Of a DNA stretch of 64,000 nucleotides, positions 1 through 64,000 are shown piece after piece. The translations under genes were made by a program, and so were the position numbers. This DNA is from Zhongshania aliphaticivorans (GTDB lineage: Bacteria; Pseudomonadota; Gammaproteobacteria; Pseudomonadales; Spongiibacteraceae): NCBI RefSeq assembly GCF_001586255.1, contig NZ_CP014544.1:372001-436000 (forward strand). Direction: 5' to 3'. The stretch's first letter is position 1; each line of letters starts with the position of its first letter. Below the pieces are notes generated by a model. That model was not told where the DNA came from. It worked only from the letters and a program-made list of their open reading frames with translations, and searched no databases.

Positions 1-620
1 TCCATCAGGTCTTTGGGGATGGCCGCCATGTTTAAGGCAATAAAAGGCTTGGTCGCCCTAGGGCTGTGGCGGTGGAGCGCTTGTGCGACGAGTTCCTTAC
101 CCGTGCCCGATTCACCGTTAATTAACACGGTGATATTGGACTGCGCCAAACGCCCAATGGCCCGAAATACTTCTTGCATAGCGGGTGCTTCACCGATGAT
201 TTCGGTGGTTTCCAGCGGTGCCTGCTCGGGCAGTAGATTGCGGTTTTTGTTGGCGTGTTGCAGTGCGCGCTGGGTGGTGGCAACCGCGTCGTCAACGTCA
301 AAGGGTTTGGGTAAATACTCGAAGGCGCCACCTTGGTAGGAGGCCACCGCGCTGTCTAAGTCGGAGTGCGCGGTGGTAATAATCACCGGTAAACCGGGGT
401 GGGCGGCAGTAATCCGCGACAATAATTTAAGGCCGTCGATACCGGGCATGCGAATATCGCTAATGATGGCATCGGGGACTTCAGATTCAAGTTCACTGAG
501 TAGGCCGTCGCCATTTTCAAAACAGCGGGTAATGATGCCTGCTTGGTTTAGGGCCTTTTCAAGTACCCAGCGTATCGATCGATCGTCGTCAGCTATCCAG
601 ACAGCATTTGTTTGGCTCAT
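1..620 (-). CDS. ntrC: Nitrogen regulation response regulator NtrC (3' part outside window)
   Basis: Sigma-54-dependent activator of nitrogen-regulated genes, phosphorylated by NtrB. About 206 N-terminal residues are visible; the rest of the AAA+ domain and the Fis-type HTH lie beyond base 1. The receiver domain (residues 5-120) has the acidic pair D11/D12 and phospho-acceptor D55 in SDIRMPG. The AAA+ domain begins near 140 with Walker A GESGTGKE at 169-176. The ATG at 620 overlaps the ntrB stop by one base (TAATG), so the pair is probably translationally coupled. This gene cannot be judged intact because the window cuts it. Confidence 0.96.
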   Translation of the reverse strand, partial: MSQTNAVWIADDDRSIRWVLEKALNQAGIITRCFENGDGLLSELESEVPDAIISDIRMPGIDGLKLLSRITAAHPGLPVIITTAHSDLDSAVASYQGGAFEYLPKPFDVDDAVATTQRALQHANKNRNLLPEQAPLETTEIIGEAPAMQEVFRAIGRLAQSNITVLINGESGTGKELVAQALHRHSPRATKPFIALNMAAIPKDLM

Positions 621-1693
621 TAGGCTTGCTCCAGCGGAATGTGTAGCGAGAAGGTGGTGTTACCGGGCTCACTGCTACATTCGATTAGTCCGTTATGATG
701 ATTAAGTATGGATTGTGCAATTGATAGGCCCAGTCCGGTGCCTTCGGCGCGGCCGCTGACCATGGGCAGAAAAATGGAGGCGCGCAGGTCTTGAGGTATA
801 CCTGGGCCGTTATCAATAATATCGACACTGCACACCAAACGGTGGCGATGGGTGCCAATGGTGAGCTGGCGCAGGGTGCGGGTGCGAATAATAATACTTG
901 GGTCGCTGTCTTCGTTGCTGTTTTGGCGCAATGCTTGTTGGGCGTTGCGGGTGACGTTTAAGAACGCCTGAATGAGTTGCTCCCGGTCGCCGAGAATGTC
1001 GGGAATACTCGGGTCGTAGTCGCGAATAATACGGATATAGCCCTCGCTTTCAGCTTCGACGAGCTGGCGTACTCGCTCTAAGACCTCGTGGATATTGGTC
1101 ATTTGTTTTTCTGGCGCGCGATGGGGGCCAAGCATGGTGTCAACCAAATTACGCAGCCGGTCGGCTTCTTCAATAATAATATTGGTGTAGTCGTGGAGTT
1201 TGGGATCGCTGAGTTCCCGGGCCAACAGTTGCGCCGCGCCGCGCAAGCCGCCAAGGGGATTTTTAACCTCGTGAGCAATGCCGCGAATCAAGGCCTGACT
1301 ATTTTGCTGTGACGACAATAAACCTTCTTCACGACTGATTCTAATCAGTCGATCTAGCGGCTGTAATTCTATGATTAATGAGGTGCGACGGTTTTCGGTA
1401 ACTGGAGTGACGGCGTAATCTACCGTGATTTCAATACCGGAGCGCAGGGTGAGCACGGTCTCGCGTTTGGTGTAAGCCTCGCAGTTGTTAATGGCGTCGA
1501 GTAATTTGACGAGGGTGTCTTCTTGCTCATGAAATAATTTGGTGATGGCTTCGCCATGAATACGTTGATCCGACACCGCCAATAGCGATTCTGCCGCGGG
1601 GTTGATGTAGCTCACGGTCAGGTTCGGCTCGACCAATAAAATGGCTGTTTTCAAATTGTCGAGGATTTGGTGGTGGATATTATTCGGGGGCAT
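620..1693 (-). CDS. ntrB: Nitrogen regulation sensor histidine kinase NtrB
   Basis: Cytoplasmic two-component kinase/phosphatase that controls NtrC in response to PII. It is 357 residues, the usual length, with no membrane segment. A PAS domain covers about 8-110. The HisKA helix carries H141 in the motif GIAHEVKNPLGG. The HATPase domain shows the N-box asparagine near 250, DNGPGI near 294-299 and GTGLGLS near 319-324. The kinase is preceded by its own sigma-54 promoter and NtrC-like boxes, so it is probably autoregulated by NtrC under nitrogen limitation. It forms an operon with ntrC downstream (one-base overlap). Confidence 0.96.
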   Translation of the reverse strand: MPPNNIHHQILDNLKTAILLVEPNLTVSYINPAAESLLAVSDQRIHGEAITKLFHEQEDTLVKLLDAINNCEAYTKRETVLTLRSGIEITVDYAVTPVTENRRTSLIIELQPLDRLIRISREEGLLSSQQNSQALIRGIAHEVKNPLGGLRGAAQLLARELSDPKLHDYTNIIIEEADRLRNLVDTMLGPHRAPEKQMTNIHEVLERVRQLVEAESEGYIRIIRDYDPSIPDILGDREQLIQAFLNVTRNAQQALRQNSNEDSDPSIIIRTRTLRQLTIGTHRHRLVCSVDIIDNGPGIPQDLRASIFLPMVSGRAEGTGLGLSIAQSILNHHNGLIECSSEPGNTTFSLHIPLEQA

Positions 1694-1726
1694 AGCGTCG
1701 CCAGTGTGTTCGTTGTGCTTAGCTCA

Positions 1727-1744
1727 AAGCAATTTCTAGGCCAA
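1727..1744 (-). promoter_or_regulatory. Sigma-54 (-24/-12) promoter of ntrBC
   Basis: On the minus strand the sequence TTGGCCTAGAAATTGCTT has GG and GC separated by exactly ten bases, as in the TTGGCAC-N5-TTGC consensus. The GC element (-12) is at 1729-1730 and the GG element (-24) at 1741-1742. The start would fall near 1717, about 24 bases before the ntrB ATG. This is inferred from the sequence only. Confidence 0.72.
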
Positions 1745-1804
1745 GCGGGTTGGGGTTGGCATTCGGGTAAAATTGACGGATTTCTTGGGCATAGTGCGAG
1801 TAGA

Positions 1805-1819
1805 GTCCCAATATAGTGC
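1805..1819. promoter_or_regulatory. Probable NtrC-binding site upstream of ntrB
   Basis: On the minus strand this reads GCACTATATTGGGAC, close to the NtrC enhancer consensus GCACCA-N3-TGGTGC. It lies about 95 bp upstream of the predicted ntrBC start, a normal enhancer distance. Confidence 0.55.
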
Positions 1820-1861
1820 AGTCTTCGTCGTTGCTGAGCGCGACATTATTGGACGCGCCTG

Positions 1862-1876
1862 CACCTAGTATAGGTG
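1862..1876. promoter_or_regulatory. Perfect 15-bp palindrome in the ntrB enhancer region
   Basis: CACCTAGTATAGGTG is a perfect inverted repeat between two NtrC-like boxes. Its half-sites CACC/GGTG resemble those of NtrC, but the centre spacing differs by two bases, so it may be a weak NtrC site or an operator for another protein. Confidence 0.35.
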
Positions 1877-1881
1877 ATCTG

Positions 1882-1896
1882 GCCCCATTATGGTGC
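1882..1896. promoter_or_regulatory. NtrC-binding site upstream of ntrB
   Basis: GCCCCATTATGGTGC matches GCACCA-N3-TGGTGC with a single mismatch. It sits about 170 bp upstream of the predicted sigma-54 start of ntrBC, directly after the DUF4124 gene. Confidence 0.62.
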
Positions 1897-1914
1897 GCAT
1901 TTTATGGATGGGGC

Positions 1915-2415
1915 TTAGTTGCCGGGGTGGTAGACCATAATGTCGACGGCATCCTTGCTAAGCGTTTTGCTGTTTTGGTCAATAAGGCTGACGCTAATGC
2001 GATGCGGGCCGCGACTGAGGCGGGGAATGGTGTGCTGGGTACTGCTGGAGCTGCTCAGGGTCTTGCCGTCTAGTTCAAAGACAATACGAAGCGATGGATC
2101 TACGGCGTCCTTGGTGGATGCGCGGACGGTAGTAGGAAGGCGACCATTGGCGATAATGGCGCCATTGGCTGGGCTTTGAATGGTAATTCGATTGCTGTGA
2201 GCTGCGGTGACTTTAGATGCCTGACGAGTTGGTGTGTCGCTGACTTCGGTCGCCGGGGTGGTGTTGATGGGAGGGAGTTCTACGGGGCTGCTGTTCTTTG
2301 GTGCTTTGTCGGAAAACACCGTATTGCCGTACTGGTCGGTAGAACGGTAAATCTCGGTGGCAAAGCTAAGGCTGGTAAACAGCGCGAAGCTAATTAGGAA
2401 TAGGTAGCGAGCCAT
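1915..2415 (-). CDS. DUF4124-domain periplasmic protein
   Basis: Small exported protein of unknown function, 166 residues. The N-terminus is a signal peptide (residues 1-19, ending SLSFA). It is followed by the DUF4124 signature, a short beta-rich segment EIYRSTDQYGNTVFSDKAP at about 21-39. A Ser/Thr/Pro-rich linker and a C-terminal beta-sandwich-like half follow (about 75-165). DUF4124 genes commonly sit between glnA and ntrBC in gammaproteobacteria, and that order is seen here. No catalytic motif is visible. A link to nitrogen metabolism is suggested only by position. Confidence 0.85.
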   Translation of the reverse strand: MARYLFLISFALFTSLSFATEIYRSTDQYGNTVFSDKAPKNSSPVELPPINTTPATEVSDTPTRQASKVTAAHSNRITIQSPANGAIIANGRLPTTVRASTKDAVDPSLRIVFELDGKTLSSSSSTQHTIPRLSRGPHRISVSLIDQNSKTLSKDAVDIMVYHPGN

Positions 2416-2517
2416 ACAGCACCTCGGTGTTTAAGGGTTCTATGATGTGGTGAAGTGCCTTGCAGTGCAAGCCTTACACTGCTTGTCAGTTGTAAATAGA
2501 CATAAGTGCGCAGGCAC

Positions 2518-2545
2518 AAAAAAGCCCGCATAAAGCGGGCTTTTT
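2518..2545 (-). terminator. Rho-independent terminator after glnA
   Basis: The stem GCCCGC (2524-2529) pairs with GCGGGC (2535-2540) around a five-base loop. It is flanked by A6 on one side and T5 on the other, so it can work in both directions. It lies 15 bases beyond the glnA stop and separates glnA from the DUF4124 gene. Confidence 0.85.
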
Positions 2546-2559
2546 AGGCGCAGTGTGGT

Positions 2560-3966
2560 TTAAACGCTGTAGTACATATCGAACTCAACGGGGTGAGTTG
2601 TCATGGCTAGGCGCTCAACTTCCTGAGACTTAAGGGCGATATAAGCATCGATAGTATCGTCGTCAAATACGCCGCCGGCAGTTAAGAATGAACGATCCGC
2701 ATCCAGTGCCTGCAGGGCCTGGTCTAGGCTAGAAGCAACGGTTGGGATTGATGCGGCTTCTTCAGCAGGCAGGTCGTACAGATCTTTATCCGCAGCGTCG
2801 CCGGGGTGGATCTTGTTTTGAATGCCGTCAAGACCAGCCATTAGCATTACCGCAAACGCGAGGTAAGGGTTAGCTGACGGGTCTGGGAAACGAACTTCAA
2901 CGCGACGCGCTTTGGGGTTTGGTACAAAAGGAATACGGATAGAGGCAGAGCGATTACGCGCTGAGTATGCCAGCATTACTGGTGCTTCAAAACCGGGAAC
3001 CAGACGCTTATACGAGTTGGTAGAGGCGTTGGTGAAGGCGTTAATAGCGCGGGCGTGCTTGATGATGCCGCCAATGTAGAACAGGGCGGTTTCAGACAGG
3101 CCGCCGTACACGTCACCGGCAAATAGATTGGTGCCGTCTTTGCTTAGAGACATGTGAACGTGCATGCCGCTGCCGTTGTCGCCAACGATAGGCTTAGGCA
3201 TAAATGTTGCGGTTTTGCCGTAGGCGTGGGCAACATTGTGTACGCAGTACTTGAGGATTTGTACTTCATCCGCTTTTTTAACGCAGGTGTTTGGGCCAAC
3301 GCCGATTTCACACTGACCAGCTGTGCCTACTTCGTGATGGTGTACTTCAATGGTCAGGCCCATATCGGTCATGGCATTACACATGGCGCCACGCAGGTCG
3401 TGGAGGCTGTCGACTGGTGGTACGGGGAAGTAGCCGCCTTTAACCCCTGGGCGATGGCCGGTGTTGCCTTCTTCAAAGTTGTCGCCTGATTTCCAAGCCG
3501 CTTCGTCAGAGGCAATCGCATAGCTAGCGCCTTCCATTGAAACTTTCCATTTAACATCGTCAAAAATGAAAAACTCGGGCTCGGGGCCAAACAGTGCGTT
3601 ATCGGCAATGCCAGATGCGCGCATATAGTCTTCGGCGCGTTGGGCGATAGAGCGTGGATCGCGGTTGTAGCCCTGCATAGTAGATGGCTCTACGATATTG
3701 CAGCGGATGATAATAGTAGATTCTTCGGTAAAGGGATCCAGGACTGATGCGGTGTCGTCAGGCATCAGGATCATGTCGGATTCGTTAATGCCCTTCCAGC
3801 CGGCAATGGATGAACCGTCAAACATTTTGCCGTCTTCAAAAAAGCTTACGTCGACTTCAGTGGCTGGAATGGTGACGTGTTGCTCTTTGCCCTTGGTATC
3901 GGTAAAGCGCATGTCCGCCCACTTCACGTCATTTTCGGCGATTAACTGCAGAGTGTTCTCTGACAT
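2560..3966 (-). CDS. glnA: Glutamine synthetase, type I
   Basis: Assimilates ammonium: glutamate + NH3 + ATP to glutamine; a cytoplasmic dodecamer. The 468-residue length fits the adenylylated GSI-beta class. The beta-Grasp N-domain covers about 15-100 (signature [15 protein letters not shown]), followed by the catalytic domain with the ATP-site segment [13 protein letters not shown] near 263 and NRSASIRIP near 340. The adenylylation tyrosine is in [10 protein letters not shown] near 397. The gene is monocistronic, ends at a strong terminator, and has a sigma-54 promoter with two NtrC boxes upstream. Control is therefore likely by NtrB/NtrC and by adenylylation. Confidence 0.98.
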
Positions 3967-4077
3967 TATGTTCGTCCTCCAGATAGAGAGAGTAAGATTG
4001 AATTCGGCATCGCCGAAGGGTTATCGATTATATTCGTATTGTATTGTGCAGCATAGCGGCACAATCTGCGAACTGAA

Positions 4078-4097
4078 AAGGCAAAAAACATGCCGGT
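4078..4097 (-). promoter_or_regulatory. Sigma-54 (-24/-12) promoter of glnA
   Basis: Minus-strand CCGGCATGTTTTTTGCCTTT has GG (4093-4094) and GC (4081-4082) ten bases apart, with the typical T-run before GC. The predicted start near 4070 gives a leader of about 100 bases before the glnA ATG. Confidence 0.72.
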
Positions 4098-4176
4098 TTT
4101 ATACTGTTTAATGGTGTTGCATTTAAAGGGTTTGCTATGATTTTGCTTAAACCTTGTGCGTGGTGGCAAAATAATT

Positions 4177-4191
4177 GCACTGTTATGGTGC
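4177..4191. promoter_or_regulatory. NtrC-binding site 1 upstream of glnA
   Basis: GCACTGTTATGGTGC matches GCACCA-N3-TGGTGC with two mismatches, both in the left half. It is centred about 114 bp upstream of the predicted sigma-54 start, similar to the enhancer distance of enteric glnA. Confidence 0.68.
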
Positions 4192-4206
4192 TTGCTCTGA
4201 GTTAGT

Positions 4207-4221
4207 GCGCCAACTTGGGGC
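4207..4221. promoter_or_regulatory. Weaker NtrC-binding site 2 upstream of glnA
   Basis: GCGCCAACTTGGGGC fits the 6-3-6 architecture of NtrC sites with two mismatches. It is centred 30 bp from site 1, close to three helical turns, as expected for cooperative NtrC dimers on one DNA face. Confidence 0.5.
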
Positions 4222-4233
4222 GAATTCCTTGGG

Positions 4234-4263
4234 CTGCCACCTGCGGGGTGGAGAGGGTATAAT
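4234..4263 (+). promoter_or_regulatory. Sigma-70 promoter of thiI
   Basis: A perfect -10 TATAAT is at 4258-4263, 31 bases before the thiI ATG. The -35 (CTGCCA, 18-bp spacing) is weak. The promoter lies next to the glnA NtrC boxes, so thiI and glnA share a divergent control region. Confidence 0.5.
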
Positions 4264-4293
4264 GCTTGGCCCCTCATCGTCGCGATTCTTTAA

Positions 4294-5748
4294 ATGAAAT
4301 TCCTCGTTAAATTATTTCCTGAAATCATCATCAAGAGTAAGCCTGTTCGTAAGAAGTTCACCAAACAGCTGCGTGACAATTTGCGTAAATTACTTCTGCC
4401 TCTAGATCCCAATTTGGAAATTATTCGTGATTGGGACCGAATAACCATCGAAACCGCCAGTCGGGATCCGGAGGTTTTGGCGGGCTTTGTTGCGGTGCTC
4501 AGTAATACGCCGGGTATTGCGCATATTGTTGAGGTGCTTGAATACCCGCTGGTGGACGTACACGATATTTTTGAAAAAACTCGGCTTGCCATTGGCGATA
4601 GTCTGCGTGGTAAAAGCTTTGTGGTGCGCTGCAAGCGGGTGGGTAGCCACGATTTTAACTCCAGTGAAGTTGAGCGCTATGTTGGGGGTGGTCTGAATCA
4701 GCACATTGAGTCAGCGGGCGTTGATTTGCACAATCCGGATGTAACTGTGCGTATTGAGGTACGTCAAGATCTTGTCTACATCGTTAATCGTCGTATAGAG
4801 GGTTTGGGTGGTTTTCCGCTAGGTACGATTGACGCTGCGGTATCTTTGATTTCTGGGGGCTTCGATTCGACGGTTTCCAGTTACCTGACCATGAAGCGGG
4901 GTATGCGCACCCATTTTTGCTTTTTTAATCTTGGTGGCCGCGAGCACGAGGTGGGGGTAAAAGAAGTTGCCTTGTATCTTTGGCTTAAATACGGCGCCTC
5001 TCACCGGGTGAAGTTTGTCAGTGTGCCGTTTGAGGATGTCGTCGGCGAGATTCTGAAAAATGTTGAGAACTCGCAAATGGGGGTCATCCTCAAGCGCATG
5101 ATGCTGCGTGCAGCCTCAGAGGTAGCGGCCCAGCTGGAAGTGTCTGCGCTCGTTACTGGCGAGGCGGTGGCCCAGGTTTCTAGTCAGACTTTGCAGAATC
5201 TTTCGGTAATCGATCAGGTCACCGACACCTTGGTGCTGCGTCCGCTGATTTGCGCCGACAAGTTAGACATCATTAATATCGCCGCCAAAATTGGCACCGA
5301 GGCCTTTGCGGCCAATATGCCAGAGTATTGCGGGGTGATTTCGGTTAAGCCTACCACTCGCGCTAAGCCTGAAAAAATTGCCGCCCAAGAGGCCAATTTC
5401 GATTTTGCTGTACTTGAGCGCGCCATAGCGTCTGCTAACTACATTAATATCGACGCGCTTGCCGACGAAGATTTGACGGTAGCCGCCGTCGAGTCTTTAC
5501 CTATACCGCTACCCGACGCGGTTATTGTCGATGTTCGTCACCCTGACGAGGTTGATCGTAAGCCTCTGAAATTGGCTACGAGCGAAGTACAGACCATTCC
5601 TTTTTACGAGTTGCACAGCCGTTTCGCGCAGCTGGACCAATCGCGCACCTATATGCTGTTTTGCGATAAAGGGGTGATGAGTCGTCTCCATGCTTCGCAT
5701 TTGGTGGAGCAGGGCTTTGAAAACGTAAAGGTGTATCGTCCGTCATGA
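4294..5748 (+). CDS. thiI: tRNA 4-thiouridine synthetase ThiI, with rhodanese domain
   Basis: Adenylates tRNA uridine 8 and transfers sulfur received from IscS; also serves thiamine thiazole formation in enterics. 484 residues: an N-terminal ferredoxin-like/THUMP region (about 1-165), a PP-loop ATPase with the motif SGGFDSTVSSY near 187-197, and a C-terminal rhodanese domain (about 400-484). The cysteine in PEYCGVISVKPTT is equivalent to E. coli C344, and the persulfide cysteine in MLFCDKG to C456, so the enzyme should be active. The next gene overlaps the stop by four bases (ATGA). Confidence 0.96.
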   Translation: MKFLVKLFPEIIIKSKPVRKKFTKQLRDNLRKLLLPLDPNLEIIRDWDRITIETASRDPEVLAGFVAVLSNTPGIAHIVEVLEYPLVDVHDIFEKTRLAIGDSLRGKSFVVRCKRVGSHDFNSSEVERYVGGGLNQHIESAGVDLHNPDVTVRIEVRQDLVYIVNRRIEGLGGFPLGTIDAAVSLISGGFDSTVSSYLTMKRGMRTHFCFFNLGGREHEVGVKEVALYLWLKYGASHRVKFVSVPFEDVVGEILKNVENSQMGVILKRMMLRAASEVAAQLEVSALVTGEAVAQVSSQTLQNLSVIDQVTDTLVLRPLICADKLDIINIAAKIGTEAFAANMPEYCGVISVKPTTRAKPEKIAAQEANFDFAVLERAIASANYINIDALADEDLTVAAVESLPIPLPDAVIVDVRHPDEVDRKPLKLATSEVQTIPFYELHSRFAQLDQSRTYMLFCDKGVMSRLHASHLVEQGFENVKVYRPS

Positions 5749-6173
5749 GCGAAGTAAATATAGAGCCCCTGTTTGACGTGTTGATTAAACCGCGCTGGGC
5801 CGATCAGGACAGCATGGGGCATATAAACCATGTGCAGTATTTCCGCTACCTTGAAGAAGCTAGGGTGGAATGGCTTGAACAAGCTGGCTTTGGTATGGGC
5901 GGTGGGGCACATGAGTTCGGCTTGATTATGGCCGCTGTCGGTTTGAATTTTCGCAGAGAGTGGCATCATCCTGGTCTGTTACGGGGTAAGGCTTGGGTGA
6001 TGCGCATTGGCAATAGCAGCTTCAGCTTAAAGCAGAGTCTGTATTCAGAGGATGGCAACGAGTTGGTGGCTGACGGCGAGTCGACGCTGGTTTGTGTCAA
6101 TCGCGAGCACCGACCAATACCCTTGCCGGAATCTGCTCGCGACCATCTACAGGCGCACTTATTGGCGCCTTAG
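5745..6173 (+). CDS. Acyl-CoA thioesterase, 4HBT hotdog family
   Basis: Predicted cytoplasmic acyl-CoA thioesterase of 142 residues, a single hotdog domain. The characteristic segment RWADQDSMGHINHVQYFRYL near 17-36 carries the D-x-M-G-H-x-N signature of 4-hydroxybenzoyl-CoA thioesterase relatives. The start overlaps thiI by four bases, so it is translated as the second gene of a two-gene operon. Its substrate cannot be told from sequence. The link with thiI is probably only transcriptional. Confidence 0.85.
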   Translation: MSEVNIEPLFDVLIKPRWADQDSMGHINHVQYFRYLEEARVEWLEQAGFGMGGGAHEFGLIMAAVGLNFRREWHHPGLLRGKAWVMRIGNSSFSLKQSLYSEDGNELVADGESTLVCVNREHRPIPLPESARDHLQAHLLAP

Positions 6174-6180
6174 GTGTGTT

Positions 6181-6633
6181 TTATTGGCTTGTTTGCTGCT
6201 CGGGCTTGCCCAGATTAAAGTTGTAAAGTTTAAAGCGCTGGTTTTCCAAGGTTAAAGTGGCAGTCATGACCGCGCTGCCGTGTTCGAAATGAACATTGCT
6301 GCTGTAGCTGAGTCGCGGCGGCTCGCTAAACAGTGATAGCGCCCCGCTCAAACGAGAAAACTGCAGTTCACCCATGCGTTGAAATTCACCCAAGCGAGCG
6401 TATTCCGCACATAATTTACGTAGCTGTTGGTCGTCAACCTGGGCGAGGGTGGCGGTGGCGAGTTGCGCTTTTAAATCTTCTGTCTGCCAGCTAGAAATGC
6501 TGACGAGGGCTGTTTTTAGATAACGCTCAGCGTTCTCGCTGTAGTGGTCTTCAACTTGGCCGCTGTAGTAATAAAGGCCGCCAAATAAAATCAGACTGGC
6601 AATAATAAAAATGTTTAAAAGCGGGTTGCGCAC
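6181..6633 (-). CDS. Membrane-anchored hypothetical protein
   Basis: 150 residues beginning with GTG, preceded by AGGA at suitable distance. One N-terminal hydrophobic segment (residues 6-24) anchors it in the inner membrane, and about 125 residues face the periplasm. The soluble part has an alpha-helical first half, then alternating beta-type residues ending in a Gln/Ser tail. I do not recognise the family. It starts 14 bases after the stop of the symporter gene and is convergent with the thioesterase gene, so it is probably co-transcribed with the symporter. Confidence 0.7.
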   Translation of the reverse strand: MRNPLLNIFIIASLILFGGLYYYSGQVEDHYSENAERYLKTALVSISSWQTEDLKAQLATATLAQVDDQQLRKLCAEYARLGEFQRMGELQFSRLSGALSLFSEPPRLSYSSNVHFEHGSAVMTATLTLENQRFKLYNFNLGKPEQQTSQ

Positions 6634-6647
6634 AGATTAGTTCCTGT

Positions 6648-7961
6648 TTAGATGAGTTTGAGACTGTTTAAGAAGACCAGCAAAATACCTGCTGGGGCGA
6701 TATAGCGCAGCGCTATTCGCCAGCCTTTGAATATCAGGCCTTCGCCCATATTTACTTCGGTCGCGGTGATGTTGGCTGGTAGCACCCAGCCGACAAATAG
6801 GGCAATTAATAAGCCGCCGATGGGGAGCATGATATTGGCGGTAATATAGTCAAGTGCATTAAATACGGCACCGTAGTGAATGCTCGCTAAGCCGCCGAGC
6901 CAGGCAATGCCGGCCAAGCCAAAGGTTGATAGCGATCGTTTAACGCCGTATTTTTCTAGCCAAGCTACGCCAGGCTCAATCAGCGAGATCGACGAGCTGA
7001 GGGCGGCAATGCTAACCAAGCTAAAAAAGATAGTGCCGAAAAACAGGCCGCCGTTCATATTGGCAAAGGCGATGGGCAGGGTGACAAACATCAGGCCGGG
7101 GCCTTGGCCGGGGGTGAGGCCATTGGCAAAGACTAGCGGGAACATGGCCATACCAGCGACCAGCGCAATAACGGTATCAAGGGCGGCGATGGTCAGTACG
7201 GTTTTGCCAATCGAGGTTTTGCCAGGAAAATAAGCGCCGTAGGCCATAATGGCGCCCATGCCTAAGCTCAGGGTAAAAAAGGCATGGCCCATGGCCACTA
7301 ATATGGCTTCGCCGGTTAGTTTGCTGAAGTCGGTGTCGAACATAAAGTGCAGGCCAGCGCTAAAGTCACCGTTTACCCAGCTGTAACCGAGCAGTAGTAG
7401 TAAAAAGCCAAACAGAATTGGCATGAGAATTTCTACGGCCTTACCAATACCCTTGGTAACCCCGCCAGCGACGACGCTCGCAGTAACGAGGGTGAACAGG
7501 CTATGCCAAATGGTCTGTTGAGTATTGTCGCTAAGCAGCTTGCTGAAGTTGGTTTCAATCTCGTCGGTCGAGGCGTCGCTGTAGAGGCCGGTTATGCTCT
7601 GTGCGACGTACTCTAGTGCCCAGCCCGCGACAACGCTGTAAAACATCATAATCATCAGGCCGGCGATAATGCCGACGGCGCCCACTGCGCCCCAGTATGA
7701 GGACTTGCCGGCTTCCCGGCCGAGCTTGCTCATGCTGTGCACCGGGTCGCTGCGCCCCGCGCGACCGACCATAATTTCTGCAATCATGACCGGAACGCCA
7801 ATCAATAATATGCAGCCAAGATAGACTAATACAAAGGCGCCACCACCGTACTCGCCGGTGATATAGGGGAATTTCCAAATATTGCCCAGGCCCACAGCAG
7901 AGCCCGTGGCGGCTAATATAAATGTCCAGCGGCTTTTCCAGGTCACATTTGCTGTGGTCAT
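6648..7961 (-). CDS. Sodium-dependent transporter, NSS/SNF family
   Basis: Inner-membrane Na+:amino-acid or amine symporter of the LeuT fold, 437 residues and about 11 hydrophobic segments. The NSS signature is at the N-terminus: GSAVGLGNIWKFPYITGEYG near 19-38, including the unwound TM1 site (AVGLGNIW). The open frame continues upstream to 8210, but that would run into typA. The ATG at 7961 starts exactly where family homology begins (MTTANVTWKSRW), so I use it. The substrate is not predictable. The small membrane-anchored protein downstream is probably in the same operon. Confidence 0.92.
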   Translation of the reverse strand: MTTANVTWKSRWTFILAATGSAVGLGNIWKFPYITGEYGGGAFVLVYLGCILLIGVPVMIAEIMVGRAGRSDPVHSMSKLGREAGKSSYWGAVGAVGIIAGLMIMMFYSVVAGWALEYVAQSITGLYSDASTDEIETNFSKLLSDNTQQTIWHSLFTLVTASVVAGGVTKGIGKAVEILMPILFGFLLLLLGYSWVNGDFSAGLHFMFDTDFSKLTGEAILVAMGHAFFTLSLGMGAIMAYGAYFPGKTSIGKTVLTIAALDTVIALVAGMAMFPLVFANGLTPGQGPGLMFVTLPIAFANMNGGLFFGTIFFSLVSIAALSSSISLIEPGVAWLEKYGVKRSLSTFGLAGIAWLGGLASIHYGAVFNALDYITANIMLPIGGLLIALFVGWVLPANITATEVNMGEGLIFKGWRIALRYIAPAGILLVFLNSLKLI

Positions 7962-8122
7962 TGCAGAGCTATCCGTAGGGAAGTGGGTAAAATACGCGTA
8001 GATTGATTGTAGCGGGTATCTGATGGATGCCCAAGACGTTGATTTTGTTCTTTTATTGCTAATTAGTATATTTTGCCAAGAAGATATGTGACTTCCTGCT
8101 GCTATGAGGGGCGGGCTTGTTG

Positions 8123-8128
8123 TATAAT
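8123..8128 (+). promoter_or_regulatory. -10 element of the typA promoter
   Basis: A perfect TATAAT, 34 bases before the typA ATG, in the 200-bp region divergent from the symporter gene. No strong -35 is visible. Confidence 0.5.
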
Positions 8129-8162
8129 GCGCGGCCATTTTATCCAACAACGAAGCCCCTCC

Positions 8163-9971
8163 ATGATTGATACGCTGCGCAATATCGCCATTATCGCCCA
8201 CGTTGACCACGGTAAAACCACGCTAGTGGATAAACTGTTGAGTCAATCGGGAACCCTTGATCGCCGTAACCAAGATTCCGAGCGGATCATGGACTCCAAC
8301 GACCAGGAGAAAGAGCGCGGTATTACCATTCTTGCTAAAAACACCGCTATTGAGTGGAACGGCTACCGTATTAACATCGTAGATACCCCTGGACACGCCG
8401 ACTTTGGTGGTGAGGTTGAGCGCGTATTATCTATGGTAGACAGCGTATTGCTGCTGGTTGACGCGGTTGATGGCCCCATGCCTCAGACCCGCTTTGTAAC
8501 CCAAAAAGCGTTTGAGCAAGGCTTAAACCCGATTGTGGTTGTTAACAAAGTTGACCGTCCAGGCGCGCGTCCAGACTGGGTTGTCGATCAGGTTTTTGAT
8601 CTGTTTGACCGTCTTGGCGCTACCGACGAACAGTTAGACTTCCCCATTATGTTTGCTTCGGCAATTAATGGTGTTGCCGGCTTAGATTTTAATGATCTGG
8701 CCGAAGACATGACCCCCTTGTTCCAAATGATCGTCGACAAAGTACCAACCCCAGAGGTGGATGCTGATGGTCCGCTGCAGATGCAAATCTCAGCCCTCGA
8801 CTACAACAGCTATGTTGGCGTTATCGGTGTTGGTCGTATTACCCGCGGTACCATGAAAGCCAATGACCAGCTGGTTGTGGTTGGTGCTGACGGTAAGAGC
8901 CGCAAATGTAAATTGCTGACGGTGATGGGCTACTACGGTCTAGAGCGTGTTGAAGTACCTGAAGGCAAGGCCGGTGAGATTGTTTGTGTAACCGGTATTG
9001 AAGGCCTGAATATTTCTGACACCTTGTGTGCACCGGGCCACCCAGAAGCCCTGCCGCCATTGAGCGTAGACGAGCCAACCGTAAGCATGACCTTCCAGGT
9101 CAACGATTCACCGTTTGCGGGTAAAGAAGGTAAGTTCGTTACCTCGCGCAATATTCGTGACCGCTTAGATCAAGAGCTGATTCACAACGTGGCGCTGCGT
9201 GTTGAGCCAGGCGAAACGCCTGATAAATTCAAAGTGTCGGGCCGTGGTGAGCTTCACCTGTCGGTACTGATCGAAACCATGCGTCGCGAAGGTTTCGAAA
9301 TGGGTGTTTCTCGCCCTGAAGTTGTAACGAAAATGGTTGATGGCGTAGTTCAAGAACCTTTTGAACACGTGGTAATCGATGTTGAAGAGCAGCACCAGGG
9401 CTCAGTCATGGAAGAACTCGGTCTGCGTAAAGCCGAGATGAGCAACATGGAGCCGGACGGCAAAGGTCGCGTTAAACTCGAGTTTATCGCGCCTGCCCGT
9501 GGCTTGATCGGTTTCCGTGGCCAATTCCTGACGATGACGTCTGGTAGCGGCATCATGACTACCGTTTTCGATCATTACGGCGAAGTGAAGGGCGGCGAAT
9601 TAGCTGGTCGTCAGAACGGTGTAATGGTATCGATGGTTGGTGGTAAAACCCTGAGCTACGGTTTGTTTAACCTTCAGGATCGCGGTCGTTTGTTTATGGG
9701 CCACGCGGCTGAAGTATATGAAGGTCAGATCATTGGTCTGCACAACCGTGCCAACGACTTGGTGGTTAACCCGACTCGTGCCAAGCAGCTGACTAACGTT
9801 CGCGCCTCCGGTACTGACGAAGCGCTGACGCTGTCGCCGCACATCAAGCACACTTTGGAGCAAGCTTTAGAATTCATCGAAGACGATGAATTGGTTGAAG
9901 TAACGCCGAAAAGCATCCGCTTGCGTAAAAAGCTACTGAAAGAGAACGAGCGTAAACGCGCTCCTAAGTAA
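8163..9971 (+). CDS. typA: Ribosome-associated translational GTPase TypA/BipA
   Basis: 602 residues, the usual length. G1 is AHVDHGKTT near 13-21, the switch region RGITI is near 58, G3 DTPGHAD near 75, and G4 NKVD near 128. EF-G-like domains III and V and the BipA-specific C-terminal domain follow. It binds ribosomes and helps 50S assembly and stress or cold adaptation. The ORF is open 90 bases upstream, but the ATG at 8163 starts with the conserved [15 protein letters not shown], so I use it. The gene appears monocistronic. Confidence 0.97.
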
Positions 9972-9988
9972 GTCGCTAAGCTAGTCCT

Positions 9989-10016
9989 CTGGCGGCCGAC
10001 TCAAGGCCGCCAGTTT
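9989..10016 (+). terminator. Hairpin after typA, possible terminator
   Basis: CTGGCGGCC (9989-9997) pairs perfectly with GGCCGCCAG (10005-10013) around a seven-base loop, followed by only TTT. It is a strong GC stem 18 bases after the typA stop, but the U-tract is poor. Confidence 0.6.
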
Positions 10017-10086
10017 CCCCTCAAGCGTTAAGTCGCTGTCTGCGCTACACTAATCCAGTGCACTAATTGGATATGGTTGTGACGCT

Positions 10087-11058
10087 ATGCTCGCATTATT
10101 CCCAGATATAAAGCCCTATAAAACTCATCGTTTGCCGGTGCAGGACCCTCATATCCTGTATATAGAAGAGTCTGGTAACCCCGACGGTATTCCAGTGATT
10201 TTCGTTCACGGCGGCCCCGGCGCTGGCTGTAGTCCCAAGGCGCGGAGTTTTTTTGACCCCGAGCGCTACCGCATTATTCTGTTTGACCAGCGCGGCTGTG
10301 GCCATTCTGAGCCTCACGCTTGCTTGCAAGACAATACCACTCAGGCCTTGATTGCCGATATGGAGCGCATTCGCGAATTCCTGGCGGTTGATAAGTGGGT
10401 GGTATTTGGTGGCTCTTGGGGCTCAACCCTCGGTTTGGTCTATGCGCAGATGTATCCGGCGAGGGTGGCGGCGATGATCTTGCGGGGCATTTTTCTGTGT
10501 CGGCCAAAGGAATTGGCGTGGTTTTACAACGAGGGTGGTGCCAGTCGCGTTTTCCCCGATTACTGGCGAGATTTTAGCGAGGCGTTAGTGCGTCGCGACG
10601 GTGAAAATTGGATTGCAGCCTATCACCGTGTGCTCCATGGCGAGAATGAGTTGGCGCGGATGGCCGCCGCCAAGGCGTGGTCACTGTGGGAGGCGCGCTG
10701 CTCGACCTTGCGGCCAAATCACGATGTCGAAGATCATTTGATGAATTCCCACACCGCGGTGTCGATGTCCCACATAGAAACCCATTATTTTGTTAATCAG
10801 GGGTTTTTAAGCGGCAATCAAATTTTGGCCGCCATGCCGGTGATAGCCGCGATTCCCGGCATCATCGTGCAGGGTCGCTATGACATGATATGCCCTCTCG
10901 AAAGCGCTGTTGAGTTGCATGAACTTTGGCCTAGCGCTGAGTTACATATTGTTCGCGATGCGGGGCATTCGGCCTTTGAACCCAGTATCGCGGATGCGTT
11001 GGTGAAGGCTAGTAATGATGTTGCCCACCTGCTTAGCGGCGGTGAGTTGAGCTATTAG
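10087..11058 (+). CDS. pip: Proline iminopeptidase
   Basis: Alpha/beta-hydrolase serine peptidase (S33) that releases N-terminal proline from peptides in the cytoplasm. 323 residues. The oxyanion motif HGGPGAG is at 41-47, DQRGCG at 67-72, and the nucleophile S110 lies in GGSWGSTL. Acid and base are likely the Asp in GRYDMICP and the His in DAGHSAFEP near the C-terminus. Length and motifs fit the bacterial Pip family closely. It stands alone on the plus strand between typA and dtd. Confidence 0.93.
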   Translation: MLALFPDIKPYKTHRLPVQDPHILYIEESGNPDGIPVIFVHGGPGAGCSPKARSFFDPERYRIILFDQRGCGHSEPHACLQDNTTQALIADMERIREFLAVDKWVVFGGSWGSTLGLVYAQMYPARVAAMILRGIFLCRPKELAWFYNEGGASRVFPDYWRDFSEALVRRDGENWIAAYHRVLHGENELARMAAAKAWSLWEARCSTLRPNHDVEDHLMNSHTAVSMSHIETHYFVNQGFLSGNQILAAMPVIAAIPGIIVQGRYDMICPLESAVELHELWPSAELHIVRDAGHSAFEPSIADALVKASNDVAHLLSGGELSY

Positions 11059-11254
11059 GCTGAATGCGTGACGGGGGAGGCAGGGCCAAGGTTCTCGTTC
11101 GCCATGATGACAGAGCCCGCGTGCCGTACTAGCTTGGCTTTTGCGTTTACCGTCTCCCTTCAAGCCTCTCCCCGTTCCCGCGCTGCCCGTAAATGCCAAT
11201 ACGAGTCTCTAAGTAATACCTATATAATTACGGAAAAATTACGTATGGATCACA

Positions 11255-11692
11255 ATGAAAGCATTATTGCAGCGGGTTAAATTTGCTCGCGTAGAAGTCG
11301 ACGGTGAGTGTGTTGGCGAGATCAATCAGGGGCTCTTGGTTTTTTTGGGGCTAGAAAAACATGATGATGAAGCCGCTGTCACTAAAATGATGACACGCTT
11401 GCTTAATTATCGGGTGTTTAGTGACAGTAACGGCAAAATGAATCAATCGGTTGTGGATGTTGGGGGGGGGGTGTTACTCGTTTCGCAATTCACCCTCGCG
11501 GCTGAAACAAAAAAGGGTTTGCGGCCTGGTTTTTCTACGGCGGCGGCGCCGAAAATCGCAGAAGTGTTATATGAACACGCCTTGGCAGAACTTAATCAAT
11601 TATATGGTAAAGTAGCTAACGGAAAATTTGGCGCTGATATGCAAATCAGTTTGTTAAATGATGGGCCAGTGACCTTTTTGCTCGAAATATAG
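11255..11692 (+). CDS. dtd: D-aminoacyl-tRNA deacylase
   Basis: Removes D-amino acids (and glycine mischarged on tRNA-Ala) from tRNA. 145 residues, the exact family size. The two active-site signatures are present: SQFTLAAETKKG near 77-88 and NDGPVTFLLE at the C-terminus. A G10 tract at 11462-11471 encodes a Gly-Gly-Gly-Val stretch and keeps the frame open. Such a run is a possible slippage hotspot. Confidence 0.95.
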   Translation: MKALLQRVKFARVEVDGECVGEINQGLLVFLGLEKHDDEAAVTKMMTRLLNYRVFSDSNGKMNQSVVDVGGGVLLVSQFTLAAETKKGLRPGFSTAAAPKIAEVLYEHALAELNQLYGKVANGKFGADMQISLLNDGPVTFLLEI

Positions 11693-11716
11693 ATTGAATA
11701 TTAAAGAGGCGTATGC

Positions 11717-12355
11717 GTGAAAAAGAAAGTTGGCAGCCTTCCTGTAGTGAATGCAGGCAAACCGCGAGCAAAGCGGATGTCGCCGGAAGCCCGTCATGAG
11801 CAAATTCTAAATGCAGGTATTTCCGCATTCGCAGAGCGTGGCTTGGCAAATGCGACGCACGCTGACATTGCCGAACGTATTGGCGTTTCTATTCCAACAA
11901 TTTTTCATTATTTCCCTAGTATTGAAAATCTCCAGCAAGCAGTGTTGCAGGCTATTCATCGCTACTTTGTCGACGAGATGATCACCGCGCGCCTTAAGAC
12001 CGAGGGGCCCGCCTACGAGCGAGTTGAAAATTTGCTACTGACCTTCCAAGAGCAAATTGATCGAAATAGCGAATATGTTACCATTTGGTTGGAGTGGTCT
12101 GGCTTCACTCGTGGCCTGATCTGGCAGCTGTACTTAGAATTTTATAAAGAAGCGGTTGCGGGTTTACGCAAAATGCTTTTGCAGGGCAGAGTCGATAACT
12201 CGGTATCTTCAACAATCAATGCTAGTGACGCGGCGCGGGTTATTATGGGGATGGCTCACACCATTGCACATATGCGCTTTGCGGGGAGCTCCAAGCGAAC
12301 AGTGGAGAATACCGTGCACTCTCTGGTAATGAGCTATTTGGCACCGGATCGCTAG
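11717..12355 (+). CDS. TetR-family transcriptional regulator (paralogue 1)
   Basis: 212 residues starting at GTG after a GAGG ribosome site. A TetR_N helix-turn-helix occupies about residues 28-75 (ADIAERIGVSIPTIFHYFPS). The C-terminal ligand-binding half carries ITIWLEWSG-like and LYLEFYKEAV segments that are shared with the next gene. A basic N-terminal tail (KKK, KPRAKR) precedes the HTH. It lies 24 bases after dtd and is followed by a closely similar TetR gene. I infer that one or both recognise the palindrome repeated across the window, but the sequence cannot prove this. Confidence 0.9.
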   Translation: MKKKVGSLPVVNAGKPRAKRMSPEARHEQILNAGISAFAERGLANATHADIAERIGVSIPTIFHYFPSIENLQQAVLQAIHRYFVDEMITARLKTEGPAYERVENLLLTFQEQIDRNSEYVTIWLEWSGFTRGLIWQLYLEFYKEAVAGLRKMLLQGRVDNSVSSTINASDAARVIMGMAHTIAHMRFAGSSKRTVENTVHSLVMSYLAPDR

Positions 12356-12400
12356 GGCCTGTTTAAGCTCGAGTGCTTGTTAGTAGATGCTATGTTGGGA

Positions 12401-12418
12401 ATTGAGTAAATAGTTAAT
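12401..12418. promoter_or_regulatory. Candidate regulon operator upstream of tetR paralogue 2
   Basis: ATTGAGTAAATAGTTAAT fits the 7-4-7 palindrome ATTGAYYnnnnRRTCAAT with three deviations. It sits 43 bases before the ATG of the second TetR gene, as expected for autoregulation. It is one of the weaker copies. Confidence 0.45.
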
Positions 12419-12460
12419 AAGAATGCTAAAATCCTTTTTTAAGAGTTATTGGTAGATAAA

Positions 12461-13108
12461 ATGGCAAAGAAAAAATTGGGAGAATTGGATTTAGCAAATG
12501 GAAGCGACGTAAAAAGGGTTCGCGCGGTGAGGATGTCACCCGAGCGCCGTCGCGTACAGTTATTGGAATGCGCAATCCTGGTTTTTGCTGAAAAAGGTAT
12601 TCTTAATGCCACTCACGCGGATGTAGCCAAATTCGCAGCCGTTGCCAACCCAACTGTATTTCACTATTTCCCCACAATAGAAAAACTGCAAGAAGAAGTG
12701 ATTCGCGAAGTGCGGCGCTTTCTTCTCGATGGATTCGTATTGTCCCGCGCTCATCTTAACGCTTCTGCCTCGGAGCGCATTGAAGATATGTTGTCGTCAT
12801 TTGCGCAATCAATTTCATCCAACCCTGAATACATTACTATTTGGTTGGAGTGGAGTGGTTTAACGCGGGGCTTCCTCTGGGATATGTACCTTGAGTTTTA
12901 TCGCGATACGGTGAAGGCGCTTAGAAGTTTGATTTTGGAGGGCAGGAAAGATAATTCAATTTCTGAAAGAATTGATGCCAGTGACGGCGCCCGGGTTGTT
13001 TTGAGTATGGCTCACGCAATTGCACATATGCATTTTTCAGGCAGCTCTGCAAAGACTATGAAGAAGACTGTGCATTCTCTCGTTTCTATTTATATTGCGC
13101 CTGAGTAA
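12461..13108 (+). CDS. TetR-family transcriptional regulator (paralogue 2)
   Basis: 215 residues from the ATG at 12461; a TTG four codons upstream is an alternative start. The HTH is at about 30-75 (ATHADVAKFAAVANPTVFHYF). It shares with paralogue 1 the segments MSPE-R, NATHAD, IFHYFP/VFHYFP, the WLEWSG-TRG motif, LEFY, and the end (MAHAIAHMHFSGSS against MAHTIAHMRFAGSS), so the pair is a tandem duplication. A weak regulon palindrome lies just upstream. Confidence 0.9.
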   Translation: MAKKKLGELDLANGSDVKRVRAVRMSPERRRVQLLECAILVFAEKGILNATHADVAKFAAVANPTVFHYFPTIEKLQEEVIREVRRFLLDGFVLSRAHLNASASERIEDMLSSFAQSISSNPEYITIWLEWSGLTRGFLWDMYLEFYRDTVKALRSLILEGRKDNSISERIDASDGARVVLSMAHAIAHMHFSGSSAKTMKKTVHSLVSIYIAPE

Positions 13109-13399
13109 GTTCCACTGTTAGGTCACAATTCGCAATCTATTTTTCTTTAATTTTCCGCGACGGCTATCATCAGGTTGGTATTCGTATGCGGCATTTAATG
13201 CTTGCTGTTACGAATTTTTAGTGTATCGGTGCGCAAGCTGTCGCTGAGAGCTTGGTTAAATACGCTCATGTAGGTTCGCTGATTGCCAAGGTCTTTGTTG
13301 TAGTCTACGGGTTTTCTCGTCCGCGCGAGGCTTTTCAGTGTTGCTTTTGAATGGATCTGGCTAAGTGTTGATGGCTTGGTGATATGAATGATATTTGTG
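13109..13399. other. Intergenic region without recognised feature
   Basis: About 290 bases between the second TetR gene and the convergent secreted-protein gene. I see no ORF with a start site, RNA gene or repeat here. Confidence 0.6.
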
Positions 13400-13422
13400 C
13401 TGGCTCAGCATCGCTGAGCCAG
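13400..13422 (-). terminator. Perfect hairpin downstream of the secreted-protein gene
   Basis: CTGGCTCAGC (13400-13409) and GCTGAGCCAG (13413-13422) form a ten-base-pair stem with a three-base loop, 14 bases after the stop of the minus-strand gene. There is no T-tract, so it may be a terminator or an mRNA 3' stabiliser. Confidence 0.45.
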
Positions 13423-13436
13423 CCAGTTTGGCAAGC

Positions 13437-13928
13437 CTACAGAGGCTGATTAACTAATGGGATCGCAGGAATTAATGCGATATCAGGCATAATCAGTACG
13501 CCGCCCTGTGTGAAGAAGTCAGGTAGGTCAGCTGGGTTGTTAAGTAATACCTTCGTTACTGGGATTACATCATAAGCAACAGGAATAGCTAGTTTCTGAA
13601 CAGGGCGAATCAGCGATTCAGGGTTTCCGGAAACCGGTCCTGCTAACCCGCCAATCTGTCCGAAGCCTGCTATAGTTTTATCGATAGGCGGCTCAATTGC
13701 TAGCAGACTTGCGGGCAGCTCGCCCAGTGCAAACGGTAAAAATGTACCAAGTACAGGTAGGCTTTCAACAAGTGGAAGCGATTCGCCACCTAAATTGCCA
13801 AGTCCGCCAAGCATGTCTCCGCCAAGTAGCCCGCCAATAACAGGCAGTTCTTGAGCGCTAGCTATGCTGGCTGCGCCGCAAAGAAGTACAGATGCAGCAA
13901 ATCGTGTAAACGTCTTATTCTTTTTCAT
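13437..13928 (-). CDS. Secreted Gly/Leu/Pro-rich protein of unknown function
   Basis: 163 residues from the ATG at 13928, which has a GGAG site 8 bases upstream; the longer frame to 14012 would include the operator region. A clear signal peptide ends at SIASA (residue 25). The mature part is low in charge and rich in Gly, Leu, Pro and Ile (PVIGGLLGGDMLGGLGNLGG). It lacks cysteine and recognisable domains. A similar protein is encoded at 20927-21385. It may be a surface or lipid-contacting protein; no function can be assigned. A regulon operator lies upstream, 46 bases before the start. Confidence 0.75.
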   Translation of the reverse strand: MKKNKTFTRFAASVLLCGAASIASAQELPVIGGLLGGDMLGGLGNLGGESLPLVESLPVLGTFLPFALGELPASLLAIEPPIDKTIAGFGQIGGLAGPVSGNPESLIRPVQKLAIPVAYDVIPVTKVLLNNPADLPDFFTQGGVLIMPDIALIPAIPLVNQPL

Positions 13929-13973
13929 TACAAGCACTCCAAAAAAATCAATACTCCCGTAGTGTGCACCTAT

Positions 13974-13991
13974 AATGACCTGTAAGTCAAT
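13974..13991. promoter_or_regulatory. Regulon operator upstream of the secreted-protein gene
   Basis: AATGACCTGTAAGTCAAT, a 7-4-7 palindrome with one deviation in the left half. On the minus strand it reads TTGACT followed ten bases later by TATAGG, so a bound repressor would cover the promoter. Confidence 0.6.
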
Positions 13992-14232
13992 AATGAATTT
14001 GGTGTGGAGCAATAGGCGAGCGCTAATTGTGACGCAGATTGCATTTTATTTGTAAAATCGCTACTGCGATGAGACTCAATAGTCATTGCTCGTTCGCAGC
14101 TACTCTTTGTTAAGCTTTGGGTAATGCTTTGTAAGTGATTGATATTAAAATATAAAATATGTTTTTCTGTTGTATGGTTTTGTGTGTTTCTGCTTGTAAA
14201 AGATGTTGTTTTTCTATTTGACATGCACTGAT

Positions 14233-14250
14233 ATTGACCGTAGCATCAAT
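14233..14250. promoter_or_regulatory. Regulon operator upstream of the TonB receptor
   Basis: ATTGACCGTAGCATCAAT, with both outer ATTGA/TCAAT arms exact. It lies 119 bases before the receptor ATG. The divergent region 13929-14368 otherwise holds AT-rich sequence with no gene. Confidence 0.6.
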
Positions 14251-14368
14251 AGGTGCTACTTTTTAAATGCGAGTCACAATAAGTTAGAAGCAATGCTTGA
14301 AGATTTTGTGTGTGCAAAATTCTTATGTATACAAAATATAACAATGTAAGGTTGAGGGATTTTAAACA

Positions 14369-16670
14369 ATGAAAAAAAGTCATCTGCTAACGTCATTTTC
14401 GACGTTACTCATCATGTTGGGGGGGGGCTGCATATGCGCAAGACGATGCCAGTCCCACTATTGAAAGGAAAAAAAATAATCGCCAGCTAGAAGAGGTTGT
14501 CGTTACGGCGCGTAAGCAAACAGAGAATATTCAAGATATTTCAGCTAGCTTGACTTCGCATACTGGCGCCGCCCTTGATGCAATGGGTGTTGCAGACATA
14601 AAAGATCTGATGAATGTAACGCCAGCCTTAACTGTAACCGAAATGGCTGCATATAGTTTGATATTTATTCGGGGCGTCGGCTCTGATTCATTTCAAGGGC
14701 CAATTGACTCGAGTGTTGCAACCTATATTGATGGCTTATACATAACGCTGACATCTAACCAGGCGCAATCCTTGGGTAATGTGCAGTCAGTTACTGTGTT
14801 AAAAGGGCCGCAAGGTACGCTGTATGGCCGTAACGCAGTTGGCGGTGCCATTGTTGTGGAAACAAAAAAGCCAAGTTTTGAAGATGTTCAGGCGAATGTT
14901 ACTGTTGAGGGGGGGAATTATAATTTATTGAAAGGTAAGGTGCACTTATCCGGACCAGTTGGCGATAATCTTGCCTTGGGAGTTTCTGGTTTATATACCA
15001 ATCGCGAAACGTATATGATTTATACGCCGGACCCAAGCCAAAAGCACTTAGATTATGACGATCGTGGCGTAAAAGTTGAGGCGCGCTGGGCGCCCACCGA
15101 TTGGCTGGAAATTAATGCTAGCCATTACAATATTCGTCACAGCTCTGGTGATTCTGCACCCCTGACCAACGCGGAGCCTTCTCCGTTGTTCTCGTCAGTA
15201 TTGACCGCTAATCCGGAGCCATGGGAAACAGGTGTAGGAACTGAAGTTTACACCGAGATGGAGTCGCAGGCGTCAAAATTAGAATTTGATATTTCAAATC
15301 AATACTTCAATACCAAGGCAATTTTCGGTCACTCTGAAGCAACCAGTGGTGTTTACTGGGACTACGATATGGCATACGAGAAGCTGCTTATCATCGAGGC
15401 TATTCCAAATACCGCTGAAACCGACTCAATTGATATCGTGTTCACTAGCTCGGATTGGGGGCCATCTTGGTTGAGCTGGATTGGTGGTATTTATGTTGAA
15501 GATACCTACAAAGATCAAACCACGCCAATATATGTAGACGGGCTTACGCTTGGTCAGCAGCTGGCTGGACTTAACCCTAATTTACTTAACAATCTTGTTA
15601 AGTCGCTAGGTTTGAGCGCGCTGGGTATTAACGGTTTGCCAGCTAATCCAATTCACCTGCTTTTATACGGCGGTGTAGAAACCGATGCTAAGGCGGCGTT
15701 TGCTGAATTTGACATAGATATTACCGATTATCTGTCAGTAAAATTTGGTGGTCGCTATTCTGATGAGACCCGCGTTATTCCCATCTCTACGGTAGATGCT
15801 CGGGTGCAGAATTTGCCAATATTAGGAACAACTGACTGGGTGAGGGCTTTTGACTACGATGAAGACAGTGCGACGTGGACGGATTTTACGCCGAGCTTCG
15901 GTATAGATTTCGATTTATCTGAAGATGCTATGGTTTATTACAGCTATTCGACCGCATTTAAGAGTGGTAACTTTAATGGTCTCAATATTAATGCTCCTCC
16001 ATCGAGAATCGAGCCTGAAGAAGCTGAGTCTCATGAGATTGGTATTAAATCTGATTGGCTAGACGGAAGTCTTCGCATCAACGCGGCAGCGTTTACAACT
16101 ACCGTCGTCAACGGACACGCGCAAATATTGTCCTTAACCAGTGGTGGTGTAACTCGTCTTGAAAATGCCGCCGAATATACGATTGATGGTGCTGAGCTTG
16201 AATTGACCTACAACACGCCCATTGATGGCTTAGTAGTTAATTTCTCAGGAACGTGGCTGGATGGCGCCTACGACGAGTACGAGTGTACTAACTTCGATCC
16301 CGAAACCGGTTTAGAAGGCACTTACGATTGCTCCGGTAACACGACTATTCGTACCGCTGATTTTGCGGGTGTTGTAGATGTTAGTTATCGCTTTGATATA
16401 GGGCGTTTTGAAAACGAGCTGGGTCTGGGTGCTTACTACAACTCTGGGTTCTGGTTCGATCCCACCAATAATGTGCCAGAAGAAGAATACACAAAAGTTA
16501 ATGCAAGATTTAGTATTAGAGATTCAAAGACTAGTATGAAGCTTTACGGTTGGGGGTCGAATCTTACTAATGAGGTCAGTCATATGCAGCGTTTTCGTCA
16601 GGACTTTGGTGTGGGTGAGTCTTACGCCAGGCCGCGGATGTACGGTGTAGGTCTCGAATGGGAATATTAA
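14369..16670 (+). CDS. TonB-dependent outer-membrane receptor, frameshifted in the signal peptide
   Basis: Predicted uptake receptor for a large or hydrophobic substrate, about 766 residues when restored. The ATG at 14369 (GAGGG site upstream) begins a signal peptide. A G9 tract at 14419-14427 then puts translation out of frame and a stop follows near residue 32. With eight G the frame continues through AAYAQDD and the TonB box (LEEVVVTARK) into the plug and the 22-strand barrel, which is open from 14428 to 16670. The plug has the usual GPQGTLYGRNAVGGAI. An unusual hydrophobic insert is near GLTLGQQLAGLNPNL. It may be phase-variable, a recent pseudogene, or a sequencing error. An initiation at 14550 would lack any export signal. 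Confidence 0.85.
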
Positions 16671-16704
16671 TTTGCTGAGAAATATTGGTTTCTGATGCAA
16701 CTTT

Positions 16705-16730
16705 GCCCGCGTAATTGCGGGCTTTTTTTT
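16705..16730 (+). terminator. Rho-independent terminator of the TonB receptor gene
   Basis: GCCCGC (16705-16710) and GCGGGC (16717-16722) with a six-base loop, followed by eight T. It is 34 bases after the stop. Confidence 0.9.
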
Positions 16731-17063
16731 GGGGTAATTCTTGGTCTTAAAGTGATTGGCGGGCCGCTAGTCAATTAATTTCTGGCTGGATGGGGTAAGC
16801 ATTTTAAGTGTGCCATCAATTAGTTGTGTGATCTGATGGGATTATGGATATGCCTGGGGCTGCTAATTCAGAGGCTTTACTGTAGCGCTAGAATAACTTG
16901 ATTGATGGCGTTGCGTTGTCGCGCGGCGCTAAAGTAGCTGCCGGTTGGCTATGCGTGATAATGGATCGATTAGGTAGCGCGGTGACCGGATTATGCTAGT
17001 GATCAAAGGTGGCGGCGCTGGGGATTTCGGACGATCTTGCTCACAAGCGATAGCTACCCCTTT
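16731..17063. other. Intergenic region without recognised gene
   Basis: About 330 bases between the receptor terminator and the operator of the hydrolase gene. No supported ORF, RNA or repeat is visible. Confidence 0.6.
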
Positions 17064-17081
17064 ATTGACTCCAAGATCAAT
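17064..17081. promoter_or_regulatory. Regulon operator upstream of the PF10118 hydrolase
   Basis: ATTGACTCCAAGATCAAT, overlapping a TATAAT at 17081-17086. It lies 57 bases before the ATG of the hydrolase gene, so it covers the promoter. Confidence 0.65.
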
Positions 17082-17138
17082 ATAATGTATATTATCAACA
17101 CTAGCCGCCACGACGATATAAAATTAGTAGGTGCCCAT

Positions 17139-18005
17139 ATGAATATTAAACCCGAAGCGCGCAAAATTGAGGTTGATTTTTCCGACGCTAGAATCGACTG
17201 GATTCCAAACGATCCGGAGCTAGCGCAATTTTGGAATGCGGTGAGCATTGGCCTCCCGCTGCTAGAAGGCTATCTGATTCGTGCTCTGGCGAAAGCCAAA
17301 AAAATGCTTCCTGAAAATAGTGAGGCGCTATTTGCTGATTGCGAATTATTTTGTCAACAAGAAGCTAATCACTCAAAAACCCATATGAAGTATAACGATA
17401 TGGTGCGGGCGACCGGCTTTTATCCAGAGATGGATAAGTATACGGACCGTCTAAAGGCTGATTATGAGCGCTTTGATAAGAACTATGGTCTGCGTCACGC
17501 TATGTTATACGCAGAGGGCTTTGAAACAGCGGGCCCAATTTTTGCTGCTTACTTTTTAGTGCAGGCCAATAAGCGACTCAAAGATCAAAATGTCGATCTC
17601 ATTACATTGTCGCTATGGCGCTGGCATTTATCAGAGGAATTCGAGCACCGTAGCTGCGCGTTTAATGTAGTAGAGGCGCTCTACGGTACTTACTGGGGGC
17701 GTCTCGGTGGCATTATTAAGGCCACTTCACATTTGATTGGCTTTGCAGTTCCGCTAAGTGAATATATGTTGAAGAAAGACATTGAGGCTGGACGGGTTGA
17801 TGCTGGCTTTAAAGGCTTTATTCGTAAGTTTAAGTCATATTCAGGTATGTTTTTCTTTATTACGCCACGCCTGCTGCGCGCCTTTAGTCCATGGTATAAC
17901 CCTAAGAATTTGAAAGAGCCAAAAGGGTGTGAAGCCGTTCTAAAAGTCGCCTCAGAGACGTTAAACTTAAATGAGATGGCAGTGCGGGCACGTCAAACGG
18001 TTTAA
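17139..18005 (+). CDS. Metal-dependent hydrolase, PF10118 family
   Basis: 288 residues from the ATG at 17139, which has AGGTG six bases upstream; the longer frame would read through the operator. It resembles the predicted metal-dependent hydrolases of PF10118 (COG3687). These helical proteins carry ferritin-like His/Glu clusters: here FCQQEANHSKTH near 72-83, YAEGFETAGP near 127-136, and HLSEEFEHRSCAFNVVEA near 165-182. The E-x-x-H pattern could hold a di-metal centre. Family members often sit with steroid, aromatic or lipid catabolism genes. The reaction is not known to me. Confidence 0.82.
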   Translation: MNIKPEARKIEVDFSDARIDWIPNDPELAQFWNAVSIGLPLLEGYLIRALAKAKKMLPENSEALFADCELFCQQEANHSKTHMKYNDMVRATGFYPEMDKYTDRLKADYERFDKNYGLRHAMLYAEGFETAGPIFAAYFLVQANKRLKDQNVDLITLSLWRWHLSEEFEHRSCAFNVVEALYGTYWGRLGGIIKATSHLIGFAVPLSEYMLKKDIEAGRVDAGFKGFIRKFKSYSGMFFFITPRLLRAFSPWYNPKNLKEPKGCEAVLKVASETLNLNEMAVRARQTV

Positions 18006-18242
18006 AAATGTTGGTTCGGCCGCCGCCCTCACATACGGTCTCTGAACCTGATGCGCAAGCCAATTTTTAATTAGTTTGCGCAAGCTATCTCTGAGAAAAA
18101 TAATATTCGCTACGATATTCCAAGTCGACGTGTTGGTATCCCGCCGGGTGCTGTCTTGATGGGCGATAAGTGGTGAAGTGGTGTCGATAGCAACACGGCT
18201 TGACGAGTGTATTGGTCTAGGCTGAATTTATCTGTAGGCGGG

Positions 18243-18279
18243 ATGGTGGTGGCATGAAAGAAAGCAATGCCTCCACCAT
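18243..18279. repeat. Long interrupted hairpin between convergent genes
   Basis: ATGGTGG-T-GGCAT (18243-18255) pairs with ATGCC-T-CCACCAT (18267-18279) around an A-rich loop, 11 bases beyond the stop of the minus-strand gene. Likely a shared transcript end; no T-tract is present. Nothing else is evident in 18006-18289. Confidence 0.5.
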
Positions 18280-18289
18280 AAAAGAGAAG

Positions 18290-19009
18290 CTACTTTTTAA
18301 GCCAGAACTTATCTGGTGCTTGCGCCGCGCCTAATTGAATAGCGACGTCCCGGTAGTTCCAGTAGGTCGATTCGCGAACTATTTTGCGATCTTTATAGCA
18401 GTGGAATGTTATGCCGCGGGTGGTGGTTGTTTTGCCAGTTGCGGGCAACCCTAAGAAGTCGACCTTATGTTTGCCGCGCCAAATCCACTGCATTACGCAC
18501 CATTCGTCATAGGAGTACTCCGCGCCTAAAAAGGTATCGTGCGACCAGTGCTGCCATTCGGCATCGGTATAACCGCCGGGGTTTTTCGTGCGCAATTGCG
18601 CGGTTCTGTCGCCGGCCATGCCGCCATCGTAGCGAAGCACGTCGAACTGGTGTTCACCGGCTGGAGACCCTTTGCCAAATGGCAAGAATGCATTATATAA
18701 CTCTTCTTTGTCTTGTATGGTTTGAAATAGGGTAATGTCTTCGAAAACAAAATCGTCGGCATAGTAATGAATGATTGCTTCGGCGCCGCCGGTATAGAAA
18801 GTGTCTATCCAGTCTTCTCCTGTAGACATACCCATTCTTCCCGTGCCGTTAAAGCCCTGTTCCTTGGCCTTAGCGGCAAAGGCGACGCTGGGTGCTAATC
18901 CTGCAACGCTGATCATTGCTCCGGCAGTTTTAACAAATTTTCGACGAGAGCTAAGTATCTCTTCATCAGGTTTGTTATTGATTTCGCTGTTCAGGAATCC
19001 TAAGTGCAT
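18290..19009 (-). CDS. Tat-exported SnoaL/NTF2-like protein
   Basis: 239 residues from the ATG at 19009 (GAGG six bases upstream); an ATG four codons earlier lacks such a site. A twin-arginine signal SRRKFVK sits at about 20-27, followed by a hydrophobic stretch ending SVAFAA. The mature domain has a cone-shaped NTF2/SnoaL pattern (WIDTFYTGGAEAIIHYYADDFVFED, then two beta-rich halves). SnoaL-like folds serve as polyketide or ester cyclases, isomerases or dehydratases (for example ketosteroid isomerase). Periplasmic export through Tat suggests a folded or cofactor-bound enzyme. It is divergent from the membrane-protein gene, with two operators between them. Substrate unknown. Confidence 0.78.
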   Translation of the reverse strand: MHLGFLNSEINNKPDEEILSSRRKFVKTAGAMISVAGLAPSVAFAAKAKEQGFNGTGRMGMSTGEDWIDTFYTGGAEAIIHYYADDFVFEDITLFQTIQDKEELYNAFLPFGKGSPAGEHQFDVLRYDGGMAGDRTAQLRTKNPGGYTDAEWQHWSHDTFLGAEYSYDEWCVMQWIWRGKHKVDFLGLPATGKTTTTRGITFHCYKDRKIVRESTYWNYRDVAIQLGAAQAPDKFWLKK

Positions 19010-19092
19010 GGCATACCTCATTTTTTATGTTTGTAGTGCGTTTGGAGTAGGTGCCACTGGCCCCTTACTTTTACTTGTCTAGTCTTGATCAA

Positions 19093-19110
19093 ATTGATTA
19101 TATAGTCAAT
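19093..19110. promoter_or_regulatory. Regulon operator A between the SnoaL-like and membrane-protein genes
   Basis: ATTGATTATATAGTCAAT, a 7-4-7 palindrome with one mismatch between the arms. It is 84 bases before the SnoaL-like start and 51 bp from operator B, close to five helical turns. Confidence 0.65.
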
Positions 19111-19143
19111 ATTGGCTTGCTGGGTTTTGTGGCCCTTGTTCAT

Positions 19144-19161
19144 ATTGACTTTTGAGTCAAT
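19144..19161. promoter_or_regulatory. Regulon operator B (perfect palindrome), promoter of the membrane-protein gene
   Basis: ATTGACTTTTGAGTCAAT is the best copy of the motif: the seven-base arms are perfect. TTGACT (19145-19150) can serve as -35 with TATATT (19167-19172) as -10 at 16 bp spacing, so a bound repressor would occlude the promoter of the gene at 19206. Confidence 0.72.
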
Positions 19162-19205
19162 TAATATATATTGAAATCAATTATAATGACAGTCACGGGT
19201 GATTT

Positions 19206-20015
19206 ATGGGCGCAATGCCAAATGAAGTAATGATGGGAGAGCTTAACCTTGTGTGGCAGAACGTGTTCACATGGGGTAGCTGGGCCATCGTTGTTGTAAT
19301 GCTTGTCATAGCAAGCAAAATGGGTGTTAAGCAAAAAACGCCTTTTTATGTGCTCGCTTGTGTGGCAGCTGGTTTGGGTGCGTTTATAGAACCTCTTTAC
19401 GATGTCGCATTCGATTTGTGGTTCTATGATGTACATAATGGCGTGGCCGGCGCGATGTACTCACATTTCACTGCATTTGGTATTGTGCAGCCAAATTGGT
19501 CGCATAGTGGTTATATTATTCTTTACGCTACTGCATGCCTTTATGCTGGTAAAATGATTTATGAGGGCAGAATGACAACCAAGCTGCTCTTTATGATCTG
19601 GCTTGCCGAAATCAGCGCTTCTTGCGTGTTTGAAATGATCGGGACAGGCATGGGCGTTTACACCTACTACGGCCCCTATGTTCTACGATTGTGGAATTAT
19701 CCATTGGTTATTGGCGTGCTCGAAGGCACTCAGGTGATTATCTTTACCGTATTGGCAGTGCAGTTATGGCGACGTGTTTCAGGCCACGCAGGATTGCTTG
19801 GTTTGATCGTATTGTTCCCAATGACAATGCTTGGTGCTAACGCAGGTCTAGGTGGCCCCATTATTGTTGCCTTGCACTTATCTGAAGCAGAGTTTAGTCA
19901 AGGCCTGATCTGGGCGGGAACGCTGCTGACCATCGCACTGTGTGTTATTGCGGTCAAAGGTGCTGCACTGTTCTTGCCATCGGCGCCTTTGGCGGTAGAG
20001 CAGAGATCTAGCTAA
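19206..20015 (+). CDS. Polytopic inner-membrane protein, possibly AveC/spirocyclase-like
   Basis: 269 residues with about seven hydrophobic segments and a C-terminal charged tail. Conserved-looking polar spots occur inside the membrane: EPLYDVAFD near 61-69, QPNWSHSGY near 97-105, and ECTGMG-like IGTGMGVYTYYGPYVLRLWNYP near 145-166. The overall layout reminds me of integral membrane cyclases of the AveC or carotenoid-cyclase type, but the resemblance is weak. It is divergent from the Tat-exported SnoaL-like gene under a double operator, which suggests they work together, perhaps in ring closure or isomerisation. An ATG three codons further is an alternative start. Confidence 0.7.
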   Translation: MGAMPNEVMMGELNLVWQNVFTWGSWAIVVVMLVIASKMGVKQKTPFYVLACVAAGLGAFIEPLYDVAFDLWFYDVHNGVAGAMYSHFTAFGIVQPNWSHSGYIILYATACLYAGKMIYEGRMTTKLLFMIWLAEISASCVFEMIGTGMGVYTYYGPYVLRLWNYPLVIGVLEGTQVIIFTVLAVQLWRRVSGHAGLLGLIVLFPMTMLGANAGLGGPIIVALHLSEAEFSQGLIWAGTLLTIALCVIAVKGAALFLPSAPLAVEQRSS

Positions 20016-20019
20016 TATT

Positions 20020-20049
20020 TAAAAAAAGGGGCTTAGTAATCTAAGCCCC
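20020..20049 (-). terminator. Rho-independent terminator for the minus strand
   Basis: GGGGCTTAG (20028-20036) and CTAAGCCCC (20041-20049) form a perfect nine-base stem. On the minus strand it is followed by T7. It ends the decayed ferredoxin-reductase gene and may also stop the membrane-protein transcript. Confidence 0.85.
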
Positions 20050-20098
20050 AAGTCGAGTTGCGCACCTGAGGTGAATGCGCAAGCCGGTGAACATCTAA

Positions 20099-20890
20099 CT
20101 ATGTGTTTTGCACAAATTTGTCGAATTTAATTCGGCTATTGAACATACCCTTTGCCTTTAGTACCTCAACCGCTGCGTCAATCATTGGCGGTGGGCCGCA
20201 TAAGTAACCTTCGGCACCGCGAAGTGAGTCGCAGTGTTTTGCCAGTGCCTCGGTGACAAATCCCGTTTCACCCTGCCAGTCATCTTCGTCATCAAGCGCT
20301 GACAGTACCGGTATGAATTCGAAGCTATTAAGTTGTTGCCCTAAGGCGGTAATCTCGTCTATGAAGTAGAGGTCTTTACATCCCCGCGCGCCGTAAAAAA
20401 AAACGGATATTCCGAGATGACTTTTCAGCTACCAATTGATTTAGCATGGCAATAATTGGCGCCATTCCTGAGCCGCCAGCCACCATGATAATATCTGCTG
20501 ATGTTTCTGATAATTGAAATTGGCCGTAAGGGCCGCGCAACTCGATTCTATCGCCAACTTTGGCGGCATCTTTGAGGTAGTTGCTAAACTCGCCGTTGGC
20601 AATGATTTTAATGATTAACTCAATCCGACCATCTTCATTGGGTGTATTGGCCATCGAAAAGCTGCGCCAACTGTCAATGCTGTTGGGGGGCTTAATCTCC
20701 AAATATTGGCCGGCTTTGAATTTGTAGTTTGCGAGTTCGCTACCTTCAATAATCAAATGCACGGTGTCGTGTGTTACCGGGCGTATATCGGCGACGGCTG
20801 CGCTGTAGAGGCGCAGGGGGAACTCGGGAGTAAGCTCGCTCTCCTCGTAATCTTCTAGATTGATGACGATGTCTTCTTCTGCGTAAGCGC
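20099..20890 (-). pseudogene. Ferredoxin-type NAD(P)H oxidoreductase, truncated and frameshifted
   Basis: Remnant of a phenol-hydroxylase or methane-monooxygenase type reductase (2Fe-2S ferredoxin, FAD and NAD domains) that would feed electrons to an oxygenase. The 5' end retains only the last ferredoxin cysteine region (TLLCCAYAEEDIVI) with no start codon; the adjacent secreted-protein gene begins there. FAD site RSFSMAN and NAD site GGSGMAP follow. A run of nine A at about 20395-20403 then shifts the frame. The other frame continues with the family C-terminus, including CGPPPMI and the ending FDKFVQNT, to the stop at 20099-20101. So it has two independent lesions. The intact terminator shows that it was once a working gene. 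Confidence 0.82.
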
Positions 20891-20926
20891 AGCAGAGTAA
20901 GGTTAAATTAAAAAAAGGAGAAAGAC

Positions 20927-21385
20927 ATGAATGCGATATTGCGTAAGTATAGGGTTTTTGTTTCTAGTTTGGTATTTACAGTAGCCATTGCGGGAATGAG
21001 TGCACCCGCAGTTGCACAACTACCTGCAGGCGTTCCCGGTCTTGCTTTGCCCTTTGGGGTCGACCCTATGGCAATAGGCGGTGTTGGGCTCGATCTGTTG
21101 TCAGGCATTGGAATAGAAGATGGCTTAGGTGCGGTGCCGTTGATCGGCGCGGATCTCGAAATAATGGGCTCGCCAAAAGGTGCTATGGCCGCTTTACTTG
21201 CCTTGGCCTCAGAGCAGAAACTACCCATAGGTTTGCCTGTAATTGGTCGTAAACCTCAAAAGCTTTACGGCTCAGTGATTTTTGCCTTACTTGGTACTTA
21301 TGGTGTTCCGGTAGATGGTATTGCGTTACCTGAACTGGGCGCCGCAACGGATACCTTGTCTGCTTTCCCTATACCTATGCCCTAG
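20927..21385 (+). CDS. Secreted Gly/Leu/Pro-rich protein of unknown function (second copy type)
   Basis: 152 residues with an ideal AAAGGAG site seven bases upstream. The signal peptide covers about residues 1-30, ending SAPAVA. The mature protein is hydrophobic, rich in Gly, Leu, Ala and Pro (LPAGVPGLALPFGVDPMAIGG), nearly without charged residues and without cysteine. It resembles in style the protein at 13437-13928 (both have LPVIG segments and end in a Pro-rich tail). It may belong to a family of small surface proteins associated with hydrophobic-substrate uptake; that is inference. A terminator follows. Confidence 0.75.
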   Translation: MNAILRKYRVFVSSLVFTVAIAGMSAPAVAQLPAGVPGLALPFGVDPMAIGGVGLDLLSGIGIEDGLGAVPLIGADLEIMGSPKGAMAALLALASEQKLPIGLPVIGRKPQKLYGSVIFALLGTYGVPVDGIALPELGAATDTLSAFPIPMP

Positions 21386-21399
21386 CTTGCTGTGCCTTT

Positions 21400-21432
21400 C
21401 GGGCAGCCACACATTTAGGCTGCCCGCCTTTT
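21400..21432 (+). terminator. Rho-independent terminator of the secreted-protein gene
   Basis: CGGGCAGCC (21400-21408) pairs with GGCTGCCCG (21418-21426) around a nine-base loop, followed by CCTTTT. It is 15 bases after the stop. Confidence 0.8.
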
Positions 21433-21457
21433 AATATGATTAAAGAATTGGGCTTGT

Positions 21458-21739
21458 ATGAGCACAGACTATGAATCGTGGAGCTTGCTTAAGCCCCTGC
21501 TCGAAGCAGTAGTGCAGGATCTTGAAGAATCTTTAGCGCTAAATGAGTTTGCGGCGCTGCAGACCTCGAGGTCTAGGCTGATACTTAAAAAATGCCGAAA
21601 ATTACTTTGTGACTACCATATCACTCAGGTGTCCTTGCCAGCTCTATCTGAGGTGAACAAGACCCCCGGTGCGAAGGCTAAGCTAGCACTAGCAGAATTT
21701 ATTGCAGACGTTGATACGTATATTGCGACAATACGCTAA
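21458..21739 (+). CDS. Small hypothetical protein
   Basis: 93 residues, predicted mainly helical and soluble (ESWSLLKPLLEAVVQDLEES near 6-25, then a Leu/Ser-rich middle and a helical end). It has two cysteines and no membrane segment. I do not recognise the family. No strong ribosome-binding site is seen. It stands alone between a terminator and the lipid operon, so it is the least certain gene in this part. Confidence 0.5.
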   Translation: MSTDYESWSLLKPLLEAVVQDLEESLALNEFAALQTSRSRLILKKCRKLLCDYHITQVSLPALSEVNKTPGAKAKLALAEFIADVDTYIATIR

Positions 21740-21830
21740 GAATTCGTCGTCTTTCGCCTTCCCCATTAAATCACTCCACTGCTTATTTTATTGGCGCACG
21801 ATATTTGCGAAGTTTCGGTGCATCGGATAT

Positions 21831-21848
21831 ATTGACTTTAAAGTCATT
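21831..21848. promoter_or_regulatory. Regulon operator upstream of the lipid operon
   Basis: ATTGACTTTAAAGTCATT, with a perfect 14-bp core TGACTTTAAAGTCA. It lies 79 bases before the GTG start of the PlsB-like gene. A TATA element follows at once, as at the other copies. Confidence 0.65.
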
Positions 21849-21926
21849 ATAGCGGTTTCAACTAATGGGAGCGTCAGTATGACGACGTGTTTGAATTGGT
21901 GGCATGTAATATTGACCAATAGCTAG

Positions 21927-23831
21927 GTGACAAACTTGAAAGAGAAGGATATCGAGCAAGACGAACGCGATCTCAGTCAACATGCCGGTAAGCAAGTTAG
22001 TGAAGCTAGCGATAGCTCCATTACGATGGGCAAAAAAGCAATAGTCAGCAAAATTCTTGGTTCGTCACGGGTGCAAAATGCCTTGCGGGAACTGGCTGTC
22101 AAGGAGGGACTGTCCCAATCTGAGGCGCATAGCCGTGCGCGACGAAGTTTGCAAAGTCTGGTGGCGGTGCAAAAGCCACTGTTTACTACGTTATTTGACC
22201 GTGTGTTAGCCCCTATGCACACCAACGCATGGACCGTAGATGTCGATCAAGAGTCTCTGCGCCGATTAGAAGTTTTGAGCAGGGATAATATGTTGGTGTT
22301 TTTGCCAACGCATCGCTCCTATGCGGACCCTTTCATCCTTACGCAACTGATTTCCTCCTCCGCGTTACCACGCAATTATATTCTTGGCGGCGATAATATT
22401 GGCTTTTGGCCAATGGGTTCAGTGGTGAGACGCAGTGGCGCAATATTGATACGTCGTAGTTTTGGCGACGATCGCGTTTACAAGTTAATGATCAAAGAGT
22501 ATCTGGCATATCTGGCTCGTAGTGGCGGGAATTTGGAATGGTATATGGAGGGTGGACGGTCCAGAACTGGCAAGTTGCGCCCGCCAATGTACGGCTTGTT
22601 GCGCTATCTCGGGCAGGCTCTAAGTGTAGAGAGCCGTAAATCGGTGATTCTGGTACCGGTTGCGATCACTTATGACCAACTCCATGAAATATGGGGTATG
22701 GCTGCAGAAGAAGCCGGTAATGCCAAAAAAGCTAAGGAGGGCTTGCCGTGGCTGGCGAATTACGCCCGAATGCAAAGTAAATGGATAGGTACTGCTTATG
22801 TTCGCTTTGGCGAACTGATGTCCTTAACTGAGGCGATGCATCCAGATTCAAAAAATCCCTCGACCATTGAGAAAGTCGCTATCGAGGTCTTTCAACGAAT
22901 TAATAAAGTGACGCCGGTAACTGGGCCAGCGTTGGCGACATTGGCTTTGCTCGCAGTGCGCAATCGCGCGCTTACCTTGCCGGAAATTACCCACTTAGTT
23001 TCGCCATTATTAGATTATGCTCGGCGGCGAGCCTTGCCAACCGAGGTAGTTGATGAACTGGATAATCACTCGGGAATCGAAGATGCTTTGAGCAGTCTGG
23101 CTAAGGCCGATGTATTAGACTGCTACAAGGGCGGTTTAGAGCCGATTTATAATATTCGTGCAGGCAGCCACAACATTGCCGCGTACTATCGTAATTCCGC
23201 TATCCATTGGTTTATTAATCGCGCAATTCTGGAAGTGACTTTACTGCATACGAGTCATATTAATAATGGTGATGAAAATATATTCGATCAAGGCTGGGAC
23301 GATGCGCACGCGCTGAGGGATGTACTAAAATTTGAATTCTTCTTTAGCGAGAAAAATAAGTTTAAAGAAGAGATGCGTGAAGAAGCACTGATTTTGGACG
23401 CTGATTTTTTCGCCAAAGTTCAGCGCGCAGAAGAGCGGCGCAATATGCTTTATCAGGCACCGTTTTTGATGGCCCACCGCGTGTTAATGCCATTTATGGA
23501 GGCCTACGTTATTGTCGCTGAGTTAATGGCAAGCAAGGGTGGTGGAACAATTAGCGATGAAAGCCTATTTATAGCCGAGTGCTTGTCGGTTGGTCGGCAG
23601 TGGGTGTTACAGTACAAAATTCGTAGTCCTGAGAGTTTGTCTCAGGAATTATTTAAAAACGCATTAAAGCTCGCTAAAAATCGTGACTTGCTGGAGCAGA
23701 GGTTGGGATTACACGAAGACCGATTAGCCCTAAAGGATTACCTGCACAGTGTGGTAGCCGCTCTTGCCAATGTTGAGAGCCTAGACCTGGAACGCTGCGC
23801 CAACAGTCAGGAAGGTGGTGTAAATGAGTAA
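21927..23831 (+). CDS. Glycerol-3-phosphate acyltransferase, PlsB-like
   Basis: Membrane-associated first acyltransferase of glycerolipid synthesis, 634 residues (E. coli PlsB is about 800, so this is a short form). The LPLAT motifs are in order: HRSYAD near 129-134 (H-x4-D), GAILIRRSF near 171-179, and YMEGGRSRTGKLRPP near 207-221. The N-terminal extension is charged and lacks the long helical PlsB domain. It starts at GTG after AGCTAGG. It is the first gene of a four-gene operon with HAD-PlsC, WS/DGAT and a lipase; the next gene overlaps by eight bases. Confidence 0.9.
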   Translation: MTNLKEKDIEQDERDLSQHAGKQVSEASDSSITMGKKAIVSKILGSSRVQNALRELAVKEGLSQSEAHSRARRSLQSLVAVQKPLFTTLFDRVLAPMHTNAWTVDVDQESLRRLEVLSRDNMLVFLPTHRSYADPFILTQLISSSALPRNYILGGDNIGFWPMGSVVRRSGAILIRRSFGDDRVYKLMIKEYLAYLARSGGNLEWYMEGGRSRTGKLRPPMYGLLRYLGQALSVESRKSVILVPVAITYDQLHEIWGMAAEEAGNAKKAKEGLPWLANYARMQSKWIGTAYVRFGELMSLTEAMHPDSKNPSTIEKVAIEVFQRINKVTPVTGPALATLALLAVRNRALTLPEITHLVSPLLDYARRRALPTEVVDELDNHSGIEDALSSLAKADVLDCYKGGLEPIYNIRAGSHNIAAYYRNSAIHWFINRAILEVTLLHTSHINNGDENIFDQGWDDAHALRDVLKFEFFFSEKNKFKEEMREEALILDADFFAKVQRAEERRNMLYQAPFLMAHRVLMPFMEAYVIVAELMASKGGGTISDESLFIAECLSVGRQWVLQYKIRSPESLSQELFKNALKLAKNRDLLEQRLGLHEDRLALKDYLHSVVAALANVESLDLERCANSQEGGVNE

Positions 23832-25323
23832 TGTAGCGGCGGCGTTAAACGCGATCAAGCGTGGCCCACAAGGCCCCCAGGTAGGGGCGTTTTTCGATTT
23901 TGATGGCACCTTAATCGAGGGCTACTCGGCCCTTGTTTATCTTAAAAAGCGGCTTCGCGAAGGCGATATGGGGCTGGTCGAATTATTCAATACCTTGCGC
24001 ACACCGTTTCGCCAAGATGTGGACGAGGCAGCCTTTGCCGAGTTGTTTAGTGAGTTTGCTAAAACCTTGGCGGGCAATACGGAGGACGATGTTCGGGCGA
24101 TGTGGTTTGGCCTGTTTCACAGCAGTATTGCAAGTTCGATGTTTTTTGAAGGCTATGAGCTGGTACGCGCACATTTGCGGGCGGGCCACACGGTAGCGAT
24201 TGCCTCCTCGGCGACGAAATATCAAATAGAGGCACTGGCAGAGGAATATGGCATTGAACATATTCTTGCGACAGAATTAGAAGTTAAACGCGGTGTGCTC
24301 AATGGCAATCTCTGCGGGCAGCCCCTGTGGGGCGTGAATAAAGCCACGGCAGTCAGCAAGTTTGCCAAAACCAAGAAGATTAAGCTCAGCCAAAGTTATG
24401 GCTATGCAAATGGTCGCGAGGACATTGCCTTTCTCACCGTAACGGCAAAACCGCATATGGTGAATCCGCATCCTGAATTGCGTAAGCACGGTATTGCTAA
24501 TGCCTGGCCTGAGTTGCAGTTCGCACCGCGAAAACGCGCATCAATAAAAGCCGTTGCGGGTACTGTGGGCGCGTACTCGGCCATGGCGGCAACCATGTTT
24601 GCAGGCATGGCCTACAACAAACTTTACAAGGAGCCTCGCCGCGCAGCCGATATGGTGGGTAGCATTGGCACCGAGCTGGGCTTGGCCATTGCTGGGATTA
24701 AGGTCAATATTGTTAATGAACATAAACTTTGGGAGCACCGCCCAGCAGTGTTTATTCTCAATCACCAAAGCAAGCTCGACTTCTTCTTGTTTTACAATAT
24801 TATCCGTCGCGAACTGACTGGTGTGGTTAAGAAGGAAGCGGAAAACGTCCCTATAATTGGCCCGTTTTTGAAAATGGCCGAGATGTCCTTTTTAGATCGC
24901 AGCAATAGTAAGCGTGCGATAGAGGCCCTGCAACCGGCCGTTGATCGTTTGCGCAGAGGCTTGTCTGTTGCCATTTCGCCGGAGGGCACGCGCTCTTATA
25001 CGCCCCGTGTTGGCGAATTTAAAAAAGGCGCTTTTCATATTGCTCGGCAGGCGGGGGTGCCCATAATCCCGGTGGTGATCCGCAATGCTGGGGAACTAAT
25101 GTGGCGAGAAGACAATGCGATGCGTGCGGGTACGGTGGATATTTGTGTGCTTGATGCGATTGATGTCTGTGCTTGGCCAGAAGACAGTCTCGCGGAAAAT
25201 ATCGCCAAGGTTCGCCAGCAATTTGTCGATACACTGGAAAACTGGCCGCAGCCCGTCGGCGCTGTAGCGTCTGAATCTTCGCTTACTTTAAAGGCTGTTG
25301 GCGATGCAAAAAGTACAAGCTGA
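23824..25323 (+). CDS. HAD-IB phosphatase fused to 1-acylglycerol-3-phosphate acyltransferase (PlsC)
   Basis: 499 residues with two enzymes. The N-terminal HAD domain (about 15-240) has FFDFDGTLIEGYSAL near 22-36 with the two catalytic aspartates. The PlsC domain (about 290-460) has NHQSKLDFF near 313 (H-x4-D) and SPEGTRSYTPRVGEFKKGAF near 385. It could acylate lysophosphatidate and dephosphorylate phosphatidate to diacylglycerol, though HAD-IB specificity is uncertain. The same fusion occurs in mycobacterial PlsC (Rv2483c). Start overlaps the PlsB-like stop. Confidence 0.9.
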   Translation: MSNVAAALNAIKRGPQGPQVGAFFDFDGTLIEGYSALVYLKKRLREGDMGLVELFNTLRTPFRQDVDEAAFAELFSEFAKTLAGNTEDDVRAMWFGLFHSSIASSMFFEGYELVRAHLRAGHTVAIASSATKYQIEALAEEYGIEHILATELEVKRGVLNGNLCGQPLWGVNKATAVSKFAKTKKIKLSQSYGYANGREDIAFLTVTAKPHMVNPHPELRKHGIANAWPELQFAPRKRASIKAVAGTVGAYSAMAATMFAGMAYNKLYKEPRRAADMVGSIGTELGLAIAGIKVNIVNEHKLWEHRPAVFILNHQSKLDFFLFYNIIRRELTGVVKKEAENVPIIGPFLKMAEMSFLDRSNSKRAIEALQPAVDRLRRGLSVAISPEGTRSYTPRVGEFKKGAFHIARQAGVPIIPVVIRNAGELMWREDNAMRAGTVDICVLDAIDVCAWPEDSLAENIAKVRQQFVDTLENWPQPVGAVASESSLTLKAVGDAKSTS

Positions 25324-26773
25324 GCTGGCTGACGACAGCGCAGAAATTGACGCCACTGGTGAAGCACTGCGATTTCCCGAGTCGCAATTAAGGCAGTTGG
25401 CTAACTGGGGTGGCGATAGCCAGCTCAGCGCGGCAGAAGCATTAATGTGGCGTATGGAGACGCTCCCCCAAGGGAGTTCAGCCGGAACCTCATTGCATTT
25501 TTTGGCTTCGACCCCGTCGTGGGAAGATGTCTGCGACTTTGTCGACGGTTTGAGCAAGGCGGTACCCCGCTTACGCCAGTGTGTGCATGAGCTGGGAGTC
25601 GGCCAACTCCCAGTTTGGCGTGATGACCAGAACTTTCAAGTGGGTGAGCACCTTCGCCGTCTGTCGCTGCCTCAAAACAGCGGCAATGATGTGCTTATAA
25701 GCGCGCTCAGCGATTTTGCGAATACGCCCACTGAAATGCAGCGGCCACCCTGGGAAGTGCTTTTTGTAGATGGGCTGGCGGGAAATAAGAGCGTCTTTGC
25801 CCTAAAAATTCAGCATTGTTTAACCGATGGTGGCGGCTTGATACAGCTGTTTTCTGCGGCATTGTCTGAACGCAGTGACTGCCAATTGCGGGGCAGCGCG
25901 CAATCTTTAACGGCGCTTGCGCCAGCTGCGCGATACAAGCGGGTGTTAATGCCGTCGCCGGGTAAGATGATCAAATCTGGCTTTAAAGTGTGGCAGAAGC
26001 ATCGCGACGAGGGCTACTCCCTCACCAGTGCGCAGCGCTATTTAAAATCTATTCAATCTCTTAATGCCGCGCAAGCCTCGAAAGGTTCACGTTTGCTCCA
26101 GCAGCGCAGCGCGACCAACCGCTACGATTTGTTGAACCTGCCCCTGCCCACATTGAAACTGTTGGCAAAAGCGGCTCAGGCTTCGCTGAATGATGTTTAT
26201 CTCGCGCTGATCATTGGTGCTTTCCGCCGCTATCACTTGGCCTTTGGTGTTGACGATGAAGCGAGTCTGCCCCTCGCGTTTCCTGTTAGCCTGCGTAAGC
26301 CTGGAGATGCCGTGGGGGGCAATCAGTTCACTGGTGTGAGTTACGCCTCGCCGTTGAATATTGCCGATCCTCAAGAACGGATTAGTGTTATTCGAGCCTT
26401 TGTTCGTGGCGCCCGCGCCGAGCCAGCCTTAGATTTTATGAATCAACTCTTGCCAGTGGCGATGTTATTGCCCATTAAGTTAACGGCAAAGCTTGTCGCC
26501 CAATATTCATCTCGCCTTGATGTGCAGGTGAGTAATATTCCCGGTATGGCGCGCAGTGCCTATTTGGCGGGCGCGCTGGTCGAATCCCATTACGTGCTGC
26601 CGCCGCGCCCCGGCTGCGCCTGTATGTTTGCCATGATTAGTCACCAGGATGTGGCGGGCATTGCTTTAAATTATGACCCCGCCGCAGTACGTGAACCCAA
26701 ATTATTGTTAAGCTGCGTGAGCGACGAGTTTGCGGGGCTGTGCGCCTACTTTGATATTGAAGCATTAGTGTAG
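25304..26773 (+). CDS. Wax ester synthase / diacylglycerol acyltransferase (WS/DGAT)
   Basis: 489 residues from the ATG at 25304, overlapping the previous gene by 20 bases. The N-terminal LSAAEALMWRME typical of the family is near 40-51, so there is a 40-residue leader before it. The acyltransferase motif, normally HHxxxDG, reads QHCLTDGGG here: the second His (171) and the Asp (175) are kept but the first His is Gln. The C-terminal DUF1298-type half ends in VSNIPGM and ALNYDPA. It probably makes triacylglycerol or wax esters for storage. The changed first histidine is also seen in some divergent homologues. Confidence 0.88.
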   Translation: MQKVQAELADDSAEIDATGEALRFPESQLRQLANWGGDSQLSAAEALMWRMETLPQGSSAGTSLHFLASTPSWEDVCDFVDGLSKAVPRLRQCVHELGVGQLPVWRDDQNFQVGEHLRRLSLPQNSGNDVLISALSDFANTPTEMQRPPWEVLFVDGLAGNKSVFALKIQHCLTDGGGLIQLFSAALSERSDCQLRGSAQSLTALAPAARYKRVLMPSPGKMIKSGFKVWQKHRDEGYSLTSAQRYLKSIQSLNAAQASKGSRLLQQRSATNRYDLLNLPLPTLKLLAKAAQASLNDVYLALIIGAFRRYHLAFGVDDEASLPLAFPVSLRKPGDAVGGNQFTGVSYASPLNIADPQERISVIRAFVRGARAEPALDFMNQLLPVAMLLPIKLTAKLVAQYSSRLDVQVSNIPGMARSAYLAGALVESHYVLPPRPGCACMFAMISHQDVAGIALNYDPAAVREPKLLLSCVSDEFAGLCAYFDIEALV

Positions 26774-26801
26774 ATAAATACCTCGAATAGGGAGTTGGCT
26801 G

Positions 26802-27638
26802 GTGGCGGATAAAAGTACGTTTCAGGGCAAGGCAAATACCCCGATTTTTTGGCAGTCGTGGCCTGCAGTAAAGCCGCGGGCTTGTGTGGTGATTAGTCAT
26901 GGTCTGGGCGAGCACGGTGGGCGTTACGCGCCGTTGGCTAAAACCTTGCTCGATTTGGGCTTCAGTGTCTATGCCATAGACCATCGTGGTCATGGCCAGT
27001 CTGGGGCGCCCAGAGGTTTGATTCGCAATTTTCAGCATTGTGTGGACGATCTAGATCATCTTATGACTGCCGTGGTGGCACTCCAGAAGTGCCCCATTAT
27101 TTTACTGGGTCACAGTATGGGCGGCGCTATTGCCACGGCCTATACGCTCCAGCATCAAGATCGCTTGGCCGCGCTAATATTGTCGGGTGCGGCATTGAAT
27201 AGCGACATGGTGCCGGGGGCGATGAAGCTGGTATGTAAATTTCTGGGGGCATTGGCGCCGCGCTTACCCGTACTGAAAATTGACCCTAGCTTGGTCAGTC
27301 GCGACCCTGAGCAGGTGGCCTTATACGCGAATGATCCCTTAAATTTACATGGCTCGGTGCCAATAAGAACCATAGCTCAGATGGTCGCTACTATTTCGGG
27401 CATGCCCCCAAAATTTAATCAAATTAGCTTGCCTATACTGATTTTACATGGCGAGGAGGATCAGCTAATTCCCGCCAAATCCAGTATGGCATTGCACGAC
27501 TCCATATCTTCAGCAGATAAGACCGTGCACATTTATCCTGAGCTATACCACGAAATTCTTAATGAGTTAGAAGCTGATCGCGCGCGGGTCAGCGACGATA
27601 TTTGCGAGTGGTTAGCGGCGCGTTTCCCGGTGGTGTGA
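26802..27638 (+). CDS. Monoacylglycerol lipase-type alpha/beta hydrolase
   Basis: 278 residues starting at GTG after GGGAG. S33/Hydrolase_4 family. HGLGEHGGRY near 31-40, DHRGHGQSG near 62-70, and nucleophile Ser in GHSMGG near 106-111; Asp in HGEEDQLIP and His in YHEILNE near the end. It probably hydrolyses monoacylglycerol or a lysophospholipid. It lies 28 bases after the WS/DGAT gene and is the last gene of the operon. An inverted repeat separates it from the convergent epoxide hydrolase gene. Confidence 0.87.
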   Translation: MADKSTFQGKANTPIFWQSWPAVKPRACVVISHGLGEHGGRYAPLAKTLLDLGFSVYAIDHRGHGQSGAPRGLIRNFQHCVDDLDHLMTAVVALQKCPIILLGHSMGGAIATAYTLQHQDRLAALILSGAALNSDMVPGAMKLVCKFLGALAPRLPVLKIDPSLVSRDPEQVALYANDPLNLHGSVPIRTIAQMVATISGMPPKFNQISLPILILHGEEDQLIPAKSSMALHDSISSADKTVHIYPELYHEILNELEADRARVSDDICEWLAARFPVV

Positions 27639-27652
27639 GTGGGCCTGCAGGA

Positions 27653-27684
27653 CGGCATAGGAGGGTGTTTACCCGACTATGCCG
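27653..27684. terminator. Hairpin between convergent lipase and epoxide hydrolase genes
   Basis: CGGCATAG (27653-27660) and CTATGCCG (27677-27684), with an inner GGGT/ACCC stem. It likely ends transcripts from both sides, but has no long T-tract. Confidence 0.55.
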
Positions 27685-27694
27685 CGTTTGATGT

Positions 27695-28861
27695 TTAGCG
27701 GAGTTTGGCGAAAAACTGCTGAATATCCTTGCACAGTTTTACGGGTTCTTCCATGGCGGCAAAATGCCCACCGTGGGGTAAATAGCTCAGCTGCTGCACA
27801 TTGTAGTAATGCTCGATCCAGGCCTTGGGTTGCAGCACCACTTCTTTTGGAAAAACGGCAATTCCGCAAGGTGCTTCCACCACGGGTGTGCGGTCGTGTG
27901 ATGGCGTCCAAGGCTGGTGTGCTGCCTCGTAGTAAAAACGCATTGAGCTGCCTATGGTTTCTGTTAACCAGTAAATCATGACGGTGGTAATCAAATCGTC
28001 TTTCGAGAACACGCTTTCAACGACGCCATCGCAATCGCTCCAGCTGCGACGTTTTTCTAATATCCAAGCCAGTAGCCCGGTCGGCGAGTCATTTAAGCCA
28101 TAAGCGACGGTTTGTGGTCGTGTGCTTTGAATAGCGAAGTAGCCGCCACCGTCGGCAAAAAAGTGGGCGTTGTACTCTGCTAGCGATTGTTCTTCGGCGG
28201 TGAAGTAGCTGGGGTCAACCGTGCCGCCAGTAAAGGTGTCTAGGGGGAGTAAAGTGGTAAAGTGGCTGCCAATTAATTTTTCTGCATGTTTGTGGCCGAG
28301 CTGCGCGGCAATGATTGCGCCCCAGTCGTGGCCGTGGACGGCGAATTTGTCGTAGCCAAGGCCCTGCATTAGCTCGACAAAAATATCGGCAGCACGCCAA
28401 AAATTAATGCCGGTTTTTGGCAGCGGTGACGAGAAACCATAGCCGGGTAGTGAGGGAATAATTAAGTCGAAGGCATTGGTGGCATCGCCGCCGTGGGCTG
28501 CGGGGTCGCTCAGTGGGCCGAGCATTTTTTGGTAGTCCCAAAAGCTCCAGGGCCAGCCGTGTAGCAGTAGTAAGGGCTTACACGGCGCGCCGCTGCTCTT
28601 GCCCTTAATATGAATAAAGTGGATTGGCATATCGTCGATAACGCAGCGAAAATGCGGAAACTCATTCATTGCCGCTTCGTGCTTGCGCCAGTCGTAATTG
28701 TGCTGCCAATGATGCAGCAGCTCAGCCATGTACGCGCCGTTGCTGCCGTATGCCCACTGATCATTGCCGAAGTCTTTGGGTAAGCGGCTGGTGCTCAGTT
28801 TCTGCCTGAGTTCATCGAGTTGGGCTTGGTCAATGTCGATTTTAAATGCGTCAACTTTCAT
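27695..28861 (-). CDS. Epoxide hydrolase, EHN-type
   Basis: 388 residues. An N-terminal EHN domain (about 1-110) precedes the alpha/beta-hydrolase core. Oxyanion motif HGWPWS is at 101-106, nucleophile D179 in GHDWG at 178-181, and the base His in LPHGGHFAAMEEP near the C-terminus. Opens epoxides to diols, as in juvenile hormone or xenobiotic-type epoxide hydrolases. It follows the aldehyde dehydrogenase gene by 55 bases on the same strand, probably one operon with the operator at 30529 upstream. The physiological epoxide is unknown. Confidence 0.93.
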   Translation of the reverse strand: MKVDAFKIDIDQAQLDELRQKLSTSRLPKDFGNDQWAYGSNGAYMAELLHHWQHNYDWRKHEAAMNEFPHFRCVIDDMPIHFIHIKGKSSGAPCKPLLLLHGWPWSFWDYQKMLGPLSDPAAHGGDATNAFDLIIPSLPGYGFSSPLPKTGINFWRAADIFVELMQGLGYDKFAVHGHDWGAIIAAQLGHKHAEKLIGSHFTTLLPLDTFTGGTVDPSYFTAEEQSLAEYNAHFFADGGGYFAIQSTRPQTVAYGLNDSPTGLLAWILEKRRSWSDCDGVVESVFSKDDLITTVMIYWLTETIGSSMRFYYEAAHQPWTPSHDRTPVVEAPCGIAVFPKEVVLQPKAWIEHYYNVQQLSYLPHGGHFAAMEEPVKLCKDIQQFFAKLR

Positions 28862-28916
28862 ATTAGAGTTTCACCTGTACTTTGTCGTCTAAAAGCAGTG
28901 AGTTAGCGCTGAAGTA

Positions 28917-30380
28917 TTAGCCCATCACTTTCTCTAGTAGCTTAAGCATTTTGGCAGTGTGTGGCGCTTTGAAATACGGGGTCAGGCTCACCAAGCCCTG
29001 TTTGTAATAGGCCTTGGCATGGCTGAGCTGGCGGAAGCCGTCAAAGCCATGGTAGCTACCCATACCACTGTGACCAACCCCACCTAGTGGCATGGTGTCT
29101 TGTAAAACATGGGCGGCAATATCATTTACGACCATACCGCCGGAGGTGGTATTTAATTTGATTTGCTGAATTTCAGCCTTGGACGAGCCAAAGTAATAGA
29201 GCGCCAAGGGCCGTTCACCGGCGTTAATTTCTGTGCAAACACTGTCGATATTGTCGTAGGTTTTTACCGCCATAGCTGGCCCAAAAATTTCGTCGCACAT
29301 GATTTTGGCGTCGCTGTCAGGGTTTATTACCAAAGTGGGGGCGAGTTTATTGTGGCTTTCTGGTTGCGCCAAGCCAATATCGTCGGCGAGGGCTTCAACG
29401 CGATAGCCTCGGTCATGGGCCTCTTGTATATAAGACGTAATTCGGCCTCGGTGGCGGGCGTTGATTACCGAGCCGTAGTCGGGATTGTCATTCAGTGTGC
29501 CAAAATTGCTTTCCACAAATTGGCGGGCAAACTGAATAAATTCTTCGAGCTGTGATGCTTTAACATAGGTGTAGTCCGGCGCCAAACAGATCTGACCGGC
29601 ATTCATCGTTTTAAAGGTAAATGTGCGCTCAACAGCGGCTTTTAAGTCGGCGCCTTCGCCAATTATCACTGGGCATTTGCCGCCTAGTTCAAGCGTTAGT
29701 GGTACGAGATTTTCAGCGGCGGCGCGCATTACGTGTTTGGCCACCGACGGCGCACCAGTGAACACTAAATGATCGAAAGCCTGACCGCAAAATGCGCTGG
29801 CCACGTCTGGGCCGCCGTTAACTACTGCAATTTCTTCGGTCGCAAAGGTGTTGTGAATAAGCTCGGCCATTAATGCTGAGGTTTCAGGTGTTAATTCCGA
29901 GGGTTTAATCATGGCGCGGTTACCCGCCGAGATCGCATTGCCCAGCGGCGAAAAGGTAAGTTGTACAGGGAAGTTCCACGGCGACACTATGCCGACCACG
30001 CCCAGTGGCTGGTAAAATACATGGGCGTCGGCGCCGAGTAAATTGAGGGGGAACTTTGCGCCTCGGGATTCTTTTTTCATCCAGCTAGCGGTGTTTTTGC
30101 GCAAGTATTTTAAGCTTTCAATGGGCACCAGAACGTCAAATACCACACTGTCAAAATGGGAGCGAGCGCGGTAATCGGCACGCAGCGCATCTGAGAATCG
30201 TTGTTTGTTCACGCGCAGTAAATCAATAAGGCGATCAAGCCGGTCGATGCGAGTTTTAAGTGTGGGGTAGCCGTCATCGATAAAGCTTTGGCGTTGAGTG
30301 TTAAGTGTTGCCGCAATGCTTTGGGCATTGGCGTCGGCATCAAATAGTGGGGTAATCACCCGATTTTCGGTATTGCTCAT
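28917..30380 (-). CDS. Aldehyde dehydrogenase, coniferyl-aldehyde-dehydrogenase type
   Basis: 487 residues, NAD(P)-dependent aldehyde dehydrogenase. Nucleotide site MKKESRGAK... and PWNFPVQLT near 140, FTGAPSVAK near 215, general base Glu in LTLELGGKCP near 238, and catalytic Cys in NAGQICLAPDY near 270. The C-terminal SGMGSYHGFDGFRQLSH is typical of coniferyl-aldehyde and fatty-aldehyde forms. It is the first gene of the operon with epoxide hydrolase and has a regulon operator 149 bases upstream. Confidence 0.92.
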   Translation of the reverse strand: MSNTENRVITPLFDADANAQSIAATLNTQRQSFIDDGYPTLKTRIDRLDRLIDLLRVNKQRFSDALRADYRARSHFDSVVFDVLVPIESLKYLRKNTASWMKKESRGAKFPLNLLGADAHVFYQPLGVVGIVSPWNFPVQLTFSPLGNAISAGNRAMIKPSELTPETSALMAELIHNTFATEEIAVVNGGPDVASAFCGQAFDHLVFTGAPSVAKHVMRAAAENLVPLTLELGGKCPVIIGEGADLKAAVERTFTFKTMNAGQICLAPDYTYVKASQLEEFIQFARQFVESNFGTLNDNPDYGSVINARHRGRITSYIQEAHDRGYRVEALADDIGLAQPESHNKLAPTLVINPDSDAKIMCDEIFGPAMAVKTYDNIDSVCTEINAGERPLALYYFGSSKAEIQQIKLNTTSGGMVVNDIAAHVLQDTMPLGGVGHSGMGSYHGFDGFRQLSHAKAYYKQGLVSLTPYFKAPHTAKMLKLLEKVMG

Positions 30381-30528
30381 CGCTGCCAGCTCCGTTGCGT
30401 GCTTCTTTATTGGTATTAATATTAATAGGGGAAATATGTGTAATCGATATACAAAACATCGGCTTACAAGGTTATTTTCGCATGTTCTAGATTATTGTGA
30501 TTAATAGGTGAGGGTTATCTTGGCATCT

Positions 30529-30546
30529 ATTGATGTTTGGGTCAAT
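30529..30546. promoter_or_regulatory. Regulon operator upstream of the aldehyde dehydrogenase operon
   Basis: ATTGATGTTTGGGTCAAT, with perfect outer arms ATTGA/TCAAT. It lies between the ALDH start (30380) and the end of the araC-type gene (30557). Confidence 0.62.
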
Positions 30547-30556
30547 AATTGCCAGC

Positions 30557-31588
30557 TTACCCTTGCAGGGATTTTCTAAATTGCAGTGGGGTGATGCCGG
30601 TCCAGGTTCTAAAGGCGCGTATAAAGGGCGCAGCTTCGGTATAGCCAATGCTAAATGCAATTTGTTCTACGCTGCTGTCACTGCTAGCCAGCAGTTTAAT
30701 GGCCTGTTCGCGGCGCACGCTATTGCGAATGCCCTGCCAGCTACTGCCTTCTTGTTTAAGTCGGCGGCGTAGGCTGTCGCTACTGATGCCGAGTGCGTTG
30801 CAGCACGATTTTAAGCTGTGTTGTGGAGCATCTTCCCTGGGCAGCTGGTCAAGATAACGGCGTATGTACAAGGTGTACTGACCACTTTCTTCAAAGGGCA
30901 GGTAGAGGTTGGCGGGGGCATCTTGAAAGTAGTCAGCTAGGCTTAACTCGGTTTGCACTACAGGGCGGTCAAAATAAGCGCCATCAAACTCAATGCCGCT
31001 GTAGTCGGCGCCGTTGACGACGGTGCTGCCATAAAACAGATGCTCGTGTTCGTGCAGTGGTGGGGCCTGATAATCCAGTGCGACCATTTGCAGGGCAATG
31101 CGTTCATTGATTAGCCAACTCGCAAAACGGTGCAAAATCATCAGTATTGTGTCTATGGCAAAACTGTCTCGCACTTGCATGCCGGTGCGTCGCAAGACCC
31201 GGATTTTGACCTTGTGGTCGTTTAGCTCACAGGACAAATGTAGGCTGTTATCAAAGAGGTTGCTCACCGAGGTGAAGCGCCGCATGGCTTCACCTAGGGT
31301 TTTGCCGTGCACCGCATTAGTGGCAATGGCGTGGTAGCTGCCAATGCGCTGTTTACGTTCTAGCAGGCCGTACTGTTCGTCTTCTAGGCGGCCACTGGTG
31401 CGACGGCATAGCTCGATAAATTGCCGCGCCGGAATACGGGTTTGCGGTGAACCCTGTAAGGCTGGGTCTATGCCGCAGCTGCGCAATAGATGGCTGCAAT
31501 TAATGCCGTGCAGACGGGCGCCGGTGAGGCTGCGTGCCACCGTGGCCATTGAGATAGTTAGCGTCGATAAATTGTTCATAGAGTGCAA
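30557..31588 (-). CDS. AraC-family transcriptional regulator
   Basis: 343 residues. The N-terminal Arabinose_bd-type (PF12625) sensor covers about 20-210. The C-terminal HTH_18 domain covers about 240-335, with LGISSDSLRRRLKQEGSSWQ and the second helix SIGYTEAAPFIRAFRTWTGI. Such regulators control aldehyde, alkane or aromatic catabolism genes. It lies downstream of the regulon operator and upstream of ALDH on the same strand, and is divergent from the thiolase-FadB operon. It may activate either. Confidence 0.92.
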   Translation of the reverse strand: MHSMNNLSTLTISMATVARSLTGARLHGINCSHLLRSCGIDPALQGSPQTRIPARQFIELCRRTSGRLEDEQYGLLERKQRIGSYHAIATNAVHGKTLGEAMRRFTSVSNLFDNSLHLSCELNDHKVKIRVLRRTGMQVRDSFAIDTILMILHRFASWLINERIALQMVALDYQAPPLHEHEHLFYGSTVVNGADYSGIEFDGAYFDRPVVQTELSLADYFQDAPANLYLPFEESGQYTLYIRRYLDQLPREDAPQHSLKSCCNALGISSDSLRRRLKQEGSSWQGIRNSVRREQAIKLLASSDSSVEQIAFSIGYTEAAPFIRAFRTWTGITPLQFRKSLQG

Positions 31589-31726
31589 ATATAAGCTTAT
31601 TTTGCAGTTTTATGTCAATTTTAATCGCTTTTTTAATCATTGTACTGATTATCGCTGTCTCCCACACTAGACCTACTTGCGATTTCGACAGGCGATATCG
31701 TGTTGGCAATTATTCTGGAGGCTGGT

Positions 31727-32932
31727 GTGACTACTGGTGCATATATATTTGACGCGATCAGAACACCGCGTAGCAAAGGCAAAGCGGGTGGTTCATTGCA
31801 CGAGGTTAAACCGGTGGCACTGGCGGCGGGTTTGCTCCGGGAGTTGCAGCAGCGCAATGATTTAGACACCAGCGTAGTAGACGACGTGATACTGGGTTGC
31901 GTTACCCCCGTGGGCGAGCAGGGCAGCTGCATTGCCAAGGCGGCGGTACAATATGCGGGCTGGGATGAAAGCGTTGCCGGGTTTCAACTCGACCGCTTTT
32001 GCGCTTCTGGTCTCGAAGCGGTTAACACTGCCGCCCAGAAAATTGCCTCTGGTTGGGAAGATCTTATTGTTGCTGGCGGTGTTGAGTGCATGTCGCGGGT
32101 AAAAATGGGTAGCAATGGTGGCGCTATGTTTTCTGACCCTGAATTTATTTTGGGTCAAAAAGCTGCGCCCCAAGGCATAGGTGCCGATTTAATCGCCAAT
32201 CTTGGTGGTTGGAGCCGTCGTGATGTCGATCAAGTTGCAGTGACCTCGCAGCAGCGTGCGGCGCGCGCCCGCGACAATGCTTGGTTTACCTCTTTGGTGC
32301 CCGTACGCGATAGCAGTGGAGCGGTGATTCTGGCCCAAGATGATTTTATTAAACCCAATAGTAGCCTCGAGAGCCTCGCCGCTCTTAAGCCCTCCTTTCA
32401 AGCGATGGGTGATATGGGTATGGACGAACTCGCCTTGTCCAAATATAGCCTCCTAGAAAAAATTGAGCACGTGCACACTCCCGCGAACTCATCGGGTATT
32501 GTCGATGGCGCCAGCGCGGTCTTAATTGGCAGTGCCAAGATCGGTTCGGCGTTGGGTCTTAAAGCCCGTGCGCGGATTGTTGCCACCGCTGTTACGTCCA
32601 GCGACCCCGTTATCATGCTTACAGGCCCGGGTCCTGCGGCGCATAAATGCCTTAAAAAAGCTGGTCTATCTGTGCGTGACATCGACCTGTGGGAAATCAA
32701 CGAGGCCTTTGCCTCGGTCATGCTGCGTTTTATGGCGGACATGGGTATAGACGACAGCATTACCAATGTTAACGGTGGCGCCATTGCCATGGGGCACCCG
32801 CTGGGCGCAACCGGCGGCATGTTAATTGGCATCATGCTCGACGAATTGGAGCGCCGAAATTTACAGCGCGGCTTAGTGGCCCTGTGTGTGGGGGGGGGCA
32901 TGGGTATCGCCACGATTATAGAGCGGGTGTGA
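31727..32932 (+). CDS. Acetyl-CoA acyltransferase (thiolase, FadA-like)
   Basis: 401 residues starting at GTG, with GGAGG five bases upstream; a TTG nine codons earlier lacks a site. Catalytic Cys92 is in RFCASGLE, His in [11 protein letters not shown], and the second Cys in [12 protein letters not shown] near the C-terminus. It cleaves 3-ketoacyl-CoA in the last step of beta-oxidation. A G9 tract at 32890-32898 encodes the VGGG segment and is in frame. It is followed 52 bases later by the FadB-like gene, so the pair probably forms a beta-oxidation complex. Confidence 0.94.
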
Positions 32933-32984
32933 TTGCCCGTGCTGCAGGCTTACAAATTAATTTCACCGAATGCTGAGTAGAATT

Positions 32985-35141
32985 ATGAACACAGAATTTA
33001 TCTATCAAAAAGACGCCGACAATATCGTGACGGTTACCATGGACATGAATGGCCCGGTAAACGCGATAAACGACGGCTTTATTGCCGCTCTAAAAGAAAC
33101 TTTAGACAGGCTAGAGCAGGAGCCTGATCTTGCCGGTGTGATCATCACTTCGGCTAAAAAAACCTTTGTGGCTGGTGGTGATCTCAATGAGCTTATTGCG
33201 GCTCAACCCGGCCAAGAAGAGGGGGTGTTTACGCGCACCCAAATGATTAAATCCTTATTTCGGCGTATTGAAAAATTGAGCGCGCCCTCGGTTGCGGCAA
33301 TAAATGGTGCGGCACTGGGCGGCGGTTTGGAATTGGCCTTGTCTTGCAATTGCCGTATTGCAGTAAATCACCGCAGCGTTCAACTGGGCCTGCCTGAGGT
33401 TGGCCTTGGCTTGCTACCCGGTGGCGGCGGTATTGTGCGCTTAACCTCATTAATTGGTTTTCAAAAAGCTTTCCCGTATTTAATGGACGGTAAAAAAATC
33501 AATGCCGAAAAAGCGCTTAGCGAAGGCTTTATCCATGCGCTGGCGGCAGATCAAACTGCACTTTTAGCGACGGCGAAAAACTGGATTATAAACAATGCAG
33601 CGGGCAGTGAAGGTGCGAGCCAGCCATGGGATCGCAAAGGTTTTCGCATTCCCGGTGGTAATGAGAGCAGCCCCGGCATGAGTCAGCAAATTGCTATGGC
33701 GTCGGCAGCCTTATTCAAGAAAACCCGGGGTTTACTGCCCGCGCCAGAATTTATTCTCAATACCATGGTTGAGGTGCTGCGGGTAGATTTTGATACCGCG
33801 CTGACTATTGAGAGTCGCCAGTTTTCGCAACTGGTCACCCGGCCCGAAGCTAAAAATATGATCAACGCCTTTTTCTTTCAAATGAATCAGGTTGCTGGCG
33901 GCAAGAGCCGACCAAAAATCGCAGAAAAGCATACCGTTAAAAAGCTGGGTGTACTCGGCGGCGGCATGATGGGGCAGGGTATTGCCATGGTGGCCGCGCA
34001 GGTGGGGATTGAGGTAGTCATAAAAGACGTGAGCATCGAATCTGCCGCCAAAGCAAAAGCCTATGCCGAAAATGGCTTTGCCAAATTGGTGGCAAAAGGA
34101 CGGATGACGGCAGAGGACGCATCGCGGGCGCTAGCGCGAATTAAACTAAGTGTCGACGTTGCCGACTTGCAGGGCTGCGATTTTATTATTGAAGCAGTCT
34201 TTGAGAATATCGAGCTTAAGCACGCATTGGTGAAGGAAGCTGAAACCATGTTGGCAGACGGTGGCGTATGGGCTTCTAATACGTCAACTTTGCCGATTAC
34301 GCGTATTGCTGCCGCCAGCAGCAAGCCTGAAAACTTCATTGGCATGCACTTTTTCTCGCCAGTAGATCGTATGCCGTTGTTAGAAATTATTTGCGGCGAG
34401 CAGACCAGCGATGAAACTCTGGCCAAGGCCTTTGACCTTGCCAAGCAACTACGAAAAATGCCGATTGTGGTGAATGATGCGCCAGGCTTTTACACCTCGC
34501 GCACCATCAGTACCCCAATTCAAGAGGCTGCGCAGTTAATCGCGGAAGGTGTGGATGCGGTTCGTATTGAAAATGTCGGTAAATCTGTGGGCTGGCCAGT
34601 AGGACCGCTGGCCTTGCAAGATGAAGTTAGTCAAAAACTGTCTTTGGACATAATCGACGCCCAAATCGCCATGGGCTTGCGCAAACCAGAAGACGATCCC
34701 ACGCCCCAGGGCACCGCTCTTATGCGCTGTTTATTAAATGAGCATGGTCGCGGTGGCCGAGTGCATGGTGGTGGCTATTACGAGTATAGCGAATCGGGCA
34801 AGGCCATATGGTCAAAACTGAAAGCGCTATACTTTAAAGAAGGGGTAGATTCCGCAATAAGTGACGCTGATATTCGTGATCGTCTGTTATTTCGGCCGGT
34901 TATTGAGAGCCTGGTGTGTCTGCAAGACGGTGTGTTGCGCAGTGTCGCCGACGGTAATATTGGCGCAATAATGGGTATTGGCGCGCCGAGCTGGACCGGT
35001 GGTTATCTACAGTTTGTTAATACCTATGGCCTTGAGCGCTTTGCTGAGCGCTGCACAACCTTGGCGGAGGCCTACGGCGAGCGCTTCCGGGCGCCAGCCA
35101 TTGTGGCCGATAAAATTGCTGAGGGCGCGAATTTTAATTGA
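32985..35141 (+). CDS. Bifunctional enoyl-CoA hydratase / 3-hydroxyacyl-CoA dehydrogenase (FadB/FadJ-like)
   Basis: 718 residues from the ATG at 32985. The N-terminal crotonase domain (about 1-190) has the oxyanion loop GAALGGGLELALS and the E/E region LPEVGLGLLPGGGG near 130-145. The C-terminal NAD domain starts at LGVLGGGMMGQGIAMV near 316 and the 3HCDH domain follows, with the catalytic His in GMHFFSPVDRMPLLEI near 440. It converts enoyl-CoA to 3-ketoacyl-CoA for the thiolase upstream. The stop overlaps a regulon operator (35137-35154) that precedes the acyl-CoA ligase gene. Confidence 0.94.
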   Translation: MNTEFIYQKDADNIVTVTMDMNGPVNAINDGFIAALKETLDRLEQEPDLAGVIITSAKKTFVAGGDLNELIAAQPGQEEGVFTRTQMIKSLFRRIEKLSAPSVAAINGAALGGGLELALSCNCRIAVNHRSVQLGLPEVGLGLLPGGGGIVRLTSLIGFQKAFPYLMDGKKINAEKALSEGFIHALAADQTALLATAKNWIINNAAGSEGASQPWDRKGFRIPGGNESSPGMSQQIAMASAALFKKTRGLLPAPEFILNTMVEVLRVDFDTALTIESRQFSQLVTRPEAKNMINAFFFQMNQVAGGKSRPKIAEKHTVKKLGVLGGGMMGQGIAMVAAQVGIEVVIKDVSIESAAKAKAYAENGFAKLVAKGRMTAEDASRALARIKLSVDVADLQGCDFIIEAVFENIELKHALVKEAETMLADGGVWASNTSTLPITRIAAASSKPENFIGMHFFSPVDRMPLLEIICGEQTSDETLAKAFDLAKQLRKMPIVVNDAPGFYTSRTISTPIQEAAQLIAEGVDAVRIENVGKSVGWPVGPLALQDEVSQKLSLDIIDAQIAMGLRKPEDDPTPQGTALMRCLLNEHGRGGRVHGGGYYEYSESGKAIWSKLKALYFKEGVDSAISDADIRDRLLFRPVIESLVCLQDGVLRSVADGNIGAIMGIGAPSWTGGYLQFVNTYGLERFAERCTTLAEAYGERFRAPAIVADKIAEGANFN

Positions 35142-35154
35142 GTTAAAGATCAAT
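35137..35154. promoter_or_regulatory. Regulon operator upstream of the acyl-CoA ligase gene
   Basis: ATTGAGTTAAAGATCAAT, overlapping the stop of the FadB-like gene and 173 bases before the ligase ATG. Outer arms ATTGA/TCAAT are exact. Confidence 0.55.
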
Positions 35155-35326
35155 TAGTCTGGACTCAGGCCGTGATGAATGTTAATTTTTATCACTACTG
35201 AGTCATGTTCAATTGCGGGCCAAGAAAAACCATGGTCAAAACTACGGCTATATCGATGGTTTTTTGTAGCAGCTGAGTTTGGCGCGTGCTGTTTAGACGG
35301 CAGTATTGAAATAATGATAAAAGAGG

Positions 35327-36970
35327 ATGTCGGAAATGCGTGATGCTGTGAAAACGCCATTGGAAATGTTTTATCGCTGGGAAGCAGAGGCGGCTGACCA
35401 AGTATTTTTACGGCAACCGGCGAATTTAGCGTGGACAGAATACACCTGGGCAGAGGTTGCCGACCGCGCCCGTCGCTTAGCGGCCTACATCATTGAACAG
35501 GGCTTTGAGCCGGGCAGTCGGATCGCGGTGTTTGCTAAAAACTGTGCAGACTGGGTAGTGGTTGATTTTGCCATAATGTTGGCGGGCCACGTCAGTGTAC
35601 CGCTGTATCCAGGTCAGGATGCTGGCTCAAGCAAGTACATATTAGACCACAGCGAGAGCCAGCTGATATTCCTTGGTAGTTTCGATATTGCCGAGACCGC
35701 CGGCGAGATACTGCCTGCCGGTATGACGCGGGTGGGTATTCACGGTTGCAGCATTGAAGTCGATGAGTCATTAGCTGACATACTTGCCCACTATGAGCCG
35801 TTTTCCGGCTCGCCAGTGCCTGACCCGCAGAGCTTATTCACGATTCTGTACACCTCGGGTACCACCGGTAACCCCAAAGGCGTTATGCATGTTCACGCGA
35901 CTCCCGGCAACGTGCTGCCGCGCTTTCAAGGAGCCTGGGGTATTGGTAGCCATGACGAGCGTGAGCGCTTTATGTCTTACCTGCCTTTATCCCACGCGGC
36001 CGAGCGCTGCATAGTTGAAATGAACGCCCTGTACTGCAATGGTGTAATCTCTTTTTCGGAAAGTTTGGAATTTTTTGCCGAAGAGCTTCGCTCAGTTGCA
36101 CCCACTTTCTTTTTCTCTGTCCCGCGGCTCTGGGTGAAATTTAAAACCGCTGTCGACGCTAAGATTCCACCGGAAGTGCAGGCCGCATTTACCGACGAGC
36201 AGCGCCAAGGCGTGCGCAAACAATTGGGATTGGACCAAGCCAAAGTTATTTTAACCGGCTCGGCGCCGTGCCCTAAAGATGTACAAAACTGGTTTTTGGA
36301 CTTGGGTGTCATGCTGCGGGAAGGCTACTCCATGACTGAGAATTTCTGCGACGGTACTTTCTGGAGCGAATCCAGTCGTCCGCCTGCGGGTTGTGTTGGC
36401 AAGCCCTTGCCTGGGGTGGAGATAAAACTCACCGCCGACGAAGAAGTGTGTTTTCGTAGCAGCGGCTTAATGACAGGCTACTATAAAAGCCCAGACAAAA
36501 CCGACGACGTGCTCATCGACGGTTGGTATCACAGCGGCGATACCGGCAAACTCGACGAAAACGGCAATCTGTGGATTACCGGGAGAATGAGCGAGGTCTT
36601 CAAAACTACTAAGGGCAAATTTATTAGTCCAATTAAGTTAGAAGACAAATTTGGCGCGGTACTTGAGCTGGGTCAAGTCTGTGTTTGCGGTCACGGTCTA
36701 GATCAGCCCGTGATGCTCGCGACTCGCTCAGAGCTTGCAGTTGATCTCGATGACGCAGCCTTAGCTGCAAAACTCATCGAAGCCCTAGATCAAATCAACG
36801 TTACTATGCCGCCGTATGAACGAATTGCGGCCATCATTATTACCCCAGAGGAATGGACAATAATGAATGGCTTGTTAACACCAACGATGAAGCTAAAGCG
36901 CAAAAGTTTGATTGCAAAATACAGCGATGTGATTAACGCGAAGATTACCGAGAGAGTGAGCTTCGTCTAG
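35327..36970 (+). CDS. AMP-dependent long-chain acyl-CoA synthetase
   Basis: 547 residues, ANL superfamily. The P-loop YTSGTTGNPKG is near 174-184, the A5 motif REGYSMTENF near 330, and WYHSGDTGKLDENG near 400. It activates a carboxylic acid to its acyl-CoA through an acyl-adenylate. A shortened C-terminal domain ends with the typical Lys in PTMKLKRKS. It is monocistronic, downstream of FadB-like and its operator, and is probably the entry enzyme for the carbon source handled by this region. Exact acid unknown. Confidence 0.92.
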   Translation: MSEMRDAVKTPLEMFYRWEAEAADQVFLRQPANLAWTEYTWAEVADRARRLAAYIIEQGFEPGSRIAVFAKNCADWVVVDFAIMLAGHVSVPLYPGQDAGSSKYILDHSESQLIFLGSFDIAETAGEILPAGMTRVGIHGCSIEVDESLADILAHYEPFSGSPVPDPQSLFTILYTSGTTGNPKGVMHVHATPGNVLPRFQGAWGIGSHDERERFMSYLPLSHAAERCIVEMNALYCNGVISFSESLEFFAEELRSVAPTFFFSVPRLWVKFKTAVDAKIPPEVQAAFTDEQRQGVRKQLGLDQAKVILTGSAPCPKDVQNWFLDLGVMLREGYSMTENFCDGTFWSESSRPPAGCVGKPLPGVEIKLTADEEVCFRSSGLMTGYYKSPDKTDDVLIDGWYHSGDTGKLDENGNLWITGRMSEVFKTTKGKFISPIKLEDKFGAVLELGQVCVCGHGLDQPVMLATRSELAVDLDDAALAAKLIEALDQINVTMPPYERIAAIIITPEEWTIMNGLLTPTMKLKRKSLIAKYSDVINAKITERVSFV

Positions 36971-37031
36971 CTATAGGTCCTAAAAAAGATTGCGGCAGGA
37001 GTAAATTCTAAAATGCTTCTACTTTGTCCCT

Positions 37032-37431
37032 CACTTCGTTCACATGGATACCTGCCTACGCAGGTATGACGAAATTTCCCGGTATGGCGACATTTTCAGG
37101 TGTGACGAGATACGATTAAACCGTCGCCCCTGCGAAGGCAGGGGCCCATCCCAGCAACAAAGTGCAGCCTTGGCGCTGAGTCTCAAAACATGCACTTCGT
37201 TCACATGGATACCTGTCTACGCAGGTATGACGAAATTTTCCCGGTATGGCGACATTTTCAGGTGTGACGAGATACGATTAAACCGTCGCCCCTGCGAAGG
37301 CAGGGGCCCATCCCAGCAACAAAGTGCAGCCTTGGTGCTGAGTCTCAAAGCATGCACTTCGTTCACATGGATGCCTGCCTACGCAGGTATGACGAAATTT
37401 CCCGGTATGACGAAATTTTCAGGTATGACGA
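37032..37431. repeat. Tandem 161-162-bp repeats with palindromic modules
   Basis: Three copies of a unit beginning CACTTCGTTCACATGGAT start at 37032, 37193 and 37355; the first two are complete and nearly identical, the third stops after about 75 bases. Each full unit holds two inverted-repeat modules: TACCTGC-CTAC-GCAGGTA followed by TGACG, and CCCCTGC-GAAG-GCAGGGG. They look like intergenic REP-type or extragenic palindromes of gammaproteobacteria. An ORF through them (37044-37601) is not a real gene. Confidence 0.85.
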
Positions 37432-37508
37432 GCAATTACCCTAAACGGTTTTTGTCTGGCGTCTTCAATCTCTCGTCAAGCGTACAGCAAGCCTACGTCC
37501 GACAAAAA

Positions 37509-38216
37509 TCAACGCGTCGCCGCGCCACCCGTCAGCCCCTCAACCCGCTCAATCCACGCCATCAACCTCGGCGCCTTTTCAATAATTGGGAGGCCTTTTG
37601 ACGAGCCTGCAATGCATTCGATTTGTGCTAATACGCTAATGTCGGCAAGACTAAGGCTGTCGCCAACAAGATAGTCGCCGTTGCTGGCGAGCAGGTTTTC
37701 TAGGCTTTGTATGTGGCGGCTGAGTTCATTGAGTATGTCGGCCTCGCTGCGTTTTGCTAGGCCTTGCAGTGTACCCTGTTTGCGGGTTAGGTAGGGCACT
37801 AGCGGGCGGGCAAGGCGTTGCATTAGGGCATTGTCGTATTTCAGTATTTCGGTGACCCAGCGGGCGCGGTCGTAGGTCCAGGTGAAGCGCATGGTCATCT
37901 CAAAAAAATAGAGACTTTCGTCGGCCCAGTCTTCAAGAATATTGGTCAGTGCCAGTTGGGCGGAGTCGCTAGGTAGTAGTGGTTTGTCGGGGAAACGCAG
38001 TTCTAGCTCCCGGCAGATGGTGCTGGAGTCGGCAATGAATTCGCCGTCTATTTCGAGCACAGGTACTTTGCCAATGGCAGACTTTTTCTTGAGTTTGGCC
38101 AACTCGCCCATGGGGACGTTTACTACGCTGTAATCCAAGCCTTTAAAATGCAGCGTGCGACGAACTTTGTCGCAGAAGGGGGAGATTTCGAGTTGGTGAA
38201 TAATGATGTTGCTCAT
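37509..38216 (-). CDS. Glutathione S-transferase family protein
   Basis: 235 residues. The N-terminal thioredoxin-like GST_N domain covers about 1-80 with ISPFCDKVRRTL near 11-22 and the glutathione-site GKVPVLEIDG, DSSTI near 48-67. A helical C-terminal domain follows. The Cys in SPFC suggests an omega- or zeta-type Cys nucleophile rather than Ser. It is the last gene of the SDR-crotonase-TetR-GST operon; it may detoxify an electrophilic intermediate, such as an epoxide or enoyl compound. Confidence 0.88.
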   Translation of the reverse strand: MSNIIIHQLEISPFCDKVRRTLHFKGLDYSVVNVPMGELAKLKKKSAIGKVPVLEIDGEFIADSSTICRELELRFPDKPLLPSDSAQLALTNILEDWADESLYFFEMTMRFTWTYDRARWVTEILKYDNALMQRLARPLVPYLTRKQGTLQGLAKRSEADILNELSRHIQSLENLLASNGDYLVGDSLSLADISVLAQIECIAGSSKGLPIIEKAPRLMAWIERVEGLTGGAATR

Positions 38217-38280
38217 CGCAATGCCTATTTATTGTGTGAACGATAAGCTGCCACCGCGTGGGCTGCAATGGCAGGATTAA

Positions 38281-38958
38281 TTACTTGATCATATTGTTAA
38301 GTTTAACGATTAACTGATTCACTTCCCCGGTGACGTCGTCGGGGCGATTCACAATGCCGGTGTAGACGAGCTGGGTTAGTTGGTCGGCGATTTTGTCGAT
38401 GTCGGCACTGCGGCCGCCAGAAACGATGTCCCAGAGGTAGTGTTCTATACCGCCAAATACCACATTGCGAACTAGTACCGGGGAAGCAAATTCCGCAATT
38501 TCGCCGCTGTCTTGGCCTTCGCGAATGATGCTGATAACGATATGGCTGTAGCGCCGGTTAAGGTCGTGAACTTTTTCGAGTAATTCGTTTTGGCTGCTGC
38601 GGGATTCGTTAAGTATTACGGTGCACAAACTGGCGTTGTCATGAAGAATCGACATATGGGTGTAGATTACGTAGCGAATTTTATTGCGCACGCCATCTAT
38701 GCCTGCCACGCCTTCTTCCATGGTGCCAGTAATGTCAGAGTAAAACTCTTCGATGACTTTGGTCATTAGCGCGCGTTTAGTTTTAAAATAGTGTAGCACG
38801 GTGCCCTCTACAACGCCGACGCATTTTGCAATATCGGCGATGGTAGAGGATTCGTAGCCCTGAGATTCAAAAACTGATCTGGCGGCCTGTACAATTTCGA
38901 GTTGACGTTGCTCGGGCGAAAGACGGGTTCTCGCGCTGTTACTTTTGATCTTTGCCAA
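38281..38958 (-). CDS. TetR-family transcriptional regulator (operon-internal)
   Basis: 225 residues. The HTH is at about 35-65 (STIADIAKCVGVVEGTVLHYFKTKRAL) and a helical ligand-binding domain follows. It has a basic N-terminal tail. It is 23 bases after the crotonase gene and upstream of GST on the same strand, so its expression would depend on the SDR promoter that carries the 40663 palindrome. It is a second candidate, beside the tandem pair at 11.7-13.1 kb, for the protein that binds the window-wide motif. Confidence 0.9.
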   Translation of the reverse strand: MAKIKSNSARTRLSPEQRQLEIVQAARSVFESQGYESSTIADIAKCVGVVEGTVLHYFKTKRALMTKVIEEFYSDITGTMEEGVAGIDGVRNKIRYVIYTHMSILHDNASLCTVILNESRSSQNELLEKVHDLNRRYSHIVISIIREGQDSGEIAEFASPVLVRNVVFGGIEHYLWDIVSGGRSADIDKIADQLTQLVYTGIVNRPDDVTGEVNQLIVKLNNMIK

Positions 38959-38981
38959 ACTAAATATCCCTTATGTTTCGT

Positions 38982-39773
38982 TTATTCGTCGCCGCGGTTG
39001 ATGAAATCTGCTGGACGGCGCTCTGCAAATGATTGGAGGCCTTCTTTAAAGGCGTTGCCGCCAAAGCTCACGGTTTGTAGGTCGCGTTCTAATTCAAGTT
39101 GCTGAGCATAACTGTTCTCGGCGGCGGCGGCGAGTAGCTGCTTGCTGCGTCGAATCGCGGCTGGGGAGCATTGGGCCAGCTTCTCGGCCAGCTGTTGGGC
39201 GGTGTCGGCCAGTTGTTCGTCGTCTACGCAGCGCCAGATCATTCCCGCGGCGGTGGCGTCTTCTGCAGACAGGGGCTCGCCGGTGAGGGTCAGTGCCAAA
39301 GCTTGGTTGTAATTCAGTGCGCGGGTCAGCAGCCATGATGAGCCCATATCCGGAACTACGCCAAGCTTGGGCACAAACGGTAGCGAGAAATACGCCGAGC
39401 GAGCGGCTACGGTAATGTCACCGCTCAGGGCGATGCCGACGCCCGCGCCAATGGCGGGACCATTTACTGCGCACACCAAGGGTTTGCTGAGGCTGCGCAG
39501 AAACAGGCCGAAGGGATTGTAGACCTTGGTCATGGCATCGCTAATGTATTCATCCATGGGCGTGGTTTGGGACATGAAATTCTTAAGATTGCCCCCCGCG
39601 CTAAAGAGTTTGCCCTTGCCGCTTAAGACGATGGCGCGCACGTCCTGATCTTGCAGGGCGGCGGTCAGCGCTTCGGTTGCTGCGGCAACTAGGGCTTCGC
39701 TAATACCGTTGAAAGACGTTGGATCGTCGAGGTAGATGGTTCTAACGTGATTGCTGTGTGAGGTGCTAATCAT
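38982..39773 (-). CDS. Enoyl-CoA hydratase/isomerase (crotonase)
   Basis: 263 residues from the ATG at 39773; the frame is open to 39917 but that part overlaps the SDR gene. Crotonase fold: oxyanion loops GKLFSAGGNLKNF near 55-67 and NGPAIGAGVGIALS near 105-118, and the segment VPKLGVVPDMGSSWLL near 130. The position of the second catalytic Glu is taken by Asp (VPDMGSS), so hydratase, isomerase or hydrolase activity is open. It is 13 bases after the SDR gene in an SDR-crotonase-TetR-GST operon. Confidence 0.86.
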   Translation of the reverse strand: MISTSHSNHVRTIYLDDPTSFNGISEALVAAATEALTAALQDQDVRAIVLSGKGKLFSAGGNLKNFMSQTTPMDEYISDAMTKVYNPFGLFLRSLSKPLVCAVNGPAIGAGVGIALSGDITVAARSAYFSLPFVPKLGVVPDMGSSWLLTRALNYNQALALTLTGEPLSAEDATAAGMIWRCVDDEQLADTAQQLAEKLAQCSPAAIRRSKQLLAAAAENSYAQQLELERDLQTVSFGGNAFKEGLQSFAERRPADFINRGDE

Positions 39774-39786
39774 GGTTGCGGTCCGT

Positions 39787-40590
39787 TTATCGGGTGGGGC
39801 TGAGGCAGTCGAGGCTGGCGTCGCCGATTTGGTAGCCGCCGTCAACGTCGAGAACAGTGCCGTTAACATAGGCGCCCAGTGGCGAGCTGAGGTAAATCGC
39901 AGCGGCGCCAATGTCATCTACAGAGCCAAGGCGGCGAATGGGTAGGGCGTCGATCATTTTCTGGCCGCCGTCAGGGTCGGTGGCAAATAGGCGCTTTAGG
40001 CCTTCGGTGTCGCCGGTGAGTCCAGGTGCAATGCCGTTCACCCTTATGCCAGAAGGACCCCATTCCATGGCCAAGGTTTTTAGCAGTGCGTTGACGCCGG
40101 CTTTTGCAGCGCAAACATGAGCTTGCAGCGGCGTGGCGTTAACTGCCTGGGGCGCAGTAATGGCAATGAAGGACGCGGTGGTCTTTTTGCAGTAGTCGAA
40201 ACCAGCCCGGAATACGTGGAATGTGCCCATTAAGTCGATATCAACTACGGTTTTAAAACCCTTGGGGCTAATGCTAACGGCGGGGGCGAAGAAGTTGCCG
40301 GCAGCGCCAGCGATAACAATATCGAGCTGACCTAGCTGTTCGCTAGTCTGCTTCATGGTGTCTTCAATGGCGTCGTAGTCGCGAACATCGGCGCTAAAGC
40401 AGAGCACCTTTACGGTGGGCGCTGCGCTGCGAATGGTGTCTGCGGCGCGCTCGGCTTTTTCTAGGTCGCGGCCAATAATGGCGATGTTGGCGCCATGGCG
40501 CGCCAGCGTCAGGGCGATTCCCAAGTTAATGCCGCTTGTGCCGCCGGAAATATAGGCTGTTTTGCCCAGTAATATATCCTCTTTAAACAC
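39787..40590 (-). CDS. Short-chain dehydrogenase, 2,4-dienoyl-CoA reductase-like
   Basis: 267 residues. The Rossmann motif is GGTSGINLGIA near 17-27 and the NAG-like motif reads AGAAGNF near 95. The usual Tyr-x3-Lys reads VCAAK, with the Lys kept and no Tyr, as in 2,4-dienoyl-CoA reductases of the DECR class. It would reduce a dienoyl-CoA with NADPH, allowing beta-oxidation of unsaturated or branched chains. It is the first gene of its operon, with two or three palindromes in the divergent region before it. Confidence 0.86.
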   Translation of the reverse strand: MFKEDILLGKTAYISGGTSGINLGIALTLARHGANIAIIGRDLEKAERAADTIRSAAPTVKVLCFSADVRDYDAIEDTMKQTSEQLGQLDIVIAGAAGNFFAPAVSISPKGFKTVVDIDLMGTFHVFRAGFDYCKKTTASFIAITAPQAVNATPLQAHVCAAKAGVNALLKTLAMEWGPSGIRVNGIAPGLTGDTEGLKRLFATDPDGGQKMIDALPIRRLGSVDDIGAAAIYLSSPLGAYVNGTVLDVDGGYQIGDASLDCLSPTR

Positions 40591-40638
40591 TTTTTTGACC
40601 TCGCCGATCTTATGATGATGTTCTTAGGTTAGCGGAAT

Positions 40639-40655
40639 GTTGAGCTAAACTCAAT
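40639..40655. promoter_or_regulatory. Variant palindrome upstream of the SDR gene
   Basis: GTTGAGCTAAACTCAAT, with the same outer arms but a 17-bp length. It may be a degraded copy of the operator, 49 bases before the SDR ATG. Confidence 0.3.
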
Positions 40656-40662
40656 TAAACTT

Positions 40663-40680
40663 ATTGACCAAAAGATCACT
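40663..40680. promoter_or_regulatory. Regulon operator near the SDR promoter
   Basis: ATTGACCAAAAGATCACT, with one base off in the right arm. It is 73 bases before the SDR start, so it would control the SDR-crotonase-TetR-GST operon. Confidence 0.5.
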
Positions 40681-40801
40681 TTGCTTGACGTAGTTGCCAC
40701 GATTTTATTTTAACTAGCTAAAACAATTGCTTGTGACGTGTGTGCATTCTTTCATATCTTGAGTCTTCTATTTTTAAGCACTCAAGAGCTTGACAGTCTA
40801 T

Positions 40802-40819
40802 GTTGATTTATGTGTCAAT
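40802..40819. promoter_or_regulatory. Regulon operator upstream of the carboxylase operon
   Basis: GTTGATTTATGTGTCAAT, 126 bases before the biotin carboxylase ATG in the 354-bp divergent region. The rest of this region (40591-40944) shows no gene. Confidence 0.6.
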
Positions 40820-40944
40820 AAATGCCAATTATAGTTTGGCTCAATAGCGGCTTTTTAGCGCTGCCGAATTACGAGAAATTTTGCAGCGCCCGGAAGCGGG
40901 GTGCGGCGTTAGATTAGGATAAACCTAGGGTTGGAAACTGAGCT

Positions 40945-42432
40945 ATGTCTGCTAAGCGACAAATAAACAAAATATTGGTGGCCAATCGCGGCGAGATTGC
41001 AGTGCGAATTTTGCGCAGCATTAAAGAAATGGGCTTGAAATCAGCACTGCTGTTTCACCGTGTTGAGGCCGATAGCCCGTCGCTAAAAATGGCCGACGAA
41101 ATTTATGAGGTGACCGGCGATACCCCGGTAGCCGCATTCTTAGATATTGAGAATATTGTCAAAATTTGTCGCGAGAACGACATTGATGCGGTGCATCCCG
41201 GTTACGGTTTCTTGGCGGAGAACGCAAAATTTGTTGAGGCCCTAGATGAGGCGGGCATCCAGTTTATTGGCCCTCGCCCTGAAGTTATGACCTTAATGGG
41301 CGATAAAATCGGCTCGCGCAATTTTGTGCAGGAGCGCGGATTTCCGGTGGCGCCGTCGGTGTTAGATACGGGTGATGCCGAGCAATTTATTGCCCGGATT
41401 ATGGAAATTGGTTTTCCCTTGGTTATTAAGGCCTCTGCGGGTGGCGGCGGTAAGGGCATGCAGATTGTGCGCGACGCCAATGGCCTAAGCGATGTGGTGG
41501 CGACCGCCAAAGTTGAGGCTCAGCGTTATTTTGGCGATCCGCGTATTTATGCCGAGCGCTATATAGAAAACCCTCGTCATATCGAGGTTCAGGTGCTCGG
41601 TGACCAGCACGGAAACTGCGTGCACCTGTGGGAGCGTGAGTGCTCTATCCAGCGCCGCTTCCAAAAAGTCATTGAAGAAACGCCATCGCCCGCCTTGAAT
41701 CAAGAGCAGCGCCAGTCGATTTGTGATGTGGCCGTGGGTATTGCTCAGTCAGTTAACTACACCAGTGCTGGCACCATCGAATTTATTTACGCGCCAGACG
41801 GTGAGTTTTATTTCCTTGAAATGAATACCCGTATTCAGGTTGAGCACCCCATTACTGAGATGGTGACCGGGGTTGATTTGGTTGCAGAGCAAATTCGTGT
41901 GGCCATGGGCGAAAAGCTCAGCGTAGCGCAGGACGACATTGTGCAGCGCGGGCATGCGATTGAATGCCGTATCTGCGCAGAAATTCCCGATGATGATTTT
42001 GCGCCCTCGGCGGGTAAGGTGCTGATGCTTCGCCCTCCGGTTGGTGACGGCGTACGTTTTGACAGCGCTTGCTACGAAGGTCAAAAAGTCGGCACCGCCT
42101 TTGACTCGATGATTGCGAAGTTGGTTGTGCATGCAGAGGATCGCGATGCCGCTATTGCAAAATGTTTGGTGGCGCTGGATGAGTTTGTGTTACTTGGGGT
42201 GGAAGCCAATGCCGACTACGTAGCTCGGATCTTGCGACATCAAGCCTTTGGTGAAGGTAAAACCGATACCGGCTTTATTCGTCACCACGCCGACGACTTG
42301 CTGCCACTGGCAGTGAGTGAAGAGCTTAAAACAGCGCTAGTGGCCACTGCGGCCCTTAGTGATCGTCAGTTTGTGGCAATGATGGATGCGATTCCAAGTC
42401 CGTACCGTCTCATGAAAGAGTGGAGAAACTGA
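40945..42432 (+). CDS. Acyl-CoA carboxylase, biotin carboxylase subunit
   Basis: 495 residues. ATP-grasp carboxylase: N-terminal VANRGEIAVRILRS near 10-23, GYGFLAEN near 79, ATP loop KASAGGGGKGMQIV near 163-176, HIEVQVLGD near 213, and EMNTRIQVEHP near 292 with the catalytic Arg. It carboxylates biotin on the BCCP subunit made by the next gene. Unlike methylcrotonyl- or geranyl-CoA carboxylase alpha chains it has no fused biotin domain. It heads a five-gene operon (BC, BCCP, CT, ACAD, SDR). Confidence 0.93.
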   Translation: MSAKRQINKILVANRGEIAVRILRSIKEMGLKSALLFHRVEADSPSLKMADEIYEVTGDTPVAAFLDIENIVKICRENDIDAVHPGYGFLAENAKFVEALDEAGIQFIGPRPEVMTLMGDKIGSRNFVQERGFPVAPSVLDTGDAEQFIARIMEIGFPLVIKASAGGGGKGMQIVRDANGLSDVVATAKVEAQRYFGDPRIYAERYIENPRHIEVQVLGDQHGNCVHLWERECSIQRRFQKVIEETPSPALNQEQRQSICDVAVGIAQSVNYTSAGTIEFIYAPDGEFYFLEMNTRIQVEHPITEMVTGVDLVAEQIRVAMGEKLSVAQDDIVQRGHAIECRICAEIPDDDFAPSAGKVLMLRPPVGDGVRFDSACYEGQKVGTAFDSMIAKLVVHAEDRDAAIAKCLVALDEFVLLGVEANADYVARILRHQAFGEGKTDTGFIRHHADDLLPLAVSEELKTALVATAALSDRQFVAMMDAIPSPYRLMKEWRN

Positions 42433-42433
42433 G

Positions 42434-42922
42434 GTGAGATATACCTTTAAATTAGCCGATGAAATGGTTGAAGTGGCGCCTCGGAGTCTTGCCAATGAGT
42501 TGGTGCTGGCTATTGGTGACCGGGACTGCAAGTTGGTGTTTGACCATGACCGTAGCGGTGCATGTCAGTTAAGTCTTGATGGCCGCAATTACCAAAGCTG
42601 GGTTGCCCGCGACGGCGACGATATTTTTCTTAAAATTGAAGGCCGCTATTTTAAAGTGACGGCTTTTGATCCCCGTTCCTTGGTGACGGCTGCTGCAGAG
42701 GGTGAGGGCAGTATTCGTGCGCCAATGCCGGGTGTGGTTGTCGAAGTGCTGGTGGCCGAGGGCGACGAGGTTGTTGCCGGCGACAAGCTGATGACAATAG
42801 AAAGTATGAAGTTGCAATCTACGGTGAAGGCAGCGCGCGACGGTGTGGTAAAGCGCATCAGCGTCACAGCGGGATCCGAATTTAATAAAGACGATGTACT
42901 TGTGGAAATCGACGGCGAATAA
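42434..42922 (+). CDS. Biotin carboxyl carrier subunit of acyl-CoA carboxylase
   Basis: 162 residues from a GTG one base after the BC stop. The C-terminal biotinyl-lipoyl domain (about 95-160) has APMPGVV followed by ESMKL, where the Lys is the biotinylation site (usually E-A-M-K-M). The N-terminal half (about 1-90) is beta-rich like the BT domain that joins BCCP to the BC chain in fused alpha subunits, which suggests gene fission of a methylcrotonyl-type alpha chain. Confidence 0.9.
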   Translation: MRYTFKLADEMVEVAPRSLANELVLAIGDRDCKLVFDHDRSGACQLSLDGRNYQSWVARDGDDIFLKIEGRYFKVTAFDPRSLVTAAAEGEGSIRAPMPGVVVEVLVAEGDEVVAGDKLMTIESMKLQSTVKAARDGVVKRISVTAGSEFNKDDVLVEIDGE

Positions 42923-42961
42923 CGTCGATCAAAATCAGATTAATACGGCTGGACTATCGCC

Positions 42962-44569
42962 ATGCGCAGAATTCAAAGTCGGATCAATACTAATTCATCC
43001 GAATATCAAGAAAACCTTAAGGCAAACGAAGCGCGTTTGTCAGAATTTCACCGGCGCCAGGACGCGGCTCGACACAGCCGTCCCCAGCGTGATTTGGATC
43101 GTCTGGAGCGGCAAGGCAAAATGCTACCGCGTCAGCGATTAGAGCTATTATTAGATCCAGGCACGCCGTTTCTCGAGTTGTCGTCGCTGGCTGCCGGTGA
43201 ACTTTATGATGGCGATGCGCCTTCGGCAGGCTGCATTACCGGTATTGGTATTGTGTCTGGTCGCGAAGTGGTTATTCACGCCAACGACAGCACCGTAAAA
43301 GGTGGCGCTTGGTATCCGATGACGATTAAGAAAATCGTTCGTGCCATGGACATTGCCATTGAAAATCGCCTGCCGGTGATTCACCTTTGTGATAGCGCGG
43401 GTGGCTTTTTGCCTTTGCAGTCTGAGTTGTTTGGCGACAAATATTTTGCGGGCCGTATTTTCCGCAATCAGGCGATACTGTCTAAAATGGGTGTTAAGCA
43501 GCTGGCATTGGTGTTTGGTCACTGCACTGCTGGTGGCGCTTACGTGCCGGCAATGAGCGACTACAATGTTATCGTGCGCGGCACAGGTGCAGTGTTTCTC
43601 GGTGGACCGCCGCTGGTAAAAGCGGCAACGGGTGAGGAAGTGAGTGTTGAAGATCTGGGTGGTGCAGATATGCACACCTCGGTGTCGGGCACCTGTGACT
43701 ACCCAGCAGAAAGCGAAGCCGAGGCCATTGCCATAGGTCGAGAAATTGTTGCCCAGTGGAGCACGCCTAAAAAATGGGATGCCCAGCAACAAGAACCTGA
43801 AGAACCCTATTACGACCCGAAAGAGCTGTACGGCATTATCCCCGCCAACATCAAAACTCAGTTCGATATGATGGAAGTCATTGCTCGTATTGTTGACGGC
43901 AGTCGCTTCCACGAATATCAGCCCAATTATGGCAAGACTATGCTCTGTGGCTACGCTCACATCTGGGGCTATAAAGTTGGCATCGTTGCTAATAACGGCA
44001 TTCTGTTTAACGACAGCTCGAAGAAAGCCTCGCACTTTATCCAGCTCTGTAATCAGAACAAAACGCCGCTGGTGTTTTTACAAAACATTACGGGCTATAT
44101 GGTGGGTAAAGCCTACGAGCGCGAGGGTATAACAAAAGACGGCGCCAAGATGATCATGGCCCAAGCTGGTGTTGATGTGCCCAAATTTACGGTGATGACC
44201 AACGGCTCCTACGGTGCGGGTAATTACGGTATGTGTGGTCGCGCCTATGATGCACGCTTTTTATTCAGCTGGCCAAATAGCGAAATTTCGGTGATGGGTG
44301 CCGAGCAGGCCGCAAAAACACTGACGACGATTAAAACCAATCAATTACTGCGCGAAGGCAAAGAGCTGGCTAGCGATGAGAAAGAGCGCATTGAAGAAGA
44401 AATCATTGCCGATTACCACCACAAGAGCAGTGCGTACTACACCTCTTCGTTAATGTGGGACGACGGTATTCTCGACCCGGCAGATACGCGCAATGCACTG
44501 GGTATGGCCATTGCCACCTCATTGAACGCCCCGATAGACGATCCACATTACGGTGTGTTCCGCGTATAG
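42962..44569 (+). CDS. Acyl-CoA carboxylase, carboxyltransferase subunit
   Basis: 535 residues, the size of methylcrotonyl- or geranyl-CoA carboxylase beta subunits (LiuB/AtuC). Crotonase-like N- and C-domains: CTAGGAYVPAMSDYNVIVRG near 185-205, GPPLVKAATGEEV near 215-227, and the C-terminal GNYGMCGRAYDARF near 420 and QAAKTL. It transfers carboxyl from biotin to the gamma-carbon of a beta-methyl enoyl-CoA if the family assignment is right; propionyl-CoA-type activity cannot be excluded. It lies 39 bases after the BCCP gene. Confidence 0.92.
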   Translation: MRRIQSRINTNSSEYQENLKANEARLSEFHRRQDAARHSRPQRDLDRLERQGKMLPRQRLELLLDPGTPFLELSSLAAGELYDGDAPSAGCITGIGIVSGREVVIHANDSTVKGGAWYPMTIKKIVRAMDIAIENRLPVIHLCDSAGGFLPLQSELFGDKYFAGRIFRNQAILSKMGVKQLALVFGHCTAGGAYVPAMSDYNVIVRGTGAVFLGGPPLVKAATGEEVSVEDLGGADMHTSVSGTCDYPAESEAEAIAIGREIVAQWSTPKKWDAQQQEPEEPYYDPKELYGIIPANIKTQFDMMEVIARIVDGSRFHEYQPNYGKTMLCGYAHIWGYKVGIVANNGILFNDSSKKASHFIQLCNQNKTPLVFLQNITGYMVGKAYEREGITKDGAKMIMAQAGVDVPKFTVMTNGSYGAGNYGMCGRAYDARFLFSWPNSEISVMGAEQAAKTLTTIKTNQLLREGKELASDEKERIEEEIIADYHHKSSAYYTSSLMWDDGILDPADTRNALGMAIATSLNAPIDDPHYGVFRV

Positions 44570-44602
44570 CGTGGGCCACCAACTGAATTTGTAGAGGTTA
44601 TT

Positions 44603-45775
44603 ATGACTAGTGCTTTTGAACTTGCCGACGAGCATCGCGAACTGCTTGATCACTGTGACCGCATCGGTCGTGATGTGCTTTATCCATTGGCGCAAAAGAT
44701 GGATGACGATGAGTGGTGGCCGGAAAATTTGTTTCCTCAGTTAGGTGAGCTGGGTCTGCTGGGCGTGACGGTTGACCCCAAATACGGCGGCGCCGGTTTA
44801 GACTTTATGTCTTGTGGCATGATCGCTCAAGCCTTCTCACGCTGGAACCATGCGGCGGGTTTGGCGTGGGTGGTGCACGACAATTTGTTTGCCAATAATG
44901 TTTATGCAAATGGCAGTGAGTATTTAAAAGAGAAGTATTTGCCTGATGTTTGCGCCGGTAAAAAAGTGGGTGCCCTAGGCTTAACTGAGCCGGGTGCAGG
45001 TTCTGATGCATTAGGTTCTATGCGTACCACCGCAGTGAAAGATGGCGATCACTATGTGCTCAACGGCACCAAGATTTATATTACTAACGGGCCAATTGCG
45101 GACGTGGTTTTGGTTTACGCTAAAACTAATAAAAATGCCGGCTCTAAAGGCATTACTGCATTCCTACTAGAAACCACCACACCAGGCTTTAAGGTTGCAC
45201 AGAAGCTGATCAAAATGGGGTTTAGGGGTAGTCAGACCGCCGAGTTAGTTTTTGAAGATTGCCGTGTACCGGTAGAAAATATCGTTGGTGAATTGGATCA
45301 AGGCCACAAAGTCGTCATGAGTGGCTTGGACTTAGAGCGCGCTATGATCAATCCTATCTGTGTTGGTATTGCCGAGCGCGCCTTGGAGTTGTCTATTGAA
45401 TACGCGAAAACTCGCGAGCAATTTGGTAAGCCCATCGCCAGCTTCCAAATGGTGCAGTCGCGTCTGGCGGATATGTATACGTTGATTGAAAGTATGAAGT
45501 TGATGACTTACAAGGCGCTGAGTGCATGTCAGTCTGTAGGTCATGGCGAAGCCGGTCGCGGCGAGATTCACAAGCTCACCGCAGCGGCGATTTTGTACGC
45601 GGCCAATAGTTTGAACACCGTGTTGGATAATGGCGTGCAAATTCACGGCGGCAGCGGTTATATTTGGGAGTCAGAAATGAACCGCTTGTTCCGCGCTACC
45701 AAGTTACTTGAAATTGGCGCGGGTACGACCGAGGTTCGCAAATTGATAATTGCCGGTGAGTTACTCGCCAAATAA
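44603..45775 (+). CDS. Acyl-CoA dehydrogenase, isovaleryl/citronellyl-CoA type
   Basis: 390 residues, FAD enzyme. The signature LTEPGAGSDALG is at 127-138 and KIYITNG at 157-163. The catalytic base is placed as in isovaleryl-CoA dehydrogenase: E245 in GLDLERAMI, while the usual C-terminal Glu position reads GAGTTE. That placement fits short branched or citronellyl-type substrates. It sits 33 bases after the carboxyltransferase gene; this matches the IVD/MCC logic of leucine degradation or the AtuD/AtuC logic of citronellol degradation. Confidence 0.93.
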   Translation: MTSAFELADEHRELLDHCDRIGRDVLYPLAQKMDDDEWWPENLFPQLGELGLLGVTVDPKYGGAGLDFMSCGMIAQAFSRWNHAAGLAWVVHDNLFANNVYANGSEYLKEKYLPDVCAGKKVGALGLTEPGAGSDALGSMRTTAVKDGDHYVLNGTKIYITNGPIADVVLVYAKTNKNAGSKGITAFLLETTTPGFKVAQKLIKMGFRGSQTAELVFEDCRVPVENIVGELDQGHKVVMSGLDLERAMINPICVGIAERALELSIEYAKTREQFGKPIASFQMVQSRLADMYTLIESMKLMTYKALSACQSVGHGEAGRGEIHKLTAAAILYAANSLNTVLDNGVQIHGGSGYIWESEMNRLFRATKLLEIGAGTTEVRKLIIAGELLAK

Positions 45776-45790
45776 GGGTTTAAACATAAT

Positions 45791-46639
45791 ATGACGGCTG
45801 CCAATACGGTGATGACCGACCAGGATTTCGCCGAGGCAAAAACCTTGTTTGGCGAAGGCAGCTTTAGCGATAAGGTGGTATTGGTCAGCGGTGGCGGCAG
45901 TGGTATTGGCAAAGCGACTGCATGGCTGCTGGCTAGGCTGGGCGCCAAAGTGATTATTATTGGCCGCACCGAGCCTAAATTGGCAGCTTGTTGCCAAGCA
46001 ATTACCGCCGCTGGCTATCGCGCTGAGTATCATGTTCAAGACATTCGAGACTACGACGGTATTGCCGCCATGTTTGCCAAGGTCTTTGACAAATATGGTC
46101 GTCTCGATGCCTTAATTAATAACGCTGGCGGTCAGTTTCCTCAGCCTGCTATTGAGTTTTCCAAGAACGGTTTTGATGCCGTTGTTGGCAATAATTTGAA
46201 CGGCAGCTGGTATATGATGCAGCAGGCCGCGAGGCAGTGGCGGGAGCGTAAACAGCGCGCCGTGATTGTGAACGTGGTGGCGGTGGTGTCGCGGGGTATG
46301 GCGGGTGGTGCTCACACCTGTGCAGCCCGCGCTGGTGTTATCCACTTATCAAAAACCGTCGCGGTAGAGTGGGCGGAATACGGTATTCGCGTTAACTGCG
46401 TTGCCCCTGGCGTTATCTTCTCCGAAGGCATGGGGGTTTATTCAGACGAAGCCCGCAGCGCCTTTGATCGCTCCAATCCTATGAAACGCTTCGGTACGCC
46501 CTGGGAGATTGCTCAGTCCTGTGCTTTTCTAGCCTCTGAGGCGGCGGGCTTTGTCACTGGTGAGGTGCTTACCGTCGATGGTGGCGGTAAGCTGTGGGGT
46601 GACTTGTGGATGGCGGGTAAGCCAGATTATTTTAGTTAG
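45791..46639 (+). CDS. Short-chain dehydrogenase, DECR-like with altered catalytic site
   Basis: 282 residues. The cofactor motif is GGGSGIGKA near 31-40 and NNAG is near 110. The active-site Tyr-x3-Lys reads TCAAR, so both the Tyr and the Lys are missing. The end keeps GEVLTVDGGGKLWGDLW like 2,4-dienoyl-CoA reductase-type SDRs and AtuG. It may be a dienoyl-CoA reductase with a changed proton relay, or a structural partner. It is the last gene of the carboxylase operon. Confidence 0.86.
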   Translation: MTAANTVMTDQDFAEAKTLFGEGSFSDKVVLVSGGGSGIGKATAWLLARLGAKVIIIGRTEPKLAACCQAITAAGYRAEYHVQDIRDYDGIAAMFAKVFDKYGRLDALINNAGGQFPQPAIEFSKNGFDAVVGNNLNGSWYMMQQAARQWRERKQRAVIVNVVAVVSRGMAGGAHTCAARAGVIHLSKTVAVEWAEYGIRVNCVAPGVIFSEGMGVYSDEARSAFDRSNPMKRFGTPWEIAQSCAFLASEAAGFVTGEVLTVDGGGKLWGDLWMAGKPDYFS

Positions 46640-46657
46640 GCTGATCTTTCTTGGTGA

Positions 46658-46696
46658 GGAGTCAGAGTAAAACTTATTAAGCTTTACTCTGACTCC
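46658..46696. terminator. Bidirectional hairpin between SDR and LysR genes
   Basis: GGAGTCAGAGTAAA (46658-46671) and TTTACTCTGACTCC (46683-46696) form a perfect 14-bp stem. The stem overlaps the last codons and stop of the LysR-type gene. Confidence 0.7.
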
Positions 46697-47577
46697 GCGC
46701 TGGTCCGAAGGCATTTTTCGATTTCGGTCATGACTGTCTTCACCCTGTTTTCTGGGAACTTATTGGCATGAGTTCCCATGTGTAGCGTCTCGAAAACCTT
46801 ATTGTTGAGCCGGTGCGCTTTTATTTTGCTGGGCTCTTTAAACGCGCCCACCGCGTGAATTGGCAGTACGGTAAAGCCCAGTCCCATGGCCACGGGTTCA
46901 AGAATGAGATTAATTTGGTTTGAAAACCCAGAGATTGTAAGTTGATTGGAATTTAGGAATTCTGAAAAGTTTACACTTAGCAGTTGTCCTGCATGATGGG
47001 CGCCATCGGGGTGGTCGATAAATCCCAGTGTAAGAAGTTGCGTCCAGCTAGGCTTTGAAACATTCGAAGGCGTAACTAATAGCAACTCTTCATCTGCGAT
47101 TGGCTTGAGTTTTACGGCTCCGAGTTTTGATAGGCAAGTCATAAGACCTATATCCACTTTGTGCTCGGCAATCAGTTTCTCTATTTCGCTGTTCGGTGCA
47201 AATCGATATTCAATCACCAGTTTTGGGTGGCGTTTTTGTAAATTTAATAAATGCGGGTAAAGCTTTAAGCCTACGCTACCTGGCGACGCGATTTTAACAG
47301 TGCCTTCGTGACTGGGGTCTAGACCAACTCGTTTCTCGAGATCGTCTAGGGCAAGAATCAGCTTTTGGCCTTCTTTATAGAGACGATTACCGGTGCTGCT
47401 AAGAGTGAAACTTTTGCCATGCCGAATAAGCAGCGGTTGACCTAATTGCGCTTCTAGTTTGCGTACATGTTGGCTCACCCCTGATTGGGTCATGTGCAGA
47501 TTTTCGGCGGTACGGGTGAAGTGGCCAATCTCTACAAGCGTGCAAAATGTACGTAGCCATGCGGGATTAATCATCAA
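46684..47577 (-). CDS. LysR-family transcriptional regulator
   Basis: 297 residues. The HTH is at the N-terminus (VEIGHFTRTAENLHMTQSGVSQHV near 12-35) and the LysR substrate-binding domain covers about 90-290. It is divergent from the glyoxalase gene with 92 bases between, a normal LysR arrangement; the AT-rich stretch ATTATTAACATTGATAAT at 47589-47606 could be its binding site. Ligand unknown. Confidence 0.92.
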   Translation of the reverse strand: MMINPAWLRTFCTLVEIGHFTRTAENLHMTQSGVSQHVRKLEAQLGQPLLIRHGKSFTLSSTGNRLYKEGQKLILALDDLEKRVGLDPSHEGTVKIASPGSVGLKLYPHLLNLQKRHPKLVIEYRFAPNSEIEKLIAEHKVDIGLMTCLSKLGAVKLKPIADEELLLVTPSNVSKPSWTQLLTLGFIDHPDGAHHAGQLLSVNFSEFLNSNQLTISGFSNQINLILEPVAMGLGFTVLPIHAVGAFKEPSKIKAHRLNNKVFETLHMGTHANKFPENRVKTVMTEIEKCLRTSAESE

Positions 47578-47669
47578 TATTTGTACTCATTATTATTAAC
47601 ATTGATAATTTTACTTAATACGTTCTGCTTTGTAACCTACTTACAACAGCAATCAGAGCTTAGTAGATT

Positions 47670-48170
47670 ATGAGTAACACCTACCCGCGCAATTTTTCGC
47701 ACATTGGCATATCGGTTCCCAACCTGGAGGCCGCAGTTAAGTTTTATACCGAGGTCATGGGCTGGTATTTAATTATGGCGCCCACTGAGGTTGTGGAAGA
47801 CGACAGCCCCATTGGTGAAATGTGCACCGACGTATTTGGTAGTAGCTGGGATAAGTTTCGAATCGCTCATCTGTCAACCGGTGATCGTATTGGCGTTGAG
47901 CTTTTTGAATTTAAAGGGCAGATTAACCCCGAGAATAATTTTGAGTACTGGAAAACTGGGGTGTTCCACTTTTGTGTACAAGATCCGAATCTAGAGGAAT
48001 TAGCTGAGCGGATTGTTGCGGCTGGCGGTAAGAAGCGTATGCCAAAACCACGTTACTATTATCCTGGCAGCAAGCCCTATCGCATGATTTACATGGAAGA
48101 CCCCTTTGGTAATATCTTGGAAATATACAGCCACAGCTATGAATTGGTGTATAGCGAGGGGGCTTATTAG
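47670..48170 (+). CDS. Glyoxalase/VOC-superfamily protein
   Basis: 166 residues with one VOC domain of four beta-alpha-beta-beta-beta units: SHIGISVPNLEAAVKFYTEV near 10-29 and MEDPFGNILEIYSHS near 145-159. Metal ligands are likely His11 and Glu at the end. VOC enzymes include dioxygenases, isomerases and glyoxalases. Divergent from the LysR gene, which probably controls it. Substrate not predictable. Confidence 0.88.
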   Translation: MSNTYPRNFSHIGISVPNLEAAVKFYTEVMGWYLIMAPTEVVEDDSPIGEMCTDVFGSSWDKFRIAHLSTGDRIGVELFEFKGQINPENNFEYWKTGVFHFCVQDPNLEELAERIVAAGGKKRMPKPRYYYPGSKPYRMIYMEDPFGNILEIYSHSYELVYSEGAY

Positions 48171-48197
48171 TGTGAATTTGCAGGTTTAAGGATTTTG

Positions 48198-48238
48198 AGG
48201 TCAGAGTCAAAATTAATGATTTAAGGGCTCTGGCCTCT
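48198..48238. terminator. Imperfect hairpin between glyoxalase and map genes
   Basis: GAGGTCAGAGTC near 48197 pairs with GGGCTCTGGCCTC near 48226, with two G-U pairs, followed by TTTAATT. It likely ends transcripts of the two convergent genes. Confidence 0.6.
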
Positions 48239-49054
48239 TTAATTCAAAGTTTGCAATTTGATCGCAGAGCTATGCTCTAGGTGCTCTTCGTCTCGAAGAG
48301 TAAGCACTTCATAACCGGTGGATGTCACGGCGATGGTGTGCTCCCATTGGGCAGATAATTTTTTATCGCTTGTTACGACTGTCCAGCCGTCTTTTTTCAG
48401 CTTAACTTTCGCCTTTCCTTGGTTAAGCATTGGTTCGATGGTGAACGTCATGCCTTCGCGTAAGACTAAGCCTTTGCCGGGCTGGCCAAAATGCAAAACC
48501 TGCGGTTCTTCGTGCATTTCGCGGCCAATGCCGTGACCGCAGTATTCTCGAACAATGCTGTAACCGTGTTTTTCGGCGTGGCGCTGGATGGCGTGACCAA
48601 CATTGCCAAGTGTCGCGGCTGGCTTTACTGCTCGTATTCCTGCCCACATTGCTTCATAGGTTTTGTCCACCAAGCGCTTCGCCAGCGGTGTCACCTCGCC
48701 GACCATATACATTTTACTAGAGTCGGTAATAAAGCCGCCTTGCTCTAGGGTGATGTCCACATTAACGATGTCGCCGGATTTTAACTTTTGATTATCTGAG
48801 GGCACGCCATGGCAAACAACATGATTTACTGAGGTGTTGAGGGCGTATTGATAGCCGTATTGGCCCTTACTGGCGGGGCGCGCTTTAAGCTGCTCAACAA
48901 TATATTTTTCCGCCAGGTTGTTAATGTCCATGGTGGATATACCAACATCAATATGAAGATCGAGATAGCTGAATACTGACGCGAGTAGTCGGCCAGACTC
49001 GCGCATTAACTGCAGCTCTGGCGCGGTTTTTAGTCTTAGCTCAGCCACCAGCAA
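48239..49054 (-). CDS. map: Methionine aminopeptidase, type I
   Basis: 271 residues. Removes the initiator Met from new proteins. Metal ligands follow the type I pattern: His in NHVVCHGVPSD near 83, Asp in DIVNVDITLEQGG near 97, Asp and His in CGHGIGREMHEEP near 170, Glu in FTIEPMLN near 205 and Glu in QWEHTIAVT near 238. It overlaps the upstream ParD-like gene by 14 bases. No rpsB is next to it here, so it may be an extra copy of the enzyme. Confidence 0.95.
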   Translation of the reverse strand: MLVAELRLKTAPELQLMRESGRLLASVFSYLDLHIDVGISTMDINNLAEKYIVEQLKARPASKGQYGYQYALNTSVNHVVCHGVPSDNQKLKSGDIVNVDITLEQGGFITDSSKMYMVGEVTPLAKRLVDKTYEAMWAGIRAVKPAATLGNVGHAIQRHAEKHGYSIVREYCGHGIGREMHEEPQVLHFGQPGKGLVLREGMTFTIEPMLNQGKAKVKLKKDGWTVVTSDKKLSAQWEHTIAVTSTGYEVLTLRDEEHLEHSSAIKLQTLN

Positions 49055-49247
49055 CCACTCTTAGTTCAACCTCGGCACGCTTCATTTCTTCGCTCATGAT
49101 TTGGGTAAACGACATGCTTGGATTGGTCTCGGCAAGCATGCCTATTTTTATCCAAAACTCCGCTTGTGCGTTGATGGAGCGAACCATGACTGTGCTGGCT
49201 TTGCGGATTTCTTCGTGCAGGTCATCACTTATTTTAACAATACCCAT
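49041..49247 (-). CDS. ParD-like protein preceding map
   Basis: 68 residues from the ATG at 49247; the frame is open to 49376. It matches the ParD_like family (PF11903): KISDDLHEEIRKASTVMVRS near 5-24 as an RHH-like first half, then a helical QAEFWIKIGMLAE. It overlaps the methionine aminopeptidase gene by 14 bases, so they are co-translated. A toxin partner of the ParE type is absent, so this is not a normal toxin-antitoxin pair; the same ParD-like/Map order is seen in other proteobacteria. Confidence 0.8.
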   Translation of the reverse strand: MGIVKISDDLHEEIRKASTVMVRSINAQAEFWIKIGMLAETNPSMSFTQIMSEEMKRAEVELRVVAGG

Positions 49248-49537
49248 AAAAAGCTCTAAATATACGATGTGTATACGAATCGTATGCTTCTTGCGCTTGG
49301 GCTGCAAGATCGGCGTGAGTTTATTTTTGAGGTTTAGCCAAGTCTCTAGGGCAATATTAACGGTGGCTGACCCCATTAATATTGCACGCTGGCGTGTTTA
49401 GCGGCGTTGAAGGATATTGGGGTTGGCATTTAGCTGATGCTTCGTTGCTGGGATAGGCTTCTGGTTGGCGCTTAGGCAAATGACGTAACAAGGCCAAGTT
49501 CATGCAGCCTTAATAACGCGCTTTTTCCGGGTTTCCG

Positions 49538-49577
49538 TCAACACGTTCTTGATGTTTTACCGGCAAGAACGTGTTGA
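49538..49577. repeat. 14-bp perfect inverted repeat
   Basis: TCAACACGTTCTTG (49538-49551) and CAAGAACGTGTTGA (49564-49577) around a 12-base spacer. It lies in the 375-base region 49248-49622 between the ParD-like and AtuA-type genes, which otherwise shows no gene. It may be a terminator stem without T-tract or a protein-binding site. Confidence 0.7.
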
Positions 49578-49622
49578 TGGCTATATTGGCGCTGCTGAGC
49601 GAGGGTGCTGCTTACAGCATGC

Positions 49623-49967
49623 TTACTTGGTTTGCCCTGTAAGTAGCGCGTCGGGAATATCCATTTCCATGTGCAGCAATGCTAGGCCGTGAACTTTACC
49701 CTGGGCGTCCATGATGAGGGTTTCAGTGCCGCCGCCGCCTAGTGAATCTTCCAAAATAAAGTTAAGGGCTTGCAGATTTGGCAGTTCGTAACGCTGAATA
49801 TCACCGAAGCAAATTTCAGAGAAATGCTGCTTAACCCGTGCAATGCTCAGATTCTCTACCAGGTACTGATAAATCTCTGGGGTATTCGCTTTAATGCCGA
49901 CGTTGCTGCCGTCGCCTTTGTCGCCGGAACGGGCAATGGCAACGTCCATTAATTTCACTTTAGCCAT
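49623..49967 (-). CDS. AtuA C-terminal ferredoxin-fold domain protein
   Basis: 114 residues. It corresponds to the C-terminal ferredoxin-like domain of AtuA (PF23544-type): LMDVAIARSGDKGDGSNVGI near 6-25, GGGGTETLIMDAQGKVHG near 77-94. In Pseudomonas AtuA both domains are on one chain; here the second is a separate gene that starts one base after the stop of the first. Together with the 456-residue protein upstream it makes a split AtuA. Function in acyclic terpene degradation is known genetically, but its exact reaction is not. Confidence 0.85.
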   Translation of the reverse strand: MAKVKLMDVAIARSGDKGDGSNVGIKANTPEIYQYLVENLSIARVKQHFSEICFGDIQRYELPNLQALNFILEDSLGGGGTETLIMDAQGKVHGLALLHMEMDIPDALLTGQTK

Positions 49968-49968
49968 G

Positions 49969-51339
49969 TTATACCTCTTCTACCAATACGGTGGTGGTGA
50001 CTTTGTTTTTGTCGATCAGCGCGGGCCAGTATCCAACGATCTCAGCGGGGCGGGGGCGTCCAGCGGCGAAGCCGGTAACACCAACAGGGCCGCTGGTGAT
50101 AAGCGGCGCTAATTCGCGGCCGAGAATGTTCAAAAGGGCTTTGTCGTCGCTCTTGGCGCCAACGCGAAGCATGACTTCTGCGGGTTCTTCTGGCTGTTTA
50201 ACAATGCCCTTGTAGCAAACATTGGTGCCGAATAGTTCAACAAAGCGGTCTTGCTCAGGAATTTCTTTGCCGTACATGCCAACCCGTTCAAATAGAATTT
50301 CAGCGCCGAGCTGGGCCTTCTCAATAGCGTCTGGGCCGGTGTAGGTGAGTTGGCCAACAATTTTGTAGCCATTGGCGTAAGACATAGAGACTTTATAGGT
50401 AGGCGTGGGCGCCGAACCTTTAATGCCGCTAACCCGTACCCGGTCTTTGCCGTCTTCAGCGAGCCGGATTGTGGTGAAGTCTGAGGTGCAGTCGGGGCCG
50501 AGGTAATTTTTTGGATCGCCCAATTCATACAGTAGCTGCGAGGTAACCGTGTCGACGTTAACTAAGCCGCCGGTGCCATCGTGTTTGGTGATAACAAAGC
50601 TACCATCGGCGCTGGCTTCGGCAATGGGGTAGCCAATACGGGCGAAGTTAGGGACATTGCGCCAGTCATTGTAGTTGCCGCCCGTACATTGGGGGCCGCA
50701 CTCAAGAATATGGCCCATCACGGTGCCTGCAGCGAGCTTGTCGTAGTCTTCCATTGACCAGCCAAATTCATAGATGAGCGGTGCTAATACCAATGACGGG
50801 TCAGTGGCGCGGCCGGTAATAACGATGTCGGCGCCTTGGGCAAGGGCGTCGGCAATTGGTTTGGCGCCGATATAGACGTTGGCGCTGGATAGGCGGCTGA
50901 GTACGGTGTCTAGGGCGTCGCCATTGTCGAGGTTTTTAAAGCTCTCGCCAGATTTGATCAGCTCAGGCAATTGCTCAAGAATGTCGTCACCTTCAACGAT
51001 GCCGACTTTAACGCCGGTGAGGCCGAGTTCTTTTACCACCGCTTGAATTGCGTCGCGGCAGCCTTTGGGGTTTACGCCGCCGGCATTGGCAATCACCTTA
51101 ATGCCTTTTTCTTTGCACGTTGGTAGAATTTCGCGGAGCATGTCCACGAAGTCTGTCGCGTAGCCCGCGTCTGGGTTGCGCTCTTTTTGACGCTGCATAA
51201 TGCTCATGGTGACTTCGGCAAGGTAGTCCAGGGTCAGGTAATTCAGCGGACCTTCTTTCACGAGCCGCAGTGGACCGAGGAGGCTGTCGCCCCAAAAACC
51301 TTGGCCATTGGCAATTAATATTTTCTTGTCTGTGCTCAT
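49969..51339 (-). CDS. AtuA-family protein (PF07451, DUF1446)
   Basis: 456 residues. The N-terminal signature ILIANGQGFWGDSLLGP near 7-23, NAGGVNPKGCRDA near 84, and ITGRATDPSLVLAPLIYEFG near 176 match the acyclic terpene utilisation protein AtuA. The citronellol/geraniol pathway needs it. It lies 29 bases after the crotonase gene and one base before its own C-terminal domain gene. The chain here lacks the fused ferredoxin-like C-terminus. Confidence 0.88.
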   Translation of the reverse strand: MSTDKKILIANGQGFWGDSLLGPLRLVKEGPLNYLTLDYLAEVTMSIMQRQKERNPDAGYATDFVDMLREILPTCKEKGIKVIANAGGVNPKGCRDAIQAVVKELGLTGVKVGIVEGDDILEQLPELIKSGESFKNLDNGDALDTVLSRLSSANVYIGAKPIADALAQGADIVITGRATDPSLVLAPLIYEFGWSMEDYDKLAAGTVMGHILECGPQCTGGNYNDWRNVPNFARIGYPIAEASADGSFVITKHDGTGGLVNVDTVTSQLLYELGDPKNYLGPDCTSDFTTIRLAEDGKDRVRVSGIKGSAPTPTYKVSMSYANGYKIVGQLTYTGPDAIEKAQLGAEILFERVGMYGKEIPEQDRFVELFGTNVCYKGIVKQPEEPAEVMLRVGAKSDDKALLNILGRELAPLITSGPVGVTGFAAGRPRPAEIVGYWPALIDKNKVTTTVLVEEV

Positions 51340-51368
51340 AAACGCTACCTACTAGGTTGATATTTAGC

Positions 51369-52157
51369 TTATTGAATCCAATTGGGTTTACGCTTCTCTA
51401 AAAAGGCACTAAGTCCTTCTTTGCCTTCGCTAGAATCTCGGGTCAGGGCGATTCGGCGACTGCTTTCTTCGATAAGTTCGGCGTCAATGGGTCGGTTGCT
51501 TAGGTCGAGGACCAACTTCTTGGCCTCGCTTATGGCGCGGGGGCCATTTTTTAACAAGGCTTTGATAAGTGCTGCAATAGCGTGGTCTGCGTCTTCTTCT
51601 GTTGCGCAGCATTCGCTGATAAGACCCAGTCCCAAGGCTTTTTCAGCGGAAATTACCTCGGCAGTAGTGAAGTAGCGCCGAGAGGCGCGCTGGCCAATGG
51701 CGGCGATAACATAGGGGCTGATGGTTGCGGGGATCATGCCGACTTTTACTTCGCTTAAACAAAAATTGGCGTTTGTGGTGGCAACGGCTATATCGCAGCA
51801 GGCGACAAGGCCGACACCGCCGCCATAAGCCGCGCCCTGTACCCGTGCAATGGTGGGCATGGGTAGGGTGTTTAGCTTATTTAGCATGGCGGCAATCTTT
51901 TTAGAGTCCGCGAGGTTTTCCTCGTAGCTATAGCCTGCCATTTGCTTCATCCAGTTCATGTCGCCGCCAGCGCAAAAGCTGCTGCCTTTGGCTTGCAAAA
52001 GTAGGGCGCGGACAGACTTGTCGTTGGCGGCACGAGCAAACGCATCTTGAAGTAGTTGGATTACTTCATTGTTAAAGGCGTTATGGGTGTTTGGCCGATT
52101 CATTGTGACCGTGGCAAGCCCATTCTCCGCTACGCTGTACAGTATGTCGGCGTTCAT
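51369..52157 (-). CDS. Enoyl-CoA hydratase, AtuE/LiuC-type
   Basis: 262 residues from the ATG at 52157; a start 13 codons earlier would overlap the operator. The oxyanion loops are SSFCAGGDMNWM near 58-69 and GAAYGGGVGLVACCD near 94-108. Catalytic Glu is in FCLSEVKVGMIPATISPYV near 119-137, the LiuC/AtuE signature of methylglutaconyl- or isohexenylglutaconyl-CoA hydratases. It would act after carboxylation of a beta-methyl enoyl-CoA. It heads the operon with the split AtuA genes and carries a regulon operator at its promoter. HMG-CoA lyase is not in the window. Confidence 0.9.
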   Translation of the reverse strand: MNADILYSVAENGLATVTMNRPNTHNAFNNEVIQLLQDAFARAANDKSVRALLLQAKGSSFCAGGDMNWMKQMAGYSYEENLADSKKIAAMLNKLNTLPMPTIARVQGAAYGGGVGLVACCDIAVATTNANFCLSEVKVGMIPATISPYVIAAIGQRASRRYFTTAEVISAEKALGLGLISECCATEEDADHAIAALIKALLKNGPRAISEAKKLVLDLSNRPIDAELIEESSRRIALTRDSSEGKEGLSAFLEKRKPNWIQ

Positions 52158-52184
52158 TCGGCTGATTTCTCTCTTGTTATCTCT

Positions 52185-52202
52185 ATTGATTTGCATGTCA
52201 AT
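52185..52202. promoter_or_regulatory. Regulon operator upstream of the hydratase-AtuA operon
   Basis: ATTGATTTGCATGTCAAT, 28 bases before the chosen ATG of the enoyl-CoA hydratase. It may also affect the divergent outer-membrane gene at 52536. Region 52203-52535 shows no other gene. Confidence 0.6.
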
Positions 52203-52535
52203 ATCTGGACAATAACATGGGTCGCTTTGCTTGTCTATTGAATTTAACTCATTAGCGGTGTTGTTTGAGATACTGCATTTTTGTTGATCTGTTATGGCTA
52301 TTTCGCTCGGTTTGCAGAAATTTTGTGTTGGTTAGTTATTGTTTTATTGCTACTTGTTCAATAGTGGTTGGTGCGCGGATTGGTCAGGCTTAATATGCTC
52401 GCGCACAGGGGCGGGCAGACACGTGAATGCGTGGAAAGTTGCGCGAGTGTGCATAGTGCACAAGTTGTTGTTTTCGAGGAACTGTTTGCCAAAGCCCAGT
52501 CTAAATCTGCATCAATCCAACGGAGAGACATTGTA

Positions 52536-53138
52536 ATGAATATATCTAAGAAGCAGCTTTTGGGACTTGGTTTAGTGGCGGCGATCGCATCAGTGCAGGC
52601 TAATGCTAAAGAGTTTAGCTATACCTATGTAGAAGGTGGCTTTTCTGATGTCGATATAGACAATACTGATGCCGATTACATTTATGGCGGCGGTTCGCTG
52701 GCTCTGGATAGAAATATCTTCGTTCGCGGTTCACTGGGTAATCTCGATGTGAATAAAAACCTTGAGTTTGACACGGTGAGCATCGGTGTGGGTCACCCTA
52801 TGAAAATGTCTGAGCGCAGCGATTTAGTGTTGGCGCTGGATTACAGCTTTGCAGAGTCAGACAGTAAAAACCCGGCGTTGGATAACGCTGACATTGACAC
52901 CTTGACTGGCAGTGTGACGAGCCGCACATGGCTGACCAATAATGTTGAAGGTAATTTAATGGGTGGCTTGGCCCATCAAGATGCTGACTTCGGTGGCACT
53001 GACACGGGCGCAATATTGGGTGCCGGTGTTCGGGTGTATGTTGTGCCTCAGTTTTCTTTGGCGGCAAACATCAGCAGAAGTTTTATTGGTGATTTAGATA
53101 CTGATGAAATTGGGGTGAGTGCGCGTTTGCAGTTTTAA
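52536..53138 (+). CDS. Outer-membrane beta-barrel protein
   Basis: 200 residues from the ATG at 52536 with a GGAG site nine bases upstream; the open frame to 52368 has no signal. A signal peptide ends near residue 23 (SVQANA). The mature part shows alternating amphipathic strands and acidic Asn/Asp turns, ending in the barrel-type LQF. It resembles small Opa/OmpW-like or YfaZ-type proteins, but I cannot name a family. It is monocistronic, with a strong terminator. Confidence 0.78.
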   Translation: MNISKKQLLGLGLVAAIASVQANAKEFSYTYVEGGFSDVDIDNTDADYIYGGGSLALDRNIFVRGSLGNLDVNKNLEFDTVSIGVGHPMKMSERSDLVLALDYSFAESDSKNPALDNADIDTLTGSVTSRTWLTNNVEGNLMGGLAHQDADFGGTDTGAILGAGVRVYVVPQFSLAANISRSFIGDLDTDEIGVSARLQF

Positions 53139-53161
53139 TTGACCTGTAATGACCATAGATG

Positions 53162-53221
53162 GGGCTCGCGGGATGCGAGCCAATAAGACGGGTGAGATAG
53201 TTTTCTATCTCGCCCGTTTTT
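53162..53221 (+). terminator. Two hairpins after the outer-membrane gene
   Basis: GGCTCGC/GCGAGCC near 53163-53181, then ACGGGTGAGATAG (53188-53200) with CTATCTCGCCCGT (53205-53217) and T4. The second is a strong Rho-independent terminator. Confidence 0.88.
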
Positions 53222-53246
53222 ATTTTACGCTACTGCCCTGCCTGGG

Positions 53247-55538
53247 TTAGGGTTGCAGCCAAGTGGGTTCCCAGGTCTTGCTGAACGCGGGGCTAGCCCA
53301 AGCAGCAGGAAACTTGGCCGGTGCCATTTGCTGGCCACCGGTAATCACATCGCCTTTATCATCTTGATAATTCAGCCACGTAACTGTGCGCTGCCATTCC
53401 AGTGGCCGTTTAGACCAGTCACAAACACCGGTGGCGAAGGTTTGCTCTAGTGCCGCCCAGTCTTCTTCCTGCCACACAGTGTTGCCTAAACCGTAGTTGT
53501 CGGCGCGACTAAAGGGCTTGAGCTGGCACTGCACTTGGTCGCCATACTTGTCGGCGCCCGCTTGGGTGCGCGGTGTGCCAAATACCAGCATAGCGGCTTC
53601 CGGGCACATTACGCCGGGCACGCCGTTGCATTGGTCTTGGACATCGGCCGGTTTGTTGATGATGATTTTCTGCGCCAGTGGCGTGGCGCTGGTATCGGCT
53701 TCGATGGCGTCTAGCCAAGATGTCATGGCAATGAGTGATTGGTTCATGTAATTCGCGTCACCGATTAAGGCCGTGGCGCCGCCCCAGTGGACAAAATTGT
53801 CGCGGTGGCCAAGCTCGCGTTCAAGGCGCCAGCGCACCCAATAGCCATGCACGCTGTCGTGCGCCGCGCCGGGATCGGGGCCAGTCATATTAATAATAGG
53901 TACGGTATCCATGTTCACAATGGTATTTAAAATGCCAGTGCGATAGGCGTTGGGGAGTGCCGGATAGTCAGGCTTCAAGCGCGCCTGAGTCACGTTGAGG
54001 CTTGGGTCTAGGCCACCTATATTGGTGTTCAGTGCCAAAAATTGGGCGGGGCTGATAATGCCTTGCTGCAAGGGCAGTAGGCCATACTGCACACCTTCGT
54101 TGCCCAGAGGGAATCCAGCAAAGCCATAGCCAAGGTCTTGTTCTATTTTTGACCAATGGTCGCGCAGTGGGTCTTCCGCAGGAAAACGCTCGCGCGCGCC
54201 GATCATATTTTCCATAAAGGTGAGTACATCGCAGCGCACGCCCCCGGGGTTTGTGTCTTTATTGAAGCGTTCTTCGGGTGTGATGCCGCCGCAGTTTGAG
54301 GCGGGCTCTACCGCTTCGCCAAATAGCGCGGAATCAGCAAGTGAGGCGTTCACAATGCCGTTTAGGTGGCCGTAAATCTCGTTCTGTTGGTTTGGTGTAA
54401 ATATTGTTCCGTCGCGGGTGGTTGGCGCCACCGGATTTTCGGCCTTAAGGCCGAAGTACTTCAGTAAAATGTGGTAGTCAGCAAACTGAGTTGCAGTACT
54501 CATAACGTCGGGGTAGGTGCAGGTAGTCAATAAGCCTTGGTACAAACCGGGGTAGGCGTTGGCAATCATATTCTGGGTAATTGCGCCGCCGGAGCAGCCC
54601 GTGCCCACGGTGTAGCGCAGTTCACCGTATTGTTCGACAAAGCGCTCTTTGGCCATCATTAGCGATTCGGCCTGATAGCTCAAATTACAGTTGTGACCCA
54701 GGTTGAGTTGGGCGGTGGACAGTACTGACCAGCCCAGGCTCAGCGCGGTGATATAGGACTGTTCGATTGCTGGGTTACCGGGAATGGTGCCCGCGTAGTC
54801 GTCGGTGCGCGCGGAACTGGTGTCGTGGTCACCACGGCAATTGCCGCCGTGGGTTACGAGTAGGCGGCGATTCCACTGTGACTGGGGTTGTATTGGTGTC
54901 CAGCTTTCATCGGCTTTGTGTAGGGTAAAGATGGTGTATTGGTCCCGCGCCTGATAACCGATTTCCTGGCGTACTATAAATGGTAAGGTTTCACCGTTAT
55001 CGGTCGTGGTGGTAGCCACATCGGTTGGTGGATTCTCAAGATCATATGGCTGTAAGCCCGCGAGCAATGGATTGGTCGACTTATAAAGCCATTGGTATGT
55101 TGCCGCTTGGTTGCAATCCTCGTCGGTTGCGCCCTCTTGGCATTCCCAAGGTTGGATGTGCGGTCCGGTAAACACTGGGCCTCCCGAGGGGTGGTTCACC
55201 ACGGTGATGCTGTTACCGATATTGGCGCTGATGGTATTTTCACCCACACTTAAACCCTCGACCACGCCTAAAAGGCGCAAGGGATTATCTGGCGTGCTTT
55301 GCAGGACGCTGGTTACGTCGGTGTTGTTACGGAGCAGTACAAGCTCATCGCTTGCGTCAGCGCTAGCTAGCACCACCTCAACGAGTACATCGCCTGCTGA
55401 AACAAGATCTGGTCGATTCGATATTACTTGGACAGTTGCCTTGTCTACCGCTATGCCGCTTGCGCGGTTGCTGGAGTTGCCGCCGCCGCAGGCGGCTAAG
55501 GTAAGGACAGTTATTATGGCGAGCATTTTATTGTTCAT
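53247..55538 (-). CDS. DUF6351-family lipoprotein, predicted alpha/beta hydrolase
   Basis: 763 residues. The signal ends in a lipobox LTLAACGGG, so it is a lipoprotein. A beta-rich N-terminal domain covers about 20-130. The large C-terminal part has the nucleophile-like elbow GTGCSGGAI near 315. It matches the DUF6351 family, which resembles tannases and feruloyl esterases in layout. Hydrolysis of a polymer or large ester is inferred. It is monocistronic, with no regulon palindrome at its start. Confidence 0.8.
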   Translation of the reverse strand: MNNKMLAIITVLTLAACGGGNSSNRASGIAVDKATVQVISNRPDLVSAGDVLVEVVLASADASDELVLLRNNTDVTSVLQSTPDNPLRLLGVVEGLSVGENTISANIGNSITVVNHPSGGPVFTGPHIQPWECQEGATDEDCNQAATYQWLYKSTNPLLAGLQPYDLENPPTDVATTTTDNGETLPFIVRQEIGYQARDQYTIFTLHKADESWTPIQPQSQWNRRLLVTHGGNCRGDHDTSSARTDDYAGTIPGNPAIEQSYITALSLGWSVLSTAQLNLGHNCNLSYQAESLMMAKERFVEQYGELRYTVGTGCSGGAITQNMIANAYPGLYQGLLTTCTYPDVMSTATQFADYHILLKYFGLKAENPVAPTTRDGTIFTPNQQNEIYGHLNGIVNASLADSALFGEAVEPASNCGGITPEERFNKDTNPGGVRCDVLTFMENMIGARERFPAEDPLRDHWSKIEQDLGYGFAGFPLGNEGVQYGLLPLQQGIISPAQFLALNTNIGGLDPSLNVTQARLKPDYPALPNAYRTGILNTIVNMDTVPIINMTGPDPGAAHDSVHGYWVRWRLERELGHRDNFVHWGGATALIGDANYMNQSLIAMTSWLDAIEADTSATPLAQKIIINKPADVQDQCNGVPGVMCPEAAMLVFGTPRTQAGADKYGDQVQCQLKPFSRADNYGLGNTVWQEEDWAALEQTFATGVCDWSKRPLEWQRTVTWLNYQDDKGDVITGGQQMAPAKFPAAWASPAFSKTWEPTWLQP

Positions 55539-55650
55539 GGGTTTATCCTCTGCGCTCTAAATTCTACGCTTGTCTAACTAAATACAATAGCCGCACTACT
55601 CTATAGGCTTGCTAGGTGATGTCAAACTCCTAGTTGTCGGTGGTATTGCT

Positions 55651-57381
55651 TTAATGTGGTCGTTGTTGGAAACGCTGCTTTTTCCGATAGGGGAATACGT
55701 CGGCGACGTAACCATTGCGTATGGTTTCCTGCAGGCCACGCCAGTAGGCTGGGTCGTAGAGGTCACTGTGCAATGAATCAAACACCTTTTTGGCGCGCTG
55801 GTTACCAGAGAAAAATAAACGGAATTCCTCGGGGAATACATCTTCTGGTTTGACCTCGTACCAGGGCTGGCTGGCCATGGCTTGCTCGTCGTTTTTCGGC
55901 TCGGGCAGTGAGCGGAAGTTGCAGTCGGTCAGTGGACAAATTTCATCGTAGTCGTAAAACACCACGCGGCCGTGACGGGTAACGCCAAAGTTTTTGAGTA
56001 ACATATCGCCGGGGAAGATATTGCCCGCTGCCAATTGCTTTATGGCATTGCCGTATTCGCCCATCACGCTGTCGAGCTGTTGCTCATTGCAGTCTTTGAG
56101 GTAAAGATTGAGGGGAATCATTTTACGTTCGATGTATACGTGCTTTAGAAGCAGCGCATTGCCGCTAACGCTAACTTTTGAGGGCGCCTCTTTTTCTAAT
56201 TCGGCAATAAGCTCGTCGGAAAAGCGGCGGCGATCAAAAGCAAGATTATTGAATTCTTGTGTGTCCGCCATGCGCCCGCCGCGATCCCAGCGTTTTACCA
56301 AACTGTAGCATTTGCGAACATGCTCTTGGCTCATGTCTTTGGGCGGTGTAAAGCGATCTTTAATTACTTTGTACACATAGCCAAAGTCCGGGCGGGTAAA
56401 TACCAGCATAACCATGCCTTTAATGCCCGGTGCAATGATATACGGCGATTCGCTATTGGCAGTTTCATTCACCGCAAAGCGATAAAACTCGGTTTTACCG
56501 TGCTTGGGCATGCCGATGGCAATATACAGCTCAAAGATCTCTTTGTGGGGCATTAGCCGATGTAAGAAGGCGATGTACTCTGATGGCACCGAGGTGTCGA
56601 CCATAAAATAGCTTCGGCTAAAGCTGAATAAGATTGAGATGTCATCGGGATCAGAGAGTACGGTGTCAACGAATATGGAATTGTTTTCGCTGTGTAAAAT
56701 AGGCAGTACAAAGGGCATGGTGAAGTCGCCGCTGACAATGCGGCCGACCAAATAAGCGGCTTTGTTGCGGAAAAATAACGACTCTAGTGTTTCGACATAA
56801 ATGTCTTTGCTGCGATCTCGAATTTTGGGAATAAGTTCGCGGTTAACGACGTTCATGATAAAGCCCACGTCGCGGTCGAGATCTTCCCAGGGGATGTTGA
56901 ACTCGCAGTCAATGAGCATTGATTTGGTGATATCGACGGCATTGTCACCGTCAAAGCGGTAGCGGCGCAGTATGGACTCACTTGAGACTGGGGCGCAGTG
57001 TTCGACTGAGGTCAGGGCAAAGGTGTGCACATCGCGGATTTTTTCATGCTTGAATATGTAACAATAAATCGAATTGAAAAACGATTGCGCAATTTCAAAA
57101 TTGTCGTGATTTTGTATAAGCTCTGCGTATTCCTGCTTGGCAATTTCCCAGTTGTCCCGATCTTCAACACTGCCGCCGGTAATGGTATATGCAGCTTCGG
57201 CAACGATTCTGCGCTTTTGTTTCCATAAATCTAAACGATCACGCATGGCTTTTTGTGCACCGTGCCAGTCGGCCCCTTCAAAACGCGCTTGCGCGCCGAG
57301 GGTGATGTTTTTGTACTCGGCAAAAAAAGCATCGAAACCATTGAGAATAGCCATGGCTAGGCGACGGGTAACTGCGGTCAT
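55651..57381 (-). CDS. aceK: Isocitrate dehydrogenase kinase/phosphatase
   Basis: 576 residues, usual length. It switches isocitrate dehydrogenase off by phosphorylation during growth on acetate or fatty acids. The ATP site AEKALL-type region is near 315 (GIKGMVMLVFTRPDFGYVYKV), catalytic Asp and metal residues are in ERKMIPLNLYLKD near 415 and FGVTRHGRVVFYDYDE near 465. It lies apart from aceA by three genes. Together with aceA and the malate synthase it supports the glyoxylate shunt. Confidence 0.94.
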   Translation of the reverse strand: MTAVTRRLAMAILNGFDAFFAEYKNITLGAQARFEGADWHGAQKAMRDRLDLWKQKRRIVAEAAYTITGGSVEDRDNWEIAKQEYAELIQNHDNFEIAQSFFNSIYCYIFKHEKIRDVHTFALTSVEHCAPVSSESILRRYRFDGDNAVDITKSMLIDCEFNIPWEDLDRDVGFIMNVVNRELIPKIRDRSKDIYVETLESLFFRNKAAYLVGRIVSGDFTMPFVLPILHSENNSIFVDTVLSDPDDISILFSFSRSYFMVDTSVPSEYIAFLHRLMPHKEIFELYIAIGMPKHGKTEFYRFAVNETANSESPYIIAPGIKGMVMLVFTRPDFGYVYKVIKDRFTPPKDMSQEHVRKCYSLVKRWDRGGRMADTQEFNNLAFDRRRFSDELIAELEKEAPSKVSVSGNALLLKHVYIERKMIPLNLYLKDCNEQQLDSVMGEYGNAIKQLAAGNIFPGDMLLKNFGVTRHGRVVFYDYDEICPLTDCNFRSLPEPKNDEQAMASQPWYEVKPEDVFPEEFRLFFSGNQRAKKVFDSLHSDLYDPAYWRGLQETIRNGYVADVFPYRKKQRFQQRPH

Positions 57382-57589
57382 GCGTGTGGTTCCTGAGTTT
57401 AGTTCTGTTTGCTGGTAAGCCTAGTTTGGCAGAATGCTGGACGGAAGACGCTAAAACCAAGTCGGAGCTCAGGCGTCTGGCGAAAAATCAACAGCAACGC
57501 TTAATCGTACTATGTGCGTGAGCTGATATTTTCCGACATGAGCGTAGCGAATACCCTAGCGTCCCCCGTCTTCCATCAAGCGTCTCCCG

Positions 57590-58624
57590 CTAAAGGAAGC
57601 AATCCGCCAAAATTTCCATGGCTTCTGGCTGCTGACAATTTAGTAGCATGGTATCAACCTCGCCTCGGCTGGACGCGGCGTTCCAGTCTTTGGCGCGTTC
57701 ACGAATTCTCGCTTCAGGGCCAACGAGCGCGACTTCGTCGACTAGAGCGTCGGGTACGGCGGCGCGAGCCTCTTCTTTTTTGCCCGCTAAATAAAGATCC
57801 TGGATTTTCTCAGCGGCATCGCCATAGCCCATGCGCGTTGCGTAATCGGTGTAAAAGTTTTTACCCTTGGCACCCATGCCGCCAATGTAAAGTGCGAGGA
57901 AGTCTTTAATAAATACGCGGCAGCCGTCGAGGTCGTCGCCCATAATGACGCCAACAAAGGGTGCAACATTAAAGTCGGCTTTTTTGCGCCCGCTTTTTTC
58001 GAGGCCTTTTTCGATGCTGGGTTCTAGTACAGCGTATTTTTCTGGGCTCATCCACACGGGGAATACGCCGTCGGCGACTTCAGCGGAGGCGCTCACGCCA
58101 GCGGGGGTAATTGAGGCGGTGTAGATCGGGATGCTTGGGTCGCCGTGAAGTATGGATTTTAGGGGCTTGCCAAGACCAGTAGCGCCGGGGCCACTATAGG
58201 GCATTTGATACATCTTACCGTCGAAGGTAACTGGCCCCTTGCGCTCAAAAATCTCCTTCATAATTTTAATGTACTCACGGGTGCGGGTCACCGGCTTGCC
58301 GTAGGGCACGCCGTGCCAGCCTTCGACTACCTGTGGGCCTGATGCACCGAGGCCAACTATAAAGCGACCGCCAGAGAGTTGGTCTAAGCTCATGGCGGTC
58401 ATGGCGCACATGGCCGGGGTTCGCGCCGGCATTTGCATAATGGCGGTGCCGACTTTAATTTTGCTAGTCTGGGCTAAAATCCACGCGGCCGGAGTAACGG
58501 CGTCAGAACCGTAGGCTTCGGCTGTCCACACCGAATCAAAACCCAGTGTTTCGGCGTGCTTAACCGTATCCATGGGAATAGAGAGTTTTGCGCCAGAGTA
58601 GCCCAGTAATAGTCCTAGTTTCAT
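57590..58624 (-). CDS. LLM-class flavin/F420-type oxidoreductase
   Basis: 344 residues, luciferase-like TIM barrel. N-terminal GLLLGYSGAKLSIPMDTVKHA near 4-24 and GFDSVWTAEAYGSD near 28-41, then SGGRFIVGLGASGPQVVEGWHG near 84-105. These match the group annotated as F420-dependent in actinobacteria; whether the organism makes F420 or uses FMN is unknown. Related genes often accompany steroid and terpenoid degradation. It precedes no obvious partner; the RraA-like gene is just upstream on the same strand, 38 bases away. Confidence 0.85.
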   Translation of the reverse strand: MKLGLLLGYSGAKLSIPMDTVKHAETLGFDSVWTAEAYGSDAVTPAAWILAQTSKIKVGTAIMQMPARTPAMCAMTAMSLDQLSGGRFIVGLGASGPQVVEGWHGVPYGKPVTRTREYIKIMKEIFERKGPVTFDGKMYQMPYSGPGATGLGKPLKSILHGDPSIPIYTASITPAGVSASAEVADGVFPVWMSPEKYAVLEPSIEKGLEKSGRKKADFNVAPFVGVIMGDDLDGCRVFIKDFLALYIGGMGAKGKNFYTDYATRMGYGDAAEKIQDLYLAGKKEEARAAVPDALVDEVALVGPEARIRERAKDWNAASSRGEVDTMLLNCQQPEAMEILADCFL

Positions 58625-58662
58625 TATTTTATCCTTTTATTTGATTGCCACAGCCTAGTAGA

Positions 58663-59154
58663 TTACAGCGTGTCTGTCAGTGGCTGCTTTGAAATGATTG
58701 CGCCGCTTAGGTCGGCGTATAGGTGCTCGCCTGGGTATAGTGTAGTACCGCCAAATTCCAGTGCAATATTGCAACGGCCGTCGCCCAGTTTTTCGGTTTT
58801 GCGGGGTACGCTGCCCAGCGCCATGATGCCAATGGGCATGTTGGCCAGCTCTTCCACGTCGCGCAGATAACCGTAGATTACAATACCGCGCCAGCCGTTA
58901 TCGGCTGCAGCGCGAGCAAGGTTGTCGCCGAGTAGTGAGCGTCGCGGTGAGGCGCCGCCATCGACAACGAGCACGCGATTATTGCCCGGTGTTTTAACCA
59001 CTTCGGCAACTTTGGAGTTGTCTTCAAAGCATTTAATGGTGACGATTTCGCCCCAGAAATGCTGTTTACCGCCATAGTGGCGGAAGTTCACCTCTAGTAC
59101 GCGCACGTTATCGCCATGTTCATCGCAGAGATCGGGGGTGGATATCGTATTCAT
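58663..59154 (-). CDS. rraA: RraA family protein
   Basis: 163 residues from the ATG at 59154 with GGAG upstream; the ORF is open to 59208. RraA fold: STPDLCDEHGDNVRVLE near 4-20, the central VVDGGASPRRSLLGDNLA near 75-92, and GWRGIVIYGYLRDVEEL near 98-114. Full proteins inhibit RNase E; those with G-D-N and R motifs can be 4-hydroxy-4-methyl-2-oxoglutarate aldolases. The GDNLA and R motifs are both kept, so either role is possible. It is upstream of the LLM gene. Confidence 0.9.
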   Translation of the reverse strand: MNTISTPDLCDEHGDNVRVLEVNFRHYGGKQHFWGEIVTIKCFEDNSKVAEVVKTPGNNRVLVVDGGASPRRSLLGDNLARAAADNGWRGIVIYGYLRDVEELANMPIGIMALGSVPRKTEKLGDGRCNIALEFGGTTLYPGEHLYADLSGAIISKQPLTDTL

Positions 59155-59263
59155 AGTAACTCCTGCAGTGGTTGGTGGTGGGCGAGTAATGGAAAGGGTA
59201 AAAACCACTATGCCTTTTTTTGCGCCTCCCGTCTCCCGTCACGTATTGGGTAAACGGTTTTAC

Positions 59264-59827
59264 TTATTCGCTAACAAGTTTTAGGTAATTGGCGCTTATA
59301 TCGCTATTGATATAGGCCATGCCCAGTACGGTTAAGTACTCCAGGCGATCGGCTTTCATTAGATCGATATCGGGTATGCCGAAGCCATTTTCCTGATAAA
59401 TCCCTGCCAAATACGCCATAAAGTCTTCACCTTCTTTGAGTAGCAGCAAGCTCGCGGCACCGACATCGGGCTTTACTTTGGCGTTTAGGCCTTCTGGAAG
59501 GCTTACGGCAAACACAACAGGGTGCTCATTGCCTTCAACACGCACACTGCGGTTCCTCACGGTTTGCTGCGCCCAATAAAAAGCCAGCTCTTTGCTTTGA
59601 GTTAAAAAAACCGGCTCAATCGATTCGGTATAACTATTGCCGATGGTTGCCATGGTTTGCTTTGCGGCGTTTTTGAGTACTTTGTCACCGGAGCGCTTCA
59701 GGCCCTGGGTTTTGATTGAGTCGACTAGCGCCGACGAAGTGCCGTGATACCAGACGTTACTCGTAGCAAATCCTTGGTCGCGCAATACATTGTTAGCGTC
59801 TTTAAGAAAAGTAGGTGTATTAGTCAT
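59264..59827 (-). CDS. Hypothetical protein with an ADP-ribosyltransferase-like pattern
   Basis: 187 residues from the ATG at 59827; a GTG four codons earlier is possible. No signal peptide. The N-terminal part has WYHGTSSALVDSIKTQGLKR near 25-44, and later VFLTQSKELAFYWAQQ near 73-88; this order (H-G-T-S ... G-L ... T ... A-x-Y/W) recalls ART-fold proteins such as KptA and PARP-like toxins. A possible third-motif Glu is in DRLEYLTVLG. This is pattern reading, not a proven homology. It lies downstream of aceA beyond a terminator. Confidence 0.65.
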   Translation of the reverse strand: MTNTPTFLKDANNVLRDQGFATSNVWYHGTSSALVDSIKTQGLKRSGDKVLKNAAKQTMATIGNSYTESIEPVFLTQSKELAFYWAQQTVRNRSVRVEGNEHPVVFAVSLPEGLNAKVKPDVGAASLLLLKEGEDFMAYLAGIYQENGFGIPDIDLMKADRLEYLTVLGMAYINSDISANYLKLVSE

Positions 59828-59934
59828 ATTGGAAGTCACTTAGTCAGTTTTAGTTGGCAAAGAGCTGAAATGCTGAAAGAAAAGCAACTCGCTGCCTTTG
59901 CCGCTATAGCGGGAAACCATCATATTCTATTCAT

Positions 59935-59970
59935 AAAAAAGGCGACACCTTTTGCAAGGGTCGCCTTTTT
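59935..59970 (-). terminator. Bidirectional terminator after aceA
   Basis: GGCGAC-a-CC (59941-59949) pairs with GG-g-GTCGCC near 59957-59965; A6 on one side and T5 on the other. It separates aceA from the ART-like gene. Confidence 0.85.
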
Positions 59971-60042
59971 CTACTGCGCTGAACTGTGCCCTGCTGATGC
60001 GTATGCAATCGCCAGGGCACGTCACTTACACCTTAATTCAAC

Positions 60043-61641
60043 TTAGTTGAACTGGTTAGAAGTGTTTTTCGCGCCGCCTGCTTTCAGTGCAAGCTCGCCA
60101 GCGTAGTATTCTTTGTGGTCGTCACCCATGTCTGAACCAGACATGTTTTGGTGCTTAACACAGGCGATACCCTGACGGATTTCTTTACGCTGTACGCCAG
60201 CAACATAACCCAGCATGCCCTGCTCACCGAAGTACTCTTTTGCGAGGTTGTCAGTAGACAGCGCTGCAGTGTGGTAAGTCGGCAGAGTGATCAGGTGGTG
60301 GAATACGTTCGCTTCACGGGCAGTGTCTGCCTGGAAAGTCTTGATACGTTCATCAGCAACGGCAGCCAATTCAGTTTCGTCGTATTCAGCTGACATCAGG
60401 TTTGCACGATCATAGGCAGATACGTCTTTACCTTCAGCAGTCCAAGTATCGAAAGTCTGCTGGCGGAAGTTCAGTGTCCAGTTGAAAGAAGGAGAGTTGT
60501 TGTAAACCAACTTCGCATCTGGGTGAACTTTACGAACTTCGTCCATCATGCCTTTGATTTCGTGAACGGTTGGAACGGCTGTTTCGATCCAAAGCAGGTC
60601 GGCGCCAGCATTGATAGCTTCGATACAGTCAAATACGCAACGCTCGTGACCAGTGCCTTCGCGGAACTGGTACAGGCCAGAAGGCAGACGCTTGGGACGA
60701 ACCAGCTTGCCGTTACGGTTGAAGCAAACGTCGCCTTCAGCCATGTCAGCTACGTTGATTTCTTCAACGTCTAAGAACGAGTTGTAAATGTCGCCCTGAT
60801 CGCCTGGCTCTTTAACAACGGCGATTTCTTTGGTCAGGCCAGCACCTTCAGAGTCAGTACGTGCAACGATAACGCCGTTGTCGACTCCCAGCTCTAAGAA
60901 AGCGTAACGCAATGCGCGCAGCTTATTGTGGAAGTCGGCGTGGGGTACGGTTACTTTGCCGTCTTGGTGACCGCACTGCTTTTCGTCAGCAACTTGGTTT
61001 TCGATCTGCAGGCAGCAAGCGCCAGCTTCGATCATTTGCTTGGCCATCAGGTAAGTCGCTTCAGCGTTACCGAAACCAGCGTCGATGTCTGCAACAATAG
61101 GTACTACGTGAGTAACATGGTTGTCGATTTGATCTTGGATCTTAGCTTCTTCAGCGGTGTCGCCAGCTTCGCGAGCAGCATCCAGAGCGCGGAACAAACC
61201 GCCCAGCTCACGTGCATCGGCTTGACGCAGGAAGGTGTAGAGCTCGCGTACTAGGTCGGCAACAACGGTTTTTTCATGCATTGATTGGTCAGGCAAGGGA
61301 CCAAAGGACGAGCGCAGAGCGGCAACCATCCAGCCAGACAGGTACAAGTAGCGACGATCAGTTTTACCGTTGAAGTGTTTCTTAATAGAAATCATCTTCT
61401 GCTGACCAATAAAACCATGCCAGCAACCCAGAGACTGAGTGTATTTGGTTTTGTCTTTGTCAAACGCGGCCATGTCTGCACGCATGATGTCGGCAGTGTA
61501 TTTGGCAATGTCTAGACCGGTTTTGAATTTGTTCTGGGCGCGCATGCGTGCGACATACTCGGGGTTGATTCCGTCCCAGCTGTGGCCAGCTTGTTCCTTA
61601 AGTGAGGCAACTGCCTGGATGTCTGCTTGTAGAGTTGACAT
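60043..61641 (-). CDS. aceA: Isocitrate lyase
   Basis: 532 residues, the long form found in Pseudomonas and relatives (E. coli has 434). It cleaves isocitrate to glyoxylate and succinate. The catalytic motif is EKQCGHQDGKV near 213-223, VPIVADIDAGFGNAEATY near 180 holds metal-binding Asp residues, and ARTDSEGAGL near 258. It is monocistronic, with a terminator. It is divergent from the malate synthase gene over 354 AT-rich bases, so both can be coordinated. Confidence 0.97.
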   Translation of the reverse strand: MSTLQADIQAVASLKEQAGHSWDGINPEYVARMRAQNKFKTGLDIAKYTADIMRADMAAFDKDKTKYTQSLGCWHGFIGQQKMISIKKHFNGKTDRRYLYLSGWMVAALRSSFGPLPDQSMHEKTVVADLVRELYTFLRQADARELGGLFRALDAAREAGDTAEEAKIQDQIDNHVTHVVPIVADIDAGFGNAEATYLMAKQMIEAGACCLQIENQVADEKQCGHQDGKVTVPHADFHNKLRALRYAFLELGVDNGVIVARTDSEGAGLTKEIAVVKEPGDQGDIYNSFLDVEEINVADMAEGDVCFNRNGKLVRPKRLPSGLYQFREGTGHERCVFDCIEAINAGADLLWIETAVPTVHEIKGMMDEVRKVHPDAKLVYNNSPSFNWTLNFRQQTFDTWTAEGKDVSAYDRANLMSAEYDETELAAVADERIKTFQADTAREANVFHHLITLPTYHTAALSTDNLAKEYFGEQGMLGYVAGVQRKEIRQGIACVKHQNMSGSDMGDDHKEYYAGELALKAGGAKNTSNQFN

Positions 61642-61995
61642 ATGTGGTCCCTATTTTGTGCGTTTGGGTGGTTAACGCTGCCTAGTTTACGCGTGACTGT
61701 TAAATTTTTCTAATTTATAGATATTATGTCGGTTATTTATTGAGTGAATAATGTTTGCTTGATCGCCATTGAAGCGCTATATAGCTACACAATAATAGAA
61801 GGGCTTTTGGGAATGCGCCGAATTCCACCATTATAGCTGCTCAATATAAATTATTCATTCATAAAAAGAATAGTAAAGATAATATGGATAAATTTGCAGA
61901 ATTATCCTCAGGTGCTAGGATGTTGGTCTACATTTGAGTTATGTCGCACGCAGTTAATTATTAAACACAAAGTATTAATTTATTAAGGAGTGATT
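61642..61995. promoter_or_regulatory. Divergent promoter region aceA / glcB
   Basis: 354 AT-rich bases between the two glyoxylate-shunt genes. Several AT-rich inverted segments occur, such as the Asp-like ATAAATTATTCATTCATAAA at 61845-61864, but none is clear enough to name. The window-wide palindrome is absent. The gene to the right has AAGGAG at 61985-61990. Confidence 0.45.
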
Positions 61996-64000
61996 ATGTC
62001 TTCGCAGGCCAATTCTAGGGTGCAGCACGCAGGCTTACAGATTGCCGATGTACTTTATCGCTTGGTCAACGAGGAGGTCGCTCCTGGTACCGGTATTAGC
62101 CCAGATCAATTTTGGGATGCGATGGCGGCAGTGATTAAAGATCTCGCCCCTAAAAATCGCGCTTTACTGGCTAAGCGCGAGCAGATCCAGGCGCAAATTG
62201 ACGACTGGCATCGCGCTAATCGCGGTCAGTTCGACGCAGCAAAGTATAAAGCCTTTTTGACCGAAATTAATTACCTGCTTCCTGAACCTGCTGATTTTGC
62301 GGTTAGCACCGTGAATGTTGACGAGGAAATCGCCAATCTGGCCGGTCCCCAGCTTGTTGTGCCAGTAATGAATGCTCGCTACGCCCTGAACGCTGCGAAT
62401 GCGCGTTGGGGTAGCTTATATGATGCACTATATGGCACCAATGTTATTTCTGAGGCCGATGGTGCTGACAAAGGTAAGGGCTATAACCCTGTGCGCGGCG
62501 CCAAAGTTATCGCTTACGCTCGTCAATTTTTGGACAGCAGTGCGCCTTTGGCTAGTGGTAGTCATGCAGATTCCACGCTGTATCGTGTTGTTAATGGCAG
62601 CTTGGCGGTTAGCTTGGCAGACGGCTCTGTTACCGAGTTGCAGCAGCCTGAGCAGTTTGTCGGTTTTCTGGGTGATGCCGCCAGCCCTAGCAATATTTTG
62701 CTAGTAAATAATGGTTTGCACATCGATATCCAAATAGACGACCAGCACCCTATTGGCAAGGATGATCCGGCGCGAGTTAAAGATTTAGTGCTGGAGTCGG
62801 CACTGACCACTATTCAAGACTGTGAGGATTCGGTAGCCGCAGTAGATGCCGACGACAAAGTTGAGGTTTATCGCAATTGGTTGGGTTTAATGAAGGGCGA
62901 CCTTCAGGAGAAACTCACTAAAGGTGGTAAAGAACTCGTTCGTACCTTAGTTGGCGACCGGACCTTCACCGCAGCCGATGGTAGTGAAAAAATACTGCAT
63001 GGTCGCAGCTTGCTCTTGGTTCGTAACGTTGGTCACTTGATGACCAATGAAGCCATTATTGATGCGGATGGTTTTGAAGTACCCGAAGGCATTATGGATG
63101 CCATGGTCACCGTGTTGGCGGCGATGCACGATCTTAAGCAGACGGGCGCCTTGCGCAACTCTCGCACGGGCAGTGTTTACATTGTTAAGCCCAAAATGCA
63201 TGGCCCTGAAGAAGTGGCTTTTGCTGGCGAATTATTCTCGCGGGTTGAAGACGCGTTTGGTTTGCCGCGCAACACCTTAAAAATCGGCATCATGGACGAG
63301 GAGCGTCGCACTACCGTTAACCTCAAAGCCTGTATTGCTGCGGTGCCAGAGCGGGTTATCTTTATCAATACTGGCTTCTTAGATCGCACCGGTGACGAAA
63401 TTCACACGAGCATGGAAGCCGGCCCATTTGTACGCAAAGCCGACATGAAAAAGCAGGCGTGGATTAACGCCTACGAAGACTGGAACGTTGATATCGGCTT
63501 GGCTTGTGGCTTAAGCGGCCGCGCGCAAATCGGTAAAGGCATGTGGGCCATGCCCGACGAAATGGCCGCGATGATGGAGGCAAAGATTGCTCATCCACAG
63601 GCTGGCGCTAACTGCGCTTGGGTGCCATCGCCTACTGCCGCGACCTTGCACGTCATGCACTATCACCAAGTCAACGTGAAGTCGGTGCAAGCCCAGTTGG
63701 CCAGCCGCCAGCGCGCTGCATTGGACGATATTTTAAGTATTCCGGTTGCGCAGAACCCCAATTGGAGCGCCGAAGAAATCCAGCAAGAGTTGGATAACAA
63801 CGCTCAGGGCATGCTTGGCTATGTAGTGCGCTGGATCGATGCCGGTGTGGGCTGCTCTAAAGTTCCTGATATTAACGATGTTGGCCTGATGGAAGACCGC
63901 GCGACCCTGCGTATCTCCAGTCAGCACATCGCCAACTGGTTACATCACGGCGTTTGTACTGAGGCGCAAGTGATGGAAACCATTAAGCGTATGGCGGCAG
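61996..64000 (+). CDS. glcB: Malate synthase G (3' end outside window)
   Basis: 668 N-terminal residues of about 720; the gene runs off the window. Condenses glyoxylate with acetyl-CoA to malate. The start has an ideal AAGGAG site five bases before the ATG. Family motifs: [20 protein letters not shown] near 125-144, the alpha/beta inserts near 170-300, catalytic Arg in [13 protein letters not shown] near 342-354, [13 protein letters not shown] near 432, and [12 protein letters not shown] near 514. It is divergent from aceA. Confidence 0.96.

Follow-up and report, generated by a model that had tools for sequence, protein, structure and literature searches.

A tandem TetR pair close to Vibrio LuxR/HapR and its predicted operator at a lipid/isoprenoid cluster of Zhongshania aliphaticivorans

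The operator of the Vibrio regulators LuxR, HapR, SmcR and OpaR is described in the passages cited here as a 20-bp MQSR box, TATTGATAAA-TTTATCAATA (PMC3323551, PMC2628434), and LuxR as both an activator and a repressor (PMC2628434). The discussion sections of PMC2628434 and PMC5790914 leave open which ligand the Vibrio LuxR/HapR pocket binds in nature and how that pocket evolved. We compared this system with a locus in a 64,000-nucleotide stretch of Z. aliphaticivorans (contig NZ_CP014544.1, positions 372,001 to 436,000; hereafter the window). Another point of reference is the Pseudomonas acyclic terpene utilization (Atu) cluster, which has a TetR repressor, AtuR.

Palindromes and predicted target genes of the cluster

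A first-pass annotation had read by eye twelve copies of a palindrome in the window, proposed that they define a multi-operon catabolic regulon, and left the operator unrecognised. All twelve are present where they had been read, and they share the consensus TATTGAYYNNNNRRTCAATA, with an outer part TATTGA-N8-TCAATA. Fractions below are genomes with a site before the gene named.

Predicted N8 operators:
12401..12418, + strand: weakest of the 12, between TetR A and TetR B
13974..13991, + strand: before the secreted-protein gene (13437, - strand); 3/3 genomes including its own
14233..14250, + strand: before the TonB receptor; 7/7 including its own
17064..17081, + strand: before the PF10118 hydrolase, half-site forming a -35-like TTGACT; 6/7 including its own
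19093..19110, + strand: divergent SnoaL/membrane-protein promoter; SnoaL 6/6 and membrane protein 2/7, including its own
19144..19161, + strand: SnoaL/membrane-protein promoter region, as 19093; half-site forming a -35-like TTGACT
21831..21848, + strand: before the PlsB-like/HAD-acyltransferase/WS-DGAT/lipase operon; PlsB 2/2, HAD-acyltransferase 3/5
30529..30546, + strand: before the ALDH-epoxide hydrolase operon (- strand); 8/8 including its own
35137..35154, + strand: before the acyl-CoA ligase, overlapping the fadB-like stop; 3/8 including its own
40663..40680, + strand: SDR1/biotin carboxylase divergent promoter; SDR1 9/9 including its own
40802..40819, + strand: same divergent promoter, the copy that aligns with other genomes
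52185..52202, + strand: before the hydratase-AtuA operon (- strand) and an OMP gene; ECH2 2/3

Predicted target genes:
14550..16670, + strand: TonB-dependent receptor (PF00593, PF07715)
28917..30380, - strand: aldehyde dehydrogenase (PF00171)
39787..40590, - strand: SDR1, first gene of the SDR1-ECH1-TetR C operon (PF13561)
40945..46639, + strand: operon of biotin-dependent carboxylase (BC, BCCP, CT), acyl-CoA dehydrogenase and SDR2 (Pfam)
49623..52196, - strand: operon of hydratase, AtuA and AtuA-ferredoxin-domain genes (PF07287, PF23544, PF00378)

The Atu pathway is marked by AtuA together with an enzyme like geranyl-CoA carboxylase; the cluster has AtuA and a biotin carboxylase, which may or may not be of that substrate class. 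PF02332 had no match in this genome or in any control genome, a result that says nothing about absence.

Three sites fit the first-pass pattern exactly (17064, 19093 and 19144), seven carry one mismatch and two carry two (12401 and 40802). When up to two mismatches are allowed, 15 matches are present in the window: the 12 and three more at 8230, 56896 and 61280. Shuffles give a mean of 2.26 and a largest count of 8. A weight matrix built from the 12 sites, the check that the first-pass annotation had recommended, ranks the same 12 at the top of the window (18.9-26.9 bits; next 14.5), and at 16 bits or more it returns exactly these 12, against a mean of 0.11 and a largest count of 1 in 100 shuffles; this test is partly circular, the matrix having been trained on its own sites, and the independent test is the one in relatives. 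Shuffles and relatives together rule out a chance origin of the palindrome. In the complete genome (4,204,359 bp), 10 of 21 places with at most one mismatch fall inside the 38 kb of the catabolic cluster (385974-424202). One site outside the window (879306, 21.5 bits) lies upstream of a MarR gene; chance can account for it, as sites of 20 bits turn up in shuffles at 0.02 per 64 kb, or about 1.3 per genome.

The PF10118 gene has its likely ATG at 17139, 57 bp after the end of the site at 17064, and the reported overlap of 35137 with the stop codon of the fadB-like ORF holds. Site 52185 lies upstream of the hydratase operon as described, but it overlaps the earliest ATG at which the hydratase ORF could begin; its counterpart in S. 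thalassae has no ATG at the matching position, so translation probably starts deeper inside the ORF. Repression, which had been suggested from a promoter overlap at 19144, is plausible but backed only in part: between 12300 and 32000 the best four sigma70-like sites each overlap a palindrome, three of them on the strand of the downstream gene, whereas none of the 15 found between 35000 and 53000 does, which counts against it. A shared -10 position proved a weak argument, since matches of 5/6 occur at 17 nt in 8 of 176 orientations and at 15, 16 and 18-31 nt in 0-5, but at 14 nt in 9.

Conservation in related Spongiibacteraceae

The regulon proposal is strongly supported by the relatives, in which the palindrome keeps its position before orthologous genes. 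With the Z. aliphaticivorans genome included, a site of at least 14 bits lies upstream of ALDH in 8/8 genomes, SDR1 in 9/9, TonB in 7/7, SnoaL in 6/6 and PF10118 in 6/7, and in relatives' loci chosen by the TetR gene instead of the motif the counts are 5/5, 6/6, 3/3, 1/1 and 1/2; the compared species are mostly of one genus, and the counts are not independent. The palindrome is hardly ever upstream of later genes within operons, and no site of 14 bits or more was found before BCCP, ACAD, SDR2, EH, lipase, thiolase, FadB, ECH1 or TetR C (an entry for CT in G019 arose from truncation of that locus). After removal of overlapping loci, the exact sequence ATTGA-Nk-TCAAT occurs in all 40 loci 34 times at k=8, 21 times at k=7 and 0-5 times at any other k; the 25 TetR-chosen loci alone give 15, 15 and 0-3.

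Control of the second TetR gene by the site at 12401 fared less well. The site exists, but it is the weakest of the set, and sites precede TetR A in only 1/10 genomes and TetR B in 2/10, with the single A/B gene of G008 counted for both; neither gene shows the conserved autoregulation of a local TetR-type repressor, and for TetR B the idea was rejected.

In whole genomes, palindrome counts average 9.0 in 10 genomes with TetR A/B and 2.2 in 11 without (p=2.3e-4), compared with 1.2 and 1.7 for a reversed-pattern control (p=0.73). Exact matches number 30 in the former and 4 in the latter, 3 of these 4 in G006. Where A/B were not found at E<=1e-30, G021, G023 and G027 have 7, 8 and 7 matches (controls 1, 1 and 6), and G025, G028 and G029 have 2, 0 and 0; the 8 in G023, all counted with one mismatch allowed, are the most among other-family genomes of this kind. 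In the five genomes whose HapR-like genes are distant, the counts are 11, 16, 3, 5 and 5 (controls 3, 11, 2, 1 and 1). Because other-family genomes in which A/B were not found reach 8 matches, the whole-genome counts are weak on their own, and we demoted them from proof to support.

Candidate regulators of the two palindromes

Three TetR genes lie in the region:
11717..12355, + strand: TetR A, LuxR/HapR-like regulator (NCBIfam HapR 89 bits, cut-off 350; next family 47)
12461..13108, + strand: TetR B, LuxR/HapR-like paralogue (NCBIfam HapR 93 bits; next 45)
38281..38958, - strand: TetR C, FadR-like, probable regulator of the spacing-7 operator (FadR 101 bits, cut-off 200)

TetR A and TetR B, which are 52% identical, fall on a branch near LuxR/HapR/SmcR, the master regulators of quorum sensing in Vibrio. 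Against the PDB, TetR A matches OpaR, LuxR, SmcR and HapR best, from E 8e-24 (first other protein 3e-8), and TetR B matches LuxR 7amn at E 1.9e-24 (first other 9e-7). With an A/B profile, 18/18 PDB sequences at E<=1e-15 are HapR, LuxR, SmcR or OpaR, and for an AlphaFold2 model of TetR B (pLDDT 89.8) the best 42 Foldseek rows are all HapR, LuxR or SmcR. Both proteins miss the curated HapR NCBIfam cut-off of 350 bits (89 and 93). HapR R37, the essential arginine of the glycine linker, is N in both and K in 6/18 other genus sequences, and N55 of the recognition helix VSVATVFNYF is H in 20/20 genus sequences but is retained in 3/3 distant relatives aligned. A51P was discarded as a diagnostic residue, as P51 is also present in 2/3 distant relatives.

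A second palindrome, ATTGAG-N5-CTCAAT with spacing 7, had been missed at first pass. It lies before SDR1, BC and ECH2:
40639..40655, + strand: predicted N7 operator (GTTGAGCTAAACTCAAT), before SDR1-ECH1-TetR C
35197..35213, + strand: weak N7 match, before the acyl-CoA ligase
52237..52253, + strand: weak N7 match, before the hydratase-AtuA operon; N7 match before ECH2 in 3/3 genomes

TetR C, whose best PDB relative is Bacillus subtilis FadR (E 2.9e-23), is its probable regulator. Across whole genomes the spacing-7 pattern is noisy (6-18 matches in 12 genomes with TetR C, 2-10 in 9 without), and the evidence is limited to its position at SDR1, BC and ECH2. Scattered spacing-7 matches also precede other genes, mostly with 2 mismatches; those with 1 mismatch are before TetR B and BCCP in G005 and before TetR C in G015.

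We propose, with a probability of about 0.72, that the tandem pair TetR A/B binds the N8 palindrome as its operator. Dimers would occupy about nine promoter regions of the cluster and silence it until their hydrophobic pocket takes up a pathway metabolite and they are released. The cluster itself would serve uptake, activation and breakdown of a hydrophobic compound, probably methyl-branched or isoprenoid, by way of an Atu-like carboxylase, AtuA, hydratases, a CoA ligase, an epoxide hydrolase and ALDH, and also storage-lipid synthesis. As for a local repressor of the TetR type, predicted operators in the window stand at the promoters of the gene set neighbouring A/B. In G008 a single A/B gene (type B) goes with 14 palindrome matches, so type B alone seems to suffice for the palindrome. 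Against A/B as owners, none of the cluster genes was seen beside the type-B gene in G005, G007, G008, G012 and G016, and no 14-bit site lies within the 20 kb of the second TetR A homologue of S. thalassae. The changed LuxR N55 and HapR linker arginine, and the lack of conserved sites before the A and B genes themselves, weigh in the same direction.

The first-pass annotation had treated the three TetR proteins as equal candidates; the two HapR-like ones are now favoured, and TetR C goes with the spacing-7 palindrome. That TetR C, FadR/AtuR-like, should bind the spacing-8 palindrome while A/B do something else is unlikely, although some observations speak for it. It sits inside a motif-controlled operon, is present in 12/21 genomes and tracks the cluster nearly as closely as A/B do, being found in all 10 A/B genomes and in G006, whose decaying cluster keeps three exact spacing-8 sites with no A/B at E<=1e-20. 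TetR C is disfavoured by the separate spacing-7 palindrome before SDR1, BC and ECH2, by its closer kinship to FadR than to LuxR, and by G013. This genome has TetR C, with the recognition-helix core VVEGTVLHYF identical to that in G000, and spacing-7 sites, A/B were not found in it, and its 20-kb locus has no spacing-8 site of 12 bits or more. One spacing-8 match below 12 bits, with one mismatch and inside the TonB ORF, does occur there and counts against A/B.

About equally improbable is a true quorum-sensing cascade as in Vibrio, with A/B as its outputs and the cluster regulated by density, activated as well as repressed. Kinship of both protein and operator would fit, as would the dual role of LuxR in the cited passages (PMC2628434), but 10 of 16 matches in the genome lie in one 38-kb catabolic cluster, with the other 6 scattered, and the LuxR/HapR residues are changed. 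The AraC-type (30557-31588) and LysR-type (46684-47577) regulators also lie within the cluster, and ownership by either is very unlikely: AraC proteins usually bind direct repeats, no AraC-type orthologue was seen in the fetched loci of G008 with its 14 matches, and among fetched loci the LysR-type gene was seen in G000 only. Least probable of all is a global regulator, either of the FNR/ANR type or one not seen here. The palindrome has TTGA...TCAA halves much like those of the FNR box, TTGAT-N4-ATCAA, but this box requires the spacing TTGA-N6-TCAA, and exact ATTGA-N6-TCAAT occurs 0 times in 40 relative loci against 34 for N8; FNR/ANR was rejected on this spacing.

Comparison with the Vibrio and Atu systems

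The operator that the first reading could not place matches the Vibrio MQSR box in outer bases and spacing. Both have TATTGA/TCAATA (12 bases by consensus) around 8 bp, while all inner eight bases differ and the middle four are variable. Scored with the window matrix, the MQSR box reaches 19.9 bits and the LuxR-repressed qrgB site 20.4, both within the range of the window sites. The mean over 21 distinct Vibrio sites, known or predicted, is 7.3 bits, compared with -16.4 after shuffling (sd of set means 1.8), although only 1/21 reaches 14 bits, which counts against the match. TetR A/B share with LuxR, HapR, SmcR and OpaR the TetR-family branch and a conserved W-x-E-W stretch, and differ in N55 to H and in the linker arginine to N or K. 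N133, which we take to be a pocket residue of Vibrio LuxR/HapR, and the pocket residue H167 are replaced by Y and by L, M or V in window-type proteins. Another difference from the Vibrio LuxR system is the concentration of the sites of the Z. aliphaticivorans genome in one catabolic cluster.

The Vibrio inner bases, TATTGATA-N4-TATCAATA, were counted against a control at 12/2, 16/4, 4/1, 3/0 and 4/0 in five N55-type genomes, at 4/1, 7/1 and 4/0 in three H55 genomes, and at 3/2 and 1/2 in two without A/B. These counts are no more than suggestive of a preference of N55-type relatives for the Vibrio inner bases. We tentatively consider, at a little under even odds, that a LuxR-type protein and operator may act here as a small-molecule-released TetR repressor of lipid/isoprenoid catabolism, with N55H paired with the inner-base change and a second TetR, with its one-base-shorter palindrome, layered on some promoters.

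The LuxR/HapR-like pair has apparently been put to local metabolic use, and TetR A/B are candidates for a LuxR relative that responds to a ligand, as called for in 2008. Judged by titles, literature on non-Vibrio LuxR/HapR relatives yielded only Vibrio work, and among the papers listed on Zhongshania/Spongiibacter, terpene and TetR none concerned this regulon, judged by title or abstract start. A LuxR relative tied to a defined catabolic cluster would offer a short ligand list, the pathway intermediates, and, with its proteins and operators, natural material for asking how a recognition-helix change shifts DNA preference. The two operators, with spacings 7 and 8, would give a handle on lipid/terpene degradation in marine Spongiibacteraceae.

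B. subtilis FadR (YsiA), the closest solved relative of TetR C, concerns the spacing-7 operator and not the N8 palindrome. With Pseudomonas Atu the window cluster shares AtuA, biotin carboxylase, acyl-CoA dehydrogenase, hydratase, SDRs, CoA ligase and a TetR gene. It differs in an extra LuxR/HapR-like regulator pair with its predicted operator, in added storage-lipid, epoxide hydrolase, ALDH and TonB genes, and in a biotin carrier encoded by a separate gene.

Distribution of the spacing-8 palindrome

All 12 copies of the spacing-8 palindrome ATTGAYYnnnnRRTCAAT that the first-pass annotation had read by eye are present where it placed them, and a weight matrix built from them (the window matrix), a check it had proposed, ranks exactly the same 12 places best (18.9 to 26.9 bits; next 14.5). 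Sites of at least 16 bits numbered 12 in the real sequence, compared to a mean of 0.11 per shuffled window (100 dinucleotide shuffles). The genome scan it had also proposed (4.2 Mb) placed 10 of the 21 sites with at most one mismatch inside 38 kb of the window.

The window matrix was applied unchanged to loci from relatives, including two from Spongiibacter thalassae KMU-166, a member of Spongiibacteraceae, and a Zhongshania MAG, with strong sites detected at orthologous promoters. For each gene, we counted sites of at least 14 bits between positions -400 and +30 relative to its start, using the retrieved loci (at most 12 genomes).

Spacing-8 sites upstream of orthologous genes (at least 14 bits, own genome included)
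ALDH: 8/8
SDR1 (39787..40590, minus strand): 9/9
TonB receptor: 7/7
SnoaL: 6/6
PF10118: 6/7
Secreted protein: 3/3
PlsB: 2/2
ECH2 (hydratase of the AtuA operon): 2/3
HAD-acyltransferase: 3/5
AMP ligase: 3/8
BC (biotin carboxylase; operon 40945..46639, plus strand): 4/10
Membrane protein: 2/7
TetR B (12461..13108, plus strand): 2/10
TetR A (11717..12355, plus strand): 1/10

In the same loci, no such site preceded WS/DGAT, lipase, epoxide hydrolase, AraC, thiolase, FadB, GST, ECH1, BCCP, acyl-CoA dehydrogenase, SDR2, TetR C (38281..38958, minus strand), AtuA, or AtuA's ferredoxin-domain partner. A count of 1/10 for CT was rejected as an artefact of a cut locus. Loci L089-L103 were chosen for holding motif matches; among relatives' loci picked only via or next to a TetR gene, sites preceded ALDH in 5/5, SDR1 in 6/6, TonB in 3/3, SnoaL in 1/1, and PF10118 in 1/2. 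Across nine genomes, the DNA between SDR1 and BC is mostly diverged, yet the spacing-8 palindrome aligns in 9/9.

Mean motif count per genome was 9.0 in the 10 genomes encoding TetR A/B-type proteins versus 2.2 in the other 11 genomes (p = 2.3e-4); a reversed-pattern control gave p = 0.73. G008, with 14 matches, has just one A/B gene, which belongs to type B. The exception was G006, which has three exact sites despite no A/B gene found at E<=1e-20. Two G006 loci (L090, L091) hold a decaying copy of the cluster, with split ligase, GST, and hydratase matches, in which spacing-8 sites are kept.

TetR A and TetR B and the Vibrio operator

TetR A and TetR B, which share 52% identity, fall with LuxR, HapR, SmcR, and OpaR. 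They score 89 and 93 bits against NCBIfam HapR (next family, 47 and 45), and a PDB search matched this group at E values of 8e-24 and 2e-24, respectively, the nearest match outside it having 3e-8 and 9e-7. All 18 PDB chains matching an A/B profile at E<=1e-15 belong to the group (E 1e-39 to 2e-44), as do the best 42 Foldseek rows for an AlphaFold2 model (pLDDT 89.8), including the LuxR-DNA complexes 7amn and 7amt. Of 390 genomes sampled across the order, 14 carry A/B-like genes (E<=1e-30), and nine of these belong to the own genus.

Membership of Vibrio-type HapR was ruled out: HapR scores lie far below the cut-off and, unlike in Vibrio HapR, residue 55 is histidine (20/20 genus sequences), the linker arginine is altered, and the own-genome regulon is mostly local. 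N55 is probably important for DNA binding, as the existence of an SmcR N55I structure suggests; A51P was rejected as a diagnostic change, since P51 also occurs in two of three distant relatives. In two further families of this order, LuxR/HapR-like genes (L114-L118) retain N55 and a GIGRA linker in 3/3 aligned, and in their five genomes the Vibrio-type box is commoner than its reversed control. Separately, S. thalassae encodes a second TetR A homologue (72%; L078/L031) beside unrelated genes, with no spacing-8 site of at least 14 bits within 20 kb.

The spacing-8 palindrome, probably the operator of TetR A and TetR B, was not recognised by the first-pass annotation; it resembles the MQSR box bound by Vibrio LuxR, OpaR, and SmcR, given as TATTGATAAA-TTTATCAATA (PMC3323551). 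The window consensus TATTGACTTTAAAGTCAATA shares its 20-bp register and outer 12 bases, while the inner eight differ. With the window matrix, the MQSR box scores 19.9 bits and the qrgB site, described as LuxR-repressed (PMC2628434), 20.4 bits. Across 21 distinct Vibrio sites, known or predicted, the mean was 7.3 bits versus -16.4 for shuffled sites, with qrgB alone above 14 bits. An FNR-type box was ruled out by spacing, as exact ATTGA-N6-TCAAT is absent from the 40 relative loci.

TetR C and a spacing-7 palindrome

The FadR-like TetR C is present in 12 of 21 family genomes, comprising all ten A/B genomes plus G006 and G013, so co-occurrence alone leaves it a candidate for the spacing-8 palindrome. 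The SDR1/BC intergenic alignment also brought out a second palindrome, ATTGAG-N5-CTCAAT (spacing 7), found in the window at:

40639-40655, carboxylase promoter
35197-35213, ligase promoter (weak match)
52237-52253, hydratase promoter (weak match)

It recurs in relatives (L094, L096, L106, L108, L110-L112). Counting exact ATTGA-Nk-TCAAT with overlaps removed, 25 TetR-chosen loci gave 15 matches each for k = 8 and k = 7 and 0 to 3 for any other k (0-16); all 40 relative loci gave 34, 21, and 0 to 5. Matches with at most one mismatch lie upstream of SDR1 in 8/9 genomes and BC in 9/10, largely the same matches since both genes diverge from one region, and ECH2 is preceded by one in 3/3 genomes with up to two mismatches. 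G013 carries AtuA-carboxylase genes, a TetR C whose helix core is identical, and a spacing-7 site before ECH2; its 20-kb locus has no spacing-8 site of at least 12 bits, and the single-mismatch spacing-8 match found there falls within a TonB ORF. The spacing-7 palindrome is probably the operator of TetR C.

Mode of control, ligand, and substrate

The best four promoter-like sites between 12300 and 32000 each overlap a palindrome:

17065, motif half TTGACT forms the -35-like hexamer
19145, motif half TTGACT forms the -35-like hexamer
14218 (start of pair), palindrome at 14233 covers the -10-like element
30520, strand wrong for ALDH

Promoter-like sites in this region total 23, versus a shuffle mean of 24.0, and between 35000 and 53000 none of 15 overlaps a palindrome. 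The earlier proposal of repression is therefore mildly favoured, as occlusion at some promoters. LuxR is described as an activator as well as a repressor (PMC2628434), so activation of the cluster is also possible.

Positions 75, 78, and 79 read F-M/L-I versus L-F-V, a consistent split between types A and B, and pocket residues of both types are mainly hydrophobic. N133 is a pocket residue of SmcR, and its position is Y in A/B-type proteins. SmcR pocket residues reported for QStatin include H167 (PMC5790914), where A/B-type proteins have L, M, or V. These substitutions suggest a lipid-like ligand, perhaps one per paralogue.

The cluster encodes AtuA, biotin carboxylase with a separate carrier, acyl-CoA dehydrogenase, hydratases, SDRs, and a CoA ligase, together with storage-lipid genes. 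Given this Atu-like content and the storage-lipid genes, our best guess is that the substrate is methyl-branched or isoprenoid. S. thalassae has a pair of genes matching the soluble diiron (methane/phenol/alkene) hydroxylase family (L029, 1758-4613) beside three spacing-8 sites, a hint of an oxidisable hydrocarbon substrate. Ahead of the TonB receptor ORF (window ~14369-14550) there is another ATG whose start resembles, by eye, a signal peptide; a stretch of nine G puts it out of frame with the receptor, possibly reflecting phase variation or a sequencing error.

Taken individually, the operator, the family of the regulators, and the type of pathway all belong to known kinds. The pair is a candidate for the ligand-responsive LuxR relative called for in 2008. 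In the literature searched for it, the combination was not found: a LuxR/HapR-type pair and operator as a putative local switch for catabolism, overlaid by a second TetR operator whose spacing differs.
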